In this document: positions 1 through 64,000 of the stretch, piece by piece
Position numbering within the stretch: position 1 is the first letter of the stretch
Layout: each line of letters opens with the position of its first letter
From: Patiria pectinifera
Taxonomy: Eukaryota; Echinodermata; Asteroidea; Valvatida; Asterinidae
NCBI GenBank assembly: GCA_029964075.1
Contig: CM057136.1
Coordinates: forward strand, 6,386,001 to 6,450,000
Direction: 5' to 3'
Length of the DNA: 64,000 bases
Program-made: the position numbers and the translations under genes
The notes under the pieces: model-generated
Told to the model about the DNA's origin: nothing
Seen by the model: the letters and a program-made list of their open reading frames with translations, nothing else
Databases searched by the model: none

Positions 1-2021
1 AAAAATCACATTTGATTTACATCACCCCGACGCAAAATTCCATCTTATAAAATGAGAACTTGGACATAGTCCCACAGTTACAACGTGCCGTTAAGTCAAA
101 AAGATAATTGGTTGTACTTAACTATGTAAGAAGGAGGGGCTCGTGACATATTTTCAATGGGGAGCGCTCATAAGATCCTACAATCAGGCACACTATAATA
201 ACTAAAAATATGCAAATTCCCACGACTATTTATTAAGGGGGAGACCGCTCGCATGTACGTCACACCTTATGAGCTGAAATTTCACCTGCATGTTAACGTG
301 TACTTACATAATAACAATCCACAAAATACAATTCGCATAGAGCTGAGCTTGTCATTACCCAGAAATAAGACTGAAACTGAGTAAAATTTCAGCACAACAC
401 ACACGTGTTTTTTCCCCCCAGAGAAACGCACTTCAGGCTATCTCGACTCCAACACATTAAGGTAAAATGGCAGAAGCCTTGCGAGGCACCCGCCCGCTCA
501 TAAAATGTAGCTGATTTGCCGTAAGTGAAGGTAAAGAATGTTTTTCGCCGGTTCTGAGGAGTCTATTCCCAACGTAGCTGACTGCACAGGTACCTTAACG
601 CTACTGCACTGATGACCAGGCAGCGCGTCCCGGGCGGTGGAAGCGTATACACTAAGGTAACTAATATCCCATTTGCTCGCTAGCAAACTTCCATGCAGGA
701 AGACTGCAAAAACTGGGGTAATTAAATAAAAAAGACTTGTTTTTAAATATACAAATTAGGCTACATATTCAGTGAACCCCTTCAGTTAATAAATACGCAC
801 GCGTCGCGTTTCAGTAAATGGTTTGTTTTTGACATGCGACTGGAATTAAGACTATCCCTCAAACCGATCGAATTTTGCGTCAAAAATTTGATCCCAAAGT
901 TTGCTCTCGCAACACGCAAACATAACAAAAGGCGGCCAAATTTAAGGACATTTATATTCTATTTTTAAATGCTCACTCCAAATAATATCATATCATTTCG
1001 TGAAAAACGCATTTTGGCGCTATCGGGTACGCCATTCCCTTTAATTCCGCAGATTGTTTGGGTGTAAACTAGATGCTTATATTTCACCATCAGGAAGGCT
1101 TAGTATAGGCAACTGCTATACCCCATTGGTCGTAGGTCCACGGCTGGTGGGGGGGGGGGGGGGAAATCACGGGTGTGATCAGACAATTTTTGAATGACCT
1201 ATTGCGGCGTGACATTTGCCGACAGGCCACTATATGCTGGAAGGTAGCCAGGCCTATTACCGGTCACCCAGGAACCGCAAAATAAACATGTTTTGTCCGT
1301 CAAAATGGTAACAACATGTTGGTGAAGGGGGTGGGGGATAATACTACTAATGAGGTTTGCGAGATGCTGACGCTTTCATTTCATCCCCCGCCCTCCCCCG
1401 CTTGATTCGCCACTGGAGCGAGAATCTTGATGCATTGAAGGTATACGTGTGTGTTCTTGGCTTATACACAAAAGAAATTCAGCGGTTTCTCACTCCCTAC
1501 ATTGATGCTCCTGCTAAACATCCGATACCGTTTTTTTTCCTTAAAAAAATGCAAGAGGTGAGACAGGGAGGATGCTTTGCAAGCAAAACTTGCCCACCTC
1601 ATCTTACACCGACATTATCCTCTCTTACCTCAGGAGCAAACTACAGACACTTCAACGTAAACTCAGCCAGGTATAACGGCTTAAGCGAGGTCATTCTCCC
1701 CCAAGATCAACATGACACCATTCAGCAGTTCCCCCAACTCCACCGTGGCATGAAACGGTACCCGTGTGTACATTGTACACTACGTCTATGTAAATAGTCC
1801 CTACGTTATCTTAACCGGAGCCCGAGCGAGTTTTAAAATAAGGCAGCGCGGCCGCGTTATTTCTTGAGAAGGATCGCAATCATCTGGGGAGATAGTTTTT
1901 CAACTGGATGCATCTTTTATTAAATCGCAAATCTTTATAACAAAACCCCTCTTGACTTTCGAATTTTGTTGGATTGTGAAACTGATCAAACGCACCGGTC
2001 TTCTATTTGATCATTAATTTA
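1..2021. other. No gene recognised; one short dispersed repeat
   Basis: AT-rich non-coding DNA. Bases 14-50 (GATTTACATCACCCCGACGC onward) recur at 20231-20267 and, more diverged, at 26062-26103. A poly-G run lies near 1148-1163. A 146-codon frame at 1357-1797 resembles no family and begins in low-complexity C-rich sequence. Confidence 0.5.
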
Positions 2022-2275
2022 GAATTAATGACTTTGTCTTCGTTATCGGTTAAGTACCTATATTTTTTCTTGTTTGGGTCAAACTTGTTGCGATAGGTTC
2101 CTTAATCACAAAGGAGATATCCCGATACGATACACAGCGGTCTGTATTAAGAAAGCCACACTGCTAAGATAAATATGACATTTTTAAATTGTATTAGCTG
2201 ATCTCCTGATTTACTTTTTCTGATTTGATGCAAGTCCGCGGTTCGATCTGAACGACTCAAAGGAATCTGAAACTT
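2022..2275 (+). repeat. Dispersed repeat, copy 1 (pair with 5629-5868)
   Basis: It shares GAATTAATGACTTTGTCTTC, AATATGACATTTT, TGATCTCCTGA and GCGGTTC...TTTGAACGGCTC-like blocks with 5629-5868, in the same orientation and with similar spacing. No coding content and no terminal repeats were recognised. Confidence 0.65.
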
Positions 2276-4737
2276 TTCTTGGAAAGACTTTTTTTTTAAA
2301 TCTGTATTATGAATAGGGCTCCCAAGCGTCGAAAGATGTGAAGCCTTTATCCCATCCATACATTTCTAAATCTAATGGCCGGCCCGGGTACGAAAAAGGA
2401 TTGTCACGACTGTTTCTCGCTACGCCATGGATGATGGATATTTTATAATTTGGACGCTTGTTGGTCTCCGAATTTTCTTGGGAAAGTGTCCTACAGGGAA
2501 ACGACTACGATACATAGGCCTATAATTCCGAACAAGTTTTCTATCATAAGTGACAAGGCAAACATTTGCTTCAAAACCGAAAATGTGGAAGGTTAAGGGA
2601 AAAAAAGTTTCAAAAAAACAGTTGCCTTTAGGGCAAAAAAGGGCACTGAACAGACTTTGAAGGTAAGGATTAGTACCTTACAGGCTGAGGGCTGAATTTT
2701 ACTGAAATTTGGATTTAGTTAGAGTTGTATAAGTCCACATTATTTTGCTCTACGCATCAAAAAACCACACGCCTAATAACACTATTTTAGTTTGTAATTC
2801 TTTCATATTTTAATATTCTTCATATATGTATATTTATGGCTATAAAACGAAGTCAAAACCGGTAAATATTGATAGGCGAATGCACAATTTGAAATGCTAA
2901 ATTGTCTGCATTGTGCAATTATCCAACTCACCTCACAATTGTTTTAAATTTAAGAGATTCATCCTTTGTTTTTTGCTCAAAACGTCATACGCGTTAGCGA
3001 ATTTAAAAAGGCATATCCCTTTCTTTGATCTTTAATAAAATCAGAATTCCTGTTGATTTGTACCCTTAGGGACTACATTAAAGTACTTTTTATAACTGTT
3101 TACAATGAAGATTCTAATTAAGGTATACATTTTACACATTTAATCCTCATCAATTTTAAATCAACACAATTCATCCAGCCTTATACACATAACCAATAAC
3201 TATTTGTTAACCAAATTCCTTTTGACATTATATTAGAATGATTGGAAAGGCACGTATATGCAGTGATAAAAAAATTACAACTAATTTGTGTCTGGTGTTT
3301 ACAATACAATTTTTACACATAGGGCACTGAAATGTGTTTAATGAATTGCACTCTTGCGCTGTTCGAATTCATGTTAAAAAAATGTGTGTTAGTATCGATC
3401 TCAGTGCCTTTCTTGTCTTTGTTCTGCGAATTTCCACATCCTTGAGCAAACGAGTAATCCCATCTTTGACAGAAATTTCCGTGTTTCAGCTGCTTGAAAG
3501 AAATTGTCTTTGGTTATTTCCCTTCTCTATTTTGTGTTTCCTCAATAAATAAACACATGACATCTCGTAATTGACTAAGCGTTGTGGCTATGGTGTCTGG
3601 TACAAAGGCCGAGTTACATTTTAGGTTCATTATTGTTCTAAAAATCCTTGTATTGGTAAATTGGGTGCTTAAAGTTTTTATGACAGAAACAGTGACCTCA
3701 GGTCACGTATCGGCAAATTAACAAAATAAAAAGCGAAACTTACAGTTTGCAAATACTGAAATGTGTATCCTTGTGGAGTCATTTCTGTGTTCTCGTTTAC
3801 CAAAATTTTTAGAGTTTGAAAGTGTTTTTTCAAAATGCTCTTACTTTAACCAAAATTAATTTCCTGGGTTGAAATTCGGGTTTAATATCCTTTACATAAA
3901 TTACCTCAATTTGCGACGGATGAACTCACCTTGGAAATTCCTACTTTTTGAGTAAAATCCATATATCGATTACGTATTTACCTTTAGAAATTGCCCTGTT
4001 GAGACGTACGATCTCTTATTTCATATTATTCACATGTCTCCATAGCGTACCGTGTACCACAATGCTGTATTTTGAAAATATACGATAAAATGTGTGTTTA
4101 CATTTTAAATCGTCGTAGCCCACGAATTACTTGATTTTATACAAATAACGAATACAAATAACGCTACAGACAGACTCTGAATTCTATAATTGATAAATAC
4201 ATAATTATTATGTACAAGAGTTCGCAGCACAATCTGGCATTTTGTATAGCAACGTAGATTGATAGTGCAGCATGCGAATATCCGTGCGAAAAATAGCGAT
4301 GCTTGTAATAAAAAGAAGTTGTGGACGAGCTAGTTTACTATTTGCAATCAGGCTTTGGTTGTTTTGTTCCACTTAAATTACCATCGCATTCGCAAGAAAT
4401 GTAAGAACTCATTTGTGTTAACTAAAGCAAATGGTAAAGGCATTCTTTAAAGTGTTATGCCAAAATAAAACTGATACTAGGGCATACAGTGAACAGGTGT
4501 TATATAAATTGTACAGATATATGTAACTATTTACAAAGCAAGATAATAATTTTGATTAATGCAGTGAAAATAATATGTACATTTCTTTATGAAGTGGACT
4601 ATCCGCGCTTAAGGCGCTTCATTAGTATTGCCCCTACTTTTCAGGCAAATACATCATTCCGCAGTTCCATAGGAAGTGTACAGTTCGGTGAAGTAAACGG
4701 ATTGCTCTAGCACATTCAAAAGGTTGCCAGTTATTCC
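2276..4737. other. No gene recognised
   Basis: AT-rich DNA. Bases 3335-3520 are a diverged relative of 37250-37370 (shared TGCGAATTTCCACATCCTTGAGCAAACG-like block, differing at several positions), so this is an old dispersed repeat. Confidence 0.5.
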
Positions 4738-4870
4738 TCGGTGTGCAGTAACAAATTGTAATAAAGTGCCTTGCCCATGAACACACGCACCGCAACCCCG
4801 CTGGTTGGACTCGAACCCTCCTTCTTCAGAATTATCGACAAGATCTTCAATTTGACGAACGAGACCAACA
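4738..4870 (-). mobile_element. tRNA-derived SINE remnant
   Basis: On the minus strand this has a B-box-like GGTTCGAGTCC, then CAACCAGCGGGGTTGCGG and GGGCAAGGCACTTTATT. This matches the 3' part of a tRNA-derived SINE family frequent in marine deuterostome genomes. The A-box end is not evident, so the copy is truncated or decayed. Confidence 0.5.
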
Positions 4871-5628
4871 AGTCATGGCAGTGCAGGAAGAGATGGATAC
4901 ATTGTGTTAATCTAGAGATTAAGATGTACCTCTCATTATATTTTCGAGATGTAATCAACAGCTTCGCAAAACGACAAAATATTTCACTTAAGTAGTCACA
5001 TGTATGTTTTCACCTTTACGATATTTGTGTCAATATATGGAAAAATGAAAAAGAAAACATGTCTTTTAATTTAGGTAGGTCCATCGAATTCATGAAGCAG
5101 TAGTCTCCGACTCCAGTCCATCAGATTATGGTGAATAGTCTTCTACCAGAAGTTGACCTCTTCCATTACTACAAAGGTAGATGACGAAAAGAAATAAGAA
5201 CACGTGATTAAGTGCTAATTGGGAGTGATGAAAAATAATACTAATACAAAAATATTTGAAAGCACGATCTAAAAGACTGTGAAAAATCCATACGTTTACA
5301 ATTTCGCCAGAATTTCGCAGAGAATGCCATATATCGTTGGCGATTTGTTTTGGAAGGGAGATTGGTGTTTTGGGAACATATTACTATGCTTTTTTTCCAA
5401 TAGTGAACTGTGACTATATTGCTTCGGAACTCTGACATCCTATTGACGAACAGCGAACAGGAACGCATTAAAGACATCAAACTGAAACCCGAAAGGTCGT
5501 CTGACGCATTTCATTTCACTTCGACGCTGTACGATGAATGGATAAAGGGTAAAACTGACAATATTCCAACGAATGCGGCATTCTACGATTCACTTTAAAT
5601 ATCAATGTAAATTCTTCATTAGCTCGTC
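4871..5628. other. No gene recognised
   Basis: Only short frames lie here. GAATGCGGCATTCTAC occurs at 5572-5587 and again near 5909-5924, flanking the dispersed repeat copy that follows. Confidence 0.4.
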
Positions 5629-5868
5629 ATGAATTAATGACTTTGTCTTCGTAATCGGTCCTGGTCACTGTTGGAGTAACTATATTGTTCTTGTTTTGGT
5701 CAAACTTGTCTATTTCCCGAAATACAATACACAACGGTCCGTAAAGATAGCCGCACTGCCATGATGAATATGACATTTTCAATTGTATTTGTTGATCTCC
5801 TGAGATACTATTCTGATTTGATACAAGTGCGCGGTTCCATTTGAACGGCTCAAAGGATTCTGAAACTC
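5629..5868 (+). repeat. Dispersed repeat, copy 2 (pair with 2022-2275)
   Basis: Same-orientation diverged copy of 2022-2275, ending at the shared TTCTGAAACT block. The flanking GAATGCGGCATTCTAC direct repeats may mark its borders. Confidence 0.65.
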
Positions 5869-6989
5869 GTCGGATCAAGTATTATCAAAATAATGTAAAA
5901 CTGATAATAGCGAATGCGGCATTCTACATTATCCTCCACTCTGGCACTCACTATATCATTGCTATACCTCTGTCTTGAATACTGTTTTTTCACTGGCCTA
6001 TAGACCGATCACGTGTTAAGTTTATAAACAAATCATGGCACACTCCCTGTGGGATCACTTACGTGATATCCTACAGGGAGTGTGCTATGACTTTGTACAT
6101 ACGGTACGTACGGAGGGAAATGCTTGTATCGTTGGTGCCCACGCTATTTTCACCATGTATTCACAGAGTGGAAGCAGCGAACTAGCAGACGATGAGCTGT
6201 TTCGAGCACGCGACATGCATGCGAGTTGGCGTTCGATTGTCATGAGTGTTGTTTTTACTGCTTTTTGTTTTCGTGAGTTTTACATCGAAATCCAAAGAAC
6301 TTGCTAAGATGCTATGCGCCCCTCGGGTGTTCAGAAGTCATTCCACACATCGCAGCAGTCAACAATTGTTAAATGTAAACTCTTCTCTAGCTCGTCATGA
6401 CAGCAAATGGTAGGAACGGACAATCTTAGACTCGGCCATAAACTTGTTTAATTTCTCATATGACTGAGTTTGACCGAGCTACCTTGGTCACCTGACCAAA
6501 TGTCGCGGTCTCATTCGTTAATGCTCATTGTTTGATTGATTGACAGCAAGGGGTCAATAAGGGCAGCAGTATATTAACTCACGGCGTGTAGGTCCTTTCG
6601 TTCCATGTCTGCACATTACCAATCCGCTCTAATGCTTGCTGGTCACGTGGTCCCAAGCTGTCGGGCCTGGTCGGCGGGCCGCCATTTTTACTGGACCGCT
6701 GGTGATTGAACTGCATCAAAAGAGATCAACATTTTTGGATCAGTCAGTAATAACTAGAATAGTCAAAGATGTTTACCTGGTGTTTACCTTTGAATGTATC
6801 CGAGTTTGACAGGGGAAATGTTCAAAACGAAATATAAAAAAAGAACATGCAGACATTCGGTTATCGGTTGGTAACAGGGCTCAGTTTGAACCATTTACAA
6901 ATCAATTGCGAGAAGTAACCACAAAAGGTACTTATGTTACCAATTGCCACAGGGCAATATAGGTCTTCCATTCACTGTAACAAGCCTGC
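5869..6989. other. No gene recognised; one short hairpin
   Basis: Bases 6036-6087 form a hairpin with about 20-base arms (GGCACACTCCCTGT and ACAGGGAGTGTGC). It lies inside a 90-codon frame that matches nothing known and is probably fortuitous. Confidence 0.45.
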
Positions 6990-7061
6990 ATTAGAAAGGA
7001 CGGGGTTTGAATTTCACCTACTGCCGCTTACGATTCTGAGGTCGCCCTGAAAACGCTATGA

Positions 7062-8843
7062 TTGCCAGTCTTTCGCTATAGCGACACAGATCTTGGCGTT
7101 GTATTAGCTGCTGCCACGGGAGATATGTTGCTCCCACTTTATCTCCGGTTTTTAACCGGAATCTGTCTTGTTGCCTCGTTGATTCTGTTGGAACGTCTTG
7201 TTGAATATGTTGTCCTACGACATGAAGCAAATCAGAGCATCGATTTGTCTCCGGGAGCTCGCCGGTGGAGCGGGAATTTTGAACATGGAATTCCCAACGT
7301 GAGTACACCTACCGGTTGCCATAATGGTCTTGAAGACGGTATCGGTACAACGATCTTCAACAATACCGCCACGGTGTCACGCTTTTTGGACAATAGGCAA
7401 CCCATTGTATCTGCTGGTGCTACTGTTCAATGCTACACCAAACGACAGCTACTGTCCTTACGTGAGTTTAAAGTGCCTCTATCTGCTGAGACCTATGACA
7501 CCCTGAAGCAATTAGGTATCGCTCGTCATGCAAGAGGCCGACGAGCAGGAACGCATATGTTCAAAAAGATTCGGACTTGTTGTTCCCCTAGATCTCAAAA
7601 CCCACGTAAGAGCAATCTCCATACCAGTATCCCGTCTAACCTGCTACCAATATCCCTGGCCAAGCCACTTTCAAGTCTGACCATACACATCTGGAATGCG
7701 AATTCCATACGCAATAAAACCACCACCCTATTGGACCATATTCTATTGTATGATGTTGACATGATGTTGTTGACTGAGACCTGGCTTTCTGATGATGATA
7801 TGGTGATAATTGGTGAATGTACCCCTCCTGGCTACATGTTCATCAATTTTCCTCTTAGGGGGGCAACCCATGGTGGTGTGATTGGCATAGTGCACAAGAA
7901 ATCACTGAAACTGTGTTCTACCCCGTCTGGGTTCTCCTCAGTTAACTTTGAACACTGCACTGTTATGCTCAACAACTGTATCCGACTTATCGGAATATAT
8001 CGTCCGCCTCCATCACGTGCTAATGGACTGAAAACCTCAGAATTTTTGGAAGAGTTTGAGAGATTTCTGGATGAGACGTCCGTTACTCCTAAAAAAACTG
8101 CCTTATTGGCTGATTTCAATGTGCATATTGACTCACCTGATAAATGGGACACCAAAACATTTACTGAGATAATTTCAAATGCAGGCTTCAGCCAACATGT
8201 CAAGGGCCCAACTCACAGACATGGTCAGACCTTAGACTTGGTCATTTCACGTGATGATGATGATCTAATCCATGAAGTTCATGTCGACCCTCTACACCAC
8301 TCTGATCATCATGTCGTCACATGTACCATGAAGTGTGGCAAACCTCCACCACCGAGGGTCTCAACAACATCCCGCCAGTACGGCAAGCTGGACCATGAGC
8401 GCTTGACAGAGCTACTCCATGATCGGTTTACCGATTTCCCAGACAGCAACAACGATCCCAACAGTCTTGCAGAGTCTTATGCGAAGATAACTTCTATGGT
8501 CCTCGACGAAGTCTGTCCCTTGGTCACCAGGGAACGAATTATCAAGCCAAGACTTCCATGGTACAACGACCTCATCCATACTGAAAGGCGTATTCGGTGT
8601 CGCCTTGAGCGGAAATGGAAAAAGACCAACTCTGCTGAGGATGAACATGCCTTCCGGGCTCAAAAAGACCACGTAAATAGAATGATCACTGATTCAAAGA
8701 TGCAGTATTATTCTGACAAATGCACCGATTGTAATGTTAAAGATATGTACGCTACCATCAATGCTCTCCTTAACAAGACTGCTCAAACTCTACCCGATTG
8801 TGATTCCAATAAAAAGCTTGTTGTTTTTCAAGGAAAAGGTTGA
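7062..8843 (+). pseudogene. LINE ORF2, N-terminal half: endonuclease
   Basis: A 593-codon frame. Residues about 205-420 form the endonuclease/exonuclease/phosphatase domain that nicks target DNA: NANSIRNK (212-219), TETWL (238-242), YRPP (313-316), ADFNVHID (350-357, where GDFN is usual), TLDLVIS (390-396) and SDHHVV (414-419). Upstream lies the linker common to L2/CR1 ORF2 proteins (CYTKRQLL at 124-131). The frame ends FQGKG-stop at 8843, while the reverse transcriptase continues in another frame from about 8815, so the original single ORF2 is broken by a small indel around 8812-8824. Confidence 0.92.
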
Positions 8844-10494
8844 GAACATACGGTCCAATGCGTACACTCAGTCTAACACGGGTGTTAGTGTTACTGATGC
8901 AACATCCACTGTCTTTTCTTTCACTGAGTTTGAGCAGATTACTTGTGACGACGTTAAACAAATCATCATGCGTCTTCCTAATAGATCGTGTTCATTAGAT
9001 ACTTTACCATCCTGGTTGGTTAAAGAAAATCTGTCCACTCTTCACCCCGTTATCACACACGTTGTTAATGCCTTCCTCTCATCTGGTATTTTCCCATCAA
9101 ATCCTAAACACTTCATCATAACTCCTGTAATTAAGAAGAGTTCACTTGACCGTAATCAGTTTAAGAGTTATCGACCTGTTTCCAACATACCTCTTCTGTC
9201 CAAGGTTATAGAGAAGGCCGTGACATGTCAAGTTATTGACCACATGGACAGCTACAAACTAGGTGAACAGTTCCAGTCCGCGTACAAGCATCACCACAGT
9301 ACCGAGACTGCCCTTCTTAGGGTCAAAAATGATATTCTTTGTTCCCTGGACAAAAACAAAGCTGTTTTTATGGTCTTGCTTGACATGTCGGCCGCTTTCG
9401 ACACGGTCGATCACGGCATCCTTCTACAGAGACTCCAGAGCCAATTTGGAATAAAAGAAACTGTTGAGTCTTGGTTCAGCACATACCTAAAAGACCGCGC
9501 AGCTAAGGTTTCCATCAAAGGAGATTTGTCTGAAGAGCACATTTTCACCTACTCCATACCCCAGGGATCCGTAGTAGGTCCGTTGGGATTCATTATGTAC
9601 ACCAATCCCATCGGTGAGATCATTCGTAGGCATGGCATTTCATTTCATGAATATGCAGATGATATCCAGCTTGATGCTGAGTTTGACCCTAAAACTGAAG
9701 GCGACTGTCACCAGGTACTTGGCAATTTATCATCTTGCGTTTTCATGATCAATGAATGGATGTCTCAAAACATGCTGAAGCTTAACAAAGACAAGATTGA
9801 GTTCATTGTTTTCGCCAGTAATCATGTTGTTGCTAGTGTCCCTGATCTCCAATTAGAATTGGGAGACTTATCCATTCCAGCTTCCACATCCATTAAGGAT
9901 TTAGGAGTCACACTAGATTCTTCTTTGACAATGCCTCATCACGTTGGCTCTCTGTGTAAAACTATTAATTTCCACATCCGCAACTTGTGGCGTATTCGCC
10001 GGTTTATTACACAGGATGCCTGCCATCACGCCGTCAGAAGTCTGGTCCTGTCTCGTCTTGATTATGCGAACTCTCTTTTGCTAGGTGCTCGTGAGAAAGA
10101 TCTTAAACGGTTACAGCGCCTACAAAACAAGGCTGCTCTGCTAGTCTTCTCATGCGGCCGGGACCAGCCTTCTGAGGGCCTGCTGGCAGAGCTACATTGG
10201 CTCCCTGTTAAACAGAGGATAACCTTCAAAATCTGCACCCTTGTATACAAAATTCTCAACACTCAAGCTTCATCATATCTGGTTGACCTATTACATTCAC
10301 ATCACACAAATATTCCTGACTCTTACAGACAGCGACTCCGCTCATCATCCGATCAGACCCGGCTTTCTGTCCCTAGAAGTAGGAAGAAGGCCGGAGATAG
10401 CTCTTTCGTTGTGGCCGCCCCTTGCATGTGGAATGAGCTTCCTTCTTGTCTGAGAGAGGCGGTCTCGCTGCCTGTATTCAAACGTCTCCTATAA
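8734..10494 (+). pseudogene. LINE ORF2, C-terminal half: reverse transcriptase
   Basis: A 586-codon frame whose real LINE content begins near residue 28 (LLFFKEKVE). Reverse transcriptase motifs appear in order: SYRPVSN (145-151), the metal-binding AFDTVDH (221-227), PQGSVVGP (276-283), YADD (307-310) and the KLN/K thumb region. It is followed by the usual L2/CR1 C-terminal segment (LVLSRLDYANSLL, LHWLPV, WNELP). It ends at FKRLL with TAA at 10492-10494. The bases that follow (AAGACACACCTGTTCCAAG) look like coding sequence typical of the family, so this TAA is probably a late nonsense mutation. The frameshift from the endonuclease half makes the copy non-autonomous. Confidence 0.92.
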
Positions 10495-10639
10495 AAGACA
10501 CACCTGTTCCAAGTCCATTCGTAATCATATTGTGTCTGTTTTTCTTTCCTGTTATTTTTTGTTGTGGATGAGTGTTAAGCGCTTTGTTCTTTGTAAAGCG
10601 CTATATAAATACTTTGTATTATTATTATTATTATCGCGC

Positions 10640-10836
10640 TTCCAGAAGATTTGTTTGTTTTGGTTGGTTGTTTGAATACTTACTCTTTTCCTCAAGATAA
10701 AGACTTTACAATTTACTTATTGCAAGGCATTTATGCGCGAGATACAAATGTTCTGCCACCCTGGTCTAGCTAGGCCTCCGTGAAAAGGAAATCCGTGCAA
10801 AATTTAAACTACTCGACAGAAAGCAGCCCAGCTACG
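10640..10836 (-). other. Probable start of the receptor 3' UTR
   Basis: This is the stretch between the receptor stop codon and the 3' end of the LINE. No canonical AATAAA is seen on the minus strand, only weak variants such as AATAAG near 10717-10722. The transcript may therefore run into the antisense LINE or use a weak signal. Confidence 0.35.
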
Positions 10837-10965
10837 TTAGCGTACCAGAGAAGAGGTGCGTGTGGTGAGGCTAGACGTCGTACTCAGTCGGCTCCGCAAA
10901 CGACGCCGATGGCTTAGCTTCTCCGTACATGGTCCACAACGCTGTAACAACCGACGCACATCCGC
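10837..10965 (-). CDS. Neuropeptide GPCR, last coding exon (helix 8 and C-terminal tail)
   Basis: This 129-base exon follows a plausible acceptor (TTATGTACATTCAG, AG at 10966-10967). In the phase required by exon 3 it reads ADVRRLLQRCGPC, then a basic and Ser/Thr-rich stretch ending TRTSSLVR and a TAA stop (10837-10839). Joined to NDSFR it makes a conventional helix 8, with CGPC as a likely palmitoylation site and serine/threonine clusters suited to receptor-kinase and arrestin control. It is too short to stand out as an open frame. The support is the phase match, the helix-8 chemistry and local base composition richer in G and C than the surroundings. No transcript evidence is available, so this exon is the least certain part of the model. 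Confidence 0.72.
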   Translation of the reverse strand, partial: ADVRRLLQRCGPCTEKLSHRRRLRSRLSTTSSLTTRTSSLVR

Positions 10966-11530
10966 CTGAATGTACATAAAAGAGTAAACAAGTATTAATT
11001 CACGGAAAAATCCACTTTGGTTTTACCACTTTGGTTATTAAATGTTTGCCGACAGAGGATGTGTTTTTTTTAAGAAACTTTGACGGACTTAGCTTTGACC
11101 GTTCTCCCCAGATTATCTTCTCTCTAAAATTAAATGTTGTCAATAATAACGCCATTCACGCAATGCCGACATTTATACTGCGTCAAAAATATCCGATGAG
11201 ATGTTAAAAAAAATGCACTTCTTTAATATCGACTCCATGACATCTTAAAACTAGCTAAAAAGAAATGATATGAAGTGGGAGAGACAATCATAATAATTCA
11301 TCATAATAATTCAACTCCACAGTTGAGTTGTGAAATAAAGAAGAAATAGGGGCCTACGCGGTGAAAGTTGTGATATAAAAGGTAAGTGAGTAGCAATTGT
11401 ACTTAACATGTCATAATGTTAAATTATGTTGTACTTTGGATACCTTGACGTGCCAAGGTAGAACGTAAACCAGCGAGCTGTAATCAACCAGCGATCTCTG
11501 CGGATGGCTCACTACTGTTCGACCCAAAAC

Positions 11531-11823
11531 CAAGGCCGGATCCAGAACACATTTTTTGGGGGACCAAAATAAAATGTTGGTCCCCCCAAAAAGCGGGTCC
11601 AAAACATTACGGCGTAGGATTCAGGGCCCGCTTAAGGGCTCCGAAAATATTTTGGATTCCAGATGTTCTGTCCAATTTCTGACCACTTAAACCAATTTGT
11701 TTTGAGGAAAAGATGGTTATGTATGCAATGTCTGCCTTTATTGCGACGTCACTTTAAAAAATGCGTTCTTTTTTTTTTGGGGGGGGGGGGATGGCCCCCA
11801 TTGCCCCACTGGATCCGCCCTTG
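11531..11823. mobile_element. hAT-like MITE in receptor intron 3
   Basis: The terminal inverted repeats are CAAGGCCGGATCCAG and its near-complement ending CTGGATCCGCCCTTG. The flanks are CCCAAAAC (11523-11530) and CATAAAAC (11824-11831), an 8-bp duplication with two mismatches. The interior has a long poly-G run (about 11779-11790) and no coding sequence. Confidence 0.65.
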
Positions 11824-12212
11824 CATAAAACCAGTGTTTATGTCCCGTACCGTAATAATTTTTTGATTAGAGATGTGTATATGAGTTTTCGGTTGAGCAA
11901 AATCGAAATAAGACCATACAAAATCCTCAAATAAAAAAATAAAAACAAAAATTTACCAAAAATTACGTCCATGAAAAGAAAATGAAGTAGTGGTTGAAGA
12001 AAAAGGATCGTTTTTGTCATTAAAACTTTGGCACTTATTGTGCCTTTAAGCATCATTCCATCTTGCAATATTCAGTGTCATCTGCAACTGAATGACGCTG
12101 AGTCAAACTTGCTGGTAATGTGACAAATCAATCATCCCAGCGCATGTTGTGCGATATGGTCATAAAACTGTTTTGGGAAGTCCAACCTAGAACTATAACG
12201 TGGCAGACTTAC

Positions 12213-12422
12213 CCGGAAGCTGTCGTTAAAGAAGCCAAAGGCGATGGGATTCATGAAACTATTTGCCATGGCAAGCCAATGACCCGTAAAGAAGTAGACG
12301 AAGAAGAAGTTGGGGTACTTGCTGACCACCGCGCTGTCAGTGATGACAATCAGATGGTAGACGTAGAGAGGTAGCCAAGAACCGATGAAGAGGAAGACAA
12401 TCATCATTAGCATCTTGATTAC
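12213..12422 (-). CDS. Neuropeptide GPCR, coding exon 3 (TM6-TM7)
   Basis: This exon encodes residues 293-362. It starts VIKMLMMIVF after the acceptor TTAACCTAG (AG at 12423-12424), 1,001 bases from exon 2. TM6 carries SWLP instead of the usual CWxP, as in NPFF receptors. TM7 carries HWLAMANS followed by NPIAF, in which the tyrosine of NPxxY is replaced by phenylalanine. It ends NDSFR at a strong CGG/GTAAGT donor (12211-12212). Reading through the donor adds 26 residues (VSLPRYSSR...) before a stop at 12132-12134. From memory, vertebrate tachykinin receptor genes also have introns close to the KRK/VVKM junction and just after TM7, which agrees with both ends of this exon. Confidence 0.88.
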
Positions 12423-13423
12423 CTAGGTTAACGAGAAACAAGGACGCTAATGAGTCTCAGTATCCGTTTACTAATAGCAGTTCCACGATTATCTGGTAGC
12501 AAATGCCATAGTCAAAGGTGTTTGTTATGGCTAATTTCTTCAGGACCTCAGTAAATTGATTTGGTTATATCGGTTACCTGAACTTCACCAGGGAATGTCA
12601 AGCTCAGTTTGGTATTAGTTAAATGATTGGCTAATAACTTTGTTAATAAGTAGCTAAAATGGTTTTCCTAAGTGCATTCCTTGGATGAACGCCTAAAAGA
12701 AAAGCAAAGTGAAAGGTGTTTGTGCTTGAAGACCCACGGCCAAAAAAAGGATCGGATTGTTTTCGATCTCATCTTCGGTTTCTTACACAAGCTTCCTCCG
12801 CTGTTTCTTATAGTGTTCTCCGCCTCCTCAAGACAGTACATATAACCATTCCAAGATCCAATGGCTATTGAGACTGGGAAAACCAAGTATAAAGGGACCA
12901 ATATTCTTATTTAATACATTGCCAAAATATTATTGCGAAACCATAAAAGAAAAAAAAATTCTCTATGCATCCCCGGCGGTCAACGAGAACGAAACCTAAA
13001 ACGTTTCTTCATTGTGGCAATAGTGGCTCTCGGCGAGGCAAATGTTGCCGCAAGATAAATGAATCGTGTTAATTAAGATCTGATTATTCAGCCAGGAAAT
13101 CAGGGATGTTCTCTGTGGATTATGATATTAAGTGGTTTCATACTTGGTAACCAATTAGACTAAAGGAAACCAGTTTCCCTTCGGGGGGTCCTGGTTTGAA
13201 ACTGCGGTTGAGAGTCGGCCCGGGGAAAGTGAGTGACTGCTTCGCTGCGGATATTTTGTTTCCTTTTTGTACTGGATAACAATGCCATTTTACTTTTTTC
13301 CTGCTTAAATTTGACAGTGTTTTTACCCTTTACATTCAAATTCTTTTCGCTTTGTTGGTTTCATTCTTTCACGAAAATAAAATGGCATTCTTAAGACGTG
13401 GAAATTCTGCTCCAGGAAATTAC

Positions 13424-13837
13424 CTTTCTCTTGGCCTTCTGGTGGCAAGCATCTCGCATGTGATCGGCGTTGCCAGGGAGATTTCTTCCCCACAATTTCC
13501 GCCCAACCACGCTGTAAGTGAAACAGAATATGGCCAGCGGCGCGAAGTAAGTGGCAGCCATATTGAAGATCTCGTAACCAAACTCCAGGTTGGCGTCAGG
13601 CCAATGCTCGGTGCAGACGGCTAGGTGGCGCTCTCCATAGCACCAATCGTACTCTTTGGTCCGAGCCAACAGGAGCTGTACCATTCCCATCATGCCTGAT
13701 GCTACCCAGATGCCTGAGATGACTAGAATGGTCTTGGTGTTGGACCTGGCCATGCGTGCCTTGAGAGGGCGCACTACTGCGAAGTAGCGATCTATGCTGA
13801 CGGCAGTTAGCGTGAAGACACTTACGCAGATAACCAC
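13424..13837 (-). CDS. Neuropeptide GPCR, coding exon 2 (TM3 to third intracellular loop)
   Basis: This exon encodes residues 155-292. It starts VVICVSVFTL after a pyrimidine-rich acceptor ending TTTTGTCCAG (AG at 13838-13839) and ends CHQKAKRK at an AAG/GTAATT donor (13422-13423). It carries DRY (170-172) followed by FAVVRPLK, TM4 with W198, an extracellular loop 2 cysteine that can pair with C146 (CTEHWPD), TM5 with P254, and the intracellular loop 3 signature GRKLWGRNLPG. The LWG...KRK pattern before TM6 is typical of tachykinin receptors, and the loop-2 WP motif is also seen in NPFF receptors. A 174-bp near-perfect hairpin begins 47 bases upstream of the acceptor. The exon is joined to exon 1 across an intron of about 19.3 kb; the TM3 sequence is continuous across the junction. 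Confidence 0.9.
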
Positions 13838-13884
13838 CTGGACAAAACATGGAGGAAAAAAAATATATTGTCTTTTGTACTTCT

Positions 13885-14058
13885 ATACGGGCGATTCCCA
13901 ATAGTGCGCCTCCAAGAGTTTGCAACGCGTTGGCCAATCACAATGCGCAAAATCAGTCGACCTTTTCCAAACTCGCATTGGGTCGACAGATTTTGCGCAT
14001 TGTGATTGGCCAACGCGTTGCAAACTCTTGGAGGCGCACTATTGGGAATCGCCCGTAT
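13885..14058. mobile_element. Hairpin MITE beside the exon 2 acceptor of the receptor gene
   Basis: Two 78-base arms (13885-13962 and 13981-14058) are complementary with a single mismatch (ATCAG against ATCTG, near 13954) and flank an 18-base spacer. The arms contain TTGGCCAATCACAATGCGC. TA dinucleotides lie at both edges (TA/CGGGCGATTCCC), which would fit a mariner-type insertion. It is transcribed as part of intron 1, with its near edge 47 bases from exon 2. The near-identity of the arms suggests a young insertion. Confidence 0.8.
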
Positions 14059-15206
14059 TGAAATACTCGGTCTATTAATACAAAATATGCTGCTAAAGGC
14101 ACATTTTCAGACTCGAGTCACAATTTTCGGCGAGTCGACACGACTTGGGTTACTGCTAGCAAATGACTGTAGTGGAGTCGTGTCTTTCATCAAAACACTC
14201 GACTCGAGTCTTATGGCCACTCGAGTCGCAAATATATGCGCGAAAAATATCGGTGACTTACGAAAGCTACAATGTTACCAACGGTAGCCTACTTTACCTC
14301 ACGTTTTAAGCTGGTAAGGCGCACGATATCAAAATGAAAACAAAAAATGATGATTCCTAACCAAGTCTCTGTCTCGGTTTGTGACACTTCATTAGATGGT
14401 TTCAAATGTCAGTGACTAGATTTGACCAAGGCCCCCAAAAAAGTCGCAAAATTTAGTGACTCTTACCAAACTGATTCCACAATGAATCTCAATCAGTTTT
14501 GATACGATATATTGCAGATTATCTTTTTTTTTGCGTATTAAAAACATGACTACAAACAACCGTCCAGATTCACATTAAGCTTGCCTTAAAGCTTTACAGC
14601 TTGAATTACAATCCTCGGCGTAACAATCCATTAACCCAGGTTGCCAGTATGCAGGGTAATAATTCTAGCCCAGAGCGACGTTTTGCAGCCGTCATGAACG
14701 TAGTCAAGGAGACTGTTGCTTGCGGGGACTGGATATTAATCTGGTGAATTACTTCCCTTCAAATCCCATCGACCCACGGCAGTTTCGTACTCTGAGCTAC
14801 ATTGGCACGCATTTTCTGAAAATCTGAAATTCTCTCTTATTATCGATTTTCCAAAACTTGAGATCGTCTACTGAATATATCAACCATATGATGCCTTCAA
14901 AGTTGCAGACCAATTGCTCCAAACAGTCGAGCGAGTTCTCTGAGCCGAAAACTACTTTAAACTAAGAAACTAGTCTTGGTTCCAGACGCTCGTGATCGAC
15001 AGTGTATCGATACACACCAGCGTCGTACGCTGCGTTACTTTGTTACGTACAGTAGTGCGTCCTTGCGCGACATAATTTCTACCGGCTCACACCTGCCCCT
15101 GCAGCATAATGTATGGGAGGCATGGGTTTCTTTCCCCCCCGACTATTTCTTGGAGGACAAAATTATCAAAGACGCAGAACTAGGACTGCCTATGTCGCGC
15201 ACGCAC
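14059..15206. other. Intron 1 sequence without a recognised gene
   Basis: Bases 14112-14232 contain several copies of the palindrome GACTCGAGTC and variants, a decayed simple-repeat patch. A 14-bp palindrome GTGTATCGATACAC lies near 15001. A 119-codon frame at 14976-15335 matches nothing known. Confidence 0.4.
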
Positions 15207-15563
15207 GGGCGTCAATCGATGGGGGACGGGGCGCGGGACAAGTCTGCCCCCCCCCCACTTTTTACAGTGGGGGATATTATATCGTTTGTCCCCCTCTTTT
15301 TTCGTCCCAATATAGAAATGTTAGCCTACATTTGATTCTATAGCTTAAAACAGCTCATTCAACGATTCCAAACTCGAAAATGATGTTAAATGATGATCTT
15401 TTGCTAAAAAAAAATGGTTCAAGTGGTCATAAATTGCCTTAGATCCCACCACAGAGCGTCTAGAATCCAAATATTTTCAAGGCCCCCACGCCGTCGTTAG
15501 GGCTTCGCGCTTCGCGCTTCGCGCTTCGCGCTCCCCCCCACTTTTGAGTATCGATTGGGGCCC
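15207..15563. mobile_element. G-rich MITE with a (GCTTCGC)n patch
   Basis: The ends are GGGCGTCAATCGATGGGG and ATCGATTGGGGCCC, imperfect inverted repeats. The flanks GCACGCAC and TACCGCAC match at only 5 of 8 positions. The interior has C/G homopolymers and four tandem GCTTCGC units near 15502-15531. Confidence 0.5.
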
Positions 15564-16254
15564 TACCGCACGATGGTTAGATCATAACCAACGGCAACCT
15601 CCAGTTGGGCCTAATTGAATGCCTATCTATGCCTCTATTCCTGTCATTACTGATTGCAGTTTTAACCTTTCTTTTAACAGGAATCAATTGTCTCAAGTTA
15701 AGACAAGAACTATTGCAAATTATTTTGTTTTGCGTCAGGACAAAAAAGGATGATCTTAACCAGTCATAGGAGGGCGCACTACTAAGACCGTCTTCATCAT
15801 CCAAGGCCTAGGGCGCGTTGGTAACCTCTAATTTCCTCTAGCTCTGAACGACATCTGCGTGTAGGTATACTCTCATTCTCAGTCTGACATTTAACCACCA
15901 GGATATTTTTGTCTGTTTCTTGACAACATGTCTGATCGAAGAACTTCATCCCGCCCGCCAGCTGACAGCTGCCACTTGACAAAGACGTACTCTTGAGTCG
16001 TCCAAAAATTAGGTCTCGATGACCGCTGGTTAAGATCCTAGTCCATTTCCACTACAGATCTGTGAGATCCAAAAAGAATCGATTATAGACTTGACCATAA
16101 GTCAAGAGCTACGACTCTTCAGAAATGTCTACATTAATAGTCAAGCAGGTGACTCGTGCTCTTTAAGGATTGTCAGAAGCACCTGTCATATCTGGCTGTA
16201 TTGATTCCACAGGTGCCTAGCCATGTCTGTTCAATTTGTTTGTTCATTGTTGTT
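15564..16254. other. Intron 1 sequence without a recognised gene
   Basis: No gene, long repeat or clear element was seen. Confidence 0.4.
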
Positions 16255-16890
16255 CATCCTGGTACTCTGCGTTGTCAGTAAAATTGAAGAAAAAGCTCCA
16301 AGTTACCCAAAATAAATTAGTCAGGTTTATTTTCAACATGGATTCTAGATCACATTTTGGTCCAAATTGAGCAAGCTGGGCACGATAAGCGTCAATGACC
16401 ATGTTACACAACTCAAGCTGAATCACGTTTATAAAAATTTTCATGAATGGCACCAGATTACCTCTGTCATAAATTTAGGAAGGTTTCAGATATGCAAATT
16501 ATTCTACCATGCAGGGGCAGTTCCACCAATGTTGTTGTTCCAAGAATAAAAGGGCAAGAGTGCAATACATTTTTATACCGGAATTCATGAATGGAATTTA
16601 CTTCCCAACAGCATCAAATGTTCCAACAACCATCCTCAGTTTAAAGGGGGCAGTGAAAGATCATCTCTCTTCTCAGTCAATTTCTAAAACAGCCTTTTTT
16701 TAATGATCAGTCTTTTCCAGTGTAATTCTTTTGGAATTACAATTTTGTGTGTGTTTTTTTAAGAACCCCGATGGAAATAAGCCGTCTTATAAAAAGCTTT
16801 GTGGGCTATCCTTGGCTTTGTATTGACATGTAATAAATTCTTTTGTTATGTACCACTGTATGTTTGTTCGTATTAGCCAAAATAAATAAA
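16255..16890 (+). pseudogene. Decayed LINE 3' end (reverse transcriptase C-terminus and 3' UTR)
   Basis: Across several frames the sequence reads a LINE ORF2 C-terminus: an LQVTQNKLVRFIFNMDSRSH-like segment, then ISVNDHVTQLKLNHVYK, a FYTGIHEWNLLPNSIK-like segment and FKG...AVKDHL. Frames change several times and stops occur. The following 3' UTR (ACCCCGATGGAAATAAGC... to AAATAAATAAATACC near 16888) is also LINE-like. It is 5'-truncated and lies inside receptor intron 1, antisense to the gene. It differs from the L2 copy at 7-10.6 kb and may be RTE/CR1-like; the clade is uncertain. Confidence 0.7.
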
Positions 16891-17624
16891 TACCTAATAA
16901 AACAAAAATTACAACAATATATTCATTCCATCACGGAGTAAAATGAGGGAGCATTCGGCTTTAATTTTTCCCCCATTAACCTTGAAGATCAGTCACTTTA
17001 ATGTGGCAAACTGGTTGTTTAATTATGAAGATTACACATATATTAAAAAAAAAATATATCAGCGAAAACGCTTGGGAAAAAGGGAAGTTTCATCATTTAA
17101 ACATAAAGTTAGAAAGCTGTTAAGGCCCTCTGCTAACAACCATAACCAAAACAAAAGCCTTCTGGAGCATTAGCACAAGCCCACTTTTATGACCTGAAGC
17201 TGTATGACTCTACCGAAACGACCGTTTTGTCCATACCCGTATGTCATTATACTGAATGCACTACACACATTTCGATTTACGATTCGCTCGACAATTGAAA
17301 CAATTCAGGCCTATATCTGGTTTTGGAGATTTAACAAAAGGGGTTGGAGATTTAACAAAAGGGGAGAGAGGTACATTTTTTACAAAAAAAATCCTTCTTT
17401 GCAGAATTAATAAAATGTTGGGAAGCTTGAGAATTCAACGAACAAAGTAACATTTGGTATACGGGTTTCTCCCGCACTAGAAATGTGCCTACTCGCGGGT
17501 AAAAAGCATACCGACTGTGTTTTATTTGACCATGTACAGCCGTTATGTGCCATTCCAAGTACCACAGCGTTGAACCAGCATGAAGTGCTCCTTAACAGGA
17601 ACGTGGCCGAGACTGACGGTACTA
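16891..17624. other. Intron 1 sequence; short tandem duplication
   Basis: Bases 17325-17365 hold two tandem copies of GGAGATTTAACAAAAGGGG. Otherwise nothing was recognised. Confidence 0.4.
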
Positions 17625-17632
17625 CTGGACGG

Positions 17633-18096
17633 CAGGGTGACCGTAAGGTCATTGCCAAATTCTGCTAAATGCACTTCAAAAATCTGTCAGATTGATCAAA
17701 AATCTGCCATATTCCCCAGAATTACTCGAAATACAATATAAACACTTAAAATAACATGCAGATGTTGTAGTGTTGCCTTAATTAAGGTTCAAATTACATT
17801 ATAAACAATGTATAGTCACATAAAGATGTTATGGAATCATTGCGTAAATTTCAGGCAAAACGCGGTTGTGTCACGACGAAGTCCGGTTCCCAGTGAACCT
17901 CAGCACCGACACCAGCCAACCTGTCCCATTATGCAAGGGTTTGTTTGAAAAGTTTTTCTGTCAAATAACCAAATTTGCAGAATTCTGCCAGAAATCTGCC
18001 AAAAAAAATCCATTCTGTCAAATTTTCTGTCAAACGCGTTTTTTAACAAAAAAAGGGGCCAAAGTTAGCCGAAAATCGGCTAAAACGGTCACCCTG
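17633..18096. mobile_element. hAT-like non-autonomous element with an exact 8-bp duplication
   Basis: It begins CAGGGTGACCG and ends CGGTCACCCTG, the CAGGG-type terminus of hAT transposons. It is flanked by perfect 8-bp duplications CTGGACGG (17625-17632 and 18097-18104). It is 464 bp, with no transposase frame. Inside are repeated TCTGCCA/TCTGTCA motifs in both orientations. It lies in receptor intron 1. Confidence 0.88.
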
Positions 18097-18104
18097 CTGG
18101 ACGG

Positions 18105-19285
18105 AGACCCGGACTGTCGTGGTCACCTGATGTGGCTGACTTAACGGGGTCCGACGCCGACGTACCTTTTTGGCTGATCCAGGCTGATTGCGGAGATGCT
18201 TGGCTCGACGGCAGCGCTATAACCGTTGTGAGCATTGGCTAGGCGGAGCCTGTTCCTGCTTGTTATCTAAGGTTATTATATTCGCCAGAATACCATTTGC
18301 CTTTTTCATGTTGCTTATTAGCTTTATTTGTCGGCTTTATTTGTCGGATTGCTCTGTACTGTATTTTGCCTGTTTGTATAATTTGCTGCTTGGCTAATTT
18401 CCTTGTAATGTATTTTGCTTTGCCTGTATATAATGCTTTGTAACTTTTGCACGAAGTTTAGAGTTGAAGACTAACGGGAATTCCTTCTTTAACATATTGA
18501 CCTTTTGATTGATTGGAGTGAACTAATTCAACTTTGTTAACTGTATTTGATAGGCCTATTTTCGCCTTTGCTTTAAAAGTTATGATCCCCGTTTTATTAC
18601 TTTTTTTTCTGCTGTGCGTTCGCCGTACGTAACAAAAACCAATATATTATTATTTGGAATATATTATTATAGAAAATAACTCATCATGATAGGTCTACGA
18701 AAACAGGAGGGTTATCTTATCTTCCTATGAACACACACTAGCCGCCTCGCTATATATAACTGCATTCAATGGCCGACTATAAACTGAATGAAACACGAAC
18801 ACACGAAACTTCAGCCCCAGGAATGTTGTATGACATTCGAAATTTGAATGTGAAGTCCTCTGAAGTGTGGATCTACTTGTCATTTAATCGTGACAAGTCC
18901 AGCTCGCCGGGCGCCTGTTATTTGGGTTGCTCCACCGAATATTCCGCAACATGAAGCGTCAAGTAGTTATTCTAACCCTGCATAACATGAGAGCCTGGCT
19001 CTCAGTCTCAAGTATGAAAAAGTATGATGAGTAAAACATCATTCGATATTAGCATGAAGACGTCAATCGGGGCAAAGACCGTACAATAGGGTTAGCCTAC
19101 CCGCTCAGTTAACGTTAAAAGCATTGGCTGACGAGTTGGTCACGTACAATAGGTGATGTGACTTGGCATCACCACCATTTCAATAATTTTCGTTTTGTAT
19201 GCACGCAACCTCTGCAACATCTGTTTGGGTCGTTGTTATTTAATGCAAGCTACCTATTGCTCCATGTGACGTAGCTTGTAAGACC
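18105..19285. other. Intron 1 sequence without a recognised gene
   Basis: The GC-richer bases on both sides of the hAT-like insertion (17480-17632 and 18105-18260) look like one interrupted older sequence, possibly a decayed transposon reading frame. I could not identify it. Confidence 0.35.
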
Positions 19286-19293
19286 ATGGTATA

Positions 19294-19549
19294 CATGGGC
19301 GTCGCCAGGATTTTTTCTAGAGGGGGGCAAAACATATTTTCCCCAAAAAATTCTTGTATTTGTCAACAAATTCTCGATTTATCAGTTTAAGAGGGGGGGG
19401 GGGGCAGGGACATTTTGCCCCCCAACTCATTAAATTTACACCACTATGACTTTGCGACTCTTTTTTCCCCCCATTTTTTTCTTCCTTTTGTTTTGCTTTT
19501 CCGGGGGGGGGGCAAGCGCCCCCCCTTGCCCCCCATCGCGACGCCCATG
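19294..19549. mobile_element. hAT-like MITE with perfect 12-bp ends
   Basis: The ends CATGGGCGTCGC and GCGACGCCCATG are perfect inverted repeats, flanked by exact 8-bp duplications ATGGTATA (19286-19293 and 19550-19557). The interior is C/G- and T-homopolymer-rich. A related copy is at 24396-24666. The right-hand duplication overlaps that of the element starting at 19560. Confidence 0.85.
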
Positions 19550-19559
19550 ATGGTATAAC

Positions 19560-20047
19560 GGTGCCGCCCGATAGTCCGAAAATGAAATAAGGTTCGTTAA
19601 TCCGAGTATTTGATGCAATAGTCTGAAGGTTCATTAATCCGAAGGGTTCATTAATCCGAAGGTTCATTTACCCGAAGGTTCGGTAGTCCGAATTTAGAAT
19701 AAGGTTAATCAGTCCGACGGTTAAATAGTCCGAAACGAAAATAAGGTTCAATAGTCTGAAGGTTTGTTATTCCGAATTGACAACAAGGTTCAAAAGTCCG
19801 AAAAGACTATAAGGTCTGATAGTCCGAATCGACAATTAGGTCCGATAGTCCGAAGTGTCAGACTGACGAACTAGATTGTCCATTCGAACTATCGAACCTT
19901 ATTGTCAATTCGGACTATCGAACCCTATCGTCTATTCGGACTGTCGAACCTTCGGATTAATTAAATTTATTATATTTTTGGATTAATGGGCCCTTTGGAC
20001 TATGGAACCTTCGGACCATCGAACCTTCGGATTATCGGGCTGTAACC
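19560..20047. mobile_element. Foldback element of opposed 16-bp repeats (locus A)
   Basis: It starts GGTGCCGCCCGATAGTCCGA and ends GGGCTGTAACC, flanked by exact 8-bp duplications GGTATAAC (19552-19559 and 20048-20055). The left half repeats a 16-bp unit like GGTTCATTAATCCGAA and the right half carries the reverse complement (TTCGGACTATCGAACC), so the whole can fold on itself. It has no coding capacity. It is 488 bp and related to the elements at 46984-47434 and 57731-58020. Confidence 0.88.
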
Positions 20048-20055
20048 GGTATAAC

Positions 20056-20729
20056 AATAGCAACGTATTCTTTGGTTTGATGTGTTTTTGGAAAAATTAA
20101 TTGCCTTGTTCATTTTTTTCTGCACAACTTAAATTACTGTTGACATTTTTAATTTCAATTCATTTTTTGTTCGAGATAAATGGCTAAAGTTAAACGAGAT
20201 TAAACGTCGGTGAAGGGCAAAACCTAAATTGATTTATATCACCCCGACGCAAAATTCCATCTTATAATTAAACGAGATACTTGGTGACAGTAGTTTTACA
20301 ATGTCACCACTGTAACTCTTAACTTATAGCATATGCATATTGTGATTAAACGGGTGGATGTTTTCGCATCTTTTCAACAATGACACCAATCACGCTGCCG
20401 GATAATATTACAAGCCCGCCGCGACTGCACTCGCAGGACCCACTCCATTCTACGTCAGTACTCAGGGATTTGAGTATTCACCCGAAATACTCCTAGATTA
20501 TTATTGTAATTCCAGGCGGCTGTCTAGGTAAATCCTGGATAGCGCTTGGGGCAATTCCATTTTTTAAATGACGGCTGCGGAAGAAGAAAAAAAATCAAAC
20601 GATGACGTCCTTTCACTTCAGTGAGGTGTGTTTTCTCAAAACAAAATCCACTGCAAGAATTATAAGAACTAAGTTGGGCCGCGTTCGAATAAGACATTTG
20701 CGAGTTAAATTTGAATAACATTTGGAACG
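20056..20729. other. Intron 1 sequence; dispersed repeat copy
   Basis: Bases 20231-20267 repeat bases 14-50 of the window almost exactly. Nothing else was recognised. Confidence 0.5.
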
Positions 20730-20996
20730 CTGACTTAACTCAATGCTTTGCACGATTTAACTTTGCATTCTCCCGACCAAAGAGACTGTTACTATATCAC
20801 GTGATTCGGGGCCAAGCCTTATGCTGGCAACCCCAGCTCCGGCATGGTCTGGTGTTTTTGCACCAATGTTCTGGTGCTGAGCGTCTCTTACGTAACTATG
20901 CAAGAGCTTAATTGCCCCGAATCATATGATTAGCAACAGTGTCTTCGGTCTGGAGAATTCAAAGTTAAAGTGTTCCAAACATTCTGAGCAAGTCAG
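20730..20996. mobile_element. MITE with long imperfect inverted ends, copy 1
   Basis: The outer ends are CTGACTTAACTCAATG and CATTCTGAGCAAGTCAG. The arms continue imperfectly through TTTAACTTTGCATTCTCC and GGAGAATTCAAAGTTAAA to CACGTGATTCGGGG / CCCCGAATCATATGAT. A second copy lies in the opposite orientation at 58038-58320. No coding sequence. Confidence 0.75.
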
Positions 20997-21057
20997 TATA
21001 CTAGATTTTTTTTTTTCAAATTTAAACACCAAAGGGTATAGGTCACTCGCAAATGGC

Positions 21058-21160
21058 TTATGACTTGGCTACGGCTGTAAGTTACACACGAGTATATGGG
21101 AGCGGCTGCAGCCACGTCCCATAGACTCGTGTGTGATTTCCATCCGTAGCCAATCATTGA
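21058..21160. mobile_element. Short hairpin, possible MITE
   Basis: Arms of about 37 bases (TTGGCTACGG...ACACACGAGT and ACTCGTGTGT...CCGTAGCCAA) with scattered mismatches and a short spacer. No duplication was recognised at its edges. Confidence 0.55.
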
Positions 21161-22324
21161 ACCCGGCCTAACCTAAAAGAAAACAAGAGAAAGGTGTTAT
21201 TAATTGCACCTCATTTGTATACTATAGCAATATTTTGGCGAACCCCTTTTGCTATGCATGATGCTAGCAGTGAGCTCTTGCTGTATAAATGTACCGTTAC
21301 AATTCATTGAAGCTCCGTTTAACTTCACCGACCACGGTCAATCACTTTCCAGTCTGCGTTAACCACATCATAATGATTACCTATACACGTGCTATGCAGA
21401 TAGCCGAGGCTGTCACTAATTAAAGTGTATCGTACAAGTATTGTGTCCGGTTGGGTATGTGCAGTTGGGGGGGGGGCACCATTGACACGCCCTGTTACGT
21501 TTTGACTCATCACATTTGTTGTGCTAAGCCTTTTAGAAGCAACCTCGTCCCAAAATTTGACTTGTATCTCTTTAATGCGTGCAACGACCGACGTCATTTC
21601 CTTGTTGACCACAAGCTTTAATCACGAAAATATCAACAGATGACAAAAAGAGTGCAATTTAAAAAGTATAAATCGAAGAGATTTTCTTGAAACTGCACAA
21701 AACAGAAAACAAATCACTAAGCTATGTCCACAGGGACAAATACATGTATTTTGCCCCCTCTCTTTGATGATTGTGTATTGCGCTCTGAGCAAATCGGCGC
21801 AATTCAGTGCTTTAATAGCGTAGGTTGACTTGCGCCTAAGAGCTCCAGATCAAGTGAATTGAAGTGAATCTGAAATCTCCGGAGACTCCAATGCAATCAC
21901 TATTAACCTCGTTCCCATTATATCTGTAGGCATAAAATGTCCCTTGTGCAGTCAACATTTTGTGATATTCGCAGAACCCTATCGGGTATGTGCATGACCA
22001 ACAATTCAAAAGCGGAAGGGCAGGTATGGAGCGGGCCGAATTTGATTGGTTGGGATACTATTGATGCCGTTATGACCCACCGATTCAAAATGTCATATAA
22101 CTCTTCCAATTCCGAGGATCTGTTGAATATTGAGAGTATTTCTCTCTTTTTTTCACTCAACATTAAACTGTAAAACTTAGGATAGATTAGTTAAATTCCA
22201 ATGTTCTGTGCAAACTGTGGTTAGGTATAACGATTATGATATTGATTTTTTCAACCAATAAACAGAGCCTATATTAGGTTTTCAAAAACAATTGCTTTTT
22301 TTGTAATCCAATGCCATACATATA
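21161..22324. other. Intron 1 sequence without a recognised gene
   Basis: A short poly-G run lies near 21467-21475. Otherwise no gene, element or strong repeat was seen. Confidence 0.4.
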
Positions 22325-22475
22325 TACAGGGTGAGTAAAAAAAAGGAAACCCAAATGGCAGGAGCAATTTGTTAATGAAGTTCTGCATGTAGCACAACCA
22401 CCGTTTTAAAGTTCTGTCCACGGATCACAAAACAGGTAAGTGTTTTTCAGCAAGACGAAAACAATTCACCCTGTA
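22325..22475. mobile_element. Mariner-like MITE, short copy
   Basis: The ends TACAGGGTGAGTAAA and TTCACCCTGTA are inverted and TA-flanked, in the style of IS630/Tc1/mariner elements. The interior (CAAATGGCAGGA, AACCGTTTTAAAGTTC, AGCAAGACGAAAACAATTCA) also occurs at 40003-40246, where about 90 extra internal bases are present, so this copy is internally deleted. Confidence 0.8.
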
Positions 22476-23569
22476 TAGGACCATTGAAAAAAGTTTATAA
22501 GAGGTAGCTAATGTATCGGTTGTGTACGTTCGAGCATGGTTCGAGATACACGAAGTTGCCTCTCGTCTTTACATGTCGACAGCTTTGCGATTATTACGAA
22601 GTTGGATAACCGGTTGTACTCTACCCACAATTAACGCACCCCCAACCGTTGGGGATCATTATGGTAAGGTATCAAATTCACCAAGTCGTCATTTGCATAT
22701 TGCATTGTGTATGAGCTTGTGAGTCAACGACTGAGCAATGCAAATACTATGGCAGTCGAGAGCGTTAAAACAGTGCATCCTTCCAACATGACCCTTCAAA
22801 CTGATAAATTTTACGCCACGCGTCCTACTCACCAAACATTACACATAACAGTGTTAGAATTAATTAACTGAATAAAAATGTTGAATTGATTTCACAAAGT
22901 GTAGTTAACTATCCGGTTTTTATGACTTACAATGTATGTTCATACTGCCTACTGGAAAGACCAGGACATATTCTGCCTGTGATTAAATAACATAATAGTT
23001 ATTATAATCTTGAACTAATCTGAGTCAATTTTGCTTTGAAGTTAAAAAACAAAAATAACAAGGGGAATCAGGTGTGTTCAGCATGTGGCACTAAATAAGA
23101 TAAGATCATTGGTAAAAGCCATACGTGTTAGAAGGCACAAGATATTATTGACCACGAGCTTGTAAATTCCGCACAATATTGCCAAGGTTTTCGCGCCTTT
23201 CTACTCTCGCAGAAAACAAAAACACTGATTCCCGCGGATGGGTAAAGGTTAAGTCAGCTTGTTATTTCCGCTAGCAGGAGGGCGACTTTATCGTAAAAAT
23301 AGAACAAAGTGGAGCAGTGCATTGCAAAGAGTTCTCGCGACTAGTCAGGGACTGCGTGGGAAATGTATCAATACGACTTTGGCGTCCACTTCCTGAAGTC
23401 GATTTCACGACACTTGTCTTATCTTATTGCGCATTTCAGGACTTCATGTTGTGAGGTAGATCCCAGCTAGAAATGCCATCCTAGACCAATCGCGCAAAAT
23501 GCGACTATATTGCGAGTAAAATCAAGAATAATCAAGAATATTTCTTGCACGACGAAGTCCTATTATATC
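22476..23569. other. Intron 1 sequence without a recognised gene
   Basis: Nothing recognisable beyond short fortuitous frames. Confidence 0.4.
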
Positions 23570-23572
23570 TAA

Positions 23573-24097
23573 AGCTTGCCGCACACGAGAGCTACGTGCT
23601 TAGCAAAAAGTCATTCGAGGCCATTTGCTCAGCACGTAGCTCACAACATATCCTCGTGTGCGGTAATTTTGCTGAGTTTTCCGCCTCGCGAGGCCGAGAG
23701 GCAAATATCTCGCCTATTTGATTTCTATCGCCTCGCGAGGCGAAACACTCACCGTGTGTGGTCAACCTGAGCTACGTGCTGGGCCAACAAGATTAACTCT
23801 AGCCACTGAAATCAAGTACTCTCTTCTAAAGCCTGCTGGCGTTTGTCCCCATTTTGTGCTTTCAATGGCTAGTTAATCATGTTGGCTCAGCACATAGCTC
23901 AGGTTGACCGCACACGGTGACTTTTTCCTCACGAGGCGAAAGAAATCAAACAGGGGAGATAGTTTCCTCACGGCCTCTCGCGAGGCAGAAAACTCAGCAA
24001 AAGTGTACTGCACACGGGGATGTTTTGTGAGCTACGTGCTGAGCAAACCACATCGTAGCCTTTTTGCTCAGTACGTAGCTCTTGTGTGCGGCGGGCT
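23573..24097. mobile_element. Multi-layer foldback element, Harbinger-like
   Basis: The ends AGCTTGCCGCACAC and GTGTGCGGCGGGCT are inverted and flanked by TAA on both sides, as in PIF/Harbinger insertions. Within each arm there is a further hairpin (GAGCTACGTGCT...AGCACGTAGCTC) and CCTCGCGAGGCGA-type palindromes. The two arms pair with each other around a centre near 23.84 kb. It is 525 bp with no coding frame. Confidence 0.75.
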
Positions 24098-24395
24098 TAA
24101 ACAATCACAAAGAGTTCAACATGTAATCTTGCCTCGGAAATCAAACATAGGCCCTATACTACAGACCTTGCAACAAGAGGAACAAAGCAAGCGGGCTGCC
24201 TGTCAACATTGGTGATTTCGTCAGGTAATGCTGGTTTCCTATTATAGTCTGAGGATCAGACGTTCACGCGACGCTTCGAGCCAGACAATCGGAGCCGACT
24301 TAAGAAATTGAAACATCAATAACCGAGCAGAAATTCGGCCTGACCTGTTGAGTTGTCAATTAGCTGCCATGTTTTTGTAATACAACAATGGGTCA

Positions 24396-24666
24396 CGTGG
24401 GCGTCGTCAGGATTTTTTTCTAGAGAGGGGCTAAGCACATTGCCCCCGAAATCCCTGTACTTTTCCTGCAGATTCTTGATTATCATTTTTCGAGAGTGAG
24501 CAGGGACATTTGCCCTCCCCAATCCATTAAGTTAACAGTAATGTGACTTCGCACCTCTTTTTCTTTCTCCCCCTTTTTTTCTCCATTTTTTTCCCTGTTT
24601 GCTTTTGCCGGGGGGCGGGGGTAACAAGCGCCCCCCTTTTGCCCCTCCCCCCTCGCGACGCCCATG
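24396..24666. mobile_element. hAT-like MITE, diverged relative of 19294-19549
   Basis: The ends are CGTGGGCGTCGT and GCGACGCCCATG. The flanks ATGGGTCA and CCGGGTTA match at 5 of 8 positions, a decayed duplication. Interior G/C and T runs match the 19.3-kb copy. Confidence 0.7.
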
Positions 24667-27347
24667 CCGGGTTACCGAAAACCCGATAGAAGGCTCCCGC
24701 TGGATGGTCAAGACGCAGTCTTGTTTTGCACGATTAATTGCGGAGCCTGCGCGAATATCATAGACGCTTGTGTGCAAGCGGCTATTCCATAGTAAAAACT
24801 AGGTTTCCCATGCATCCCAGCAGGAACGTGACGAAGATTTGCCACTGACTGTTGACATTACGAGCAAGTACTTTATTCTGAGGACTAATGTCTTTAGAAG
24901 GCATTGAACCCGTGCGTCGTGGTTGCAATAAACAATAAAGCATTCAAGTACATGCAGCTACAGCTCGATATGTACAGTGGCAACACTGTACTGCCATGCA
25001 AATATTTCTACCTTTTGCTTTAAGATTCAGGCCCTGAAGCTGTCTTAAAATGGTTTACTCAGGGATTACTAGGATAGCGAATCGGTAATTGTATTCATCG
25101 TGTTGGGGAAAACATCCACTTAACCACATCTACAAAGTGTTTTTCGCATGTCCTTTCCCTTTTATACTAAAGGCCAAAGAAACGCTTATTTTTGTACACG
25201 ACTTTCCCAAAATTCAAGGAAGGAATTTTTTCAAGATGGCATTTTATAATATTCACCTATCTTTTCGGGCTGCTTGGTAAGACAAATGTCTTATAAAGCG
25301 ACCTACTGATGTTTTCCCCACTACGCAACGTGGCTTACCTCAGATCACATGAATAAATGGGGCGACAGGACTAGTTAAATGGAAGATACAACATTTGTAA
25401 ACATCAAAAAAACCGAAATGATCAAATTATCACGAAATACCTTACTGGATTGTTAGGGAATGACAGTCCAAAGTATTCTGTAAAATCGTGGTTCCTGGCC
25501 GGTGTGGCGACATTGTCAAGTAAAATTTTCCCAACGCTCCTAATTTTTCAAATTTAGTTATTCCGCATTTCTTTGCAATTGATTACACACATGTGAAGGG
25601 GTACAAGCCCGCTAGACTGATTCTCTGACCTTACAATTCCCCAAAGTCTATAAACTGCTCCGTTTCATCTTAAGTGGGGTCAGGGAACCAGACTACGAGA
25701 ACATGATTGGTTTTCTTGGTTTTTCCAGCATCTACGAACCTCAAAACGAGTAACAAGTCATTTTAACAATATTTGCTAGGACGTACTAATTCTCCAAATC
25801 CATGTATTTATGAAACTTACAGCAAAAGCAAATGTTGTACATTCCCTTTAAGTTACGTATTAATGCAAAAGAGCATCGCATGTCGACTTTTGAACATCGT
25901 AAACTGGCTAATGAAACTTTAAAACGCACAGATGTTTACGAGTGTTAAAGGCACATAGGATCTTTTGTAATATCCAAAAACATTGCCCTTTCACCGATGT
26001 ATTTTATAAACACTGTATACTCAGTGTTGTCCCAAGTGATTGTGAGAAAAATCACTCGGGTAAAACCTAATTTACATCATTCCGACGCAAATTCCAGCTT
26101 TATGATCATAAATATGATAGTCCAGTGGCTTGGGTCCTGATTGATGCTAACTATTTTGACATTTGGGAAAAAGCTATAGGAAAAGGTCTTTTAACTAGAT
26201 CTTCTTTGTTTTCTTTTCGTGGAATTCGTCAGCCTAGCTCGAGGCCAAAGGTCACTCCATTTGGTGTTTGCTACAAAGAAAGAACGAAAAGTGCAAATGG
26301 ATAAAAAGAAAGACAAAGATGCAGGATGACCAAAAATCTTAAAATTGCCTCGCCGTGGAAATTCGAAAAGCGGCGGGGGGGGGGGGGGAGCTGGACACCA
26401 CATGACACTAAGGTTCATGATGCAAAATGTACATCTAATGCCAACTTGCGCGCTTACGTCCCTTAAAGGGATATTGCGGCCTGAAATACGCCCAATTGGG
26501 CTAAAAAAAACCCCGCGTTTTAAGCAGAATTATTTATTATTAAATGGATAGATCATTTAAAAGTAGAATATAAACGTCCGCACAACCATCCTTTAAAAGT
26601 TGGGCGTTTTTGTGTTATTCTTGCGAGCACCAGCCCCAGGACGAATTTCGGGGGTCACCAATTTGTCACGAAGAATCGAGCTGTTCAGGGCTAGTTTTAT
26701 TTCCAGACGCACAGTGGTCGCCTTCTGCGGACGTGTGAAAAACAAAATGTGTGTATTGGTGCTGTCTGTATGTGACACACACAGCGGGTATTAAACACTG
26801 AATGAAAACGACTGGAAATACGTATACGTACTCAGTGGAGTCTGATGTAAACATCCTTTTTTTTTTCGTCTTTTCTCAGGAACGGTAAGGCATTAAGTTA
26901 ATTTCTTTTCAACTAGACCTTTAGAATATCATAAGTAAACAATCTAAAACATGAAATTTTCGCTGATTTCATGCCGCAATGCCCAACGCAACGGTACATT
27001 AAAGCTTCCGTTATTCCAGTTTTTTTCAGAACTGTTTGATACATTTGAAATGTTGGAAAGTTTCAAGATAACCTTAAAATTGGAATTGTCGGGTTCTCAC
27101 ACAACTCGGGGGGGGGGGGGTCCAATGGCACATCCCCTGGGCCTAAAGTGTGGGGGGATTTCCGCCCATGGACAATTTAAATGAAAATCCCATACGAAAT
27201 ATGCATTACGTTATAGGTTATCAGACATACTTCAGCAAACGGTCGTTAAACCCTACATTAACATCTTAACCTGACAGTGTTTCGTATCAATTTACTTCTG
27301 TTAAAAGTTTCAGGCCATTCATTCCAATCATCGTCACTCTGAATGTA
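24667..27347. other. Intron 1 sequence; old dispersed repeats
   Basis: Bases 25612-25860 are a diverged copy of 57470-57690 (shared GGGTCAGGGAACCAGA, AACATTTG-like and GCAAATGTTGTA blocks). Bases 26062-26103 are a third copy of the repeat at 14-50. Poly-G runs lie near 26376-26388 and 27108-27120. No gene was recognised. Confidence 0.5.
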
Positions 27348-27515
27348 CAGGTGCGGATCCGGGGAGGACCCCCCTACCCTTCCCCCCTCTCCCCCCCCCA
27401 CCCCACACACCTATTGATTTTACGGAGGCCAAGTGTCCGGAGAAAAAACCCTGTCTACATTTCATTTTTTTTTGCTGATGAACAACCCCTCTACAAAAAT
27501 TCCTAGATCCGCCCC
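27348..27515. mobile_element. Short G/C-rich MITE
   Basis: The ends CAGGTGCGGATCCGG and CTAGATCCGCCCCTG are imperfect inverted repeats, related to the ends of the element at 11531-11823. No convincing duplication was found. The interior is C-homopolymer-rich. Confidence 0.5.
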
Positions 27516-30500
27516 TGGTGTATCCCGCATTCGGTTTCTGTCGAGTTGTCGTGATGAGATATGATAGAGATTCCCTCGAGTATCTATAGTTCTTGAAATA
27601 CGAACATCTGCCTGACGCAACACCATGATCACAATGACAGTGTCTTAAGTAACGCCTTGTGATATCTGTGTCGCCTTCTTCTGAAGCATCTAGCATGTAT
27701 TAATGCGCCTTGCGTCTCGGATACCCATTAACGAGAAATTTAAGGTTTTGCCCCAGGAATAAAGTTACACTGCTTTTCGTACCTGACAAATACTTGGATG
27801 TATTATTTACGGGACAGGACGTCCCTAAATGTTCCTGACTCCGTTTATAAGAAATCACTTTTATTGGCCTCAGAAGATGATTGCTCTTAAAAGATGATTC
27901 CCTATGGAAAAATAACGAGGTCAGACAATAACTACCAAAAAATATATAACTCATCAGCCACTGATTAAAAACACAATTAATAAGGGCTACGATCATGGAT
28001 GACAAAGCTCAAATAAGCTAGATAGATCAAAGATCCGAAATAACCTGCGCTTAAAGCACTGGGTCAGGAAAACTATGGCGAATCAACGAAATGAATTCAA
28101 ATCACTACATTCCTCGCTCACAGTCACAGCTATTCCGTCTTTTTGTAAATTCTCTGCATTGCCCGTACAACAGGTGTTGAATTGTAAGTAGAAATCCCAT
28201 GCACTGAAAGTACCAACTTGTGTACAAAAGCACGCACGCAGACAGGCGAAAACACGTTTACTATTTACTTTTGACGATGTGCAGTTTGTGCCATTAAAGA
28301 TTTGTTTTGCAAGACCAGCCGTGTAGTTGCGAAAGCCGATTTCTTAAGATTACGCACAACTTTAATTTTAAGGAACCGGAAACAACATGCACACAGACAT
28401 GTCCACGTTGGCGGGCGAAATTTTTGAATATTAATTTCTCCCATTTGGAACACCGAATCTTCATTCAACTTTCAGGGTTTGTTTTATAATGATCCAACTA
28501 TGTGCTTAAAATCGTTTTGATATGTTCAGTTCTTTTCGTTGAAATTGATAAAATATGCCTGGCTACGTGCATTTTTAAAGTTGTTACACTGGTGTTTACA
28601 ATATATGTCAATATTTTCAAGGTGTGCAGTGAAAATTTGCAGAATAGCCTCCTTCACGAGTCTTTAATTGATAAATATCACCCTTTTTGCCGGATTCCAT
28701 TGGTCGATACCGAGGCCCAGGCGAAGTCACGTCGTCATTGTTGCCCCCAAATCAGCCAACCTGAAAACCGTGCACGTGAGTTAATTTGGTCGGCAAAAAT
28801 TCCTCGTTCAAATTTACCTTGGAGATAGTTCAATGTGCGACACAAGCGTTTGCAACAACAGATTAATCTGAAATTCGGAATATACTAAGATGATATAAGT
28901 GTTCAACTTTTTGTGAAATAACAACTTGAGGGGATTCCTAGAAATTGGGATAAATACTTAGATTTAGGGACGTTTTCGAACGATTTCATCCCGACTTTAA
29001 GGTCAGCTTTACCAGTTACCAGAATTGACGTTTCGGCATCGACGACAGCGATTTTTTCACTGACATTAAGTTTAGATTTTCTTCTTCCGTTATAATTTAA
29101 CATTTGAATCATACTGAGCATATTTTCTGAGAAACACAATATTCAAAAAGGCCAAGTTTGTAAGGGTGCATGAATGTCACTGCTTTGTTATACGTCCAAG
29201 TACGTAATCAGATTAACTTTGTTTAACAACGGCGACGCTTAGGTCTTCGCATCCACACGGCTGAGATGAAGTATTTATGCGAAAACGGTTCAGAACGTTC
29301 AGCCATTGCCTTTTCTCATTATAACCACAGAGAAAAAAACCAAACACTATAATGATGACTGAAACCCAAGAGAAAATCAATCAAAGAGGGATTCTGTGCT
29401 GGAAAAGTTGCACAGACAGGTCATGCCCCTTGTCAACAATCCAAACACGATTGGCCTGAGGTTGTAAGGAATAACAATTTCCAGCTTCAATGTGGACAAA
29501 GATTGCTTCCAGGGACAAACAAAATATGTTAGATAGAAATTTGTTTGGGATCGAACTCACAATCTCTTCGTGGCGCCTCTTTCATTGCCGCGTGATTACA
29601 TTCAAAGAATTTCCCCAGGGATACGACACATGAGTTTGCGTACAACAGTGCTGTTAATTCAGCTTCAAGCAAACAATCCGTGGGGAACAAAGCCTCCCCA
29701 GTCAGGATTTCGCAAGACAGTCCCATTTCTTGCCTTTCTCTTCGGTGTTAAACATCAATTAACTGTTTCTTTGAATTGTCCCCATTTAACACAATCATGG
29801 ACGCGGTCATGTAGTTTTCAGTGCTTGATTACCAAACACCAATTAGTTCAACAAAATGGAAAAAATGTTACACCGAAAAAGACAAATTCCTCCTGCGATT
29901 TTACTATAGCGATTCAGACTGAACAAACTTGTAGCCACATGCCTACCACCAATGTAATAATAAACCACCAAGGCAGCAGTACCCTGTCTTCAAAAATCAA
30001 GCAACTTTCCTCGAAACTTCCAACCGTGCAAACTAAACAGGCTATTGTGCGGGAAACGGGTGTGTTAATTACTTGACGAAGTTGAGCATCTATTGCCTCA
30101 AATTTATTTGAGTACCAAAGTCAACTTATAATATTAGGATTCGGATTGGACATTTGTTAATATTTACCAGTTGTTATCGATTAATCCGGGCACGCTATCA
30201 ATTCTATCACGGAGGTCCCTTTTAACCATTATGAAAGCATTGTGCTAGCTAGCTATTGTTCAGACAATCCGGCACGGTGCAGTAGCCTTGTACAATAGCA
30301 AGCACAATGGTTTATCCATTGAAGGGGAGAACGTGCCCGATCTGCTTTGACGTCGACATGGCGCGTTGTGAAATTGCATGTTCGTAAAAGTGCTACGCGG
30401 TAGAAACTAGAAAAGAATGATCACTAAACCCTCATACAGGTACAGTCATCGCACAGTCAAATAACTTGGAACCCTAAGGCTCTCTTGAACTTCGCGTTTA

Positions 30501-30561
30501 GAGATTCGTTTGTCGAGCGCACATTTCACGTGTGCTCTTGAACGAGGCAGGAGATGTGGGA
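27516..30561. other. Intron 1 sequence without a recognised gene
   Basis: Frames of 101 to 168 codons occur (for example 29570-30076) but show no domain, splice context or codon pattern that supports a gene. No clear element was seen. Confidence 0.4.
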
Positions 30562-30569
30562 ACTAAAGT

Positions 30570-31537
30570 ACAGAAGCTAGAATTGCCTTCCGCGATACCG
30601 CGTTACCGTGATAATTTATCACAGAAATCTGGAATTCAAAGATAGCTATTCCTCGATACCGCGTTACCGTGATAAGTTATCACAGAAATCCGGAATTCAA
30701 AAATACATATTCCTCGATACCGCGTTACCTTGATAATTAATCACAGAAATCCGGAATTCAAAGATAATTCCTTCCTCGATACCGCGTTACCGTGATAAGT
30801 TATCACAGAAATCCGGAATTCAAAAATACATATTCCTCGATGCCGCGTTACCGTGATAATTTATCATAGAAATCCGGAATTCAAAGATATCTATTCCTTG
30901 ATACTGCGTTACAAGTGCATCTTTACTTGTCTAGACGTAAAGCAAGATTTTGACACCTCGCTGTGGTTTGGTGCTAATTACCATCGCCAGGGTGGTAAAT
31001 TCCTCTTTCCTCGAAAATGAGATCGAGCACTGGCACAATGATTCCAAAGTATATGAATACTCGATCCTATGATAAAGTTCATCACATCAAATTTAGGCCG
31101 TTTCATATTTTGAGGTTTCAAATGGTGCATTTTACTTTAAGTCTTCAATATTATCCAAAATTGACTAGAATTTAATCAGCCAACCACCTATCCAAAAATG
31201 TGACCTTGAACAACAAAATCTGCGAATTCCGGATTTCTAAATTTTCACAGTAACGCGTTATCGAGGAAGGGATTATCTTTCAATTCCGCATATCTGTGAT
31301 AAATTATCACGGTAGTAACGCGGTATCGAGGAAGGGATTATCGTTGAATTCCGGATTTCTGTGATAAATTATCACGGTTATGCGGTATCGAGAAAAGGAT
31401 TATCTTTAAATTCCGGATTTCTGTGATAAATTATCACGGTAACGCGGTATCGAGGAAGGAATTATCTTTGAACTCTGGATTTCGGTGATGAATTATCACG
31501 GTAATGCGGTATCGCGGAAGGCAATTCAAGCTTCCGT
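30570..31537. mobile_element. Foldback element of 61-bp repeats, hAT-like
   Basis: The ends ACAGAAGCTAGAATTGCC and GGCAATTCAAGCTTCCGT are inverted (two mismatches), flanked by exact 8-bp duplications ACTAAAGT (30562-30569 and 31538-31545). The left arm has five full 61-62-bp units starting at 30594, 30655, 30716, 30778 and 30839, plus a partial one. The right arm (about 31243-31525) has at least four inverted units. Each unit contains the palindrome GTGATAATTTATCAC and the block GATACCGCGTTACC. The central 330 bp is unique and non-coding. It is 968 bp, inside receptor intron 1. Confidence 0.9.
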
Positions 31538-31545
31538 ACTAAAGT

Positions 31546-33182
31546 GATCGGAATTTTGTGTCACACTTGTGCGATGTGTGATTTCGCCAATGCTCTACTC
31601 ATGACTAGCCAAAGTGTGTCCGGCCTACGCCAATGCTTGCTTCTGTAAACCACATTGATTATTGATCTGAATTAATGCCGGTCCATTAAAGGCAGATGTC
31701 ATGTCATGACCGTTTTAGTATTAAAATATGATAAAAATGTTATCAGGTGTTGTACATGCGACTACGTTTGCGCCAAACAGGCGATGGGGGTAACGTAGGC
31801 AAGCAATCTTTCGACCTTAGAACAGTATTCAATATCAAAGGGTTTGATAGAAAAAGGGTCGCAAATGTTTCAACGCTATATCGCAATGTAATTACCCACG
31901 AAACAATTATGCACTCGTTAAGAATTAGTAAGGTTTTTTTTAATTTTTTTTTTAACAGTTTTATGCCAACGATTTATTTTTCTTTGGGGAAAAATATATA
32001 AGGGCAGAGGATCTACATATTTAGAATGAAAAAAATATGATACGTTTATCAGTTACTAAACGGAAATAACTTGTAAGTGACACAACTAAGGACCCAGACA
32101 TTGGCATTTCAAGCAGGTGTACGGGTGATGTTGTGAAGTCCACCTGATGTGATGTCCACCTTGCAGCCATTCATGCCATCAGTGATAAGTGGTAACTTGG
32201 AGGCTTTACAATCGATGCAAGTGAGGCGCTGCGATCTCTCAGAGTAATTCATTCTCACTTCAGCTGGGATGTCTCTGTATGTATTTGAACATTACACTGT
32301 CCATTGGTCTATGATTTGATGACCAGAGGCAACCACTTTAGTCGCTATCGAAAGAATTCATCAAGAAATTTTCCAATTCACAATATCGAGAGAAATTATA
32401 CAGCTGTCCAGAGCATACTTCAAATAAAAAAAGAAATCATACATTTTTTCCAAAGAAGGTCGACGAGGATCGTGCAGGGCACATGTAATGTATCGGAGAA
32501 GGGCTAGGACGTGACCAGAATTACTTCAGGGAACAGGTTTGTTGTCATTCACGATGGCTTACGGACGGTTAGTTGAAACGTGCGTCGAACCACAATGAAC
32601 AAGTTGGTTGTGAAAACTTTCCAAATCCCACATTTGCTGCTTAATATGAAATGGCAATCTAAAGCGAAGTATACATTTTTTAAGCCTTATTAACTACGAT
32701 TTAAGACTTAAAACTACCCTGAATTTTATTTATTACCGATCATTAGAACGCAATGCGAGACTATTTTGTTGGGATTAAATATTGTCACTGGGCAAGAAGA
32801 TAAGTACTCCATGTCGGAAAAGGGCGTTGTTTTGTATAAGGCCACGGCTATTCATTACTGCGCGCAAAATGGCAAAACTGAAGCAGAAGCAACAACACTG
32901 AAATCGGGATTGTTATTTCAACAGCGTGTGTCTAAATTACATCGCCTATCCCGATATCACATTCCCGCGATCCGCAGCCATATATAGCAACGATACCCCC
33001 ACAGACGTATCGACGGCTCTTAGATTTCAATGCCAGGATTTACTGGACTTGCTATAGTATAGCTAATTCCAATGATTCGTTTCAATTTTGTTTTTAAATT
33101 TCCTTCAGGGGAGAGTCTCTGCAATTTTGTTTTTGAAAGGTGTGAACCGTTATAGTGGTACTATCAGATCTAAGTCACTTAC
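31546..33182. other. Intron 1 sequence without a recognised gene
   Basis: No element or gene was recognised. The intron donor GTAAGT of exon 1 closes this stretch at 33182. Confidence 0.45.
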
Positions 33183-33644
33183 CTGTTGAATGAAGAAGAC
33201 AAGAGGGCATCCCAAGGAGCCGAAGAGCCAGTCTTCCTTCATGATGTAGACGAAGGTGAAGGGCATACAGAAGATAGCTGAGAGGAGATCAGCCACAGCC
33301 AGATTGACCAGGAAATGATTCAGGTCCGTCTTGGCTCGGGCAGCGAAGCCCAGCACGGCAATCACCAGGACATTACCGGCTACAGACAGGACGATAGTCA
33401 ATGAATAGACGGTGCTAATCAGTGACTGTACGGTCTTGTCTTGAATCCCGTACTGCAGATCGCAGTAATCTTCCTCTGGTTCTCCGGAGGGTAGAGACGA
33501 TGGGGTTAACCCGGTGCTGTTCCCTGGCAGCCAGTCCGTCAGATTACCCGCTGGTCGGTAACGAACCAACGTGGTGTTGCTTTTAGCGATCTGATCGAAA
33601 GCTGAACCTAGTAGGGCGGGCAGCAGATTCTCTTCGGCTGCCAT
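33183..33644 (-). CDS. Neuropeptide GPCR, tachykinin/NPFF-receptor-like, coding exon 1 of 4
   Basis: This is the first coding exon of a class A seven-transmembrane receptor (residues 1-154 of 404 in my model), which would sit in the plasma membrane and couple a peptide ligand to G proteins. The start ATG at 33644 is in an AAAATGG context. The extracellular N-terminus has three N-glycosylation sites (N23, N34, N42). TM1 is about 73-100 with the GNV motif (N91). TM2 is about 108-132 with NLAVAD (D119). W139-F141 and C146 open TM3. The exon ends FFIQQ at a CAG/GTAAGT donor (33181-33182). The other exons are 13424-13837, 12213-12422 and 10837-10965, all in phase 0. The motifs in exons 2 and 3 (LWGRNLPG, KRKVIKM, HWLAMAN) favour the tachykinin receptor group, but an NPFF- or SIFamide-type receptor is possible. 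The family call is firm; the subfamily is an inference. Confidence 0.9.
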
Positions 33645-34148
33645 TTTTCTTTTACTTTCAACTTATCTTCGAAAAAAAATAGTTTTATGTCTGGAGCAGA
33701 AACACTTTAAGTTCAATTCTGTATGGTTAGTTCGTTTTTGTCAAACAGGAAATTTTGGTGCGACAAATGTCTGCAAACGACGCCGGAGATGGGTAAATAC
33801 TTTTAGAGAATACGTACAAATAGTTTTTGTCCGCAAAGTTTCTAGATGAAGGAAATCCAGTAGTACTTTATACTGAATTTAGGTCAAAATCAGTATTTCT
33901 ACTGACAATGTTTTCACACAGTGTTCTCACAAACTAATCAAGAATGCAAACTCTTTCCTGGATGCAATAACTTGGAGCACTGCTCAGCTACAGTCCAGTT
34001 GAACTCGCGGTCAAGCAGACGACACTCCATTTAGCACGCTGGTTGTGCCAGCAAGAAACGAGTCTTCATTCGCTCCGCCACTCAGATGTCCGTCCTCAGG
34101 AACAACTACCGCCGTCACGCCTCGTGCTCATCTTTTTAACCAGTTATC
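33645..34148 (-). other. 5' flank and probable 5' UTR of the receptor gene
   Basis: The bases just upstream of the ATG are A-rich. No TATA box or non-coding upstream exon could be assigned. The part from about 33960 is GC-richer and precedes the X-box. Confidence 0.4.
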
Positions 34149-34162
34149 GTTGCCATGGTGAC
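34149..34162 (-). promoter_or_regulatory. X-box (RFX) joined to a CRE-like site upstream of the receptor gene
   Basis: On the minus strand this reads GTCACCATGGCAAC, an exact match to the RFX X-box form GTNRCC-N2-RGYAAC. The preceding bases make TGCGTCAC, a CRE-like site overlapping the X-box (about 34157-34164). It is about 505 bases upstream of the receptor ATG, in a locally GC-richer stretch. RFX factors control ciliary and some neuronal genes; a role here is inferred from motif and position only. Confidence 0.4.
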
Positions 34163-34770
34163 GCAGGGCACATTCCATTTTTTGGCCTGTCGGGGGAATG
34201 GGTTTACAGTGGAGTGTTAGAGCAAAGTGCCCGTGGGGTCAGGACGTCAGCCGAGACTCACTCTGTAAAAGAAGATAGAAGAAAAAATAGCTAAACAAAG
34301 ATCATGAATGAAACTTTGCAAGTTATATTATGTCGCCAGAGTTTTTTCCCCTTCGTTGTTTTTTTGGTGAAGAATGTTTTCAAATAGCTGTCATCTCACA
34401 ATAAGGGGCCCTCATAAAAACATGAATGGCCTAAGGTGGGGGTTGGCCAGGCACTTTCAGCAGATCCTGTCAAAGAGTTAGCTGCATCATCTGCCTGAGG
34501 AAATGAAGGAGCTTGGATTGAAGTTTTGTTGCGTACGCCCTCGCGATGGAGCATAACTTACAGGGATTTCGATAAAACACGAAGAGAGTTCCAGAAATTA
34601 AGTCTGATTTTTATGACATGCTTTTTAAGCTTTTTACACTGCAAATCTCTCAATATTCGGCAACAGAGTGGTCTTTGTTGCACAGAGTTTGCCCAAAAAG
34701 TGCAACATTCAGAAAACAAATAATTAAAGCTGTTTAATGCTTTTTCTTCATTTAAATTATATATTACATA

Positions 34771-35071
34771 TTACATTAAAGCCTGATTTTCTCAATCCAC
34801 CCCTTTTTACCCAATTACATTTGGGCCACTAGATCCAGCAATGCAATTAATAAAGTGAAAGGGTGTAAATTTCACTTGGGCCACTTTTACCTGTGATGTC
34901 ACCAACTTCAGTGCCCATTCAATGCTTAACCCAGATTCAGCATGTCCCGGTGAGAGTGGCCCAAATAAAATGTACACCCTTTCGATTAATTGATTGTACT
35001 TCAGGATCTAGGGACCCTAATGGAATGGATTAAAAAGGAGTGGCTTGCGAACAATTCAGGCTTTAATGTAA
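34771..35071. mobile_element. MITE with TTACATTAAAGCCTGA ends
   Basis: Perfect 16-bp terminal inverted repeats TTACATTAAAGCCTGA, with CATA on both sides (34767-34770 and 35072-35075). Imperfect internal pairing continues (AAGTGAAAGGGTGTAAATTT against AAATGTACACCCTTTCG-like bases). 301 bp, non-coding. The superfamily was not assigned. Confidence 0.7.
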
Positions 35072-35075
35072 CATA

Positions 35076-35905
35076 TAATATTATAATTGAAGAAGAAACA
35101 TTATCAGTTTTAATTATTTGATTTTTGAATGTTGCACTCTCTTTTGCACACTCTGTATTTGCAAAATGAAGAGTTACCGGACCTGCTTTGAACTGTCGTT
35201 TTATCAGGGTGATTCTAGTCAAATGCTGTTTTGCTGGAAGCCAGGAAATGAACTTAATCACCCAAATTTTCATTATGAAAGTTTGATCTGTAAAACATAT
35301 TTATGAAGAAACCCTCGTTCAAAACGTCCAACAGAACAAACACGAATCGCTGACGTCAGCTTTTTGCCAAGGATTAAAGGGGTGCGACGTTGGGAATGGT
35401 AATATTCGTCTTCGCGTTTAAGTCATAACGACGTCGTAGCTTTAGAGGTGAATAAGAAGGAACAATATTAAGGCTCATATCATTTTACTTCATGAGCCCC
35501 GAATTTCAGATCGAAAAACAGTGACACAGTGAACGAAGGAGGGAAGGGGGGGGGGGCCTTTGGGGAACAAGCCCCGTGACCAAATCATCAAAAAGGGAGA
35601 AATGGAAAAAAACATGTGGTATTATACTCAGTAATGTAATAGTCAAAACTGCCCGGAGGGACCGAAAATGCGGCTCATGCACCGGTCACAACACTTTAAC
35701 GTTGCTTCCTAAACAGCAATATTCTTTCTGAAATAATGTCCTTTCCCTTCCCCCGGCCTCTCCGAAGTTCACATTTCACAGCGAGAAAATTTCGAAACAA
35801 TCTCGGTTACCAGCCATGCAAAGTATCTGGTCATAGTGGTTAAGACTGGTCACAGTAGCAGTATGTAAAACAACCTTTGAATTGCAATCTGGCTTATCTT
35901 TTCCC
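35076..35905. other. No gene recognised
   Basis: A poly-G run lies near 35548-35556. Otherwise unremarkable. Confidence 0.4.
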
Positions 35906-36583
35906 GCATACAGCGTGTCTCTATAAACATTGTGCATGAAGAAGTCGCTGATTTGCTCAAAAGGTGGTCATACTAGCTCATCACATTTTATGTTATTTTA
36001 AAGCCTATTGTCTTGTTTATAATTGGTGAACATATCAAGAAAATCCATCAATGCAAAACAGTGATATCGTTTATTTTGTAAGGCTATATTATTTTCCTCC
36101 TGCACAATTAGAATCCTGTAGTTAAGCATGTTAACAAAGAACGTCAAAAGGGTCTTTACAATGTTGACGCTTGAGTAATTTGCAATTAGAGCAGTTACCA
36201 AGTGCCTTTGAATAATCTTCTTCGATGAACAATCAAATAAACACCCTCTAGCTATGCAGTTTCTTCTTTTATTTATTTGTCAATGAAATATTTTTAAATC
36301 AAGGCCATGCAAAATTCCAAGCACTGCGTAACACATACCAATACCCCAATAATTGGTATACACAAGCAAATACTAAGTGTGGAAATTACACTGTGCAGGT
36401 CGAAAAATACATAGCCTTACAAAATCAAAGACATCTCTAGTTTGCATTGGTGGATTTTCTTGATTTTTCACCAAATATAAACAAGAACATACACTTGAAA
36501 ATGTTATAAAAAGCTAGTCAGACCAACTTTTAAGAAAATCAGCGATTTCTGCATGCACAATGTTTATTGGGACACCCTGTTTA
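35906..36583. mobile_element. Mariner-like non-autonomous element with long inverted ends
   Basis: The left end (ATACAGCGTGTCTCTATAAA) and the reverse complement of the right end (AACAGGGTGTCCCAATAAAC) pair imperfectly. The arms continue through ACATTGTGCATG and TCGCTGATTT for about 65 bases. ACAGGGTGTCCC is a typical Tc1/mariner terminus. No transposase frame; the boundaries are approximate. Confidence 0.65.
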
Positions 36584-37621
36584 TCCACAGCGTCGAATAA
36601 AATCTGGACTTGTAGAAGTTCAATTTCTTTCATCGTATAGGGATTTCTGTCTGTGCCCTTTTATTCGTGGATATGCGCTGTGCCCGATGCGGTGCAGGAG
36701 TTCTTGTTCATGCAATACGCGCCAGCTCTTATTGGAGAAAGATTCAGTGCAACACAGCGTATTCCTCAAGAGGTAGAAGAGGATATAAAACCAAAATAGA
36801 GGAAATTAATGAAATGAACCCGTTTACAGTACGTTACGGGCTGATCTTAAGATATTACTTTCAGCATTAACGAATTGTCAGACTTTTGTTATATAGATTT
36901 TCAAGGAAAACCTTATACGTTACCGGTTATTTGTTATGCGATACGTACGCTCCTTTTCAGTGGCTCTGCTCGGCTGAATATCAAACTTGATAAACATTAA
37001 ACTTAACATTATTTCTTACAGGCTCAAGTTTCTGTCTTACACCTCTATGACGTTTGGATCAAGAGGTGGACGCTCTTAATCGGTTGCCAATGGTAACTGC
37101 TCTATAGACCATGTGCCATGTTACGTCATGCCGACTGGCAACCGCCGGGCAAAGCAATAATTCAAAGGACCCATGCAATGTATTTGTATAATGGAATCTT
37201 TGAAAATAGACCTTCGTGTGCCATTGAACCTTATTTTCAATTTTCGTTTCGCCATTTTCAAGGGTATTTTGGTACTTTTTTTGTTTTTACGCTGATGCGA
37301 ATTTCCATATTCATGAGCAAACGTGTGATGTCATTCCAATTAGAAACCTCAATGTTCCTGCTATTCTAGCATCAAAAGTTGCCATAATTTTGCATATTTT
37401 GCTGTTGTCAATTTCCTTTTCTTTGGTGATTCCTTGCTGTGTCAGTACATGGCATGTCTATGAGCAAGTTTTTCTCACAAATGTTTTCAATGTACAGATG
37501 TTTGGCTTCACAAATTAAACAGAAAACCTCTAATCTGAACAGTGTCATCACAGCAACAGCGCCCTCATTTGTCAGGAAAAAGGTGTAATTTTTTTATGTT
37601 TAAAGATGTGCGCTTTTCCAT
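36584..37621. other. No gene recognised; old dispersed repeat
   Basis: Bases 37250-37370 are related to 3335-3520. Two overlapping frames at 36567-36870 resemble nothing known. Confidence 0.4.
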
Positions 37622-38406
37622 ACAATTGACCTATCACCATTTGCGAGTTTGCCACGCCCCTAAGACAACCCTATTGAAGTTTTGTACGCTAAGTTTTGTT
37701 TGCCTCAGATGATGCGCGTTCCGCGTCCACTTGTATATCATGTAATTGGACAACATTTCACAAGCTGCGTTGACGCGATTCTAACGCGATTCTACCGCGA
37801 TAGGTCAATTAACCAAAAATGAATGTCAAATAGTTTCACACAATTAAGAGAAGTAGAAATTGCGCTTAATGTGTTCATAAGAAAATTTTATTTCATGGAC
37901 CCTTTAAGCATCTTTTGCATGTCATTTGGTCCACGTTAAACAATATTATATCAATATGCCAATAAACTATTTATATTTCAAGAGATATACAAGAAGTGCA
38001 GCAGAGAACCGTTTGCTAAAAGATGGCATCACGTGACCACAGCATACAATTTAAAAACAAATTTGACATAATCCCAGCGGAGGAATTGCGCCCTCAATCG
38101 GTATGAATGAGAATGTTTGTCGTTTAGCTCAAGGTACGCACAAAAGTGAGCCAATATTAACTATCCTGCAGCATATGAAAGTCACTCCTCTTATGGGCTC
38201 CGTGTGCTAACGAGGGAAGGCACTTTTTGACCAATTTTCCAGGAGGGGACACCGCGTGTTCGTACTGGTTCGCGCACGTATAGCGCCATGTGCGCACCGC
38301 TTATTTACTCTGAATGTGCACAGAGCTATAGCGTCTTCGTGTGAGAGTCAGACGTTGTCGGCAATTAACCTACCACGGTAGAATCGCGTCAAAGCAGCTT
38401 GTGAAA

Positions 38407-38585
38407 TATTATACAAATAACGAATGTTTTTGAGTGCAATGGTAAGAATAATTTCATGAGGTGACAGATGAAATATTCCATCCACGAGGCAAAACTGAAT
38501 GGAATGAAACATTTCATCTGTCACCGAATGAAATTATTCTTTCCATTGCACGAACGTGAAACATTCATTATTTGTTTTATATAAC
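38407..38585. repeat. Hairpin within the palindrome cluster
   Basis: Arms of about 80 bases (TACAAATAACGAATG...GTGACAGATGAAAT and ATTTCATCTGTCAC...CATTCATTATTTG) with a GAGGC-containing loop. Its ends and loop resemble those of 39078-39254. Confidence 0.75.
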
Positions 38586-38774
38586 ACCTGAATAAATCCT
38601 TGTCATCTGATTAGTTGACTTTTAATAGCCAATTTATTCAGGTTAAAAAACTGTTTAAAAGTTCGACAATTTTTTCATATTTATATTAATACAAACTGTT
38701 CAACAGATTGAGAACAATCATATTCAATTTATCTTGATCTAAAACAGCGCCACCACGAGCAGTAGTGACACCAT

Positions 38775-38816
38775 GCAATGGAAGTTCTATTCACCGTGCA
38801 ATAGAACTTCCATTGC
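38775..38816. repeat. Short perfect hairpin
   Basis: Perfect 17-base arms (GCAATGGAAGTTCTATT and its complement) around an 8-base loop. Confidence 0.8.
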
Positions 38817-39077
38817 ACTGTGCGCTGCGCGCCACGCGTGCGCCGTACGTTGGTACGAATAATTCAATGACATGTGATCAACGATCCACCAATCAGACGA
38901 CGGGGATTTATTCAGGTGTTTTATAATGTCCAATAACCCAAATGAACACGGAACGCGCAAAATCTGAGACAAACAAAACGGAACGTACAAACTTCCATAG
39001 AGTACCGAAGTGCGCCTCGTATTCTGTTCAACGCGCGCGCACTGCTTGTGTGAAGACATAAGCGAGTGAAGCAAAGT

Positions 39078-39254
39078 GATATACAAATATTGAGTGGGTC
39101 AGGGTGGAATGGGAGGAATATTATCGCAAGGTAAAATCTGGACTTTTCCATTTCACGAGGCGAAGCCGAGTGAACTGGAAAAGTCAAGATTTTACTGAGC
39201 GATAATATTCCTCCCATTTTACAATCTAAAGCCACTCAATATTTGTTTTATATA
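39078..39254. repeat. Hairpin within the palindrome cluster, second of its type
   Basis: Arms of about 75 bases (ATACAAATATTGAGTGG...GGAGGAATATTATCGC and the complement) with an ACGAGGCGAAGCCGAGT loop. Same architecture as 38407-38585. Confidence 0.75.
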
Positions 39255-40002
39255 ACTGACATATAGTCCTTGTCATTTGATATATTTGAACTTTTATTTC
39301 AACACAAAACTGGAGGAAAATGTATTTCTCTTTTCGAAACCACCCTTTCACGAAAATGTTTGAACCCAACGCTGTAGCGCTGGCTCTTTGGAACAATATA
39401 CGCGCTACCCGCAACGCTGAACGCCCACACCAGCATGCATTTGCACACAAATACCGCGTCATGATCCTAATTGTTCAATAGTATTTCCCATTCCCCATGG
39501 GCGGATAGTGCTTTTTGAGCCGCGGCGTGAATGAGAGCAATAACGAATGTCACGTCATTCGTGTTCCACCAATCAAATGACAAGGATCTGTATGTCGGTT
39601 ATATAAACCAGAATAATGACGGCTGACGTCACTCTTCGGTACTCTATCCGGCTCGTTAGTGTGACGTCACTTCAATTTATACCACGCCCACTCTCCGTTG
39701 AGTAGCATTGAACCATTGATCTATTATGATAGGAACCATTGGAACTGGAAGTTAACGCAACCCACGAGTTTATCCAATGGGTGGAAGTAATCAGTGGTGC
39801 GCGCGCGTGCATATGACGTTTTTACTAACAAACCGCTATTTTTTATCTAAGGGGCGTGGCTAACTCGCAAACGGCAATTGGTCAATTCGTTTGAATGGTT
39901 CTCTTATTCTGGTTCCTTAACCCCATTGTGTTTGGACTTCAAAAATGGGGTCCGGTAACTAACGGGGAATCTGGCGTACATTGGCCGCAATTCCGGGTAA
40001 TG

Positions 40003-40246
40003 TACAGGGTGAGTAAACAAAAACGCATCCCAAATGGCAGGACCAATTCTTGAATGAAGTTTTGCTTGTAGCACTTTCAAAATCTAGGATAACAAAGCCC
40101 AATCAATGAGCTTTCTTTTAGTTAAGAATCATTTAAATTTCTCATGTACTTTTTGAAGTTACGACATTTTGAACACAAAAACCGTTTTAAAGTTCCTTGC
40201 ACGGAACACAAAAAGGTACGTGTTCTGTCAGCAAAACGAAAACAAT
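40003..40246. mobile_element. Mariner-like MITE, longer copy lacking its right end
   Basis: It starts TACAGGGTGAGTAAA and shares interior blocks with 22325-22475. It has about 90 extra internal bases. The right terminal repeat is lost after AACAATTCAC. Confidence 0.7.
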
Positions 40247-43200
40247 TCACATGCATCCCCATTTACATGAATTCTTTAAATATCCCTTGCGCCTTTATGC
40301 GCCTTCGATGAAATGGAGTATACTTTGCTAACGGAACTGTTAGATAAATAGCCGGTCTAGGTTTTTTTATCAATTGTCTCTGTGGGTTATGTCTTTATTT
40401 ACAACTAGGCCTATAAGTGGCAGAATGTTTGATGCTTCAAGGCAAGCACATTTTTTTAATGGAATCCGGATGGGCTACATATACTTATTAGCCCCGAAGG
40501 ATATGTTGATCCCGTGTAAATGACGAAATAAACATGAAAGCATAAATGTTTTATTGAAGCGGTTATGTCTTTCCACTTACCTCCTCTAAGTGGAATTAAA
40601 TGAAAATTGACTGGTTCATTGCCGGAAGAGCAACTCAAAAGCCGCATGGCGTGCGTAAAAACACATTAGAAATCGTCAAGTATTTCTACAGCGGAGCTAC
40701 AGCGAAGAATGTTCATATTGGCGAGCTGTAACAAGAAGATAGATTATACATTTCAGCTGCTAGTCTACAAGTCTAGCTTGCCTGCTTGAGTTCTCGCTAA
40801 TGATGCACGCCCAAAGATCAACCCCGACGTAGTCTCGGTGTCTATGTTGGTTAATAGGCCAACTCATCAGTTTGTCATTCATATCCGTCTTGTAATTTGC
40901 CAGTTATTACCAAACTGGGGATGTAGTAATTTCCGTCAACGACTGTCTTTTCACCAATCTCCGACCTTTTACACTCCCTGTCCATGTCGCGTCCGGGCGA
41001 CCCCTCCTCAAGCCCTGATGACTGACCAGCTAATAATCTCCATATAGGCCATATATTCTGCCAGCAAGTCGGAGCCAAGTCGTGGGCCTGTGTACGGGCA
41101 GAGTATTATGTCGACACCAGAGTCCCGCCTGAATGACCGCAGCATAGCTTTTTGCGCTTGAATTGCGAGGCCAGGCGATCGTGTGAAAAGGTCATCACAC
41201 GCTGTTCAGATAACTGGATCATGGCTTAAATGGGTCAGAATAAACTGGGCGAAGAAATTCTACTTATTCTTTTCGTATCTGGGACTTAAAGGGATACAAA
41301 GTCTAGGAATAACAGTTGTGTACATCAGTCTGTTTCTACGATGGGTGTGTGTGTGTGTCGAGAGACATCCTCATCATGTGTTACACTAACAGCAAATTAT
41401 AAACAAATCAAACAAAAAATACGGAAATTCGAAAGAAACACTTTTTTTGTTGCCTTGGAATACTTATTTCCAACAGTAAATACGACTATTCAGGTTGATA
41501 GCGCTCAGACCGGACACCTGATAACTGTAGACAGAAAGACAAGCTCATAAGCAGATTACCTTGTTAAAAATTACATGCTGCAAACTGATCCATTGACATG
41601 TTACCGTATAGCACGCGTAGATGATAAAACTCCCGGATTCCCGATAAGGAACCATACCAGCTCAAGCCGGGTTAAAGTCGTTTTTATGGAGGTTGCTTCC
41701 TCGTCAAACTTCCAAATAAAAAATCCTTACTTTTTTATCATTTAATGAACTTGACAGTTAAAAAGCACACAAGGGTCAAATACTGACTCTCTATGATTCT
41801 TGAGAATATAGAGTCACCACGAAAAACACATGCCAATCGCTGCGCACCGAGTCGCATCTTGTTGAACTTAAACGCTCGACTACACACTAATGTCCAGAAT
41901 ATAGACTATGGAACAATTTTTGGGGCAACAAGCGTGAGGATTCTATTATGTACTTGTAAAAATATTAAAAATGCTCTTTTATAGCTTAATCCAGGTTGAT
42001 TGAGTTAGAAGATGACCATCGGAAAACGAAACTAAGAAATTGCTTTGAAAGGTTTTGTCGTGCATTTGTTTATCTAATCTGTTTAACATGTTTATAAGTT
42101 GACTCCAATGCGATGTATGGGAAGCAATGAAACAGTCAATTTCGTTTATATAGCAATAAATGTCCTATACAACTCCTGTGTATATCAGATGATGTCAGAC
42201 TGAATGATGTTTATACGTTTTGTTGAGAACTTAAAAAAAAAAAAGGTACCTGATGAATGATGGAATGAGGCAAAAATTATAATCAGTAATGCGCCTACCA
42301 AATCCCCCACCCCGCTGCCCCAGGTCTGATGTCAGGATTTGGTCACGCTTTTCATGCCCCAGGGTATGTATTTTAGTCACTTAAAAACATTGTTACCATT
42401 GGCGTACTACATGGAAAGGCAATCACTATAGTACGGCCCACGTATGTATCTCGGAGATTGACACTTAAGTTTTTCCCAGGGCAATTGGGGATTTTGTCAT
42501 TTCAAAAGTGACAATCCCCACGTCTTGGGTGGGACAGCCCGTGGGGAGGGGTGGGGGAAACAATTGATGAAGGCATAATATATAATCGTTCTTATACTAG
42601 GTTTGGTCCAGAGTGCTACTCTACAACCGTAAACCTTCAATTTGTCGACCCTATTACATTATTATATGCTTTCACTTGTTTTGCTTTTCCTTTGCTTAGT
42701 CATACCTTATTTTCTTGCATTGATTGGATAACGTCAGACGACAGCTGAAGGCTATAGGCCGCTAGCCCGGATTGGCTGGGTCATATGCATTTTTCCTACA
42801 ATGAAACTTAATGCTGAGTGTTAAGGATGTACGTGACTATTTCACGTTATGGGCGTTGGACCATTGAATATTATGGATAGATTCTCGCCTCGACGCCTCG
42901 CAAGACTCTGCAGTGTCCTGGTTTCTCCAGGATTCTCACCTTAGGAATAATATGACACCTGATGGGTAAGGGTGCAATATAAGGGCAATCCTGGACCATA
43001 TTTCAAAACTTCACCGAGCTCTTGCATTTTGATCTGTGCTTGTCGCCTTGTCCCTTCGTGAAAGGCAAAGCTAAGTTAACCTGGCAAGTGCAAAATCCTG
43101 CATCCCAAGAAAACCTTAAAGATCCGCCGGCGGATCCCCCCCTTTCGAATCTTTAGTATAACAACGCGCCCCTTTCCCGCAGCATTTTCATGAGTTATTG

Positions 43201-43324
43201 GGGGGGGGGGGGGGGCGGCCCAAAAAAAAATTGGAAAAAAATAATAATGAAATAGCAGTTGCGAATGTTAGAAGCTGACGTCATATGCGAACGTTCCCCC
43301 CCCCCCCAAATCGCTATGGCCGGC
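40247..43324. other. No gene recognised
   Basis: A hairpin GGGGATTTTGTCA...TGACAATCCCC lies near 42488-42520, and long G/C homopolymers near 43200-43215 and 43293-43306. No host gene was recognised. Confidence 0.4.
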
Positions 43325-43693
43325 CAGGCGCAGATCCAGAGGCGGCTGTGTTTCGTGTCAAAACCTCCCCCTCCCTTGTTGAAAACTGTTTACAATGTTA
43401 TTGATAATAACAACGTAGATGTCCACCAGAGGCGTGAGAAGAGGCTCTTCGTGCGAAGGGGGCATTTGTACGCTATTAAGTAATAACGCATGCATGATTG
43501 TAGGATTTGATCAGCGCTCCCCATTGAAAATACAGTACGAGCCCTCCCCCCTCCCCAACTATTGATTTTTGGAAGCCTAAGTGTTCGGAGAAAAAAAAAC
43601 GGTTTACATTTCAGCACGCCTCCCTTCAAACATTTCTGGTTCCACCCCAGCTAGCCCCCCCCCCCTAAAATATAGGCTCTAAAACCGCGCCTG
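43325..43693. mobile_element. Possible G/C-rich MITE
   Basis: The ends CAGGCGCAGATCCAGAGG and TATAGGCTCTAAAACC...GCGCCTG are loosely inverted. No duplication was found. The C-homopolymers inside resemble those of the other G-rich MITEs here. Confidence 0.35.
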
Positions 43694-43874
43694 GTTCTTG
43701 TGCTGAGATTTTTGCGAAAGAAAAAGTCGACATTTCCCAGGTATCAGAAAAAATAAAACTCAGGCATTTATACTACCAAAAAAAAAATCTGATACACTTT
43801 CACAATTTAATATTTAATTCTCAAATCTCATTAAAAAGAAAGAAACGTACCTCATTTTCTGATTCTGACTATAA

Positions 43875-44245
43875 GGCCAAAAAAAAAAATAAGTCGGTCT
43901 CTGGTCAGCGCGCGCGTCGATTTTAAGCATGCGCGTCGATTTTTTTTTCCAAAATGTTCCGCGGTAGCTCCAACAGCGCCCTCTATTTCCGCACCTCCTC
44001 AATTTTTTTTACCAAAGAGCACCAAGGAATGGGAAATTGCACCAAGGCAAATGATCGAAAGCACCAAGGCAAATTATGGAGGCCACCAATGTACATGAGG
44101 ACACCAAAAAAGCAAAATAGTACCCACCTTGTCTGTACAATCCAAGCTGAAGAAAAAAAAAAAAGGAAAAAAAAAAAAGCCGCGTGGCCGCGTCAATTCC
44201 GGAACTTTGGTCTGACCAGAGACCGAATTATATATTTTTTTGGCC
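43875..44245. mobile_element. Harbinger-like MITE with TAA duplication
   Basis: The ends GGCCAAAAAAAAAAATAAG and ATATTTTTTTGGCC, with inner TCGGTCTCTGGTCAG arms, are inverted. TAA flanks both sides (43872-43874 and 44246-44248), as in PIF/Harbinger insertions. 371 bp, no transposase. A single-ended relative is at 53578-53660. Confidence 0.78.
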
Positions 44246-44248
44246 TAA

Positions 44249-46792
44249 CTGGTCTTCTTAAGTCGTCAGGGGCAATTGTCTTGAAAAAAACATGGCAGCA
44301 AACATATCTTGCGTGTAGAGAATTTATGTTTATTATGTCGGAAAACATCGAGCTCTGTTGTGATTCTGTGAGTACTCACTCGACTTGATTAAGTTATAAA
44401 CGACACAACTCGCATGCTAATTGGCTATTATTCACCCGAGTAAATAACAGAACTTTGACGGCCTTAGGAGCTACGTGTTAGGCCATAAAACAAACAAGTA
44501 TTATAATTCGACGTGATAGAAATCGTCTGCACTTCTCTGTCGTGTGTTGAAAGCAAACATATGTTGGAAGGACAAGATGTTAGTAGCCTAAAGGTGGCAA
44601 GACAAAAGATACAACCCAAAGATGACGGGAGGAGGGGATTACTAAGTGACTGAAAACAATTAGCAAGGTCGTAGGAAACAAAATGAGGAACTCACTAAAC
44701 ACCAAAACAGTGCATGCCGTGGGGTTTTCTTTGTACCAAAATACGTAAGAATAGCAAAGCTCAATAAAAAACAAAATAGGCAAAAACAATCCATCAGATG
44801 GATAGATGCTAAAAGGAAATGCAATGAAATGTTTTTTTCTTCTCCAGTTGTTTGTTTGCAAATTGGCCAGGCAAGTCTATCCCAAAGCAAACACACAGCT
44901 TGGCCCAAGGCTATGGAGAGTTCAGATTTCATCACCATCCATTGAAAACGTACTCGTACAGGATATGATGGTATATCATGTGAAATAGCTTTCAATACGT
45001 TCTTCGAAATGCATTAGAAAACACATTGCATCCGTTGAAAAAAATAATACATAATTTCCCTCCTATGTATTACACTAGCTTTTTTTCAACGGAAGATATG
45101 ATTCGTTCTATATTTTCAAAAGTATATTTCGAAATAAACTGTACTTTCCTCATGCAATGACTGAGTAGGTACCGAAATAAAACCGCTGCATTATCATTTC
45201 GATTCTGATCCAAGGTATGATAATTTTGATACCTCAGCTCGATCTCCACAGGAGATCAAGTAATGTCAGTCCACATCACTGACTCCTGTCTGGCTGGAAG
45301 TGAACATCATTTATTCTGCCTTTCCGATGTGGGTGGCTTTTCGTCTCATTAACAGGATTTGTTCAACTAACCAAGGCCTCTAATACTGTTCTTCCGTGTT
45401 TCCGTCAACGACTCGCCTTTTTCTTATCTTATCTCGCGACACTGGGCGCTTGTTTGTCACAACAACAGAGTGACAATGCTGCTAATGCACGGATCCATTA
45501 TCGACAAAACACTGACTGACAGAGGTCGAGAAAACACAAACTCCAACTGAGAACCAATTTCAAATCGCCGTGTATGTGACAATAATGCTTTTAGTACGGG
45601 AATGTTGGTGGTGATGGGGGAGTGTGATTGCGGGCGGTAACTATGACTGGAAGGCCGAATTTGCTGGTGAGGGCGGTTCAAATTACATGGAAGACGTGCA
45701 ATATGATGATCTATTATCAGATGGAATAAAACAAATTGCCTTTGTGACACGAATATTCCTTTACTTGAAGAAGATGTGATCCAGCTCAATTGTAAGACAA
45801 TATCAAGAAGTAGGTCTTGCACCCCTTGTGGGGAAGGGCAGAAACTTACGTCAATCTATATATACATACACCTCAAACAGCCATATCTGTTGCTAAAGGC
45901 AATATCAAAAAAACATCTGTTGAAGGAGAAATAATTTCCAATGCGTATTTAACGGACAAAAATGGGATCTGTACAGTCTCCTCATCGATTACTGTCTCGT
46001 TAACAATTAAAAACAGGTGCACTTACCGTATTCTCTGTAAGAGCATGTTAAAATCAATTCTGGAACGGGGTAGTGCCCTACTTTTGAGGCCTCGATTGTG
46101 AAAGTAAAGACATATTTCGGAACACGGTCCCAAACTTGTTTGAGCACTGACTAGAAACTACGTCTGGAAAATGTCGTTTGCAAAAAATATATAAAAAAAC
46201 AAACAAGGGAGCGATGACCACTATTGCCCTCAGTATGCCAAATCAAATATGTAATGTGATAATTCAATTAAAATATTCCAGTGGAACATTTCTTTTCTTT
46301 CGGCTGAGATGAAGGATTAGAAAAGATGTTTTCTCTGTACATCATTTACTATGAAATAGCGCACATAGTGTAAAAGTTTAATGCCAAATTTTCTGTAAAA
46401 ATGATTCATACTAACCATTTTAATAATTAATCTATACATGTAATCTTTCTGATTATAATGTTCTCCCATGAAGTTTATCACAAGAAATCCGCTCATCTCT
46501 GCTCATGTCGATGACCGGTCAAGAGACGACCGGTCGGCAACATTAAAGGAAGTTTGTTTTTGATAGTTACCGCAAGAACTCAATTATACTGGGTGTAAGT
46601 CTGTCGGTTATTTGACAAACAAAACGTAGTCATGGCTGATTCAATTCAGTAAATGGGCTCAACGATTTACAAAGCGATATTAATATTATGCTTATTTTAT
46701 GCAACACAAATCAAGAGAAATGAAAGGTACCTGGGGAGAAAAACCAAACGATTCTTTGAAGTATTCGGGAAACAACTCTTTTAAAAGCAACT
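44249..46792. other. No gene recognised
   Basis: A weak hairpin (CATCCGTTGAAAAAAA...TTTTTTTCAACGGAAG) lies near 45028-45105. A 121-codon minus-strand frame at 45457-45822 matches nothing known. Confidence 0.4.
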
Positions 46793-46801
46793 GTTAAGTT
46801 T

Positions 46802-46974
46802 AATAAATTATAAAGTTTGCGGGTAGAACCATGTGACAGATATCTCTTCTTGGAAGAAGTAAGGTTCTGAAAAGAACCGGTTGGTTGCTGGGAGAAGGAT
46901 GGTACTTTTGAGAACCACACTTCTTCATAGAAGAGATATCTTTCCACATGGTGTCACCCGCAAACTTTCCATTT
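46802..46974. mobile_element. Palindromic element carrying a histone-type 3' stem-loop
   Basis: The two arms diverge from a centre near 46889 and are complementary through AAAGTTTGCGGGT, ACCATGTG, AGATATCTCTTCTT and GAAGAAGT. The inner part of the left arm, read on the minus strand, is GGTTCTTTTCAGAACC (46863-46878), an exact match to the histone mRNA stem-loop form GGYYYTTHTHARRRCC. The right arm has a degenerate version (GGTACTTTTGAGAACC, 46901-46916). A purine tract AAGAAGAGATAT follows each, where a histone downstream element would lie. GTTAAGTTT flanks both sides (46793-46801 and 46975-46983). No histone coding sequence is present. Confidence 0.7.
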
Positions 46975-46983
46975 GTTAAGTTT

Positions 46984-47434
46984 GGTTACGTCTCGATAGT
47001 CCGAAGTCGCATGGGTCCGACGAAACACAATACTGTGTATAGTTCCACTGGTTTGGGTTGACTGACCCTAACCCTAACCCCAACCCTAATCCTAATCCTA
47101 TGGGGCGTCGGACCAATGGGACCTCAGACCAATGGGACTTCGGGTCAATGGGACTTCGGACCAATGGGACTTCGGACCAATGGGACTTCGGACCAATGGG
47201 ACCTCGGACCAATGGGACTTCGGGTCAATGAGACTTCGGACAAATGGGACTTTGGACTAATGGGACTTCGGACCAATGGGACGTTTATACCATTAGAACG
47301 TATAGAGTAATGGGCCGTCGGACCAATGGGACTTCGGACCAATGGGACGTTGGACCAATGGGACGTCGGACCAATAGGACGTCGGACCAATGGGAAGTCG
47401 GACCAATGGGACTTCGGACTATAGAGACGTCCCC
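46984..47434. mobile_element. 16-bp-repeat element (locus C) with telomere-like insert
   Basis: It starts GGTTACGTCTCGATAGTCCG and ends ACTATAGAGACGTCCCC, inverted ends similar to locus A. GTTAAGTTT flanks it (46975-46983 and 47435-47443). A short left array (GATAGTCCGAAG, CATGGGTCCGACG) is followed by an opposed array of about twenty 16-bp units GGACCAATGGGACTTC (47101-47420). The array stays open in several frames on both strands, which is a repeat effect and not evidence of genes. Confidence 0.85.
47066..47100. repeat. Interstitial telomere-like repeats
   Basis: Five or six units of CCCTAA and variants (CCCTAACCCTAACCCCAACC, then CCTAATCCTAATCC), the C-strand form of the metazoan telomere repeat TTAGGG, lie inside the locus C element between its two opposed arrays. 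Confidence 0.8.
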
Positions 47435-47444
47435 GTTAAGTTTG

Positions 47445-50400
47445 ATGTGAATTTTACATATAAAAGATACCAGTTTAAGCAGTAAGTGATACCCCAATTT
47501 TAAATGGGATACCCCAATAAAAAATCTTTATGTTTAATAACTTTAAACATCATTTTAGCAGTATTATTTGAAATCACTACGCTACAATTTTTGTCAACAA
47601 AATCAATCTCTGGATAAACAACGGACAATTATGGATAGGATTTTGGTTCAGTGTCATGGTTTTTTGCATAAATTGCACAGCTTGTTATCGTTCATTCCCA
47701 AAAGGCAATGCAAATATTAAAACCGGTCTATTTGCCAGTGCCGCAAACATGGAACACACGTAGCTCTGGGAGCCGGTGAAACATGAGGATTATTGTTGGC
47801 TTTACCAGCCAACAATAAATATTTACGTCAAGCGGTTTTAGAGAATTATGTAAATAAATTCAGCTGTCAGGAAGTCAAATCTATCGGAATAGAATAAGTC
47901 ACATGAAGGGACAGGACAGTATTACTGTATTTTTCAATATCTGGAAAATTGCTTCTTAAGCCTCGGATATAATGTCTTGGTTCAAGTGGCTTACATTCTT
48001 TTCCCATGAATGATTTAAGTGCAAGCGCTCATCAGAATGCTGAATTTTAATCAGATGCTCTTGGTAAACCGTCATCGCTATAATATGCCAACTTCTTCAT
48101 ATTGCACATAACCTACAGAAATGCCAATATTTTGCAAATTGTATCTTTTCGGATTTAACTTCAGATATGAAAGTTTTCTTGCAGAGGTATAAGTTGGACA
48201 CAACCGTAACGGTGGTAATACGCTGCTCAACATTTGTTCTGGTTATAAAAAAACTGTTATTTTCATGTTTTGGTCCCGTGTCATTAATCACACCTCATCT
48301 CACTTAAGCTTTCATTGACGGCCTTTTCATTTTACTTGTTCCCCAATGCAATAATGTGCCTCAAATAGCCTGCAAAAGGAATTGCACAGGAAAGGCCCAT
48401 ACGAATGTCAGCAGTTTTCATTCGTACAGTCAATGTATCATCAATAATCTTTTCGGTATAGTTTCGTAGGATTATCAGGATTTCTGAAAGGAACCGTTCG
48501 TCATTCACCGAGAAATCAATTACAGTTGACTTGAACTCTGATTACTGAACTTACTTGTTCTATTTTCGGCGCAGATTACTTGTAGCATTGCTTGTAGCAG
48601 ATTACTTGTAGCATTAATGTTCCCGAAGTCCCAACGTGCGAACAGATGAGATAAGAAAATCGAGGCGACATCACTCATCCCCTGTCCAATTTGTCCAACA
48701 TTTTCAGAAGCGTGTTGATTCGAACGCACACCACATACTCCGCGCGGTTTTAGTGGCATTACTTTCCGAGGCGATCAGAAACACTTAATAGTTTAAACCG
48801 TGCCAAGTATCCAACATAAAAAACTGTTTCGTAGACATCAATGACAGAAATCTTATAGCCTACATGGATTCTCGTAAAGTGTAAGCGGGAAAAAGAAGAA
48901 GCTTGCACCAAGTCCGAGCAATGCGGTTGCATTCATCAAGTTGTTGGGTTTGTCACAGCGAACAATTCCTACGACTGTCCCTATAGTTCTTCAATCACAG
49001 ATTCAAACCCTTGTAAGGGATCGGAGCCCGGCTGTAGGACGCACGGCGCTTCGAAGTCCTTCATAAGGGATAACTCTTTGTTTTCTTTCAATTTTCAGGA
49101 AACTGTGCGAAAACCTCGCGCCCATTCAAACATAATCCACGGGGTACTTTACGGGGGCTTATGGTCTTAGAAAGGAAATCGTCCTGCGTTTTCAAAGCCG
49201 ACACCCTCAACGGTCCAAGAAAACACTAAGAACCATCCTTTTAATTTGCAAGGACATATTACTTGTCGAGGGATTAGGGTGTTGAGACAGTCTGAGAATG
49301 AAACCCTATCGGTACGGTAAACGATTCCCTTTGGGTAAACTTTGCAGACTTTAAAGGGATCGTTTTGCAGATTTCTTACCTTCGGTGTCTTTTCCTATTT
49401 GTCCCGCGTGGATTTCATAGTTGTTATAAGGATTAGAACATCTTGACAAATTGAAACTGTTGGACACGTGGTGGAATAATACACCTACTGTTGTTAGGGG
49501 AGATACAGACAAATTGCCCGAGGGACGCTTGACATTTAAACACCTGGCTTATTATAAAACATAGCCGGAATCGAGGTTAATCAAACTGAAAAATAAATAC
49601 ATACCTCTTAAATGTTCTCCATTACCAGTAATGTAAATCCGTGTCGGCGAGTGGGGGATGACCAAAATCCTGAATTTGCTCGATCGTTGAAATTCGAACA
49701 TTGAAAATAACCCAGCAGCCATCCGAAAAGTAACTGGCGTAATTATTGTTGAAAAACAAACTTGGTTGAAAGATAGTAAGGCAACTAAACTCCCTGTGAA
49801 ATTATTCTTTCTGGAAACCTGTCATTTTGAAGTAATCAACGAAAGAAGGCCTTTCCAACGGTGCGTCTTAAGACGCACCGTAGGAAAATTTAAATTAGTA
49901 GTTCGTTTTGTTATTCGGCGAAGCGCGCGCAAGCATTGGCACGACGCACACGCGCGCGCGGTTGCTATAATTCGTCGGATCAGTGCGCGACGTCGCGTAT
50001 AGCTGCAATTCAAAACAATTCAAAACATGATTCAGTAACTTTTGATTTGAAATTGAGATCCTAGAATGCTGATTTTCTCGGAATATACAGCTGAAGCTTA
50101 GCTGAAACTTTATCAGGTTAGTTGTTCAGTATCCTTCATTTGCTTAAAACAAACAAAATGCACAAATTACAAATGATGGACTATATATTTTATGCAAAAC
50201 CTACAAAAACCTTTTGCCCCCTGGTCAAGTGTTGGTGTGATGTGTGTCGGAAGGACCCCCCCCCCCCAATTTACGACTTTGTCAAGAATAAACTTTTTGG
50301 AAAGACATTATAGGCATCTTGATTCAAGATGCCTTATAGATGGAAAATAATTCAACACATTTGACATTTTTGCAGTTCTACTCCTTGGCGCACCCGGGGG

Positions 50401-52915
50401 GGGGGGGGCGCTCGGAGGGTCTGAGCCCTCCCTCTCAAGAGGTCGTCTATTTTTGTTAGTCCCACGATTGGACCGTGTTGATATGTATGTGGCCTATTTT
50501 CCAGTAGTAAAATAGGACTGTAAATGGCGCCACCAACGTCAAAATAATCCATCCTCCCACCTCTCAACAAAACAAAAACATTCTTGGGTCAAATTTTGGG
50601 ATTTTTTTTTGCAAAAAATCAAACTTCTCAAAAACATCTAAAAACTTCCTCAGGAGTGTCTACTTCTCATTAACAGAAATGGTAAATTGATGAACGCTTC
50701 AAAACAAAACCAGAGGAGACAATTCCGTTTTCAAGTTGATAAGAGTGCACTTCCATCTCTGAACCATGCCTTAACCGCATAGTTACCAGGATTTCTGACA
50801 GATTATCTTTGATGCTTGACGATATTCATCTCCCTAAAATGTGAAGAATCTTGAGGCAGCGTCCGGGATCACTTGCGATCAGAATTATCCTCGGGTGCTA
50901 TCGCTTTGATGCTCCCGTACCTTGAGGATAAACGTACCGTTGGGGAAATCAACAGTTTCGAGTGCGAAACGATATATTCTGCTTCCCCTGAAAGATAAGA
51001 AGGCGCCCAAAATGGAATAAATCAGGAACTTTTTTAGTTCAGAAACATCGTTGTTGAGACGTGTTCAAATATGACCCTTCCGGAGGCGATAGAAGTGAAA
51101 GTAATGGTTGGTATACTATCTGCAGACACTTGACGTATGCAAGACGTTTTGCTCGTTGAATTGCAAGGATTTCATGATATTAAACGACGTTTTGGTTTAG
51201 CTTATTTTAGGAAAGATTTTGATATCCTGAGTACTGTGAGTGGGAACAGCCTGGAATAATCTTACACGGCCACTCGACCAGAAAGCTGGTTCGGCGCAGT
51301 ATTAGTTTGGCGCAAATTACACTCGACAATCAGCAGCCTTAGGAGAAAAAGATGAATCGAGCAAACGAGCCAATGAGGAAAAAGGAAACAATTAAGGTGA
51401 AATAAAATGAAAAAAAAGGGAAAAAAGACACTGGAAGTCTATATTTATTTTATCTGTACTTTAATTTTTAATGTATCTTTTAAGACTGGACACCCTCGGA
51501 AATGCCTCCCCCACAAAAAATACCCAAACAAACGAACAAACAAACAAACAAACATGAAGTCCACCCCCTCCCCCGCTTTTCGATTCTTCCACGGCCGATG
51601 ATTTTGGTTGCCTCCTATTTTGCCCCTTCTACCTGTGAACTAGTGGAACTCGGTGCACTTGTAAAAAGATGAAAATTTATGAACTAATTTTGTGGCGATC
51701 ATGTGGTGAAAAACGAAACTTCAATAGGAGACTAAAATGTCTTTTAGAATATAAATGCTCCTTTTTAATCAACTTGACCGACATATTAGCATTTACAAAA
51801 CAATATAATATTACAAAATTGAAGCCAGCCCGACTAAATCTAGAACCCATCGGCTGTAGGTTGGTAAATCTTCGCGTCGTTATACAATTTCGGTTCTCAC
51901 GCAATTGCGATGTGAAAACAAAAAGCGTGAACGAACAAGGAGACCTCTGAGCGAAAATGCCGGATGTGAAAGGTTGTAAGGAACATTCGTTTTACCCAGG
52001 ATTTATCATAATTTTTTTTCTTAAGGAATACTAAGATAATGTTTCAACATCAATGTTTCTTGGGGTGATTACGGCTAGAAATAGGTCTGTCATTAAGTAA
52101 AGCAAGAACATTTGGCTATCTTGTGTAAAATGCCCATAGGCGGCCCGCGCGAGGGTTCCGGAAGCTCGCCCCGTGACCTTTTACTTTCAAATTCAAGTGT
52201 TATTAACTATATGGAAGTTTATGCTGTTTATACAGCTTTGAACCACTTTTGGTCAAGTTAGTGGCTTTTTTCCGAACAAAAAATCACTTCTTTAAATAAA
52301 CATTCCAAATCCTTATTAAACAGATCAAAATCTTTCTACACGCACAAACCCCTAAATCTCTGATACATGCATCTGCGCATGAATGTATAGGTTAACTGTC
52401 TCAGGTATCATGTCGGCAAGTTGGTAACGTCTTTAAACAATTTGAAACTTGGAAATAAACATGATAGGTCTCCATCCCTATTACTGTTAGAAGGTGCAAC
52501 ATGAACTGTCTACGGGAGATTTGTTTTCATGATAAGGAGCTTTTTTAGTCTGCAGGAAGCTTTGGAGATCTGGTTGCAATCTCCGTGATGCATGATAACC
52601 GCTTCAACGAGACCACTATGAAACAAAGAGGTAAATCCAAGCTGGCATTCTGAATGGGGTCAAATATCTAATGGAAAAAACGTGGGAAACACTGGCAGAA
52701 TCAATGAAAAAATGTAGACAGGATCTTACTTAACAGGTGACTTTGTAAAATATCCTGAGCTTTGGGAACCCGCCCGTCTCGCATTTTCAACATTTTTCCC
52801 CTTCGACAAAAACTACACAGTATTTTATATTGTGTTCATATTATATTTCAATATTATTATGCCATTATGTTGGCTTTTGGATCCTGTGAGGTCTTAACGC
52901 TGCATTTCACGAATG
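47445..52915. other. No gene recognised; several small palindromes
   Basis: Small structures include a hairpin TTATTGTTGGCT/AGCCAACAATAA near 47793-47821, a 24-bp perfect palindrome at 49858-49881 followed by a CG-rich stretch to about 49999, and a hairpin AGGCATCTTGA/TCAAGATGCCT at 50311-50333. A poly-G run lies near 50397-50408. No host exon was recognised. Confidence 0.4.
49858..49881. repeat. Perfect 24-bp palindrome
   Basis: ACGGTGCGTCTT followed directly by its complement AAGACGCACCGT. The next 120 bases are rich in CGCG. Confidence 0.85.
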
Positions 52916-53095
52916 AAACACAAAAAGCAAAAAATAAAATTAAAAAACACGAAGCAAAACAAAGAAAAAAAACCACAAGGCAAAAAAAAAAACACGAAGC
53001 AAAACAAAACAAAAACACAAAGCAAAACAAAACAAAAACACAAAGCAAAACTAGACAAAACACAAGAACAAAGCAAAGTAAAAAAAAAAACACTT
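52916..53095. repeat. A-rich, T-poor tandem repeat
   Basis: About 23-bp units of the form ACAAAGCAAAACAAAACAAA. Bases 52942-53051 contain no T at all, a strong strand asymmetry. Long frames on both strands here are low-complexity artefacts. Confidence 0.8.
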
Positions 53096-53279
53096 GGATG
53101 GAATTCCAAACAATATAGTCGACGCGTGGATTTTGAATCTATACAATTTCTAAATCTGAAATTGTGCAATCATCGTACAGTGTTCGTATTTTTTGGTTCT
53201 TTTTGCCGTTAGCTATCGTCGTGTAAGTCTTTTGTCTTGTCTGTCTCGTCCGTGTGTTGTTATCATGTTGTTTTTCTGT

Positions 53280-53545
53280 TGTTATTGTTGACTTTAAGGG
53301 CTGTTTCCTAAAAGCCTCGGCTTACTTAAACAGCACCATACTCCTTAAGTTTCTTTGTACATAAATCGAAATAAGTTTAACATTTCTTCATAGCGTATCT
53401 TAATGGTATTAATTTTTTTTTTGAGACATATTTATTGATTTTGTTATCTTGTTATTTACCAGATTTCTTTTTTTATTGATGGATGTATTCTCTAAAGGAG
53501 TATGGAATAAATGTTTTCTTGAATTGAATTGAATTGAATTGAATA
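53280..53545 (+). mobile_element. 3' tail of a LINE ending in (GAATT)n
   Basis: An AT-rich UTR-like stretch ending GGAATAAATGTTTTCTTG followed by four or more GAATT units (about 53520-53543). This is the usual form of a LINE 3' terminus. No coding remnant was recognised upstream. Confidence 0.45.
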
Positions 53546-53577
53546 GTGTTGACTTGAATTTTGCACAAGCGAGTGTT

Positions 53578-53660
53578 AGGCCAAAAAAAAATAGTCGGTC
53601 TCTGGTCAGACCGAAGTTCCGGAATTGATGCAGCGACGCGTTGGCCGCAGTGAGGCCGCA
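53578..53660. mobile_element. Single-ended Harbinger-like MITE fragment
   Basis: It begins GGCCAAAAAAAAATAG then TCGGTCTCTGGTCAGACC, matching the ends of 43875-44245, and is preceded by TTA. It lies just downstream of the (GAATT)n LINE tail. The other end was not found. Confidence 0.6.
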
Positions 53661-55220
53661 GGCGCTGAATTCCAACCAAGCTCGTTACTATTTGCAAATG
53701 ATTAAAGTCATCGGACGCGTGCAATGCCTGAGGCATGACGGCAACGACCATCAACAAGACGAACTGGAGAAAGACAAATCCAAAGATATAGGCCTACGCG
53801 CAGGTTGCTAATTAAAGCAAAGTCGGCGACTTGTTAGATTCGCGCGTTTCTTCGCAGCATGATTTGTAGGATGATAACGTGGAATACATATAGGGTATAA
53901 GTCAAATTAACTCCGACTCTTGCATACAAAATCATTTACTCGAAAGCCACGTGCCGCATTTGATTCCCAAATACGGTTCTTTTTAACTTTTCCATTTCAT
54001 CGACTGGCTATATTTTGAAAGCAATTTTACATTTCATCGAAAGGCAGCAAATTTTGCAGCTGACCTTTTACGAATGTATTTTTCAATTTAAGGATAATCA
54101 CAGATGCTTTTTCGAAGTAAGTATTATAAGTTGAGAAATCACTGACCTTAATTTTAAAAGTTTCCGCAGCGGTTTTACATGTACTTAGCTTTGTACTTTG
54201 ACTATCAACAAGCTTGCCCTGACGCCATTTATGTTGAATCATTTAAAGGTTGGCGCCCTTTGAAAATACTTATACCAGTGTCCATTAGTAGCAAGAGCAA
54301 AAACAATACTCCTTTTCTTCATTGTGCACGGGGAGGGGTAATTCAAGAAAAAAAGTCAGCTAAATATTTTTTTAAAGAAAACTGCAGAGAAAAAAACACA
54401 TTTTAAAACGGATGTATATCCGATATAGGCTACGTTATCAAATCCATCAACTTAGCCTTTCGTGGCGTATCTGACGTACTTAAACACGAACAAACGTTCC
54501 ACAAATCCATCCCCTGGCGAATGGAGTATATAGACATCAATGATATTATTTGATTGATGTACTCTATACGACCGAAAAAAAAGTGAAGTTATGGTTTTTG
54601 TTGGTGAAAATAGTCAGTGGCGTCCGGGATCTTAATCCCTCTCTTGGGCCGCAAAAATAGAAACATCTGGCTGAAAAACCACAACAAATGCCTGCTAAAC
54701 CCCCTCTTGTCGGCTACCCCTTGATTCAAATCTTGATCAACCCCTAATAGTCCCAGTGTGGTCATTGTTAAACTCTTATCAACATTTAGATTTACGCGAA
54801 GCACGTCAGAGAAATAATCCCAAAGCGGAAAATGTATTAAAAAAGAGAAAAATGGTGTCATCAGGAACAAATTCAACAGATAATAATTATGTGTTGTTCT
54901 TTTTATCTACACGAATGTCAGTTTGACCAAAACAATGTACATTGGGCGGTCATGGAATGAGAGGAGTTTAAACTTGTTAGCGGGTACTCGATCCCTCCGT
55001 TACCACTCTGACTGCAGAGTTCAGAATTAAGCGGCTGATTAGACGTCTACATTAGCACAAGCCTTAACTAATACATACGGTTTGGACAAATAAGTTTGAT
55101 TGACAGTGTACACTCACAAATACTTGCTCTAAATCTTGAAAAGGTACGGTTGATGATTTGAATATGGGATACTTGGTAGTTTATTTTGTTAGATGTCTAC
55201 ATTAGCACATGGAGCCTCTA
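53661..55220. other. No gene recognised
   Basis: A weak hairpin (GAGTATATAGACATCAAT...TGATTGATGTACTC) lies near 54523-54565. Nothing else. Confidence 0.4.
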
Positions 55221-55562
55221 TACAGGACGGTGCAAAAGGAAACCCACTTTTGTGTTATTACGCCAATTTGATTACAAGTCACCAAAATCACTGTTGTCCA
55301 CGCGTAAGTCTAGTGTTGTGCTTTTTTGTCTTCCAATCAAGCGGAGCTCAGTCAAGCGGATGGAATAAAGCCGTCCGTGGACAAACAGGTTTGGCACATG
55401 ACATGTTTAAACTACCATATCTCAGAGACAAAATATGCAACTGCAATCATTTTCCCGTCACGTATGTTTAAAGATCAATACATTGAATTTTTGAAACATG
55501 TTAAACAAGTAGGTGACAATTGCTGTCACAGGTTGGTTTCCTTCTTTTTGCACCACCCTGTA
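55221..55562. mobile_element. Mariner-like MITE, complete copy
   Basis: The ends TACAGGACGGTGCAAAAGGA and TTTTTGCACCACCCTGTA are inverted, with TA at both edges. The interior (GTTGTCCACGCGTAAGTC, AGTCAAGCGGATGG, CCGTCCGTGGACAAACAGG) recurs at 56995-57360. 342 bp, non-coding. Confidence 0.8.
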
Positions 55563-56994
55563 CGAACAAACGTTGGACAAATACAATTTGAATAAATAAG
55601 ATTATTTGGAAACTGTCAACTTACTGACAAATCTTGATGCTCAAGTTCTGATCTTCAGGGCCAAAATGAGGTGTCTTATACGCTGTAGTTCCTGTTTCTG
55701 TTGTCAGAGTTCAAATATGACAAAGGTCTGTTCACTGCATTCCATAAACGTTAAGCCCATTTCAAATTGTTACCAAGCACGTAAAGACAAACACATCTTG
55801 ATAATGAGCACTAGAAAGATTTTCAGAATTGACTTCGGATACATTAAGGTCTACTTACCCGATTTACGTTCTTCGGCAAACAATCATCATTTTAGGGATG
55901 GATTGAAGAATTATTGCAATAAAGTGCCATGAAGCAGCACAGCCTGTGGTTTGTGTAAGTGGCGAGAGGGGCGTGTTTATCAGTCCGTGAAGGACGAGTG
56001 ATCGGGAGGCATACGGCAACTGAGCATCCAACGTGTGCAGATGGAGTAGGCTAGCAGGTGCTTCGGACGTTTGGTGTCAAACGAAGCCATCATTATAGTC
56101 ATCATATGGGGAACGCGCCATTCCCTCGATACGATGGACAGGCGGGAAATCAGACACATAAGTATAGTGATGGAAATTGAATGCTGTTGATTCGGTCTAG
56201 CTGACCTGTACCCAAGGCAGATGATTTCTGCGAATTATTATTTATCGGGCAAAAAAATGGCCCTTGGATATCGCGAGACTTGACCAGGAAACGGAGCTTC
56301 TGGTTACAAAAAATTCAAGGCTTTCACCTCAACTAAAGGAACATTTTGAAATTCCCATCAAAGCTTAAATTATCTACAATGTATTTTTCTTAGGACTCCT
56401 TCCCTTTGTTTATCTTATTTGCTTTTCTTTTCAACGCGTCTTCCTAGCCCCTTAATAGTTTAACCTTGGATATCTCTAGAGTCTCAATGACACATGCGAC
56501 GTGAAAATAATGTGACAATTTGTCACTTTACATAACTTATGGCAAGGCCCCGAGCATTTTAGTAGCATTAAGAGTATTCTTCATTTCATTGTTTATGGTT
56601 TGTATTAGAGCTGTAACGGTAACTTACACACATGCTAGCACACACACACGTTTGTTAATGGTGTAAATAAAGGATTTTCCTTTTCCCTTTTCCCTTGTTA
56701 ACTTTTTCGCAACGGCTCTTATTGGGTTTGTACACGTTTTCTAACCGAAGAGTCCTCGATTTCGTTCTTGTCCTAAATTCATCGATGATGTTGCACGTGT
56801 GTGTCCTCGATTTACACCATAAACACCATTCCTCTCCGTAAATAACTTATCCATCGCGCTTTCAATAGAAATCAACGCTTTGCGTCGAGAAAAATGAACA
56901 TACATTACAGTATAACATATACTGAGCTAAAATTTCTGAGCTGAAAAACCTCCAAATTATTATGAAATACATTACTGTAAATAATACAGGTTGG
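55563..56994. other. No gene recognised
   Basis: A 108-codon frame at 55606-55932 resembles nothing known. Tandem TTTTCCCTTTTCCC lies near 56678-56694. No element was recognised. Confidence 0.4.
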
Positions 56995-57360
56995 TGCAAA
57001 AAGAAGAAAACCCACTTTTGACAGGATTTTTTACCTACTTACTCAACTTATTTGAACTGTTTTGTTTTGTATAATGTAGTGAAGTATAGCTCTTAAACCA
57101 TACATTGTGAAAAAAATCGCAAGACTAATGTTATTATGTTAATTTGAATAGGAGTCACCAAAATCATGGTTGTCCACGTGTAAGTCTTGTGTAGTGTTTT
57201 TCGTCATCAAACCAAGCTCCGGAGCTCAGTCAAGCGGATGGAATAAAGCCGTCCGTGGACAAACAGGTTAGGCACATGACTTTTTTAAACTATCGTATCT
57301 CAGAGACAAATAATCATTTGCAATCATGTTTTAGTCACTTATGTTTAAAGATCAATACTT
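56995..57360. mobile_element. Mariner-like MITE, right end missing
   Basis: It begins TACAGGTTGGTGCAAAAAG and shares long interior blocks with 55221-55562 in the same orientation, diverging after GTTTAAAGATCAATAC. Confidence 0.75.
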
Positions 57361-57469
57361 TAATACCATTAAATCAAACTTTGTATCAATTTCCAATGAT
57401 GGTCGGCCAACCATCATTAAAAAATTACTTTTACAAATATTGCCCAAAATTTACAAAATCTAGTCAGTC

Positions 57470-57690
57470 TTGACAATTCCCCAACGTATAATTGTTTTTA
57501 TATTTTATCTAAAGTAGGGTCAGGGAACCAGAATACAAGAACAACATTTGTTCTGGGTTTTCTGCATCTTTAAACACACAACTTTAAACGGATCAGTGTG
57601 ACACTATTTGCTATAAAATACTAGCCCCCGACTCCATAATTTTCTAAAAATTCCAGGGAAAAAAGTAAATGTTGTATATTAAAACATCTA
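57470..57690. repeat. Old dispersed repeat (pair with 25612-25860)
   Basis: It shares ACAATTCCCCAA, GGGTCAGGGAACCAGA and AAATGTTGTA blocks with 25612-25860 in the same orientation, at similar spacing. Confidence 0.55.
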
Positions 57691-57730
57691 TTTAGTAAAA
57701 AGGGTTCAACCCAATAAGTCATTTGCGAGT

Positions 57731-58020
57731 GGGGTCCGCTCATAAGTCCGACGCCCCATAGGTCCGACGCCTCATAAGTCCGAAAAAACGCATCCCCTAA
57801 CCAAATAAAGGCCCATAAGTCCGATGCCTCATAGCTCCGACGCCTCGTAGGTCCGACAAATTAAACCCTCGTTTTTCCGACGTTGACTTACGAGGTGTCG
57901 GATTGATGAGGCGGAATAAATAAATGTTATGCCTCATACGTCCGACGCCTCATAAGTCCGAAATTTCGGACTTACGAAGCGTCGGACCTATGAGGCGTCG
58001 GACTTATGATACGGCCCGGC
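57731..58020. mobile_element. Foldback element of opposed 16-bp repeats (locus B)
   Basis: The left half repeats CATAAGTCCGACGCCT-like units and the right half carries the inverted form (GGCGTCGGACTTATGA). The outer ends GGGTCCGCTCATAAGTCCG and CGGACTTATGATACGGCCC pair. No target duplication is visible. It lies 17 bases from the MITE at 58038. Related to loci A and C. Confidence 0.8.
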
Positions 58021-58037
58021 CTTAAACATCTGGTACA

Positions 58038-58320
58038 CTGACTTGCTCACACAATACTTGGCACATTTTAACTTTGAATTCTCCAGACCGAAGACACTGT
58101 TGCTAATCACATGATTCGGGGCAAGCACTTGAATAGTTACGTAAGAGACGCTCAGCGCCAATACATTGTTCACAATGGGTGAGAATGGCACAAAGACACC
58201 AGACCATGCCGGAGCTGAGGGTTGCTAGCGTAAGGCTTGCCCCGAATCACGTGATATAAATACTGTCTCTTTGGTCGGGAGAATGCAAAATTAAAACATG
58301 CAAAGCATTGGATTAAGTCA
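58038..58320. mobile_element. MITE copy 2, opposite orientation to 20730-20996
   Basis: It starts CTGACTTGCTCAC and ends ATTGGATTAAGTCA. The interior matches the reverse complement of 20730-20996 (CACATGATTCGGGGCAAG, GTTACGTAAGAGACGCTCAG, CCCCGAATCACGTGATAT). Confidence 0.78.
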
Positions 58321-60657
58321 CCGTCCAGATTTTATTCAGATTTAGCTAAAAAAAGGCTTATTACGAAAAAGTCAAAGTGCTACAACCTACTAAATTTACA
58401 ATCGATAATCCATGTGAATAAAGTGCGACGCCTGTTTCTGTTTCTGAACAACTTGAAAGTGCAACATAACCTGTGGGGTCCTTCGTGGAAACACAAAAAC
58501 ACAATGACCTCCTTCCTATACTATTTTGAATTAATTTGCTAGGGGTGCCGAACCTATTCTTACCATGGAAAAATGTAATAATCGAGACGAATTCCTGGCT
58601 TCCTTACCATCACGTTATAAAGAAATTGTTTAATTAGGTGGCGGGTCAGAAGTGTCAGAGGGATTTCATAAAAATCAAATAATCAAAACTGGAAACGAAG
58701 ACACATTCTTCTCTTTGTCAAAATGGGAGACTTGCCCTTAATAAAACCTCCCAAACCGAGTGTGGAAGTGAGACCGACGTTCACCATCAATTGAGTATTT
58801 GGCTGTTGCTCTGGATACTTACACAATGACTAAAATAGTTTTTAAAATTCGATAAATATACCTTAGCTGGGGATTATTTACAATGTCAATCAAGACATGC
58901 AGGCCTACCTGCGTGTGAATACAACTGTCGTTGAAATGCAATCGAATAGACAAATATAGATTCTTAGAATTCCATGTCAGTCGACTCACCTCAGTAAGAA
59001 AGAGGTAACCTTGGGTGTTCCAAAAGCAGAGTCTACAGTCTGCTGCAGTCAGAGATGTGTTCTCAACTCGTCACAGGTTTGACATCACGGTCTTCCTTTA
59101 ATTAGCACTGTTGGTATTCTTCAGCACTTTGTGACACGCTCTGGAATGCACAACCCCGGCAGTGTTGAGTGGATGGGGTTTTGTCCAGCGATCTTGAAGT
59201 GTGTAAAGCAGGCGTATTCGTATTATCGAACCTCTGCAGTAAACCAACTCGGAGCAAGGATTGTACATCACACAGAAATTTGAATCGACATCATACATTT
59301 ACAAGTGATAGGCTTGTGGTGCCTTGATGGCGATAAAACTCACAGAAATCTACTCATAAAACACTCAAATTCCCTCCCTGTTCACACGTCCGCGACTCAC
59401 ATTTATTTCTGTCAACTTTAATAGATACGACGACACTTGCATGATCCTAACAATTCCTGCGTTTTGACAAGCGTTAGACGTTCTGGCTTGAGCTTCGTGA
59501 TCGGACTGCTGCGAACAGCCGTCGGCTGGAGAGCAATTCATGTGAATCTGCAAGTGTCCTGTCACACTCTGATGAATGTGGTTGTTTCTTTAATTCACGT
59601 AGAGATCATCTGGGATCATTGGCTTCAATTTCAATAGCTTTTTAAGGCCATATATCTTAAGGTCTCTATAACAAAAATAAATCTGAACTTATGGAAGCAT
59701 GATCATATACGTGATTACAAGGACACTTAGCAGAGGCATGCCAGCGTTTTTGTATTGCCTCTGGCCAATAGGGTTTGGATAGAAACAAATAATTCACGAG
59801 AATCGGGCAGAGTTGCATTTATTCCTGCCTTCAACGTGGTTATCTTGAAATGTTTAATGACAACATTTATAATTAAGAACAAGATATTTATATATATTAA
59901 TTTTATATTTAGACTGCGAAGCAATCGTCAAAGCAGATATGACATTTATTTTGCAATTTAGCAAAAGGTTTAAAGATTCCTCCAAAATTGAAATGGTTCT
60001 AGTAATCGGGGCCTCAAAAACGTGTCCTTTTCAAAATTAAGAATCGCATTTGTGAGCGCTAAAAAGATCCGGTCTTGATCCGCACGTAAAAACAGTGTTG
60101 TTCCGGTTGATGGGATTGTAAAGTCAGGTCACGTCACAGAACGAGAATCTTACCGGGTGTGACGTCACCGTGTGACATGTCTATACCAAGCATATTGACG
60201 ACTGAGTTCATTCAAAAATCGAGGCTTTATATGGACTGGCTATAAATTACGAATCACGCCTCAAGAGTCCGCACTGATAATCTAGGATAAAACAAGTGAT
60301 TATTCGGGTCATTCGTGTTAAATAAGAGAATGTTGTAGACCGATGGGAAAAGAAATGTCATCGATTCATGTCATCATGAATATTCTAATGCTTCCCTCTC
60401 ATTCTTGGTTTCCGTTGCAGGGGAATGAGAGCAGATTCCAGCGGGTCGATGCGTGACATGCGGCTGTGTGTGCAGACAGGTACCTCTAGCTATACCTGAG
60501 TGAGTGAGCGCGTCTACGATTAAAACTGGGACATTAAGTTTGGATCGAAGATGCATTGAATGACTACTGTATGTGTCACTCAGGATTGAGGCCGAAATAA
60601 ATGGGCGGAGGAGAACGGCACTTGAATTTCCTGTCTTCACCGGTGTTTTAATTCTCT
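58321..60657. other. No gene recognised
   Basis: AT-rich, unique-looking DNA. A 126-codon minus-strand frame at 60374-60754 overlaps the 62-bp duplication and matches nothing known. Confidence 0.4.
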
Positions 60658-60719
60658 CTGTAAAATCGGAGAGGGTATGAGAGACATGTGTATTAGTGCC
60701 TCTGGCATGAAGTATGAGT
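60658..60719 (+). repeat. 62-bp exact direct repeat, copy 1
   Basis: Identical to 61320-61381, which lies 662 bases downstream (CTGTAAAATCGGAGAGGG at the start, GAAGTATGAGT at the end). The sequence between the copies is unique. Confidence 0.9.
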
Positions 60720-61319
60720 CTGTGACTATTTACAATAAAGTATAACATTAACAAGAATTAAATCAATGAAGACATGTTGAAAACAAGATTACAAAATGGC
60801 GGACAAAGGTCTGACAAAAGCAAATAATCTAAAACGTAATTTACAAGTTACTTAACTGACATCCTCAAGCAATCGATAGGTTAATAAGGACATTATTGTC
60901 AAGGAAAGCAATTAATGGATGCTTTACATGAAAATTGTGCAATAATGGATCATTTAAAGGAAACATAGTTTGGCGCCAAAACCTTACGTGACGGCCGCCA
61001 TCTTGCGGACGCATCAAAATTTAGAAAAGGTACATCTAAATCACCAAATCAATGAATTGAACTTAGTAAATGAAATAAGGAAGCCTCTCTAATGCGTTAT
61101 TAATTAACACATTACTAAAAGTAAAAGTTAAAGTGAGATATTTACAAAAGTGAACTCGCTCAGGTTTACTAACGGAAAGGGACAAGGTTTTAGCATAAAA
61201 ATACAGATTTCATGGCAATCTTGTCCTTATAAATAAATACCTAAATACTTAAACATGAGAAAGTAACAAAATGTATTGACAGTATATAATTGAAGTGAAA
61301 ATAAATCAAAGGTATTTAC

Positions 61320-61381
61320 CTGTAAAATCGGAGAGGGTATGAGAGACATGTGTATTAGTGCCTCTGGCATGAAGTATGAGT
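61320..61381 (+). repeat. 62-bp exact direct repeat, copy 2
   Basis: Identical to 60658-60719. It is followed by GTGTGTGACGCCGCTGGTGG, whereas copy 1 is followed by CTGTGACTATT. Confidence 0.9.
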
Positions 61382-61607
61382 GTGTGTGACGCCGCTGGTG
61401 GCGCCAAACTAGGTGATTGCGTAATACAGAAGTGGGTGGATGGATAATGTGCTAAAGAAATAGTCCCTTACTTAAAGAAACCAAATATACAAGAAATACA
61501 AAAAAATAAAGGGGTGTCATTTTTTCGCACCTGTCACATGTATATGAAGCTTAAGATGGATTTTTGAAATCCTGAAATTCGCTTTGAGTTCTTGTTCTGA
61601 CTGGATG

Positions 61608-61990
61608 CAAGGACGTAAATCTGGGGGAGGAGGGGGATTGGGAGGATTTATCCCCCCCCCCCTTTTGACAGGGGGAGGGGCCATTGGATCACTCCCTTAG
61701 ATTTATTTTTGTGAATAAAAACAAAATGCTAATTTAGAGGTTATCTGGTAATAACTTTGTGAAGTCCAAATGTATAACATAGTTCAGAAAATCTTAGAAC
61801 AAAAGCTTTAAATGCACCTTTTACGGTAAGGTTAAGTTTGCATACAATTTACATTTGTATTATGAACAGCGCCATCTGCAGTCAGTCATGAGTCCCCCAC
61901 CGGCTTTTCGAATTTCCACGCCCCGGCAGTTTTAGGATATTTGGTCAACCCCCCACCCACCCACTCGCTGACACAGATTTTACGCCACTG
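61608..61990. mobile_element. hAT-like G-rich MITE
   Basis: The ends CAAGGACGTAAATCTG and CAGATTTTACGCCACTG are inverted, flanked by ACTGGATG (61600-61607) and ACTGGACG (61991-61998), an 8-bp duplication with one mismatch. The interior has G and C homopolymers. No coding sequence. Confidence 0.78.
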
Positions 61991-61998
61991 ACTGGACG

Positions 61999-64000
61999 TA
62001 TTGTGACTTTGTAGGATTTGTGTTACCAAATGCTATAACAATATAATTATTTGCAACTCGTTACACGTGTAGCCTAAACAGCATCAAATAAATGTACTAA
62101 GAGAAGATATGCAAAAACTGAAACTGACTTTGACATAACATGTCCTTAAACCTCAACAGAATAATAGTACGTATGGTACGCATGACGGCACGTATTTGTC
62201 TTGGTCCCGCACCTGTCTATGTCACACTTTCGCAAGTAGGGCTGCGAAGGAGTCGTTCAGTTTGGGTAAACCATGAAGAAAACGTCATTGGTGGCGCCAG
62301 TTTTCATCAAAAGCATAATTGAATAACGGGGTCAACGCACGGATGAAAAAAAAGCTCTTTCAGCTCACAGGATGAACTCCAAATCTTGTTAGCGATTGAA
62401 ATTAGATTAAGAGCGATGGCCAGTCTATTCAGATCCCTGGTGCGTGTACTTAACGCCTTCTGAAGAGTCGTGGATGATTGACATGATGCATCCTCCTTGA
62501 CAGCGAAGTTGAAGCGCTGGCACAGGTTTTGTCCAAGTTCAGCTTAAATGATAACATTCCTGTGCTATTTTCCAGTTTAATCCGAAAAATATATTTCATT
62601 TTGAAATTGGTATTGTTTTTTTCTAAAAACTAACGTTTTTCAATCAAAAATTCACTTTTGAATAAATAGGATCGTAGATCTGGTCATGAAATTTCAAAAA
62701 GACGTGGACAACAGTCAAAAGCCTTCCTCTTAAGACGGATCAAAGTAACCAAATAATAAGAGCCGAAATATAAAACCATCTCGTGATGCAATCTTACAGT
62801 TTTCATGCAAATAATATAATCTTTTTTACACATGGACTTTGCGCCGGGAGATATAAGCTTACGTCGTCGAAGGGCAATCCCTAACATAAATCCCTCCACA
62901 GAATAAGGTTCCTTTTCACTTTAACTCCACCTTCCGTAATGGAAGTCAACATGGAGAAGAAGACTCGCACTGCCTGAAGACACTGACACCGTGCGCAGGT
63001 ATCTATATCATTTATCAGACACGTGATTCAATACAGATACCATTCGGTGTTACGTTTACACACTTTATGCATTCAGTCAGCCACGAGGAAGTACCGAGGA
63101 CCCACAGTAAAACTTTCAGCTTTATCTCAACGCATCCACATGTTATCAGCAGATACATTGAAAATCAACTCAAAGAATGCTAAGGTTCTTCTGACCAAGT
63201 TCTGCAGGCCGTGCACTTTACCTGACGAATCAATCGAAGTTACCATCAGGAGATATATCCAAGTCTACTCGGAGGTGTTTTATTAGAGTACGGGTTTCAC
63301 GGATCTCCCAAGGAACTTCTAACTTCTTCCAAAGTTTTGCTTTTTTGTGCAATTTGCTTTCCGGCGACATCGTGAGTTCTATCACAAGCGTCTCTAAGGG
63401 TGCACTCTCGTCAACAAAATCGTGCGGCTATCGGCAAAGAAGCCGCTCTGAGCAGCGCCACCTGGTGTTATATGATGTCTACACGCAGCCACTTTTCAAA
63501 TCTCTAGCGGTTTGGAATTTCTAAATAGAACTTATTCGTCAAGGTTGAGTCAAGTATTGACAGTGTGATAGAAAAAAATTTGTCTAAAAGGCAAAACAAA
63601 AGGGAGAAATTATTTTTGTTAAGTCCCAAACTGTGATTTCAAAGGTGCTGCACGGGGGTCACATGTATACCTTTTCAGCACTGCTTATACTGGATGCATC
63701 TTACATCAGACATCATGTGTGCAGGGCCCAGCATACACAAGATAAATTTACATGAGAAATAATGTGTGACCTCCAACTTCGGGTGGTGTGACCGCCACTT
63801 AAATGACCAACAGACAGACAGACACCGTAGAATCTTTTAATATAGGATGCAATTCTGGCCTTTTGAAAATGATGGACGAGGCAGCGGGCCTATGTTTACT
63901 TTTTCCATTCTTTCCAAAAGAGATAGTCTTAGTAGACTATACATATAGTTTGTCCCTCACATATTTCTCATGGTAATAATGTATTCCGACCTGATCATTC
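61999..64000. other. No gene recognised
   Basis: Only short frames (for example 63023-63286, 87 codons) without a recognisable domain. No element was recognised. Confidence 0.4.

Follow-up and report, generated by a model that had tools for sequence, protein, structure and literature searches.

Within the window analysed here, a whole stretch of 64,000 nucleotides of Patiria pectinifera DNA (contig CM057136.1), three loci, designated A, C, and B, consist largely of a short unit repeated in two opposed orientations. Are these loci ordinary tandem repeats or mobile elements and, if they are mobile, what kind of enzyme moves them? An initial annotation of the sequence postulated a single transposon superfamily whose body is made of a diverged 16-bp unit. 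The 16-bp period was indeed found at A, C, and B, and so were both orientations of the unit at each (TCCGA/TCGGA counts of 12/5 in A, 2/13 in C, and 9/4 in B). Taken together, the evidence makes it quite probable that three related families of non-autonomous Foldback-type DNA transposons, most likely Mutator-like (MULE), are represented here by one copy each.

Anatomy of the elements and their dispersed families

Element A (19560..20047, minus strand, 488 bp), which belongs to a family of dispersed copies, has a GGTTAC end at 20047 and a decayed GGGG-type end at 19560 (GGTTACAGCC-CGATAATCCGAAG and GGTGCCGCC-CGATAGTCCGAA). Flush with these ends lies an exact 8-bp direct repeat, GGTATAAC, the target-site duplication, at 19552..19559 and 20048..20055. 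The units of the left arm (19569..19858, plus strand) face inward, with spacings of 26/21/17/16, and are opposed by those of the right arm (19879..20037, minus strand); the spacing within A is 16 and 26, and also 17 and 21, rather than 16 throughout. Element C (46984..47434, plus strand, 451 bp; ends GGTTACGTCT and GGGGACGTCT) lies between exact 9-bp copies of GTTAAGTTT at 46975..46983 and 47435..47443 (10 bp if a shared G is counted). Its short left arm (46994..47025, plus strand) contains the terminal unit CGATAGTCCGAAGTCG and one internal unit, and is followed by a middle domain of telomere-like CCCTAA repeats (47026..47102) that is kept in family copies. The right arm (47103..47424, minus strand) is made of units of CATTGGTCCGAAGTCC, 18 of them anchored, including the terminal unit CTATAGTCCGAAGTCC; it is interrupted by 34 bp (47279-47312), and interruptions of this type are met again in the C family. 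Element B (57731..58018, plus strand, 288 bp) has the ends GGGGTCCGCT-CATAAGTCCGACG and CGGGCCGTAT-CATAAGTCCGACG (family GGGGCCGTAT), and no target-site duplication is present at its own ends. A displaced duplication, TAAAACATCT/TTAAACATCT (65 of 20,000 shuffles), was considered for B and dropped because family copies set the end of B at 58018. The coordinates first assigned to A and C were exact; those of B had ended two bases too far, at 58020.

All three elements have a common anatomy, in which a 10-bp terminal motif is followed by inward-facing units, mostly of 16 bp, with the core TCCGA. Such long inverted arms of tandem short units are the structural feature of Foldback-type elements, and the single strands fold better than shuffled ones (z of -10.3 for A, -3.8 for C, and -9.9 for B). 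No transposase is coded by A, B, or C, whose longest stop-free frames are 45, 50 (measured on 57731-58021), and 95 aa, respectively. The window has 12 frames of at least 120 aa; a Pfam search of 11 of them likewise yielded no transposase, and the window is without an Rfam match at gathering scores. The frames that Pfam did identify belong to a reverse transcriptase element and to two receptors of the rhodopsin type.

Across the 613.5-Mb source genome, copies related to A, to C, and to B form three dispersed families, each characterised by fixed ends and by target-site duplications. For the C family, 40 loci were fetched, 3 overlapping ones were dropped, and the 37 examined gave 31 end pairs. 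The 9-bp duplications show 0-1 mismatch in 18 of these (0 in 8, 1 in 10, 2 in 2, and 3 or more in 11), a level reached by 149 of 200,000 random 9-mer pairs. In the A family (20 fetched, 3 near-duplicates dropped, 17 examined), 12 of 13 end pairs have duplications of 8 or 9 bp with 0-1 mismatch: exact at 9 bp in 4, exact at 8 bp in 3, one mismatch in 5, and two in the remaining 1. For the B family, all 20 of 20 were used, with pairs picked by their ends first, and 8-bp duplications with 0-1 mismatch are seen in 10 (exact in 5, one mismatch in 5, two in 4, and four or more in 6). No duplication is seen at 11 of the 31 end pairs in the C family or at 6 of the 20 in the B family, element B being one of these.

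These findings bear directly on whether the loci could be ordinary minisatellites or satellites that are palindromic by accident. Such an origin would account for the period-16 arrays and for copies that vary in length, as in the C family (336-2787 bp). However, it is contradicted by the fixed ends, the target-site duplications, the many dispersed copies, and a unit order that is the same throughout the A and B families, and its probability is practically nil. The satellite reading is refuted because of the target-site duplications; these and the common ends rule out chance as well. Plain satellites without common ends or duplications, the outcome that the initial annotation had set against its proposal, did not occur. 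Instead, the transposon reading has been borne out by related elements whose bodies are almost wholly opposed short units, with common ends and with duplications at many genomic copies.

Relatedness of the units and the ends

The supposition that one unit is common to the three loci is upheld by their TRF consensus units, which, when compared in the best rotation and strand, match at 11, 10, and 12 of 16 positions; none of 20,000 shuffled triples was as good. A common start of A and C, also suspected from the outset, is evident between the A right end and the C left end, which agree at 19 of 23 bases (0 of 20,000 shuffles). The sequence GGTTACnnCnCGATAGTCCGA from this A/C end has 180 exact occurrences genome-wide versus 0 for the reversed control, and the unequal GGTTAC/GGGG ends are common to the A and C families. 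When the six ends were inspected for a palindromic terminal motif like that of Muta1, no consistent pattern was seen, and this idea was dropped.

It might be argued that three unrelated families have converged on the TCCGA core through one host protein or one transposase. Outside the core, A units match those of C at just 0.36 and those of B at 0.35, and the ends of B are partly like those of A (left end 13 of 23 bases, 30 of 20,000 shuffles; right end 5 of 23, taken three bases too far out). However, the terminal length of 10 bp is equal in all three, the GGTTAC/GGGG ends unite the A and C families, and one element, L219, pairs an A-like GGTTACCGCT end with a GGGGTCCGCT end, the latter being the left motif of B. 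Given these points, convergence is rather improbable.

If the three families are related, how have their units been inherited? It was originally thought that the units are uniform within each locus, as expected of homogenised arrays. For A, this is wrong: the mean identity of the units of one locus, with the core left out, is 0.43 in A versus 0.77 in C and 0.60 in B. Furthermore, the sequence first taken as the A unit, CATTAATCCGAAGGTT, is a short run within A, whereas the majority base across all A units gives CGATAGTCCGAAAGTT. In A elements, units at the same position are 86% alike between elements, while different units within one element are 48% alike; the corresponding values for B are 90% and 68%. 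The A and B families pass on a fixed series of diverged units, and so homogenisation is not supported for them. In C it is weakly favoured, since likeness within an element (0.924) slightly exceeds that between elements (0.880; 0 of 200 shuffles); neighbouring C units were not shown to be more alike than under random order (499 of 5000). The C terminal units are unlike the internal ones, of which 0 of 274 come within one base of CGATAG/CTATAG over their first six bases.

MULE frames in the source genome and a proposed mechanism

A search of the source genome with the PF10551 profile gave 34 matches to MULE transposases, and every one was flagged as exceeding the cut-off. Two of the frames are flanked by inverted 16-bp arrays: C14, an open frame of 644 aa (132 bp at 88%), and C4, of 605 aa (138 bp at 85%). 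These coding elements have array units of their own, CAACTCGTACGCGGAC and CAACTCGTACCTTGGA, which are distinct from the TCCGA unit. C14 has no exact target-site duplication; for C4, a wide search gave the candidate ACCTTAGA, which is not clearly established. All four MULE frames scanned matched PF10551, and three of them also gave a PHD match that fell slightly short of the Pfam cut-off (E 7e-5 to 2e-4). FLYWCH, the domain that accompanies the transposase in the Phantom/Muta group of MULEs, gave no Pfam match in these four frames at E 0.01. Rehavkus, described as a MULE outgroup, has a PHD finger, a 9-bp duplication, and a minisatellite (PMC6446971).

A full-length coding element with the A/B/C ends, which the initial annotation had proposed to look for, was not found among the 9 of 34 MULE loci covered, and within the stretches fetched none of the nine has a TCCGA array. 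A strong 16-bp array is absent at 5 of the 9, although L220 and L221 do have arrays of period 16/17 that score weakly (71-75); the array at L210 is a 2.6-copy piece at a cut edge, recognised solely through its likeness to the L209 unit.

The duplications of A (8/9 bp), C (9 bp), and B (8 bp) fit the 8-11 bp given for MULEs (PMC6446971). The family ends begin with GGT and GGG and are G/C-rich, as are the first three end bases reported for most arthropod MULEs (PMC13359780), although this is a weak test. Could the families instead be Foldback-type members of a different superfamily, whether hAT, P/Galileo, or Merlin, with a 16-bp period that resembles that of the local MULEs by convergence? hAT, P, and Merlin elements also give target-site duplications of 8-9 bp, the lengths seen here, and the 9 of 34 MULE loci covered are without TCCGA arrays. 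In addition, the arms of Galileo, of the P superfamily, are also of Foldback type with repeated transposase sites (PMC3688188). However, such an assignment is unlikely: the 9-bp duplications of C point to MULE, as does the presence, elsewhere in this genome, of two MULE frames enclosed by inverted arrays of 16-bp units.

In the mechanism proposed for MULE-type families, a MULE transposase made elsewhere would bind the repeated units via its zinc-finger part, and many sites may help it to find and pair the two ends. A 16-bp spacing corresponds to about 1.5 turns of the helix, and the 21- and 26-bp spacings of A would add steps of roughly half a turn. The conserved terminal motif together with the terminal unit would mark the cut, and a stagger of 8-9 bp at insertion would yield the target-site duplication. 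Internal units could be gained or lost via slippage or unequal exchange, while the terminal unit is held. The units as putative transposase-binding sites, as first suggested, fit Foldback/MULE biology.

A further reading, which can be put forward tentatively, is that one genome harbours a radiation of coding and non-coding MULE families with short terminal motifs and 16-bp arrays, the period being constant and the unit letters changing per family (GTCCGAAG, GTCCGACG, CTCGTAC...). If so, the period would be a requirement of the transposase complex, and the letters would co-evolve with the finger of each transposase. The families would then amount to a natural series in which the co-evolution of transposases and their sites can be followed, and the non-coding elements would have been reduced almost to binding sites.

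The A, B, and C families offer a good setting in which to test how an element is recognised by the enzyme that moves it. Whether transposase binds to the tandemly repeated units of Foldback and Phantom elements was described in 2013 as untested (PMC3688188). Here, the question is directly testable in three related families of one genome, in which the terminal unit is held and the number of internal units varies, and the genome also has MULE frames that are themselves flanked by 16-bp arrays. Arrays of equal period and different letters should bind different transposases. In other respects, the three elements are unremarkable passengers, being non-coding transposons whose plan is already known.

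Comparison with known systems

A scan for four TCCGA at 16-bp spacing listed 313 viral and prokaryote matches (15 stretches of viral contigs and at least 113 of prokaryote genomes). There were no TCCGA-like opposed arrays among the best 14, 10, and 12 of these 313 in three rankings; the nearest of the best matches viewed, L087 from a Fluviicola MAG, repeats CGATAGTC with a period of 8 bp. A literature search found no system closer than those compared here. The TU elements of sea urchin have long inverted repeats of ~15-bp tandem units and 8-bp duplications, and are likened to A, B, and C by description only. A sea urchin Foldback element was reported by Lieberman in 1983 (cited by PMC4079207).

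Tetris of Drosophila virilis is similar in being a non-coding Foldback element with 8-10 bp duplications and arms of tandem units, but its units are ~220 bp; it was placed in Mutator via duplication length (PMC4079207). The arms of Galileo, from Drosophila, are likewise long and internally repetitive, and several transposase (THAP) sites in them have been tested, but Galileo differs in its P-type transposase and in the positions of the mapped sites, at distances of ~70 bp and of 560-720 bp from the terminus (PMC3688188).

Also comparable are the Aedes aegypti MULEs Muta1 and Muta5, as described in PMC5225508. In Muta1, a 10-bp terminal motif, as in A, B, and C, is followed by a 12-bp repeat, of which there are 9 copies separated by 3-4 bp, and its more than 300 derivatives often have truncated arms and a variable repeat number. 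In Muta5, an 8-bp terminal motif precedes 9 copies of a 15-bp repeat, and there are more than 200 derivatives; both make 8/9-bp duplications. Unlike the A, B, and C families, for which none are known, Muta1 and Muta5 have coding copies. Furthermore, the bodies of A, B, and C are nearly all units, the sequence and order of the units differ, and the two ends are unequal. Tm1 of root-knot nematodes (Mutator/Foldback, Phantom), as presented in PMC3169594, also has composite inverted repeats built from tandem units of 13-15 bp, terminal motifs that are unequal at the two ends, as in A and C, 8-10 bp duplications, and mostly non-coding copies; a purine-rich motif D and the coding Tm1-A are found in Tm1 only. 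When 5 units were compared with the Tm1 motif, 4 showed no significant likeness, and the fifth gave 44 of 2000 shuffles. The plan itself is common to Muta1, Muta5, Tm1, and A, B, and C, and elements of this kind are already known in insects and worms.

Ends, duplications and dispersal

Elements A (19560-20047), C (46984-47434) and B (57731-58018) consist of short units with a TCCGA core, and it had been postulated in the initial annotation that they represent a single transposon superfamily. As claimed, a 16-bp period and units in both orientations are present in all three. When the TRF consensus units of A, C and B are compared in best rotation and strand, 11, 10 and 12 of 16 letters match, a result equaled by 0 of 20000 shuffled triples. 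The common end proposed for A and C is also seen, since the right end of A and the left end of C agree in 19 of the first 23 bases (0 of 20000 shuffles); the left end of A, which has a 9-bp terminal motif, consequently scores low against C when ungapped (9 of 23). The strong single-strand fold-back of A, C and B (z of -10.3, -3.8 and -9.9, respectively) is a consequence of the inverted arrays and does not independently demonstrate function.

Element A is bordered on both sides by GGTATAAC and element C by GTTAAGTTT; in simulations that allowed two bases of slack, exact matches of 8 and 9 bp arise by chance with probabilities of 0.0005 and 0.0001. No flush duplication was found at the ends of B. 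Searches of the 613.5-Mb assembly (1020 contigs; the window is C8:6386001-6450000) gave matches, counted as aligned pieces rather than elements and as lower bounds, of at least 120 for the C family (40 of 405 candidates scored), 181 for A (40 of 744) and 152 for B (40 of 1431). From 40 fetched C-family loci, 3 overlapping ones were dropped, and 31 of the 37 examined have an end pair (6 do not). Flush 9-bp duplications at these 31 have 0 mismatches in 8, one in 10, two in 2 and at least three in 11, with a mild bias towards matches because pairs were picked by ends and duplication; random 9-mer pairs have 0-1 mismatch in 149 of 200000. Three of these loci (L131, L158 and L168) have a common duplication and thus are probably copies of one insertion. 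For the A family, 20 loci were fetched, 3 near-duplicates dropped and 17 examined, 4 of them lacking a pair; the 13 end pairs, with the same mild bias, show exact duplications of 9 bp in 4 and 8 bp in 3, one-mismatch duplications of 8 bp in 4 and of 9 bp in 1, and an 8-bp duplication with two mismatches in 1. All 20 B-family loci have ends, and here pairs were picked by ends first. Their 8-bp duplications have 0, 1 and 2 mismatches in 5, 5 and 4 loci, and at least 4 in 6, including window element B; random 8-mer pairs have 0-2 mismatches in 2217 of 400000. Because L193/L195 and L196/L197 have near-identical flanks, the 20 loci are at most 18 separate insertions.

Taken together, A, B and C each represent a dispersed family in which the ends are fixed, the duplications are of 8-9 bp and the unit arrays face inward, and the transposon claim holds. 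Every end has a motif of 10 bp, or of 9 or 11 bp in certain copies, and the inward-facing units come next, the motifs being GGTTACGTCT and GGGGACGTCT in C, GGTTACAGCC and GGGGGCCGCC in A, and GGGGTCCGCT and GGGGCCGTAT in B. The pattern GGTTACnnCnCGATAGTCCGA has 180 exact genome matches (places are for the first matches only) versus 0 for the reversed control. Furthermore, one locus, L219, has one GGTTACCGCT end and one GGGGTCCGCT end, the B left motif, with TCTGAAAC on either side. Judged by these end motifs, the three families look related.

Among individual copies, L171 (C14, about 7864.3-7865.7 kb) is a tandem pair of A-family elements in which both the outer ends and the junction carry the duplication TACCATGAT, and L149 (C15:11046000-11050000) is a C-family element expanded to 2787 bp, whose 9-bp duplications differ by one base. 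A 17-bp array (L206:81-277; unit TGGGTCCGAGTTGGTAG), roughly 1.2 kb away from a copy of the B family, has the same GGTCCGA core and is perhaps a further family; L130:854-961 holds two short opposed 16-bp arrays of another unit, CCGATGTTCCCCAATA.

The window itself is invertebrate-like nuclear DNA, with frames matching two rhodopsin-type receptors and one reverse-transcriptase element. At 30570-31537 lies a Foldback-like element of another family, with opposed 61-62 bp arrays, ends ACAGAAGC.../ACGGAAGC... and an 8-bp duplication, ACTAAAGT, at 30562-30569 and 31538-31545. A hairpin element (46812-46968; 24-bp inverted ends, 88% complementary) is immediately upstream of element C, and further hairpin or inverted-repeat elements lie at 13877-14066, 23742-23927, 34699-35138, 35910-36580, 38434-38551 and 39108-39218; thus, small DNA transposon-like elements are abundant in this region.

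Inheritance versus homogenisation of units

The units had also been described as uniform within each locus. Outside the five-base core, mean unit identity within the locus is 0.77 in C, 0.60 in B and 0.43 in A, versus 0.35-0.50 between loci; consequently, uniformity holds for C, to a lesser degree for B, and not for A. Unit spacings in the left arm of A are 26 (6 cases), 16 (5), 21 (1) and 17 (1).

Homogenisation, one of the processes invoked for this uniformity, is observed to some degree in C only. Right-arm internal units of C are 0.924 identical within elements versus 0.880 between them (0 of 200 shuffles; L134, L143, L144, L158 and L168 were dropped, leaving 26 elements with ends, of which 21 with at least 6 units were used, giving 375 units, with odd-first-letter units excluded). 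In A, the same aligned column across elements has an identity of 0.858, versus 0.479 for different units of one element and 0.465 for different units of different elements (first 330 bp; 14 of 16 tried elements with a GGTTAC end, L171, L175, L183 and L188 having been removed beforehand). The corresponding B values are 0.903, 0.683 and 0.676 (first 300 bp; 18 elements, L195 and L197 removed). Thus, the units of A and B have diverged from one another and are inherited as a fixed series.

In 10 C-family elements the terminal units are CGATAG or CTATAG, or near these, a reading that is partly by construction since ends were located by this motif. None of 274 internal units is within one base of either form (209 have CATTGG), and therefore the terminal unit is kept apart from the internal array. 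Element lengths range from 336 to 2787 bp, and in single copies (L138, L147) one unit variant, or a unit together with a 34-bp interruption, is repeated in succession, as expected from slippage or unequal exchange. Telomere-like CCCTAA repeats occur at window 47064-47098 and in the middle domain of the displayed C-family copies, so they are carried by the element.

Relation to Mutator-like elements

The longest stop-free stretch within A, B and C is 95 aa. A search for a full-length element with the same ends plus a transposase had been suggested, and the genome has 34 matches to PF10551, the domain of Mutator-like elements (MULEs); in the stretches fetched, a TCCGA array is present at 0 of the 9 matched loci inspected. 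Two of them have an open frame with the MULE domain between inverted 16-bp arrays: C14:36724500-36733200 (644 aa; 132 bp, 88%) and C4:15724500-15733200 (605 aa; 138 bp, 85%). Their unit words, CAACTCGTACGCGGAC and CAACTCGTACCTTGGA, differ from those of A, B and C. L212 has a single 16-bp array on one side, its inverted partner being absent in 8.5 kb, and the 4.8-5 kb retrieved at each of L216, L217, L218, L220 and L221 lacks a strong 16-bp array. For a background level, the sequence flanking 60 family loci (168 kb) contains 32 arrays of period 15-17, of which 23 were assigned, by reading of the listed units, to A, B or C and 9 were not; 1 of these 9 scores at least 150.

Given the differing unit words and the lack of a TCCGA array in the stretches fetched at the inspected loci, the MULE link is based on similarity of plan and period, on duplication length and on the ends, rather than on a coding copy in common; the three families are probably MULEs. 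Two points slightly lower this confidence: no FLYWCH match was reported for the MULE frames scanned, and the array at L210, another of the nine loci, is cut off by the edge of the stretch, leaving 2.6 copies of the C4-type unit. The same points slightly raise an explanation that is still unlikely, namely that these are Foldback-type transposons of another superfamily whose period in common with MULEs is convergent. They likewise lower the tentative, rather doubtful suggestion of a radiation of MULE families in which unit sequence changes and the 16-bp period is kept. If the families are MULEs, a MULE elsewhere would provide the transposase in trans, this transposase would bind the many units, the two arms would be brought together in synapsis, and cutting would occur at the terminal motif.

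Comparison with known elements

In the full texts of openly licensed papers, the A, B and C families were not found described. Muta1 has a 10-bp terminal motif, nine repeats of 12 bp separated by spacers of 3-4 bp, duplications of 8 or 9 bp and more than 300 putative non-autonomous derivatives, and Muta5 has an 8-bp terminal motif and nine 15-bp repeats; subterminal repeats of 9-15 bp occur in 10 of 12 long-armed families of the Muta1/Muta5 mosquito (PMC5225508). Tm1, a Phantom MULE, has unequal 7-bp ends, 13-15-bp units and 8-10 bp duplications (PMC3169594). Galileo has tested transposase sites within its repetitive arms, and the same paper calls the binding role in Foldback and Phantom elements untested (PMC3688188). 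Given the likeness to Muta1, Muta5, Tm1 and Galileo, the structural plan of the A, B and C families is already known.
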